The notes under the pieces: generated by a model | Told to the model about the DNA's origin: nothing | What the model saw: the letters and a program-made list of their open reading frames with translations, nothing else | Databases searched by the model: none | Program-made: the position numbers and the translations under genes | Shown here: in pieces, positions 1 to 21,245 of the stretch | Numbering within the stretch: position 1 is the first letter of the stretch | Layout: the number at the start of each line of letters is the position of its first letter | DNA from: a virus | Length of the DNA stretch: 21,245 bases | IMG/VR virus record: IMGVR_UViG_3300044613_002040 | Span: 1-21,245 of that record | Strand: one strand, 5' to 3'

Positions 1-1
1 A

Positions 2-526
2 GTAATTATCATTTTAAATCCAAATGATAGTTTATGGGGGGAAAATAAATATACTATTTTAAAACCAACATATACTAGAAACTCAAATGGTATTGGTTAT
101 ACTTTTACTGTTAATGGAAATTATAAAACAAATGGAGCAACTGTTTTATTTGGTAACAACTATTTAATGAATATTGAGTTAAGTCCTCAGTTTGTTCGTG
201 ATGATTCTAATAATGTAATTGATGGTGTATTAAACTTAAAGACACTTTGTATTCGTCACGCTGATACTGGTAACTACGATGTTATTGCTACTCGTAGAGA
301 AAGATCTATATTAAAATCTTCTTTCAATGCTTTACTTAGTAACTCTTATTCTGATGTTCTTAGTATTGAGAATACACAAAAATCAGGAGAGTTTATAGCT
401 AAGATTTTAGGTTTTTCAGATACAACAAAAGTTCAAATTGTTTCAGAATACCCAACACCAGTTAATATTGTTAACATGGAATTTAAGGGTAAATTTAAAC
501 AGTCATATACATCTTTAAATACATAA
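2..526 (+). CDS. Tail tubular protein B (T7 gp12-like), C-terminal part, 5' end outside window
   Basis: The frame is open from base 2 to the TAA at 524-526, giving 174 visible residues. The internal ATG at 167 is not the real start, because good coding sequence continues upstream of it to the window edge. The C-terminal part has the look of the T7 gp12 nozzle protein family: an LSPQFVRD segment, then LNLKTLCIRHADTGNYDV and a short tail ending in FKGKF. In T7 this protein forms the distal tail tube that DNA passes through. Its place directly upstream of a gp17-type fibre gene agrees with this. The family usually has several hundred residues, so most of the gene is missing. The call rests on remembered family resemblance plus context. 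Confidence 0.75.
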   Translation, partial: VIIILNPNDSLWGENKYTILKPTYTRNSNGIGYTFTVNGNYKTNGATVLFGNNYLMNIELSPQFVRDDSNNVIDGVLNLKTLCIRHADTGNYDVIATRRERSILKSSFNALLSNSYSDVLSIENTQKSGEFIAKILGFSDTTKVQIVSEYPTPVNIVNMEFKGKFKQSYTSLNT

Positions 527-533
527 GGAAATA
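525..533 (+). promoter_or_regulatory. Ribosome binding site AAGGAAATA of the tail fibre gene
   Basis: AAGGA starts inside the stop codon of the upstream gene, about 9 bases before the ATG at 539. The same A-rich AAGGAAT(A) string precedes several other starts in the window (4972, 6241, 11823, 16253), which supports these starts and suggests stop-proximal re-initiation. Confidence 0.7.
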
Positions 534-538
534 TTTTA

Positions 539-3523
539 ATGTCTACAAATACACAAGTAAAAACAAACTTAAGTACTTTATGGAATTCAACATCCGGTAC
601 TTCTTATTCAACTATTCCTTTATTATCAGGTATTAGTCACAAAGACCAATTAGAAATTGAAAGACCATTTACAACTCCAACAGGTATAACCTTAAAGCAA
701 GAAGACCTTAGAAGTATTTATGTAATTCCTTATGGAAACTATACTGTTGATGAAACTAATAAAAAAATTACAGCAATAACAGCACCAGCTACTTATGTTA
801 CAAGTAGTAATGTTACTGTAACTATTCCAGCTATTTCTAATGGAGATGTTCTTAGAATTAGACGAAAAAGCATTAGCAACGAATCTTTAGTTTCTTGGGT
901 TGATGGTAGTAGATTAACAGCTTCACAACTTAACTTACAAACAAATCAATTATTAAACCTTACCCAAGAAATTCTTGATAGATTAAAATATGAGTATGTT
1001 ACTTCAACCGATATTGACTATAATGCTACTTATAACTCTGCTACAAGAACTTGGGTAGAAGATCGTTTAGGTAGTTCTGGTTTTGCAAACTCAACACAAA
1101 CCGTAAAAGGATATGTTGATTCAACTGTTGGAACTAGAGATGCATTAATTACTGCTTTAAATACTAAAGTTGGAATTAGTGAAACTATTAATGGTTCTAG
1201 TAATACCAATGTTGTTACAAAATTAAACTATCTTGACGGATTACTTGGTAGTCAATTATTTACTGGTTTTCCTCAATCCAGTATTGTTATTGTAGGTACT
1301 AATGGTAGTAAAGATTACTCTACTAATTTTACATTAACTAAAGGTTCTCCTGATGTTTTAAACCTAACTGGAAATCAAAACATTACTGGAAAACTTAGTG
1401 TACAAGGTACATCTACTAATGATATTGTATCTTTTAAAAACTCAAGTGGAATTGAAGTAAATAAAATAGATCAATATGGAAATCTTTTAAGAGCTGCTGC
1501 TTCTACAGATGAACCTAGTAACCCAATTAACGGAACTTTATGGTTTAATGCGAATGCTGGTAATCAATTACAAATATGGGATGCAGACGATAGTTTATGG
1601 CGTATTCAAGGATCGTATACGGGTAGTTTAAACTTTGTTGGTTTAGCTGGAAATGAATCAATTTCTGGTAATAAGTGCTTTACTGGTAATACTGGTTTTG
1701 GTATGTCTGCTGGTTCTTTAGGTAAACTAGATGTTCAGGGTACTAGTGGAATTACTTCTTTTACAGGAACAACTAGACTAGGTGCTACAGTTAGAGGAGC
1801 AACTTCAACCACAGACTATAGTGGTATTGATTTTACTGGTGGTGCAACTACTGAACCAAAAGCAAGAATAGCATCTATATTTGGTGCTAGTGGTTCTAAA
1901 CTACAATTTGGTACTAGTAATAACTATACAAACGGAATTACTAATACAGCACTAACAATAGGTTCTGATGGAAATGTAGGTATTGCTCAATCCTCCCCAT
2001 CTTATAATTTAGATATTACAGGAACACTTAGAACTACTGAAAATACTCTAGTAGAAGGAACTCTTCGTTCTAATGGTGTAACTTCTTTAATGGCTAATGT
2101 TGGCATTGGAACAACTAGCCCACAAAGAAACCTTACTGTATATAATTCTACAAACCCAACAATACAATTAGTTAATGATACTTCATTGGCTACTAATGCT
2201 GACGGTATTATTCTTCAACTATTAAGTTCAGATGGTTATTTATGGAATTATGAAAACGGTGCTTTATCTTTAGGAACTAATAATACCGAAAGATTAAGAA
2301 TAACTGGTAATGGTGGAGTTGGTATTGGTACAAATAACCCAACTACCTTATTACATTTAAATACTACAACAACATCTAACTTAATTACACAAACAAATAA
2401 TAGTGGTGGTAGTTTACAAATAGGAATAAACAGTGATGGTGCTGGTTTAATTACACACACTGGACCGGGTATAGTTAATCCTTTAACAATTTCTTCTACA
2501 CAAGGTATTTCTTTTATCGGTTCAGATGTTTTAATACAAAACACTAAACAACTAAAAACAAATACAATATCATCAGTAGGTACTGAGTTAACCTTACAAA
2601 TTGATGCTGGAAATAAAGTAGGTATTGGAACAAGTATTCCATCAGAAAAACTTGAAGTAAGCGGAAACATAAAAACTACTACTGGAAATAAAATTATTTC
2701 TGATACAGTAGAAACTGGTATTATTCAAAGTTCTGGTACTATAGAATTTAGACAAGGCTATACAGCTAGCACAACTCCAGATATGACAATTAATGCGGAT
2801 GGTGAAGTTATATTTGCAAAAGCACCAAAAGTAAATACAACTGCGTTTTTAATTGCAGAAACACCAGTAATTGCTGGTCCTTATTCTTCATCAGGAACAA
2901 ATTTTAGATTTGGACATGCTTCAACAATTACTCATTATAACCAAACTACAAATCCTGTAATGTATAGAAAAATAGGACCAATTGTTTATGTTACTGGTAT
3001 TCTTAGTACAACCAAAACAATAGACGAAGATCTCGTTATATCAAATAGTAATGAAGATAGTAATGGTAATTCATTATTAAGAAATTTACCAATACCAGCA
3101 AACGGAGGAAAAGCACACTTTTTAGCTCAAGCTTGGTGTTGTTTTAAAAAAAGTTCAAATGAAAAATATCATAGACAGAGAATGATTATAAGTGGTTATA
3201 TAAGTCCATCAGGAAATTTAAGAATTAACGGTAGATTTTGGCGTGGTGGTGATCAAAGCGGAACTAGTATGTGGTCAGGAACTTCTACACCCCAAACATC
3301 AAGCGATGTATTAATGCTCTGGAGAGAAGGCAATGGATTAGGAGCTTCACCTACTACTGGTAGTCAAGATATTGGTGGAACAAATAACGGACAACCTTAT
3401 TTAACACCGTCGGGAACACAAGATTATCTTGGTTTTTATGCTTATAATGAAGCAGGTAGTAATAACATAATTACACCATCAAGTCAATATATTATATTTA
3501 ATTTTTCTTATTTAACCGCATAA
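539..3523 (+). CDS. Tail fibre with T7 gp17-type N-terminal anchor and VGIGT repeats
   Basis: This 994-residue protein begins with a region (about residues 1-140) typical of the T7 gp17 N-terminal domain, which fixes the fibre to the tail. It includes an RPFTTPTGITL-like segment, a YGNYTVDETN segment, an RIRRKS strand and SLVSWVDGSRLTASQLN followed by a short helix. The middle carries spaced copies of a VGIGTxxPxxxLxVxG-type unit near residues 478, 518, 592 and 692, with a degenerate copy near 386. Such units are common in trimeric fibre shafts. The last 200 residues or so (from about 790, HYNQTTNPVMYRKIGPIVYVTG) look like a receptor-binding tip. No chaperone-protease domain was recognised at the C-terminus. 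T7 gp17 is 553 residues, so this fibre is much longer. Specific receptor unknown. Confidence 0.85.
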   Translation: MSTNTQVKTNLSTLWNSTSGTSYSTIPLLSGISHKDQLEIERPFTTPTGITLKQEDLRSIYVIPYGNYTVDETNKKITAITAPATYVTSSNVTVTIPAISNGDVLRIRRKSISNESLVSWVDGSRLTASQLNLQTNQLLNLTQEILDRLKYEYVTSTDIDYNATYNSATRTWVEDRLGSSGFANSTQTVKGYVDSTVGTRDALITALNTKVGISETINGSSNTNVVTKLNYLDGLLGSQLFTGFPQSSIVIVGTNGSKDYSTNFTLTKGSPDVLNLTGNQNITGKLSVQGTSTNDIVSFKNSSGIEVNKIDQYGNLLRAAASTDEPSNPINGTLWFNANAGNQLQIWDADDSLWRIQGSYTGSLNFVGLAGNESISGNKCFTGNTGFGMSAGSLGKLDVQGTSGITSFTGTTRLGATVRGATSTTDYSGIDFTGGATTEPKARIASIFGASGSKLQFGTSNNYTNGITNTALTIGSDGNVGIAQSSPSYNLDITGTLRTTENTLVEGTLRSNGVTSLMANVGIGTTSPQRNLTVYNSTNPTIQLVNDTSLATNADGIILQLLSSDGYLWNYENGALSLGTNNTERLRITGNGGVGIGTNNPTTLLHLNTTTTSNLITQTNNSGGSLQIGINSDGAGLITHTGPGIVNPLTISSTQGISFIGSDVLIQNTKQLKTNTISSVGTELTLQIDAGNKVGIGTSIPSEKLEVSGNIKTTTGNKIISDTVETGIIQSSGTIEFRQGYTASTTPDMTINADGEVIFAKAPKVNTTAFLIAETPVIAGPYSSSGTNFRFGHASTITHYNQTTNPVMYRKIGPIVYVTGILSTTKTIDEDLVISNSNEDSNGNSLLRNLPIPANGGKAHFLAQAWCCFKKSSNEKYHRQRMIISGYISPSGNLRINGRFWRGGDQSGTSMWSGTSTPQTSSDVLMLWREGNGLGASPTTGSQDIGGTNNGQPYLTPSGTQDYLGFYAYNEAGSNNIITPSSQYIIFNFSYLTA

Positions 3524-3534
3524 AGGATTTTACT

Positions 3535-3798
3535 ATGCAAGACAATCAAATATCTGTATATGTTGCTTTTATGCAACTAGCAATTATAACTATAGGAGTA
3601 GTAACTGTAATTCTAAAGCTAGGTAAAAGAGATGCTATGATTGATCGTAGCATGGACGAATTATTGGTACTAAAAGATATTACTAAAGACCTTGTTAAAA
3701 CTGATATTGAACAAGGTAAAAACATTATTATGGCTATGAGTGAACTGAAGGAACTAAGACATCGTATAGAAATTCTAGAAAAGATTCGATATGAATAA
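3535..3798 (+). CDS. Small membrane protein, one TM helix plus coiled coil (holin or inner-membrane spanin candidate)
   Basis: The 87-residue product has a single hydrophobic helix at about residues 7-27 (YVAFMQLAIITIGVVTVIL), then a basic LGKRD stop-transfer segment, then a charged amphipathic helix to the C-terminus (about 34-86) with heptad-like spacing. AAAGGA at 3522-3527 sets the start. It follows the tail fibre gene, the position of the T7 holin gene 17.5. It also overlaps the following lipoprotein gene by 8 bases (ATGAATAA), a pattern seen in inner/outer membrane spanin pairs. The N-terminal TM plus coiled coil layout resembles an Rz-type i-spanin. The sequence alone does not separate holin from spanin, and no family was recognised with confidence. 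Confidence 0.6.
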   Translation: MQDNQISVYVAFMQLAIITIGVVTVILKLGKRDAMIDRSMDELLVLKDITKDLVKTDIEQGKNIIMAMSELKELRHRIEILEKIRYE

Positions 3799-4270
3799 AG
3801 TATTCTTAACTATGTTGTTACTATGTGGTTGCTCTTCTGTTAATCAGATATCTACTAGTAACCACATAGTTCAAGAAAACGCAATTGAAATATTAAATAC
3901 AAAAGATATTTCTATAGCCCATAAACACGCTGGTATAATTCTAAATGAAACTAAAGACATTGCTTCAGCTATTAGTGGAGTTAAAGATATAACTCCTTGG
4001 TGGGCTAATTTAATTCAATATGGATTTATTGCTATAATCTTTATTGGTATTGTTATAATTCTTTGGCAAACTGGTATAGGACAAGTAATACGAGTTGCCA
4101 TAGGATGGATACCAAGTAATAAAAAGAAAGAAGCAGCACTAGCCCAGTCTGTATTGGACGAGTCTAAACCAGAGGGTGTAAGAGAATGGATTGCAGCCAA
4201 GCGTCTTAGTGACCCTGAGTTTGATGCTGCTTGGAGAAAGGAACAAAATGCCCGGACCAAGAAGAATTGA
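3791..4270 (+). CDS. Lipoprotein with internal transmembrane helix (unimolecular-spanin-like candidate)
   Basis: This 159-residue product has a lipoprotein signal: a short basic N-terminus, a hydrophobic MLLLCG core and a lipobox L-C-G-C with the modified cysteine predicted at residue 14. A hydrophilic helical stretch (about 20-66) follows, then WW and a clear TM helix at about residues 74-92 (LIQYGFIAIIFIGIVIILW), then a basic NKKK segment and a charged tail with DPEFDAAW. An acylated N-terminus plus an inner-membrane TM is the topology of unimolecular spanins such as T1 gp11. The extra C-terminal tail of about 60 residues is not part of that simple plan. The gene overlaps both neighbours, by 8 bases upstream and 23 bases downstream. 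It could instead be a virion or superinfection-exclusion lipoprotein. Confidence 0.6.
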   Translation: MNKVFLTMLLLCGCSSVNQISTSNHIVQENAIEILNTKDISIAHKHAGIILNETKDIASAISGVKDITPWWANLIQYGFIAIIFIGIVIILWQTGIGQVIRVAIGWIPSNKKKEAALAQSVLDESKPEGVREWIAAKRLSDPEFDAAWRKEQNARTKKN

Positions 4271-4961
4271 TATAGGACAACACTCAGCTGATCGTGGTAT
4301 ATTAAAAAGAAGTGTTACTGGTGTTCAGCATTTTGAACCAACTAATGTTGATTTAACTGGTTATGGTTTACGCTCTAATCCACTAAATCAATTTGCATCT
4401 ACTACCTCAGATCAATTAGCTCAGGTTATTAACGATGAAACAGGAACTGGAAATGTTGTTTTTAACAATGGTCCAGTATTAAATACCGTTTATCTAGATA
4501 CTACTTCTAAAATTGTAACAGCAAATTTATTAACATCTAGTACAACAATTGTTCCTATAATGCAATTTCCTTTATATCAAGGAAACCTAGCAACCAATGA
4601 TTATAATGTTATTGGTTGTATTGAGTTTACTATTCAAACAGAAGTAGGAAATACAACTGGTTCTACTACACCAACAAAACTAACAAAAAGAAAAATTACA
4701 AAAATACTGGCTGCTTTAAATCACGACTATGAAATACAAAATGTAACTCAAAATCCTACAGTTAATTTTGTAGAGTATGGAAATACATATACTTCTGTTT
4801 CTGATTTTGCAGTCTATAGTGTAGTTTATGATTCTACAGATAAAATGTTTGAATTGCGTGTAGCTCCTTTATTAACTAATGTAATGTACCATAGAGTAGT
4901 AGCTTTATGTACTGTTGGTATTGATAAAAGTTGGAGTACTGGTTATATTGCAGTTGAATAA
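4248..4961 (+). CDS. Structural protein, tail fibre/adhesin-associated
   Basis: I chose ATG 4248 (237 residues) over the in-frame ATG at 4191. AAAGGAA lies at 4237-4243, just before 4248, and the 4191 start would add 19 hydrophobic residues while overlapping the previous gene by 80 bases. The N-terminal half contains a TSDQLAQVINDETGTGNVVFNN segment, a type of linker often seen in phage fibre and tail-associated proteins. The rest is rich in Thr, Val and Asn and reads as beta structure. There is no catalytic motif, TM helix or signal peptide. It is the first gene of a run of adhesin-like structural genes. The exact role is unknown; an accessory fibre or fibre-attachment protein is inferred. 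Confidence 0.55.
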   Translation: MPGPRRIDIGQHSADRGILKRSVTGVQHFEPTNVDLTGYGLRSNPLNQFASTTSDQLAQVINDETGTGNVVFNNGPVLNTVYLDTTSKIVTANLLTSSTTIVPIMQFPLYQGNLATNDYNVIGCIEFTIQTEVGNTTGSTTPTKLTKRKITKILAALNHDYEIQNVTQNPTVNFVEYGNTYTSVSDFAVYSVVYDSTDKMFELRVAPLLTNVMYHRVVALCTVGIDKSWSTGYIAVE

Positions 4962-4971
4962 GGAATAATAT

Positions 4972-6240
4972 ATGGCTATTCAAAAATTTAATGGAAGGGC
5001 TGGTTTTTCTATAAACCACCCACCAGTAGATCTTATAGATTCTTCTGGTAATTATACAACCACTACTGGAGATGTAACTGCTGTTAACTTTTATGGTAAT
5101 TGGGATGGAGTTCCAAATGATCGTCTTATAGAGAACTTACAAACAGGCGTTCTATATGGTGGTCTAGTTAGTATTAACGCTAGTGATCCTAGTAAATTTG
5201 ACCTTACTGCTGGTGCTGGCATGATCGTTAATACTGGGGCTACTCTTACTGCAATGCCAAACCCAACTGTAACAAATGTAACTTGGGCAGCACAAACAGG
5301 AATTACTTTAACAAACTTAGCAAGTACTGATGAAACTTGGATTTCAATAAACTCTAGTGGTACTATTGTACAACAATCAAATAGCTGGACAGATACACAA
5401 TATGAATCACAGATTCCACTAGGTGCTTTAGTACACCCAGATAGAGCAACTATTAATATTGCAAAATCATATCCACATGTTTCATATGGACAACCACTCC
5501 AAATGGACCCGTTTATCAGAGCATTCGGTCCATTGAAATTATCTGGATATGAAATATCAGCAAATGGTGCTAATCTTCAAGTAAATAAAAGTTCTGGTAA
5601 ATCGTATGCACTTGGTAGAAACTATCCAACAGATCCAAATAATCCTAATATTGTTACAGATACAAATGCAAATCCAGTAACAACCATATATCGTTGGTAT
5701 AGAAATGGTTCTGGTGGTTTTACTACAGTTGTTAATTCAACAATAGATCCAACTAAATGGGATGATGGAACAGGTACTTTACAATCGGTATCTGGTGGTC
5801 AATACACAGTACAAAGATTATTTGCTCTTCCAAATCAACCTTCAGTTATGGGTTCTTATTATGGAAGACAAGTATATAATTCGATTGAATCAGCTCAAGC
5901 AAATATTCAATATGAAACTTTCTCTGAAAACGATTCAACAGCAACTCAAGGTATATTTCTTGGTTATTTAATTGTAAAAGGAAACGCAACTGCTTTAAAT
6001 AACACAAGTAACGCTAAGTTTATTGCATCAGGTTTATTTAGAAATACTGCAAATATTGGTGGTGGCGGTGTTTCTTATTCTGTTATTGATGACTTTGGTG
6101 ATGTTACAATTACTAGTGTTACTAATAATGATTTATTAAGTTATGATTCATCAACATCTCAATGGGTAAATAAATCTATTGAAGCATTAAATATACAACC
6201 AAGATTAGATTACTTATTATTTGATAAAGGAATAATTTAA
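4972..6240 (+). CDS. Structural protein with fibre-type C-terminal motif
   Basis: The product has 422 residues and starts 10 bases after the previous stop, with AAGGAATAATA between. It is Asn/Thr/Ser-rich and predicted to be mostly beta, without TM or signal sequence. Near the C-terminus (about residues 365-400) there is a DFGDVTITSVTNNDLLSYD...QWVN segment. This 'GDVT...NNDLLxYDxxxxxWVN' pattern recurs in phage tail and fibre proteins just before their C-terminal end. The central part (about 165-330, with LQMDPFIRAFGPLKLSGYEI) was not recognised. It ends exactly where the next gene begins (TAA then ATG), so the two are probably translationally coupled. Probable virion baseplate or fibre component; precise role not known. 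Confidence 0.6.
   Translation: MAIQKFNGRAGFSINHPPVDLIDSSGNYTTTTGDVTAVNFYGNWDGVPNDRLIENLQTGVLYGGLVSINASDPSKFDLTAGAGMIVNTGATLTAMPNPTVTNVTWAAQTGITLTNLASTDETWISINSSGTIVQQSNSWTDTQYESQIPLGALVHPDRATINIAKSYPHVSYGQPLQMDPFIRAFGPLKLSGYEISANGANLQVNKSSGKSYALGRNYPTDPNNPNIVTDTNANPVTTIYRWYRNGSGGFTTVVNSTIDPTKWDDGTGTLQSVSGGQYTVQRLFALPNQPSVMGSYYGRQVYNSIESAQANIQYETFSENDSTATQGIFLGYLIVKGNATALNNTSNAKFIASGLFRNTANIGGGGVSYSVIDDFGDVTITSVTNNDLLSYDSSTSQWVNKSIEALNIQPRLDYLLFDKGII
6226..6232 (+). promoter_or_regulatory. Ribosome binding site AAAGGAA inside the end of the previous gene
   Basis: AAAGGAATAAT lies within the last codons of the 422-residue gene and serves the ATG at 6241, which directly follows the TAA stop with no gap. 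It has the same core as the sites before 539, 4972, 11823 and 16253. Confidence 0.6.
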
Positions 6241-6666
6241 ATGGCTACAACAGCACAATATGTTTCTACTCCAGTTATTGAAGTTTCTCAAGTAACTACA
6301 GCTGATACTAGTAGAACAGCACCATCAACAACATCTTTAATTTGCTCAGGACCATCTGTAGCATCTGCTTCAGGAGTTGGCAAAAGAATTTTAAGAATTG
6401 TAATTCAATCAGTTAATAGCACAACAGCAGGAGCAGTTAGAATTTGGATATCTACTGATGGTGGTACAACTAAGCGTCTACTTGTTGAGAGAGTTATTCC
6501 AGCCATTACTGCAACCGCTGGTACTACTCCTCCATATAGATCTGAAGTACCTGAATTAGTTGGTCTAGTACTTCCCGGTACAGTTAGCAGCAACGCAACA
6601 AACTTATATGCATCTACAAATGTTTCTGAAACTTTTAATATTATTGTAGAAAGTGGTACACTATGA
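6241..6666 (+). CDS. Small beta-rich structural protein
   Basis: This 141-residue protein is rich in Thr, Ser, Val and Ala, with strand-like stretches such as KRILRIVIQSV, GAVRIWIST and a final ETFNIIVESG strand. There are no charged helices, TM segments or catalytic motifs. The pattern fits a compact beta-sandwich virion protein, for example a fibre cap or connector. It follows the previous gene with zero spacing and overlaps the next gene by four bases (ATGA), so it is probably made in step with the glycine-rich adhesin. I do not recognise a named family. Confidence 0.55.
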   Translation: MATTAQYVSTPVIEVSQVTTADTSRTAPSTTSLICSGPSVASASGVGKRILRIVIQSVNSTTAGAVRIWISTDGGTTKRLLVERVIPAITATAGTTPPYRSEVPELVGLVLPGTVSSNATNLYASTNVSETFNIIVESGTL

Positions 6667-7694
6667 ACTTAGGTTTTTTTGGTTTTCCTTCACAGAATAT
6701 AAATGAAAATGTTGATATTCAAGAATTTGATTCTAGTGGATTTTGGAGAAAACCAAAGGGTGCTAAACTAGTATGGGTATATCTTGTTGGTGCTGGTGGT
6801 GGTGGAGGAGGTGGTAGAGGAGCTATTAACGCAACAACAGCAGCCTCTGGAGGTGGTGGCGGGTCTGGTGGTGCTGGTGGATGGATGTTTTATCCAGCAT
6901 CCTTTCTTCCTAATTTATGTGAAATTATCATAGGTGCTGGTGGAACTGTTGGTGCTGGTGGTTCAACATCTAACGGTTCTGGTGGAGGGGCTGGTGGTGA
7001 AAGTGTATTTGGTAGACCACCCGGATTTTCTACTATCTTTAATAACCCAACTGTATATGGATTTTATGCAAGAGCCGGATTAGGTGGTGCTGGCGGTGGT
7101 TCAGCAGCAGCTGCCGGAGGAGCAACTAGAGGATTTAATGGACTCGCTTCTGGAGCTGGTGGCGCATCTTCTGTTACCGCAAACGCAGCAAACGCTGCAA
7201 TTCCCGGTCTTACTGGACCCGGTGGAGGTGGTGGAGGTGGTATTGCAGTTACATCAGGAACAGCTTATAACGGTGCTCAGGGTGCTCTAGGATCAAATCC
7301 CGATACATCAGGTGGTGGCGGTGGTGGAAGAGCTGGCAATGCCAATGGAACAGCTGGTACTGCTGGAACATTCCCAGATACAAGCACAACTTATATTGAC
7401 GGTGGTTCAGCTCCTTGGGATATCGCTACAAGCCAATACTATGGTTCTACTGGTTATACCAATGATAATCTTCTATTTAACTTTCAAGAAGGTGCTGGAT
7501 ATGGTGGGGGTGGAGGAGGGGCTAGATCTAACTCATCCGCTGGTGCTTTATCTGGTGGAGCTGGTGGTTCTGGCTATAGAGGAGGCGGTGGTGGTGGAGG
7601 GGGAGCTTGTGTAAACACAGGTGGAGGAACCTCAACAGGAGGTTCTGGAGGAAGAGGAGGAAATGGTTATTGTAAAATAATCACATTAATATGA
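6663..7694 (+). CDS. Glycine-rich tail adhesin candidate
   Basis: The product has 343 residues, of which about 109 are glycine by hand count (32%). It opens with a non-repetitive N-terminal part (1-48) ending in SSGFWRKPKGAKLVWVYLVGAG. This 'W-x-x-P-x-G-A-K-x-V-x-V' strand leading into a glycine run is typical of glycine-rich phage tail proteins. Many poly-Gly blocks (GGGGGGG type) follow, separated by short loops rich in Ser, Ala, Asn and Thr, and it closes with a GGNGYCKIITLI strand. Known glycine-rich phage adhesins such as the gp38 of Salmonella phage S16 pack such runs as polyglycine type II helices and bind receptors through the variable loops. The receptor-binding role here is inferred. 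The start overlaps the previous stop (ATGA). Confidence 0.65.
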   Translation: MNLGFFGFPSQNINENVDIQEFDSSGFWRKPKGAKLVWVYLVGAGGGGGGGRGAINATTAASGGGGGSGGAGGWMFYPASFLPNLCEIIIGAGGTVGAGGSTSNGSGGGAGGESVFGRPPGFSTIFNNPTVYGFYARAGLGGAGGGSAAAAGGATRGFNGLASGAGGASSVTANAANAAIPGLTGPGGGGGGGIAVTSGTAYNGAQGALGSNPDTSGGGGGGRAGNANGTAGTAGTFPDTSTTYIDGGSAPWDIATSQYYGSTGYTNDNLLFNFQEGAGYGGGGGGARSNSSAGALSGGAGGSGYRGGGGGGGGACVNTGGGTSTGGSGGRGGNGYCKIITLI

Positions 7695-7852
7695 GATATG
7701 CAGTAATAAATAAAGAAACAAATAAAGTAATAAATGTTATTATTGGTTTTATTGATTTAGGTGGAAACTTTGAATTAGTAGAACTTTCTGAAGATTCTCC
7801 AGTTAGTACTGGATGGTCTTATGTAAATAAATCTTTTATTGAAGGAGAATAA
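7691..7852 (+). CDS. Small protein of 53 residues following the adhesin gene
   Basis: The ATG overlaps the stop of the glycine-rich gene (ATGA at 7691-7694), and the frame stays open for 53 codons to TAA at 7850-7852. It begins MRYAVINKETNKVINVIIGF and ends GWSYVNKSFIEGE. This 'YAVI...VxNVIV...GWxYxxxxF' outline is common in short proteins encoded next to phage tail fibre genes, some annotated as fibre-assembly or tail proteins. No strong Shine-Dalgarno is visible, so translation probably depends on coupling to the upstream gene. Function is not established. Confidence 0.6.
   Translation: MRYAVINKETNKVINVIIGFIDLGGNFELVELSEDSPVSTGWSYVNKSFIEGE
7842..7847 (+). promoter_or_regulatory. Ribosome binding site AAGGAG for the 36-residue membrane protein
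   Basis: AAGGAG lies in the last codons of the 53-residue gene, 7 bases before the ATG at 7855. It is one of the strongest Shine-Dalgarno matches in the window and supports this very short gene as real. Confidence 0.6.
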
Positions 7853-7854
7853 AT

Positions 7855-7965
7855 ATGGCATCATTTTTAGGTAATATTTGGTTTGGTTGTTTTCTATTCG
7901 TGGCTGGTTATATTGGTGGTCATATCGTAAGTCTTGAAAAAATCAAGAGTTGGATTAAGGGTTAA
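7855..7965 (+). CDS. 36-residue single-TM protein
   Basis: The short frame encodes MASFLGNIWFGCFLFVAGYI followed by GGHIVSLEKIKSWIKG. One hydrophobic helix spans about residues 4-25, followed by a basic amphipathic tail (EKIKSWIKG). The helix is rich in small residues (FGCFLFVAGYIGG), which could favour helix packing in the membrane. A good AAGGAG precedes it, and the stop is 2 bases before the terS start codon. Its position just upstream of the terminase genes suggests a lysis-related holin or pinholin, or a membrane-bound virion accessory. This is inference from size, topology and location only. Confidence 0.5.
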   Translation: MASFLGNIWFGCFLFVAGYIGGHIVSLEKIKSWIKG

Positions 7966-7967
7966 AT

Positions 7968-8198
7968 ATGTCCGATAATAAGGATCTCATTAAACGCCTT
8001 AATGACCGTTTATTGAGCCAGTTGCTCTTAGACCTAGATGACCCCACCCGATGTACTCCGGGGCTTTATACGGTCATTAGAGGGCTTATAAACGACAATA
8101 GAGAGGTACTGGATGGTATCTCCCATGCTACACTAGATGAGTTAGAAGCCAAGATGGCTTCCAAGGCTCCTTTTAAGTTCAAAGCGTCCGCTGGATAA
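7968..8198 (+). CDS. terS: Terminase small subunit (TerS, T7 gp18-like)
   Basis: This 76-residue acidic/helical protein (LIKRLNDRLLSQLLLDLDD, then a GLYTVIRGLINDNREVL helix) fits the small terminase subunit of T7-like phages in size (T7 gp18 has 89 residues), character and position before terL. TerS recognises concatemeric DNA and regulates TerL during packaging. AAGGG at 7957-7961 precedes the start. Its base composition is odd: 104 of 231 bases are G or C (45%), against 33 of 100 just upstream (7861-7960) and 24 of 100 near the end of terL (9781-9880). It uses codons rare elsewhere here (CCC, CGG, GGG, GCC). Assignment rests mainly on context and general resemblance. Confidence 0.7.
   Translation: MSDNKDLIKRLNDRLLSQLLLDLDDPTRCTPGLYTVIRGLINDNREVLDGISHATLDELEAKMASKAPFKFKASAG
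7970..7982 (+). repeat. 13-base direct repeat GTCCGATAATAAG, copy 1
   Basis: This copy begins in the terS start codon. An identical copy lies at 8254-8266, so the pair brackets the GC-rich terS patch. A related string, GTCCG then CTGG then ATAAT, occurs at 8186-8199. Function unknown; a terminase binding site or a trace of recombination are possibilities. Confidence 0.6.
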
Positions 8199-8211
8199 TG
8201 CGGACTTCGCT
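8183..8211 (+). other. Inverted repeat across the terS stop codon
   Basis: GTCCGC (8186-8191) and GCGGAC (8200-8205) form a perfect 6-bp stem with an 8-base loop containing the terS stop codon. AGC (8183-8185) and GCT (8209-8211) can extend it by 3 bp past a 3-base bulge. No T-run follows, so it is not a standard intrinsic terminator. It may limit read-through, shape mRNA stability or form part of a DNA-level packaging signal. Confidence 0.5.
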
Positions 8212-8219
8212 ACCTTTGG

Positions 8220-8248
8220 GGGTCTACTAGGGAACACCTAGTAGATCC
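8220..8248 (+). other. 12-bp hairpin between terS and terL
   Basis: GGGTCTACTAGG (8220-8231) and CCTAGTAGATCC (8237-8248) pair over 12 positions with a single G-T wobble, leaving a 5-base GAACA loop. The downstream sequence (TATTAGTCCG) has no T-run, which argues against rho-independent termination. An RNA processing site, mRNA stabiliser or terminase recognition structure would fit better. Confidence 0.65.
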
Positions 8249-8253
8249 TATTA

Positions 8254-8266
8254 GTCCGATAATAAG
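8254..8266 (+). repeat. 13-base direct repeat GTCCGATAATAAG, copy 2
   Basis: Identical to 7970-7982, 284 bases downstream of it, and 33 bases before the terL start. Identity stops at both edges (flanks TAT and TTA upstream, GAT and TAG downstream), so it is a 13-mer only. Confidence 0.6.
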
Positions 8267-8289
8267 TAGAAGTTAAAGTTCCTCTTTTT

Positions 8290-8294
8290 GGAGG
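8290..8294 (+). promoter_or_regulatory. Ribosome binding site GGAGG of terL
   Basis: GGAGG lies 4 bases before the ATG at 8299 and is the strongest Shine-Dalgarno match in the window. The preceding CCTC (8281-8284) could pair with GAGG (8291-8294) around a TTTTTG loop, a weak 4-bp stem that might partly mask the site. Confidence 0.65.
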
Positions 8295-8298
8295 TTGT

Positions 8299-9981
8299 AT
8301 GCAAGCACCACAAGAAATGATTGATGATTTTAGAAACCACCTATGGGCCTGTTTTAAGTATCTTGGTCTTGGAGAACCAACCCCATTACAGTACGCTATG
8401 GCAGAAGTAATGCAAAAAGGTCCAAAAGACTTCCAGTTACAGGCTGGCCGTGGTGCTGGTAAATCTGTAATCAATGCTTGTTTTGCTAGTTGGAGATTGT
8501 TAACAAATCCAAATAGAACCATTATGGTTATATCTGCAACTTCAGATAGAGCAATTAAATTTATTGGGCAAGTAAGAAAAATATTAGATGTTGTTCCTTA
8601 TTGTGAACACTTGAAACCAAAAGAGTTTGATAAAGATAATGCATTCGGTTTTAATGTAGGATCTAGAACTATCTTTGGTCAGGATCTATCTTGTTATGCT
8701 AAAGGTATTACAGGTCAGATAACTGGTAGCCACGCTGATGATATTATTGCAGACGATGTTGAGATTGAAGAAAATGCAGATACTCCTTCAGCAAGAGATA
8801 AACTTCTAAATAAATTAGCAGAGTTAGAACAAATTAGAAACAATACTCCAGATGGTTGTATTCGTATTCTTGGTACTTTCCAATCAACTGATAGTATTTA
8901 TGTTAAACTTTCAAATGCTTATCCTATTGTAAAGTTTCCGGCTATTGTTCCTAATCCAGATATTCCCGGTGAAATAGATAACTGTGCTGAGTATATCCTA
9001 AAGTTGGACCTAGAAGTAGGAGAATCAACACAACCAGAAAGATTCCCTTTAGATATTCTTAAGTCTAGAGAAGCTAAGATTGGTCCTAGGTTATTCTCTT
9101 TACATTATAAATTAGATCCTACCCTTAGTGATAGAGCTAAGTATCCCCTTAAGTTAGAAGATCTAATTGTTATAGATGTTAATCCAGAATTGTTTCCAGA
9201 AAAAATAACTTGGGAAAAAAGAGTAGTTAAAAAAATTGAATCTCATGGTATTAGTGGAGATCTTATTTATGAGCCTCAATGGATTAGTCAAAATTTTATT
9301 CCGTATTTACAAACTGCTATGTTTATTGATCCTAGTGGTCGTGGATCAGATGAAACAGCTATTTGTATTGCATCCTTTGTCAATGGGTATGTTGTCATAC
9401 ATGAATTGCTTGGTTTGCAAGGAGGATACGAAGAAGCCCTACTAAGAAAAATAGCAAAACTAATTTATGAATATGATATTAATCTAGTAAGAGTAGAGTC
9501 TAACTTTGGTGATGCTATGTATTGTAATCTTCTTAGACCAGTCGTTGCAAGTATGTGTGGACAGGTTTCAATAGAAGACTTTAGAGTTACTGGTTCTAAA
9601 GAAACTAGAATAATAAGAACATTAGAACCAATAATGGCACTACATAAATTAATTATAAACGCAAAAGCTATTAAAGATCCTGAAAATCAAAAACAAATTA
9701 CTAGAATAACAGAAAGAAAAGGTAGTCTAAAACACGATGACCGTGTAGATATCCTAGCTAGTGCAGTTTCTTATTGGCAAGATTCTTTATCTATTGATGC
9801 AGATAATCAAATAGAAAAAAATAAAGAACAAGAATATAAAAATACAGTTAAAGAATGGTTAAGCAATAAAAGAGTACTCGGTCTTTTAGGAGAACGAGTA
9901 AGTGGAGCCATTCTAGTTAACGGAAGTCAAAAGTTTAGAAATAAAGATTACCCAAATCTTTTACATAGGAGACTTAAATAA
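8299..9981 (+). CDS. terL: Terminase large subunit (TerL, T7 gp19-like)
   Basis: This 560-residue DNA packaging motor has the expected two-part layout. In the N-terminal ATPase, the Walker A loop GRGAGKS is at residues 50-56, Walker B DIIADDVE at 148-155 with catalytic Glu155, and the coupling motif ILGTFQS at about 190-196. In the C-terminal RNase H-like nuclease, FIDPSGRGSDETA carries Asp344, VRVESNFGD carries Glu400, and KHDDRVD supplies acidic residues at 480-484. T7 gp19 has 586 residues, so the protein is essentially full length. TerL cuts concatemeric DNA and drives it into the prohead through the portal with TerS. A GGAGG site fixes the start, and the stop overlaps the next ATG by one base (TAATG). 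Confidence 0.95.
   Translation: MQAPQEMIDDFRNHLWACFKYLGLGEPTPLQYAMAEVMQKGPKDFQLQAGRGAGKSVINACFASWRLLTNPNRTIMVISATSDRAIKFIGQVRKILDVVPYCEHLKPKEFDKDNAFGFNVGSRTIFGQDLSCYAKGITGQITGSHADDIIADDVEIEENADTPSARDKLLNKLAELEQIRNNTPDGCIRILGTFQSTDSIYVKLSNAYPIVKFPAIVPNPDIPGEIDNCAEYILKLDLEVGESTQPERFPLDILKSREAKIGPRLFSLHYKLDPTLSDRAKYPLKLEDLIVIDVNPELFPEKITWEKRVVKKIESHGISGDLIYEPQWISQNFIPYLQTAMFIDPSGRGSDETAICIASFVNGYVVIHELLGLQGGYEEALLRKIAKLIYEYDINLVRVESNFGDAMYCNLLRPVVASMCGQVSIEDFRVTGSKETRIIRTLEPIMALHKLIINAKAIKDPENQKQITRITERKGSLKHDDRVDILASAVSYWQDSLSIDADNQIEKNKEQEYKNTVKEWLSNKRVLGLLGERVSGAILVNGSQKFRNKDYPNLLHRRLK
9967..9972 (+). promoter_or_regulatory. Ribosome binding site AGGAGA
   Basis: AGGAGA in the last codons of terL lies 8 bases before the ATG at 9981 and supports this start for the first ejection protein gene. 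Confidence 0.6.
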
Positions 9982-10694
9982 TGGAACCATTAACAATGGG
10001 TCTTATTTTTGGCGGTCTATCTGCTGGTCAAAGTTTAATGAGTGGTTTGTTTGGAAGTTCTGCTGCTCAAGCACAAGCTATTCAAGCTCAACTACAAGCA
10101 AGAAATGCCAACTTTCAAAGACAATGGCAAATAGAAGCCAATAATAGAAACATACAGAAATCAAATATTGCTAAAACAATAGCTAATAGACAAATAGAAA
10201 CTGGTGCTATTAAGCAAAGAGCATTACAAGAAATATATGCAAAGCTTGGATATGATAATGCTAAAGGTCAATACAGTAAACAGACAAATCAAATAAATGC
10301 AGCCTTACTATCTAGTGTTTCTGGTAGAAATATTTCAGCTTTTTCTGGTACAGCAAGAGCTTTACTTAGACAAAACTTAGAAAACTCTTCTAATAATATG
10401 GCTAATTTAAGAATTAATTATGCAAACCAACAAAGAGATATTGTAACCGCTTATCAAAATAGTCTTGCACAAAGAGATTTTAATTATACAGAAATGCAAA
10501 CATTTATACCCGGAGATACTAGTACAATTCAACAGCCATCTATGTTAGGAACTTTAGGTATGGCTGGTCTAGCTGGTATTCAAGGCGGTTTAACTGGTGC
10601 TTTACTATACGGTAAAAATACATCAACACCTGATACAACCTTTACTGGATATAATTATCCCGGTACATTTGTTGGATCAGCAACTGGAAGTTAA
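9981..10694 (+). CDS. Internal virion protein, T7 gp14-like
   Basis: The 237-residue protein starts with a small-residue hydrophobic segment (about 5-30, MGLIFGGLSAGQSLMSGLFG). A long Gln/Asn/Ala-rich polar helical region follows (about 30-180, with AQAQAIQAQLQARNANFQRQ), then a second Gly/Leu-rich segment (about 186-210, MLGTLGMAGLAGIQGGLTGA). This matches the character of T7 gp14 (196 residues), which is ejected into the outer membrane as the first part of the DNA conduit. Its position as the first of four consecutive ejection-type genes agrees. The fold assignment is by pattern, not by alignment. Confidence 0.7.
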   Translation: MEPLTMGLIFGGLSAGQSLMSGLFGSSAAQAQAIQAQLQARNANFQRQWQIEANNRNIQKSNIAKTIANRQIETGAIKQRALQEIYAKLGYDNAKGQYSKQTNQINAALLSSVSGRNISAFSGTARALLRQNLENSSNNMANLRINYANQQRDIVTAYQNSLAQRDFNYTEMQTFIPGDTSTIQQPSMLGTLGMAGLAGIQGGLTGALLYGKNTSTPDTTFTGYNYPGTFVGSATGS

Positions 10695-10696
10695 CT

Positions 10697-11803
10697 ATGA
10701 ACCAAGATAGATTAAACAAACTACAACAACTAGCTATTAACAATACAAGTTCTCCATCAAATATGTATTCTTTAGTTACGGAACAAACAGTAGATGCTTT
10801 TAATAATAAAATTAAAAGATTTAAAGAAAAAGCAACTCAAATGTTTCCAAATAATAAAGAAAAAGCATTTGAAACTTGGTATAACAATACAAAAGATTTA
10901 GTTTTTCCCAATAATAAAGCTAAAGAAAATTATTGGTCTATGTATTATAGTTTAAATCCAAAAGAAAAAACAGAAATACAAGATGAAATTCTAGATAATA
11001 TAGAACAAGAATTAAAATTTATTGATACACCAAATGAAAAAGAACATTTCTTAAGAGATAAAATTTCTAAACTACCTAGTTTTTTTGAAGATGAGTATAA
11101 AGATTATTTACAACAACTATCAGCTAGAAACGCAAACACAAACCTAAATAAAGCATATCAATTTTATAAAGATGACTTAAGTAATAGACTTTCAAAACTA
11201 AGTTATAAAGAATTAGATCCAGATGTTTCTAAAGATGAACATATTAAAGATCTATTAAAACTAGAAAAGATGAATCTACTTGATGTTTCAGAAGCAGCCA
11301 ATGGAAGATTTGGAGTTGTTGGTAAAGATGGTAAGTTTATTCCAGCTTTTGATATTGAGGATAGAAATAATATTTTTCCAAACGATAAAAGTAGTTCTCC
11401 TTTATTATCAGAACAACTAGCAATAGATGATCTTGCTACAGATTTCTTAAATAAATATGTAGATGGAAATATAGCATTTCAAAGAAATAAAATTAAAACA
11501 GATAATGCTGAAACAGAAAATATAGCTAGGCGTTTATTACAAACTGGTAGTTTAAAACCAGAAAAATGGAATGAAGCTTTTAGTATGTTCTCAAAACCAA
11601 ACTATCAAGATTTAATTACAATGGGATTACAAGGTGAAATGGAAAGTGGAAGAATTAAATCAGATGAAGATATAGTTAAAACTCTTTATTCTACTATTGC
11701 TGAATATAAAGATATATTTAATAACATAGAAAAAGTAGAAGAAACAAATAATCCTTACTATTCCATATTAAATATGGACAAAACAACTGAAGAAGAAAAC
11801 TAA
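10697..11803 (+). CDS. Putative internal virion protein (gp15 position)
   Basis: This 368-residue, strongly charged protein is rich in Lys, Asn, Asp and Glu and appears almost entirely helical, without TM segments, signal peptide or catalytic motif. GGAAG at 10686-10690 precedes the start 2 bases after the previous stop. It sits between a gp14-like gene and a lysozyme-bearing ejection protein, so a role in the ejected conduit is likely. T7 gp15 is about twice as long (747 residues), so this may be a partial counterpart, with the function shared with the next gene. I do not recognise a specific family. Confidence 0.5.
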   Translation: MNQDRLNKLQQLAINNTSSPSNMYSLVTEQTVDAFNNKIKRFKEKATQMFPNNKEKAFETWYNNTKDLVFPNNKAKENYWSMYYSLNPKEKTEIQDEILDNIEQELKFIDTPNEKEHFLRDKISKLPSFFEDEYKDYLQQLSARNANTNLNKAYQFYKDDLSNRLSKLSYKELDPDVSKDEHIKDLLKLEKMNLLDVSEAANGRFGVVGKDGKFIPAFDIEDRNNIFPNDKSSSPLLSEQLAIDDLATDFLNKYVDGNIAFQRNKIKTDNAETENIARRLLQTGSLKPEKWNEAFSMFSKPNYQDLITMGLQGEMESGRIKSDEDIVKTLYSTIAEYKDIFNNIEKVEETNNPYYSILNMDKTTEEEN

Positions 11804-11807
11804 AGAT

Positions 11808-11814
11808 AAAGGAA
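11808..11814 (+). promoter_or_regulatory. Ribosome binding site AAAGGAA
   Basis: AAAGGAATATTATAA fills the short gap before the ATG at 11823. It is the same AAGGAATA-type site as before 4972, 6241 and 16253. Confidence 0.65.
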
Positions 11815-11822
11815 TATTATAA

Positions 11823-14800
11823 ATGCCTCCAACACCAGAACAACTGTTAATTAATCCAGTCTCTCCAGCCTTTGATGTCAAAGGACCACAAATTGCAGAG
11901 CAGCCAGCAAAACCACAGGTTGTCGCAGAAGGTGAAGTATCTATGCCTGCACCAAACCAATGGATTGGTCAGATTGATTATGGATTAGATTGGGGTAGTC
12001 TTGGAGCAAAAGCTTTTGAAACAGCTTCGGTTGTGTATAAATCAGTTCTAGATTATGGATTAAGACGAAGACAAGAATTTGCTAGTGAAGATTTAACTGT
12101 ATTACAACAACTAGCAGATGAGGCGTCGCCAAATACTTCTGATGTTAATGAACTAATGTCTTGGGAGCAAGATAGAAAAAAAAGAGTTAATGATGTGTAT
12201 AGAAAAGCTCTTGAAAGACAGGGTGTTGATAGTCAAACTATTGAACAGGCTATAAATCCAGATAGAGATAAACCAGAAGTTAAATTTTCTGATTTCCAAA
12301 TGCCTGCTAGTGATTCAGAAAACTTAATAAGATTAAGTCGTTTTGTTAAACTAACACAAACAGATAATGATAATAAAATTAATAGGTTAAAAAATCTTCG
12401 TGTTTCTAATTTATTAAGTGGAATAAAAAATGAATTAAATAATGGATTTATTGGTACTAATCCAGAAGCTAATCCAGAAGAAATTAGAAGTAATGTTGGA
12501 ATGTGGGTTAGTAACTTAAGACAACAAGTAGCAGAGCTAGACCCAGTTAAAGATGCGTCATTAATTGCAGCATCTAATAACTATGCAGATGAAATTGAAA
12601 CACAATTACCAAGTATTTTACAAAGATCTTTAGGCAAAGAACTAGATAAAGTACAAGATACTTATGTAAAAACAATGTCTTTAACTGATTCTAAAGAAGA
12701 ACAAGAAAAAATTACACTTGATTATATTGCTGAAATTCAAAAACAATATGGTGATATTTCTTCTTTACTTGCAACAGAACCAAAAGCATATCCAATATTA
12801 GAAGAACATATAATAGAAAAACTAAAACAAGATCCTAATATGTGGTATGAATTTAAAACTAATAATTATAGATCTTTACAAGAAGCTAATATAAAAATTT
12901 TACAACAAATTGCAGATATTGATGCACCAACAGAAGAAGCAAGACTAGAAAAACTACAAGAACTTTTATTACAAAGAGAGACAATACAAAAAAGACAAGT
13001 TGATTTACAAAAAGAACTTGTAGATTTTAATCCTTATTATTTATCCCAAGAAAACCAACAACTTCAAGGAAGAATAAGAGATCAGTATGAGTCTACAACA
13101 AGTGGTCTTGCTCAAGATAGAATAACACAAATTACAGAAGAAAATAAACAATTACAAAAACTAGAACAAGACGAGTTAAAAGTATTTGTTGCTGATGCAG
13201 TACAAAAACACCAAAATCAATACGATATAAACGCAAGAGAAATAGAACAAGCAATAGATGCTGTTACTGATTTAAGAGTTAAAATGGATTTAACTGATAG
13301 ATATCCAACAAAAAAAGAGTTTTTTAATTTTATTAAAGCTCCTCTTGGTATGGAAAATGTTTCAGATACTATTACTGAAGAACAAATGTTACAGGCTTTA
13401 CCAAATAGTTTAAAAGCTGTTTTTGAGTTTTTACCATCAGATGCAAAAACAGGAAGAAAAGAAAAACCACAAACACCAGCTCAGTTTAAAGCTAGTTTGA
13501 TGGATAAAGTATTTAGAGAACAATGTTTAAAAATGGGTATTTGTTTAGAAGAAGATGGAAGTCTTTCTGCTGTTGATGATGTTGCTTTAGCTGTAGGTTC
13601 TGAGTTTATTAAAAGAAGAAATTCTACAGAATCTGCTACTGGTCATGTTGGTTACAAAGCAGCAGCTAATAAAAGTAAAGAAGATATTAAAGAAGAAAAC
13701 CTAACATATAGAGTATTAGATAGCGATGGTTTTGGTCTTGATGAAAACGAAACAAAAGATTTCACAACTCAAAAAATTAATGGAATTATGGAAGGAAAAC
13801 CAGATCCATCTTCCGGTCTTATATTTAAACTTACTCCCAATCAAAGTACTTTAAGAATACTTAGTGAACGACTTGGTACACCAGAAGCAAAAGAAAGACT
13901 TTTAGATGCTTGGTTGTCTGGAAAAACAGAAGTAAATAAAATAGATTTAGATAAATGGGTTAAAGAATCAGAACAGATTTTATTAACAGATACTTATGTT
14001 TCAGAAAAAGAACAATATAATTTTGATAGAACTAATTCTTTAATTCGATTTATGAGATGGGCTTCTAGAAAAATACCAAGTGGCGAAGAACTAGAAGCTA
14101 GAGGTGCTGGTAAAATTAACGGCAAATCTTTAATGGCTGAGTTTACTATGTTTGATCAATCATATCAAACAGCTTTAAATAAACTTAGAGAATTTACAAG
14201 TACAACTGATGGTATTAAACGAATTACAACCATACAACAAGCAATGGCAATGTTATCAAGACAAGGCGGTGGTATGTTTACGGCAGAAGGAAAAGCAGCT
14301 GTAGAATACTTAAGATCATTACACCCAAATGGTGATAATATTTTTGAAACATATATTGGAACTATTGCGCCAAATCTTGTTGGTGGAGCTACTACATGGG
14401 ATACGACTGTAATTAAAAATGTTCTAGCAAACTCTACAGAAGCACAGTCTTTATTTACTCCTATTGTTTTAGCCTTAAGTGTTTCTCCACCAAACGCAAG
14501 TCAAGAAGATGTTTTGGCTTTAGCTAAACAATTTGAAGGTACTTCTGGTATGGTTATTAAACTAAAACCAAACAAACAACAAGAACAAACCTTGGTTATT
14601 TCTAGTGATTATATGAATAGAGAATCCAAAGATATGAAGCCCTATTCAACAAAGAATCCAGATTTCCCATATAGTGTTTCACCTATGGTTGCTTTAAGAG
14701 AACAATTAGGACAAAGAGTTTGGAATGGAACTCCTCCCGGCATGACTATAGACGGTAAGCGAACTCAGTTTACTGATAGACAACTAGATAAAGATTATAT

Positions 14801-16217
14801 GTATAGAATGGTTTTAGGTGGGTTAAGCGGTCAATACACAATTGACGATGTTAAACAAAACCCAGATCTATCAAGTTTAATTGAAGGTTTATTTGAAGTT
14901 TATGGTGATCAAAATAGAGGAATGACACCAGAAGAAAGACTACAATATTTAGTACAAAAACCAGAAATACAAGATTGGTTATATTCTAAACAAACAGATA
15001 GAACAACACTTGGTCCAACAGCTGCTTCAAAGTATAGATGGTTAAAAGGTCATTTAGCAAACCCAAACTTAACAGCTACACCTTTCTTTGAGATTGGTTT
15101 AAACCACGAAACAAACTATAGCGATGATCCAGATAGTGCTGATCAAACAAGAGTATGGAGAGATCTAACTCAGTTTGATATGGAGTTAACAAGAGATTCT
15201 ATGTTTAAAAATACAATAGAATTACAACCACAATCACCTACTGGATTCCACAGATTGCCTGATAATACTTTAATTGCGGCAGATATTTATAATGAACCAG
15301 TTATATTTACAGATCCAACTACAAATAAACCACTAATGTTAGGCGATAGTCTTGATGGTTTTAATGTAGGTACAAACTCTGCTTGGCAAGAAAGCTTTAA
15401 TCCAATGCACTTTGCAGACTCAATTACTAAAAGTGGATACTCTGTAGAAATTCTTACAGATAAAGGACAAGTAGAAACAATATCAGCAGGCAATTTTGCT
15501 TTAGATAAAAGAATACAAACTTCTCCTAATATGTTTGAAACTATTAGTTATGATCCAAACAGTCGTGCTTTTATTAAAACCACAGAAATTCTAACTGGTG
15601 AAACAGGATGGCAAACAAGTTCATCCTTTATTAAAGTTAATAGACTTATTCCTATGGATCAAAAAAAAGAAAGAACAGAACAAGGATTGAGAAGTATTAA
15701 TGAAGAGTTTAAAAGAAATACTTTAGATAAAAACAAACAAGTATCTCCCGGTGCTGTTTCAGATAAACCATATATAAAACTTATATCAGAATTTGAGGGT
15801 TTAAAAACAGAAGCGTATTGGGATGATACTGGAAAAGTATGGACTATAGGTAAAGGTACTACAAGATATCCAGATGGAACACCTGTAAAGAAAGGTGATA
15901 AGATATCTAAACAACAAGCAGAAGATTTTGCCCAAAACTATGTTGATATAAAAGTAATCCCAACCTTAGAAAAAACAATTCCAACTTGGAATGAAATGAA
16001 TCCAAATCAACAAGCTGCTTTAGTTTCATTTGCTTATAATTTAGGCGAAAATTTCTATGGTAGAAAAGGATTTGAAACTCTTACAAAAGCTTTATCTAAT
16101 ATAAATACTTTTGACAAAGTTCCTGATGCTTTAAAACTTTATAATAAATCAGGCGGTAAAAAACTAGATGGTTTAGTAAGACGAAGAAAAGCTGAAATTG
16201 ATCTTTGGTTAAGTTGA
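11823..16217 (+). CDS. Large ejection protein with C-terminal GH24 lysozyme domain
   Basis: The product has 1464 residues. The bulk is helical, with a long Gln/Glu/Lys coiled-coil-like stretch at about 352-496. The C-terminal 150 residues form a T4-type (GH24) muramidase: SEFEGLKTEAYWDDTGKVWT, then IGKGTT, RYPDGTPVKKGD, an NQQAALVSFAYNLGENF segment and a final LVRRRKAEIDLW. The likely catalytic glutamate is Glu1325 in FEGL, with Asp1334 or Asp1335 and Thr1341 completing the E-D-T set. The extra residue between Asp and Thr makes the exact Asp uncertain. Such virion muramidases thin peptidoglycan during DNA entry. In T7 the muralytic domain is an N-terminal transglycosylase of gp16, so both enzyme type and position differ. 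No free endolysin gene is visible in the window. Confidence 0.85.
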   Translation: MPPTPEQLLINPVSPAFDVKGPQIAEQPAKPQVVAEGEVSMPAPNQWIGQIDYGLDWGSLGAKAFETASVVYKSVLDYGLRRRQEFASEDLTVLQQLADEASPNTSDVNELMSWEQDRKKRVNDVYRKALERQGVDSQTIEQAINPDRDKPEVKFSDFQMPASDSENLIRLSRFVKLTQTDNDNKINRLKNLRVSNLLSGIKNELNNGFIGTNPEANPEEIRSNVGMWVSNLRQQVAELDPVKDASLIAASNNYADEIETQLPSILQRSLGKELDKVQDTYVKTMSLTDSKEEQEKITLDYIAEIQKQYGDISSLLATEPKAYPILEEHIIEKLKQDPNMWYEFKTNNYRSLQEANIKILQQIADIDAPTEEARLEKLQELLLQRETIQKRQVDLQKELVDFNPYYLSQENQQLQGRIRDQYESTTSGLAQDRITQITEENKQLQKLEQDELKVFVADAVQKHQNQYDINAREIEQAIDAVTDLRVKMDLTDRYPTKKEFFNFIKAPLGMENVSDTITEEQMLQALPNSLKAVFEFLPSDAKTGRKEKPQTPAQFKASLMDKVFREQCLKMGICLEEDGSLSAVDDVALAVGSEFIKRRNSTESATGHVGYKAAANKSKEDIKEENLTYRVLDSDGFGLDENETKDFTTQKINGIMEGKPDPSSGLIFKLTPNQSTLRILSERLGTPEAKERLLDAWLSGKTEVNKIDLDKWVKESEQILLTDTYVSEKEQYNFDRTNSLIRFMRWASRKIPSGEELEARGAGKINGKSLMAEFTMFDQSYQTALNKLREFTSTTDGIKRITTIQQAMAMLSRQGGGMFTAEGKAAVEYLRSLHPNGDNIFETYIGTIAPNLVGGATTWDTTVIKNVLANSTEAQSLFTPIVLALSVSPPNASQEDVLALAKQFEGTSGMVIKLKPNKQQEQTLVISSDYMNRESKDMKPYSTKNPDFPYSVSPMVALREQLGQRVWNGTPPGMTIDGKRTQFTDRQLDKDYMYRMVLGGLSGQYTIDDVKQNPDLSSLIEGLFEVYGDQNRGMTPEERLQYLVQKPEIQDWLYSKQTDRTTLGPTAASKYRWLKGHLANPNLTATPFFEIGLNHETNYSDDPDSADQTRVWRDLTQFDMELTRDSMFKNTIELQPQSPTGFHRLPDNTLIAADIYNEPVIFTDPTTNKPLMLGDSLDGFNVGTNSAWQESFNPMHFADSITKSGYSVEILTDKGQVETISAGNFALDKRIQTSPNMFETISYDPNSRAFIKTTEILTGETGWQTSSSFIKVNRLIPMDQKKERTEQGLRSINEEFKRNTLDKNKQVSPGAVSDKPYIKLISEFEGLKTEAYWDDTGKVWTIGKGTTRYPDGTPVKKGDKISKQQAEDFAQNYVDIKVIPTLEKTIPTWNEMNPNQQAALVSFAYNLGENFYGRKGFETLTKALSNINTFDKVPDALKLYNKSGGKKLDGLVRRRKAEIDLWLS

Positions 16218-16238
16218 ATAACACACGCATTGCTTAAT

Positions 16239-16244
16239 AAGGAA
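16239..16244 (+). promoter_or_regulatory. Ribosome binding site AAGGAA
   Basis: AAGGAATATAATTA precedes the ATG at 16253 and selects this start. The 35-base gap before it (16218-16252) shows no terminator or recognisable promoter. Confidence 0.6.
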
Positions 16245-16252
16245 TATAATTA

Positions 16253-19200
16253 ATGATTATTAATAACGATAATAACAATACAAATGAAACTCCACTACCA
16301 CAAATACCAACCAAGTCTCCTGCTTATCTAACTAAAGAACAAGGAAGACTTATTCAATCTAGATTTACTGGCTTTATTCCTTTATCTTTAGACCAAGAAC
16401 AAGCAATTGCAGATGAACAAATTAAAAACCAAATTAATGTTGAAACTAAAAACTATATGGGAACTCTTTGGTGGGATGATCCAAAACCAACCATAACCAA
16501 AGGTGAACTTATATCTCCAACAGAAAACGATAGATGGAACTTTCATGCTTGGGAAAAAAGCAAAGAATGGTTGGGTGGTATTACTGGTTTACAACCAATT
16601 CAACTAGATATTCAAAGTACTGCTTTGCGTGGAGTAGACGCAACTGGATATAATACTTGGTTGCCCGGAACTAGTTTAACACAAGAACTAGAAAAAGAAA
16701 GATTTAGAGTAGATAATAACTTTATTACTAATCGACAAAAAGAAGCAAACAATGCTATTCAATTTAGATATGGTGCTTATAATAAAGACGGAGAACCAGA
16801 GTCACAATCCACTTTAATTAAAACATTACTTGAACAAGAATACGGTGAAAAGTGGTATGATAATTTTGCTATTGGAACAAAAAACCCACAAGCATTCTTA
16901 GAGCAAGTTTATTATTTCTTAATGAACAAAGCAAACGAAACCACAGTTAAAAAAGAACTAATTGCAGATATTACAGGAAACGCAGAAACAACTAGTGAAG
17001 CAATGCAAAGATGGGTTACTCAAAATGTTATTGCTGATTACGATACTGTAAGAGATATATCTGCACAGGCTGCTCTAACTTTAGCATCTCTTGGTACTAG
17101 CACAATAGCACAAATTCCAACAGCAGCAACATGGGCTTTAAGAATACCGGGTATTGCTAAGACAGCTCAAAGATATGGAATGGCTGCAAAAAGAATTGAA
17201 GATATTTTACAAAGACAACAGGCTTTTATAAGATACTCTGGTGGTAATGTATTTAAAGCATTAAGATCCGATCTTAAACTAGCAAATACACCAATGAGAA
17301 GAGCTTTTAAAACTCTTGAAATAGGTGCAATAAGTAAACAACCAGTTAAACAAGGATCTTCAAATCCGTTTAATCCTATTTTCCAACCAAGAAACTGGAT
17401 GCAACAAAATAGATTAAAACTAATTGACAATGAAGGTGTTGTTCTTAAAGAAGGTTTATTACAAAATAGAGCACTACAAGCATTAAACAATATTGGATTA
17501 GGTTTAACTAATGTATTTACTTTAGCAGAATCAACATCAGCATTAGGACATGTCTTACAAGTTGCTAAAATAGGAGCTGCTTGGGGTGGAGTTGAAGGAT
17601 TAGCTAACTCTATTTGGTCGCAAAAATGGAAAGCTGAACAATTACTCCTACAAGAAAATAGAGATATCCCATCATTTGATTTATCTCAAACCATAGCAGA
17701 TACTGTTCTTATGGCTGGCTTTGGTTCTATCTTAGGTGTTGGTCTAGGTGCTGTTACAAGTCCTGTTAGAGGACTAATAAACCCACTTAGTGAGATCTTA
17801 GACGGCTCTTCTACACTAGGAACTAAGAATCCAAGAAGAGGTATTTTCCAGTTAATAGGACCAAACAGAGTAAGCCAAGCAAAGTGGGAACTACACAGTA
17901 TGCTTAAAAGAGCTGCTGGTGGTGGTGACTTAACACACATCCAAATAGCTAAGACAGCTAGCCTAGAACAAATTAGAATTCTAATTAAGCACCTAACAGG
18001 TGACGATACTACTGCTACACACTATCTAGATCCAAACTGGCTACAAAGTAATAATATTTCAGAACACGAAGTAAGAGCTTTAGTTGGACATGTAGTAGAT
18101 TCCTTATTACAAAGCAGTCCTGATAGAACTGTTCAACCAGTATCATCAGAACTATTTGCTGAAATTTTTGAAGGATTAGCAAAAGCAAAAGCAGAAGCAG
18201 AAGCTTCTGGTAATCCACTTCCTTCTGCTATGGATACGGATATTATTGCTGGCGTAGAGTTAAAAGAAAAACTAAGAAAATACGGAGCAACTGAAAGAGA
18301 ACCAACTGGTCCAGTAGAACTAGAGAAAACATTCTTATCAGCAGAAGAAATTGCAACAGCTGAAAAAGAACTAACAGATAAAATAACAAATAAACAAATT
18401 ACATTAGAAGAAGCTGAAGCAAGACAAAAACTTTTAAATAATGCTAGAAGAAAACTAAATGTTATTAACGATAGAACTAATAGAATTAAAGCAGCAAAAG
18501 AACAAAAGAAACTATTAGAAGAACAATATCCAAATCCAGAAGCAAGATCAGAAGAGATTTCAAGTTTACTTAATAACCTAAACAAAACAATTTCTACTGA
18601 AGAAACAAAGCTTCGAAAAAACTATAAAGAAAAAACAAATCCAGTTGTTATTGAAGAAAATACAGATGGATCTATTAGAAGAGTTGTTATTAATGGATAT
18701 GATATTAGTAATACAAGGGGTGGTTTCTTATTAACAAAATACTTAGATGTTCTAAAAAAACAAAAAGAAACATCAGCAATTAATGACGCTGCTCTTAAAA
18801 GACAAGCTAGAGAAAAACTAAATAAAGAACTAGACGCTATTGAAGCTGAAATGGATGCTTCATATAAACTAAATAAAGAAGGTAAAACAAGAGCCGAGTT
18901 AAGAAAAGACTGGGCAGAACACAAGTGGAATCAATTAAAAAATAATCCAATACTACTTGCTCAATTTGAAGAAGCTTTTACAAAAGGAATTGAAGCACAC
19001 AAACTAAGTCCTGAAGAAAGAGCTATCTCTATGAACTGGTATAATGAATTAAAGAACAATACCGGAGCTGGTAGGGTTTTCTCCAAAATGGCTACATGGG
19101 GAACAGGAACAACAGATGCTATGTATCAACTATCTGATCTTGTTTACTCTGCTTTTAGAATGGTTGATGATGGACAATTCTTTGCATACTCAGACCTAGC

Positions 19201-21245
19201 TAATCCATACCAAACCCTAAGTATTATGGAAGCTATTGGAGTTGGGTATAGAAAAGCAATGAGTATTAATTCAGCAATTGCTAGACTAAAGAAACAATAC
19301 CCAAATGCAGAAAAGAAAATTCAGCAAAGAGTTATTAGAGCTATTAGAGAAGGTAAAGACACCATAAATCCTAATGGTCTAACCGAAGATATGGTAAAAG
19401 AAGGCAACAGTCTTTTAAAAGAAACTAGAGATTTTTACAATTACGCTGCTGAACAAAGTAAAAAACTAGGTAAAAAATACGAAAACGCTTATACCTATTT
19501 CCCACAGATTCTATCTAGAAAACTAAGTAAAGAAGAAGTAGAAAGACTTGGAGTTCTTGGATATGAAGCAATGCGAGAAAAGATCAAAAAAGAAGGTATC
19601 TTATCTTGGGCAGAACTTGAAAGACTTGGTTTAATTGAAAGAGATGAAAACGGATCTATTATTAATATCCCAGAAACAAGTCTCTTCTACTTAACAGACG
19701 CTAGTGGAAAAGCTTTACCACTAGAAGAAATGCTAAAGCGTATGCCAAAAACCATTGATGAACTAAGAATCTTTGAAGCAAAACGAAGACAAGAAAGCGC
19801 AAAGGCTGGTGCTTTACCGCCAGACCTAGTAGAAGTTTTAAGTTCACCAATTAAACTGGCAACCTTATCTGACGAAGAAAAAGCAAAGGTAACAGAAAAA
19901 CTAAAGAGTATTATTGAAAGCAGTCTTAAGAGAAGTGAATCAGACGCACTTGGAAATAATATGGATCTTTGGATGGCAGGAAGAAACTTATTACTATTAA
20001 CTCAAAGAGCAAATGAATTTGGTGATACAGCTACACTAGAATGGATTGCTGCTTTAAAGAAAAACCTAAAAGAAAAACGAGGTATTGAGTTTAACGAAAC
20101 ACCAGAAAACCCAACAGTAGAAGTATTAAACTCAAAGGAAAGTGTTAAAGCAGAAGATAACCCAACTCTTAAAACAGTATTTGTTGGTAGTCCTGAAATT
20201 AAGATTACAAAAGAAAACAAAACTACAGTTGTAGATCCCGGTTCTGTATTTAAAAAGTGGGTTCCTGAAAAAGAATCAGTTGAACCAGTTATGCCAAACA
20301 TGTCCTTTACAAGCAAACTTGCCAGTGAACTTGATAAGACAAACCCATTTACAAAAGAATCACAAGAACTTGGTGTTCAATATACACAACATGTACTAGC
20401 AAAACAATTAGCTGCTAAGTTTGGATTAGAAGAACCAACAGCTTTTGCTAGAGGATTTAATCTAGAAGATATTCAAGATAGTTTAGTAACACTAGAACAT
20501 CTTATTGATTGGACAAACCACGAAGATTTTATTAATGAAGTTGAAGTACTTTATAAAACATACAAAGGAAAAATTTCAAAAGTTGATATTGGTATGGTTG
20601 TACTTGGTGGTTATGTTAGAAGAGCAAAAGAACATAACCTAAGTTTATTAAAAGCTTTAACACCAGAACAATTATATAAAGTACAAAGAGAATTCCATAA
20701 TGTTAACTTATTAACTTTAAAAGCTAGATATGAAGGTTCTCCAATTAAAGCAATTAATCCAGTTGATTTACTTAATAAAGTATTTAAGGATAGTGGTGTT
20801 AGAGTTGAAGCACTAAAGGGAAAAGCTTTATGGACTCCTACTTGGGAACATACAACAAAGTTTGAACCAAAGTCATTACGACAAGAAAAAGCTAGTTTAG
20901 AATTAGAATATCCAGATCCAACAAGTAGACCAAAAGTTGTTGAAGAACAACTAAAGCAGTATGATTTAGATATACAAAATCTAGAAACATTTGAAACACA
21001 ATGGAAAGAAACTCAACGAATTAGAAGAGAAGCTAGAAGAAATGAAACTAGAATTACTGCTATAGAAAAAGCAATTAAAAAACTAGAAGAACAAGAAACT
21101 TTTATTGAAGCAAATAAAAAAGAACTATCTGGTAAATCTAAGTCAGCTAAAAGAAAAAAAGAAACTCAATTATCTATTCTTAAAGCTAGACAAGAAGAAC
21201 TAGCAAAGGCTTTATCTACACCAACAAAACCAGTAAAGTTTAGTA
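16253..21245 (+). CDS. Giant ejection-type virion protein (gp16 position), 3' end outside window
   Basis: The frame opens at ATG 16253 and has no stop to the window end, giving at least 1664 residues (T7 gp16 has 1318). The N-terminus is polar and Asn-rich (MIINNDNNNTNETPLPQIPT). Two hydrophobic or small-residue segments lie near residues 272-300 (ALTLASLGTSTIAQIPTAATW) and 481-500 (ADTVLMAGFGSILGVGLGAV). Coiled-coil-like Lys/Glu-rich stretches occupy about 690-800 and 1540 to the end. No enzymatic motif was recognised, and there is no transglycosylase signature at the N-terminus as in T7 gp16. Position after gp14-like and lysozyme-bearing genes suggests the inner-membrane/cytoplasmic part of the ejectosome. 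A polymerase-type giant virion protein as in phage N4 cannot be excluded without the C-terminus. Confidence 0.7.
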   Translation, partial: MIINNDNNNTNETPLPQIPTKSPAYLTKEQGRLIQSRFTGFIPLSLDQEQAIADEQIKNQINVETKNYMGTLWWDDPKPTITKGELISPTENDRWNFHAWEKSKEWLGGITGLQPIQLDIQSTALRGVDATGYNTWLPGTSLTQELEKERFRVDNNFITNRQKEANNAIQFRYGAYNKDGEPESQSTLIKTLLEQEYGEKWYDNFAIGTKNPQAFLEQVYYFLMNKANETTVKKELIADITGNAETTSEAMQRWVTQNVIADYDTVRDISAQAALTLASLGTSTIAQIPTAATWALRIPGIAKTAQRYGMAAKRIEDILQRQQAFIRYSGGNVFKALRSDLKLANTPMRRAFKTLEIGAISKQPVKQGSSNPFNPIFQPRNWMQQNRLKLIDNEGVVLKEGLLQNRALQALNNIGLGLTNVFTLAESTSALGHVLQVAKIGAAWGGVEGLANSIWSQKWKAEQLLLQENRDIPSFDLSQTIADTVLMAGFGSILGVGLGAVTSPVRGLINPLSEILDGSSTLGTKNPRRGIFQLIGPNRVSQAKWELHSMLKRAAGGGDLTHIQIAKTASLEQIRILIKHLTGDDTTATHYLDPNWLQSNNISEHEVRALVGHVVDSLLQSSPDRTVQPVSSELFAEIFEGLAKAKAEAEASGNPLPSAMDTDIIAGVELKEKLRKYGATEREPTGPVELEKTFLSAEEIATAEKELTDKITNKQITLEEAEARQKLLNNARRKLNVINDRTNRIKAAKEQKKLLEEQYPNPEARSEEISSLLNNLNKTISTEETKLRKNYKEKTNPVVIEENTDGSIRRVVINGYDISNTRGGFLLTKYLDVLKKQKETSAINDAALKRQAREKLNKELDAIEAEMDASYKLNKEGKTRAELRKDWAEHKWNQLKNNPILLAQFEEAFTKGIEAHKLSPEERAISMNWYNELKNNTGAGRVFSKMATWGTGTTDAMYQLSDLVYSAFRMVDDGQFFAYSDLANPYQTLSIMEAIGVGYRKAMSINSAIARLKKQYPNAEKKIQQRVIRAIREGKDTINPNGLTEDMVKEGNSLLKETRDFYNYAAEQSKKLGKKYENAYTYFPQILSRKLSKEEVERLGVLGYEAMREKIKKEGILSWAELERLGLIERDENGSIINIPETSLFYLTDASGKALPLEEMLKRMPKTIDELRIFEAKRRQESAKAGALPPDLVEVLSSPIKLATLSDEEKAKVTEKLKSIIESSLKRSESDALGNNMDLWMAGRNLLLLTQRANEFGDTATLEWIAALKKNLKEKRGIEFNETPENPTVEVLNSKESVKAEDNPTLKTVFVGSPEIKITKENKTTVVDPGSVFKKWVPEKESVEPVMPNMSFTSKLASELDKTNPFTKESQELGVQYTQHVLAKQLAAKFGLEEPTAFARGFNLEDIQDSLVTLEHLIDWTNHEDFINEVEVLYKTYKGKISKVDIGMVVLGGYVRRAKEHNLSLLKALTPEQLYKVQREFHNVNLLTLKARYEGSPIKAINPVDLLNKVFKDSGVRVEALKGKALWTPTWEHTTKFEPKSLRQEKASLELEYPDPTSRPKVVEEQLKQYDLDIQNLETFETQWKETQRIRREARRNETRITAIEKAIKKLEEQETFIEANKKELSGKSKSAKRKKETQLSILKARQEELAKALSTPTKPVKFS

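Follow-up and report, generated by a model that had tools for sequence, protein, structure and literature searches.

Genes and sites of the window

The window, by which we mean the whole stretch of DNA analysed, is a complete IMG/VR record of 21,245 bases from a virus contig. The gene map places all of its genes on one strand, and 15 genes were shuffled in the codon null models. It contains a T7-like terminase, a tail fibre and an internal virion protein bearing a lysozyme domain in a one-directional late gene order (Table 1), and it is a fragment of an uncultured T7-like phage of the Autographiviridae type. A search at the DNA level found no match to the window among phage records; the best identity of its large terminase subunit (TerL) to isolates was about 37-38%, lying below 40% for the T7-like TerL proteins among the matches listed.

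Table 1. Genes of the window, words missing from it, and its CCSGG sites
Feature	Position	Strand	Remark
No CCAGG/CCTGG, no ACGT, no CTGCAG	1..21245	both strands for CCWGG	word counts
T7-type tail fibre	539..3523	+	N-terminal domain PF03906
Terminase small subunit	7968..8198	+	phrog_1351
Terminase large subunit (terL)	8299..9981	+	phrog_38, E=2e-95; basis of tree
Internal virion protein, 1464 aa	11823..16217	+	C-terminal phage lysozyme domain PF00959
Very large open frame, at least 1664 aa	16253..21244	+	runs off window end
CCGGG	2465..2469	+	Pro-Gly in tail fibre gene
CCCGG	4251..4255	+	Pro-Gly of gene 4248-4961; also out of frame in overlapping gene 3791-4270
CCCGG	6574..6578	+	Pro-Gly
CCCGG	7020..7024	+	Pro-Gly in glycine-rich protein
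CCCGG	7203..7207	+	Pro-Gly
CCCGG	7218..7222	+	Pro-Gly
CCGGG	8058..8062	+	Pro-Gly in terminase small subunit
CCCGG	8965..8969	+	sole Pro-Gly of terL
CCCGG	10509..10513	+	Pro-Gly
CCCGG	10659..10663	+	Pro-Gly
CCCGG	14736..14740	+	Pro-Gly
CCCGG	15747..15751	+	Pro-Gly
CCCGG	16664..16668	+	Pro-Gly
CCGGG	17147..17151	+	Pro-Gly
CCCGG	20237..20241	+	Pro-Gly

The initial annotation had claimed that CCWGG is missing throughout the window, that each of 15 CCSGG sites encodes Pro-Gly, and that the proline codons used there are rare elsewhere; our recount agreed with it exactly, site by site. CCWGG is absent from both strands, where a maximal-order Markov model predicts 16.4 occurrences. Synonymous codon shuffling gave a mean of 15.5 and a minimum of 9, with none of 2,000 runs reaching zero, and when codons were exchanged only within next-base classes, keeping the first base of the following codon, the mean was 15.1 and the minimum 8. 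All 15 CCSGG sites are frame-0 Pro-Gly codon pairs: the proline codon before GGN is CCC in 12 cases, CCG in three and never CCA or CCT. Before other codons that begin with G (GAN, GCN, GTN) the counts are CCA 58, CCT 17, CCC 1 and CCG 1, a difference that is highly significant (Fisher p = 2e-15), and within terL, CCA or CCT is used at 24 of the 27 prolines outside Pro-Gly, again as had been reported. The bias reaches across all genes, as proposed, and into close relatives.

Other words are missing too. In codon shuffles ACGT was expected 28 times in the window and no run of 2,000 produced its observed count of zero; CTGCAG is likewise absent (5.7 expected). Both CCWGG (0/15.5) and ACGT (0/28) have an observed/expected ratio below 0.1 at an expectation above 15, the range taken as the criterion of Type II avoidance. 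Milder depletion affects TCGA (5 observed, 20 expected), CASTG (3/10) and CATG (18/29). The assertion that avoidance is not general was thus sound as regards GATC, which is at its normal level (61/64.5), and was too strong as regards the words just listed.

Relatives of the virus

Relatives were sought among viral contigs, 64 being found in a first search and more with an alignment query; the clade that contains the window is called clade A here. The longest relatives measure 62-72 kb, and terminal repeats were detected in four. Complete relatives encode several proteins that the window lacks, namely a single-subunit RNA polymerase, a T7-type portal, a capsid assembly protein and a primase-helicase (PF00940, PF12236, PF05396, PF21268), and one relative that was studied in detail also encodes ThyX, ribonucleotide reductase, dUTPase, GMP reductase and a PurA-like protein. 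No integrase was present among 25 of the 32 Pfam families listed for one complete relative, and a search of 84,980 genomes with terL found no host-linked contig.

Close relatives had been named as a place where CCWGG might prove to be common; it is missing from them as well. Four long clade A genomes (62-66 kb) contain 0, 0, 1 and 1 copies of CCWGG, where about 33-44 are expected, and 0, 0, 0 and 3 copies of ACGT, where about 102-108 are expected. Many six-base palindromes, among them CTGCAG, GGYRCC and RGCGCY, are missing from the long clade A genomes. In complete relatives, palindromes with four G/C positions reach 0.24-0.32 of their expected number and non-palindromes of equal G+C content 0.97-0.99.

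Two forms of protection were considered and rejected. A phage-encoded methyltransferase was not detected by three Pfam models in the relatives searched: none matched PF00145 or PF02086, and 35 of them gave no match to PF01555, while the positive controls did match. A PurZ-like base modification in genomes that keep CCWGG has the wrong distribution, the gene in question being PurA-like and confined, among the genomes compared, to those of clade A that avoid CCWGG. The clade A protein has a GDEGKGK motif and scores 106.8 against a PurZ cut-off of 300, so the PurZ signature of Z-genome (2-aminoadenine) phages was not found; CCWGG-keeping genomes lack the gene.

Opposite codon solutions in sister lineages

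CCGG and ACGT are both missing from lineages near clade A, whose TerL is 68-78% identical; these lineages nevertheless carry CCWGG, and one branch also lacks GGCC and CGCG. Every Pro-Gly in these lineages is written with CCA or CCT. Their CCWGG sites lie at Pro-Gly in 50 of 54 cases; the other four are out of frame, where about 34 would be expected. In all 18 comparisons of Pro-Gly dipeptides shared between clade A and clade B, one genome has a proline codon ending in C or G and the other has one ending in A or T; the comparisons come from four genome pairs with genomes in common and so are not independent. Other shared prolines mostly end in A or T in both genomes (131 of 144 in the pair G006 and G034).

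On a quick maximum-likelihood tree of TerL (105 rows, short search), CCWGG status changes seven to eight times. Many rows are identical, so the following row counts are not counts of events: CCWGG avoidance was found alone in 55 rows, depletion of CCGG or GGCC alone in 30, both in four and neither in two, while in 95 rows scored for CCWGG and CCGG alone there are 61 that avoid just CCWGG, 22 that avoid just CCGG, none that avoids both and 12 that avoid neither. In independent pairs on the tree, depletion of CCGG or GGCC went opposite to CCWGG in six to seven of seven, and no pair showed the two moving together (p about 0.03). In these rows the avoidance of CCWGG and that of CCGG are mutually exclusive because Pro-Gly, where it is kept, must contain CCNGG. 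Joint avoidance of CCWGG and GGCC is also scarce (4 of 94 rows); here the coding constraint provides no explanation, and the repertoires of the hosts are the more likely reason. Both types of avoidance occurred under a single IMG/VR metagenome number in eight cases. The initial annotation was therefore right in kind and too narrow in scope, since other words are avoided and lineages switch to avoidance of CCGG or GGCC. This switch appears to be new; we found no description of it in the open-access literature.

Probable selection by host restriction and its alternatives

We consider it very probable that these patterns reflect selection by Type II restriction, with different lineages facing different hosts. 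The palindromes that part avoiders from keepers most clearly in 28 genomes are CCWGG, CTGCAG and GGCC, each of which is precisely a sequence that Type II enzymes recognise. Across 18 avoider and 10 keeper genomes the observed/expected counts were 16/1018 and 310/456 for CCWGG and 13/313 and 110/170 for CTGCAG, with GGCC going in the opposite direction (1257/1338 and 90/465); GCWGC, CAGCTG and CCWWGG were unaffected. A general avoidance of palindromes that contain CWG is ruled out, GCWGC and CAGCTG being normal. Depletion fits the exact recognition sequence and no broader compositional class, CCWGG being low and CCSGG in excess, and among the one-step neighbours of CCWGG only CCSGG is in marked excess (1.94 times expectation), which supports the earlier proposal of strong selection on the exact EcoRII-type site. 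As Pro-Gly is encoded by CCN-GGN, the virus can keep this dipeptide only if the proline codon is CCC or CCG, generating CCSGG, and that solution is feasible only while CCGG is tolerated. Sister lineages, which would be under restriction of the CCGG/GGCC type, do the opposite, writing Pro-Gly with CCA or CCT and dispensing with CCGG. We infer that the selection is exerted by restriction enzymes of the host with these specificities, and the switch between lineages may correspond to a changed host or to a changed restriction repertoire in the host.

Two explanations dispense with selection against the site. CCWGG is a classic 5-methylcytosine site, and it might have been lost by mutation alone if Dcm-like methylation in the host were followed by deamination or biased repair; CTWGG, the product of deamination, is indeed mildly high in avoiders (1.28). 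It is nearly as high (1.19) in lineages that keep CCWGG, while the marked excess is confined to CCSGG, which is reached by an A/T-to-C/G change at the middle base and is universal at shared Pro-Gly, and ACGT and CTGCAG have gone as well. Mutational loss is thus highly improbable, and the earlier statement that deamination does not explain the pattern is supported. A codon-pair or translational context effect, in which CCC and CCG are simply favoured before G, has the raw bias to recommend it and is almost certainly wrong: a general effect of a following G, which would have undermined the original interpretation, is not seen, CCA or CCT outnumbering CCC or CCG by 75 to 2 before GAN, GCN and GTN; out-of-frame CCWGG is also at zero in clade A, where about 50 are expected; and sister clades are biased the opposite way.

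Two further alternatives place the cause in the phage. The phage might carry an endonuclease that attacks host DNA at CCWGG and CTGCAG, keeping its own genome free of these sites as self-protection, and the genes for nucleotide salvage in these viruses (GMP reductase, adenylosuccinate synthetase, ribonucleotide reductase and dUTPase) make degradation of host DNA plausible. A comparison of 14 avoider with 6 keeper genomes turned up no gene cluster that follows the trait, the nearest being an 80-residue family present in 12 of 14 and 2 of 6, and the avoided words differ by lineage; we judge such an endonuclease very unlikely. The joint avoidance of CCWGG and CTGCAG in the distant T7-like phages T7, P-SSP2, CHF1 and cp43, which have very different hosts, counts against a simple host-by-host story, and CTGCAG is scarce in nearly all the T7-like phages examined, including those in which CCWGG abounds. 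One possibility is that enzymes of these specificities are very widespread; the other is that an additional cause, such as an intrinsic feature of replication, transcription or packaging that operates independently of restriction, keeps the two words out of T7-like phages. We give the latter little probability: CCWGG is at or above expectation in Limnohabitans phage YIMV22061 (363/247), Prochlorococcus phage P-SCSP1a (62/28) and phiNFS, and the virus family of the window has lost or gained the trait seven to eight times with another Type II site depleted instead. The near exclusivity of CCWGG and GGCC avoidance, which coding does not require, is a further point against restriction by differing hosts, which nevertheless stays our preferred reading.

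Scarcity of Pro-Gly in isolate phages

Pro-Gly always spells CCNGG and, as a consequence, CCWGG or CCSGG can be avoided by codon choice, but both can be avoided only by doing without the dipeptide. We compared 23 isolates, each represented by its genome or a large part of it; they were hand-chosen, mostly from lists of TerL matches; T4, lambda, sk1 and c2 served as isolate controls and were named before any numbers were seen. Phages that avoid CCWGG only write Pro-Gly with CCC or CCG (P-SSP2 28/28, CHF1 17/17, cp43 28/28), those that avoid CCGG only write it with CCA or CCT (P-SCSP-R27W 34/34, P-SCSP1a 23/23), and isolates that avoid neither site use all four proline codons. Where both sites are avoided the dipeptide itself is largely missing, the observed and expected numbers of Pro-Gly being 0/20 in ICP3, 0/22 in AS12, 0/17 in HTVC025P, 2/32 in CRP-125, 2/21 in PM16, 1/20 in PS3 and 7/32 in T7. 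The Lactococcus phages sk1 (1/9) and c2 (1/12) are similarly poor in Pro-Gly. T4, whose cytosines are modified, has 30 where 27 are expected, and the temperate phage lambda has 30 where 23 are expected.

Avoidance of out-of-frame CCNGG, a measure that is independent of Pro-Gly, correlated with the Pro-Gly ratio among the 23 isolates (rho 0.84-0.85, p = 2e-7, relatedness ignored), the out-of-frame expectation being small in isolates of low G+C content (3 in HTVC025P, 8 in sk1, 6 in c2). When 256 dipeptides were ranked by their correlation with CCNGG, again ignoring relatedness, Pro-Gly came top (0.84-0.85) and the next reached 0.57, while Gly-Pro was the dipeptide that followed GGNCC best (0.65, relatedness ignored). 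The correlation between Pro-Gly and CCNGG was weaker in the uncultured family of the window (rho 0.44, p = 0.014, n=30, relatedness ignored), and the deficit in the window is mild (15 Pro-Gly, 22 expected) and not significant alone.

These observations suggest that restriction pressure probably edits phage proteomes, a dipeptide being barred from the proteins when all the codon pairs that can encode it contain a restriction site. Just as Pro-Gly cannot be encoded apart from CCNGG, Gly-Pro always creates GGNCC. If half of CCNGG has to be avoided, a synonymous escape would be available, as in the window; if all of it has to be avoided, the dipeptide would be lost. This effect of restriction-site avoidance on protein sequence appears to be new, no description of it having been found in the open-access literature.

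Relation to known systems

Restriction-site avoidance itself is a known phenomenon and the window is a further case. Roughly one viral genome in ten has been described as having eliminated sites completely or almost completely, a pattern that characterises non-temperate phages and sites of the orthodox Type II class (PMC6286503). The present virus resembles the phages of Rusinov et al. 2018 (PMC6286503) in that palindromic sites of orthodox Type II enzymes are nearly all lost (observed/expected <0.1) and in that no methyltransferase of its own was found; a non-temperate life may be a further likeness. It departs from them in that several sites are eliminated together and sister lineages swap CCWGG avoidance for that of CCGG or GGCC; the present data also resolve how codons are chosen at one forced dipeptide, dipeptides not being discussed in the sections consulted (PMC6286503).

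Escherichia phage T7 has the same type of genome plan and shares the avoidance of CCWGG (2 observed, 54 expected) and CTGCAG (0/13), its GATC count being 6/125. T7 differs in that it loses CCSGG too, and with it most of its Pro-Gly, where the present virus retains Pro-Gly as CCSGG; ACGT is normal in T7 and absent from the present virus. The cyanophage P-SSP2 has adopted the same codon solution as the window, with CCWGG at 1/36 and all of its Pro-Gly as CCC or CCG, and it has no CTGCAG; its TerL is 37% identical to that of the window. It differs in its normal ACGT content, its genome of 46 kb and its photosystem gene.

Restriction-site avoidance is usually viewed as a silent feature of phage DNA. 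The lineages described here represent a clean natural experiment in which near kin have, several times, taken opposite codon solutions to one amino-acid constraint. From the avoided words one can read, for any uncultured virus, which restriction enzymes its hosts are likely to carry. The isolate data suggest that an old immune pressure alters protein sequence, and they yield a prediction in numbers that applies to every phage genome; the restriction enzymes of bacteria seem to leave their mark on the proteins of viruses in addition to their DNA.

Results

Pro-Gly, which always spells CCNGG, is nearly or entirely missing from the proteins of seven isolate phages: T7 (stretch L210), HTVC025P (L213), ICP3 (L214), AS12 (L217), CRP-125 (L220), PM16 (L227) and PS3 (L229). 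Gly-Pro, which always spells GGNCC, is also nearly or entirely gone from the proteins of ICP3, PM16, PS3 and HTVC025P, and these depleted dipeptides rank among the rarest relative to expectation in the phages concerned. In the stretch from Roseobacter phage CRP-125, we counted 89 Gly-Pro and 2 Pro-Gly dipeptides; two collagen-like proteins are annotated there. Ala-Ala occurs twice in Pelagibacter phage HTVC025P against 47 expected. Every Ala-Ala codon pair spells GCNGC, and Ala-Ala is possibly a third forbidden dipeptide.

The window lacks other sites besides CCWGG. ACGT is absent from positions 1-21245, where codon shuffling predicts 28 occurrences, and CTGCAG is likewise wholly missing. In clade A, to which the window belongs, and in the sister clades closest to it, ACGT is at or near zero, unlike most of the wider family, where its level is normal. 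Two relatives (L132 and L141) have no GATC against 43 and 47 expected, respectively, and all other members of the family have it at normal levels; its absence from these two is another site switch. Limnohabitans phage YIMV22061 (L212) has almost no GC-rich six-base palindromes left (3 against 615 expected), and its CCWGG count is above expectation (363/247).

Purine-related genes, giant open frames and a glycine-run protein in the window and its uncultured relatives
Feature	Location	Remarks
GMP reductase	L074:19341-20000, running on into L075	present in genome G006
PurA-like adenylosuccinate synthetase	L075:402-1505	homologues in genomes G002, G005 and G012
Giant open frame, >4,100 residues	L087:5366-19354	genome G018, late region
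Giant open frame, >4,100 residues	L082:8708-20000 and beyond	genome G015, late region
Protein mostly of glycine runs, 343 aa	window 6663-7694	no family match

Discussion

The PurA-like protein of clade A relatives, joined in G006 by GMP reductase, could convert host G to A. These relatives also carry tRNAs that read A-ending codons (Leu-TAA, Arg-TCT, Lys-TTT, Ile-TAT and Glu-TTC). Together, the purine enzymes and the tRNAs suggest that the host of clade A, the window's own clade, has a higher G+C content than the virus.
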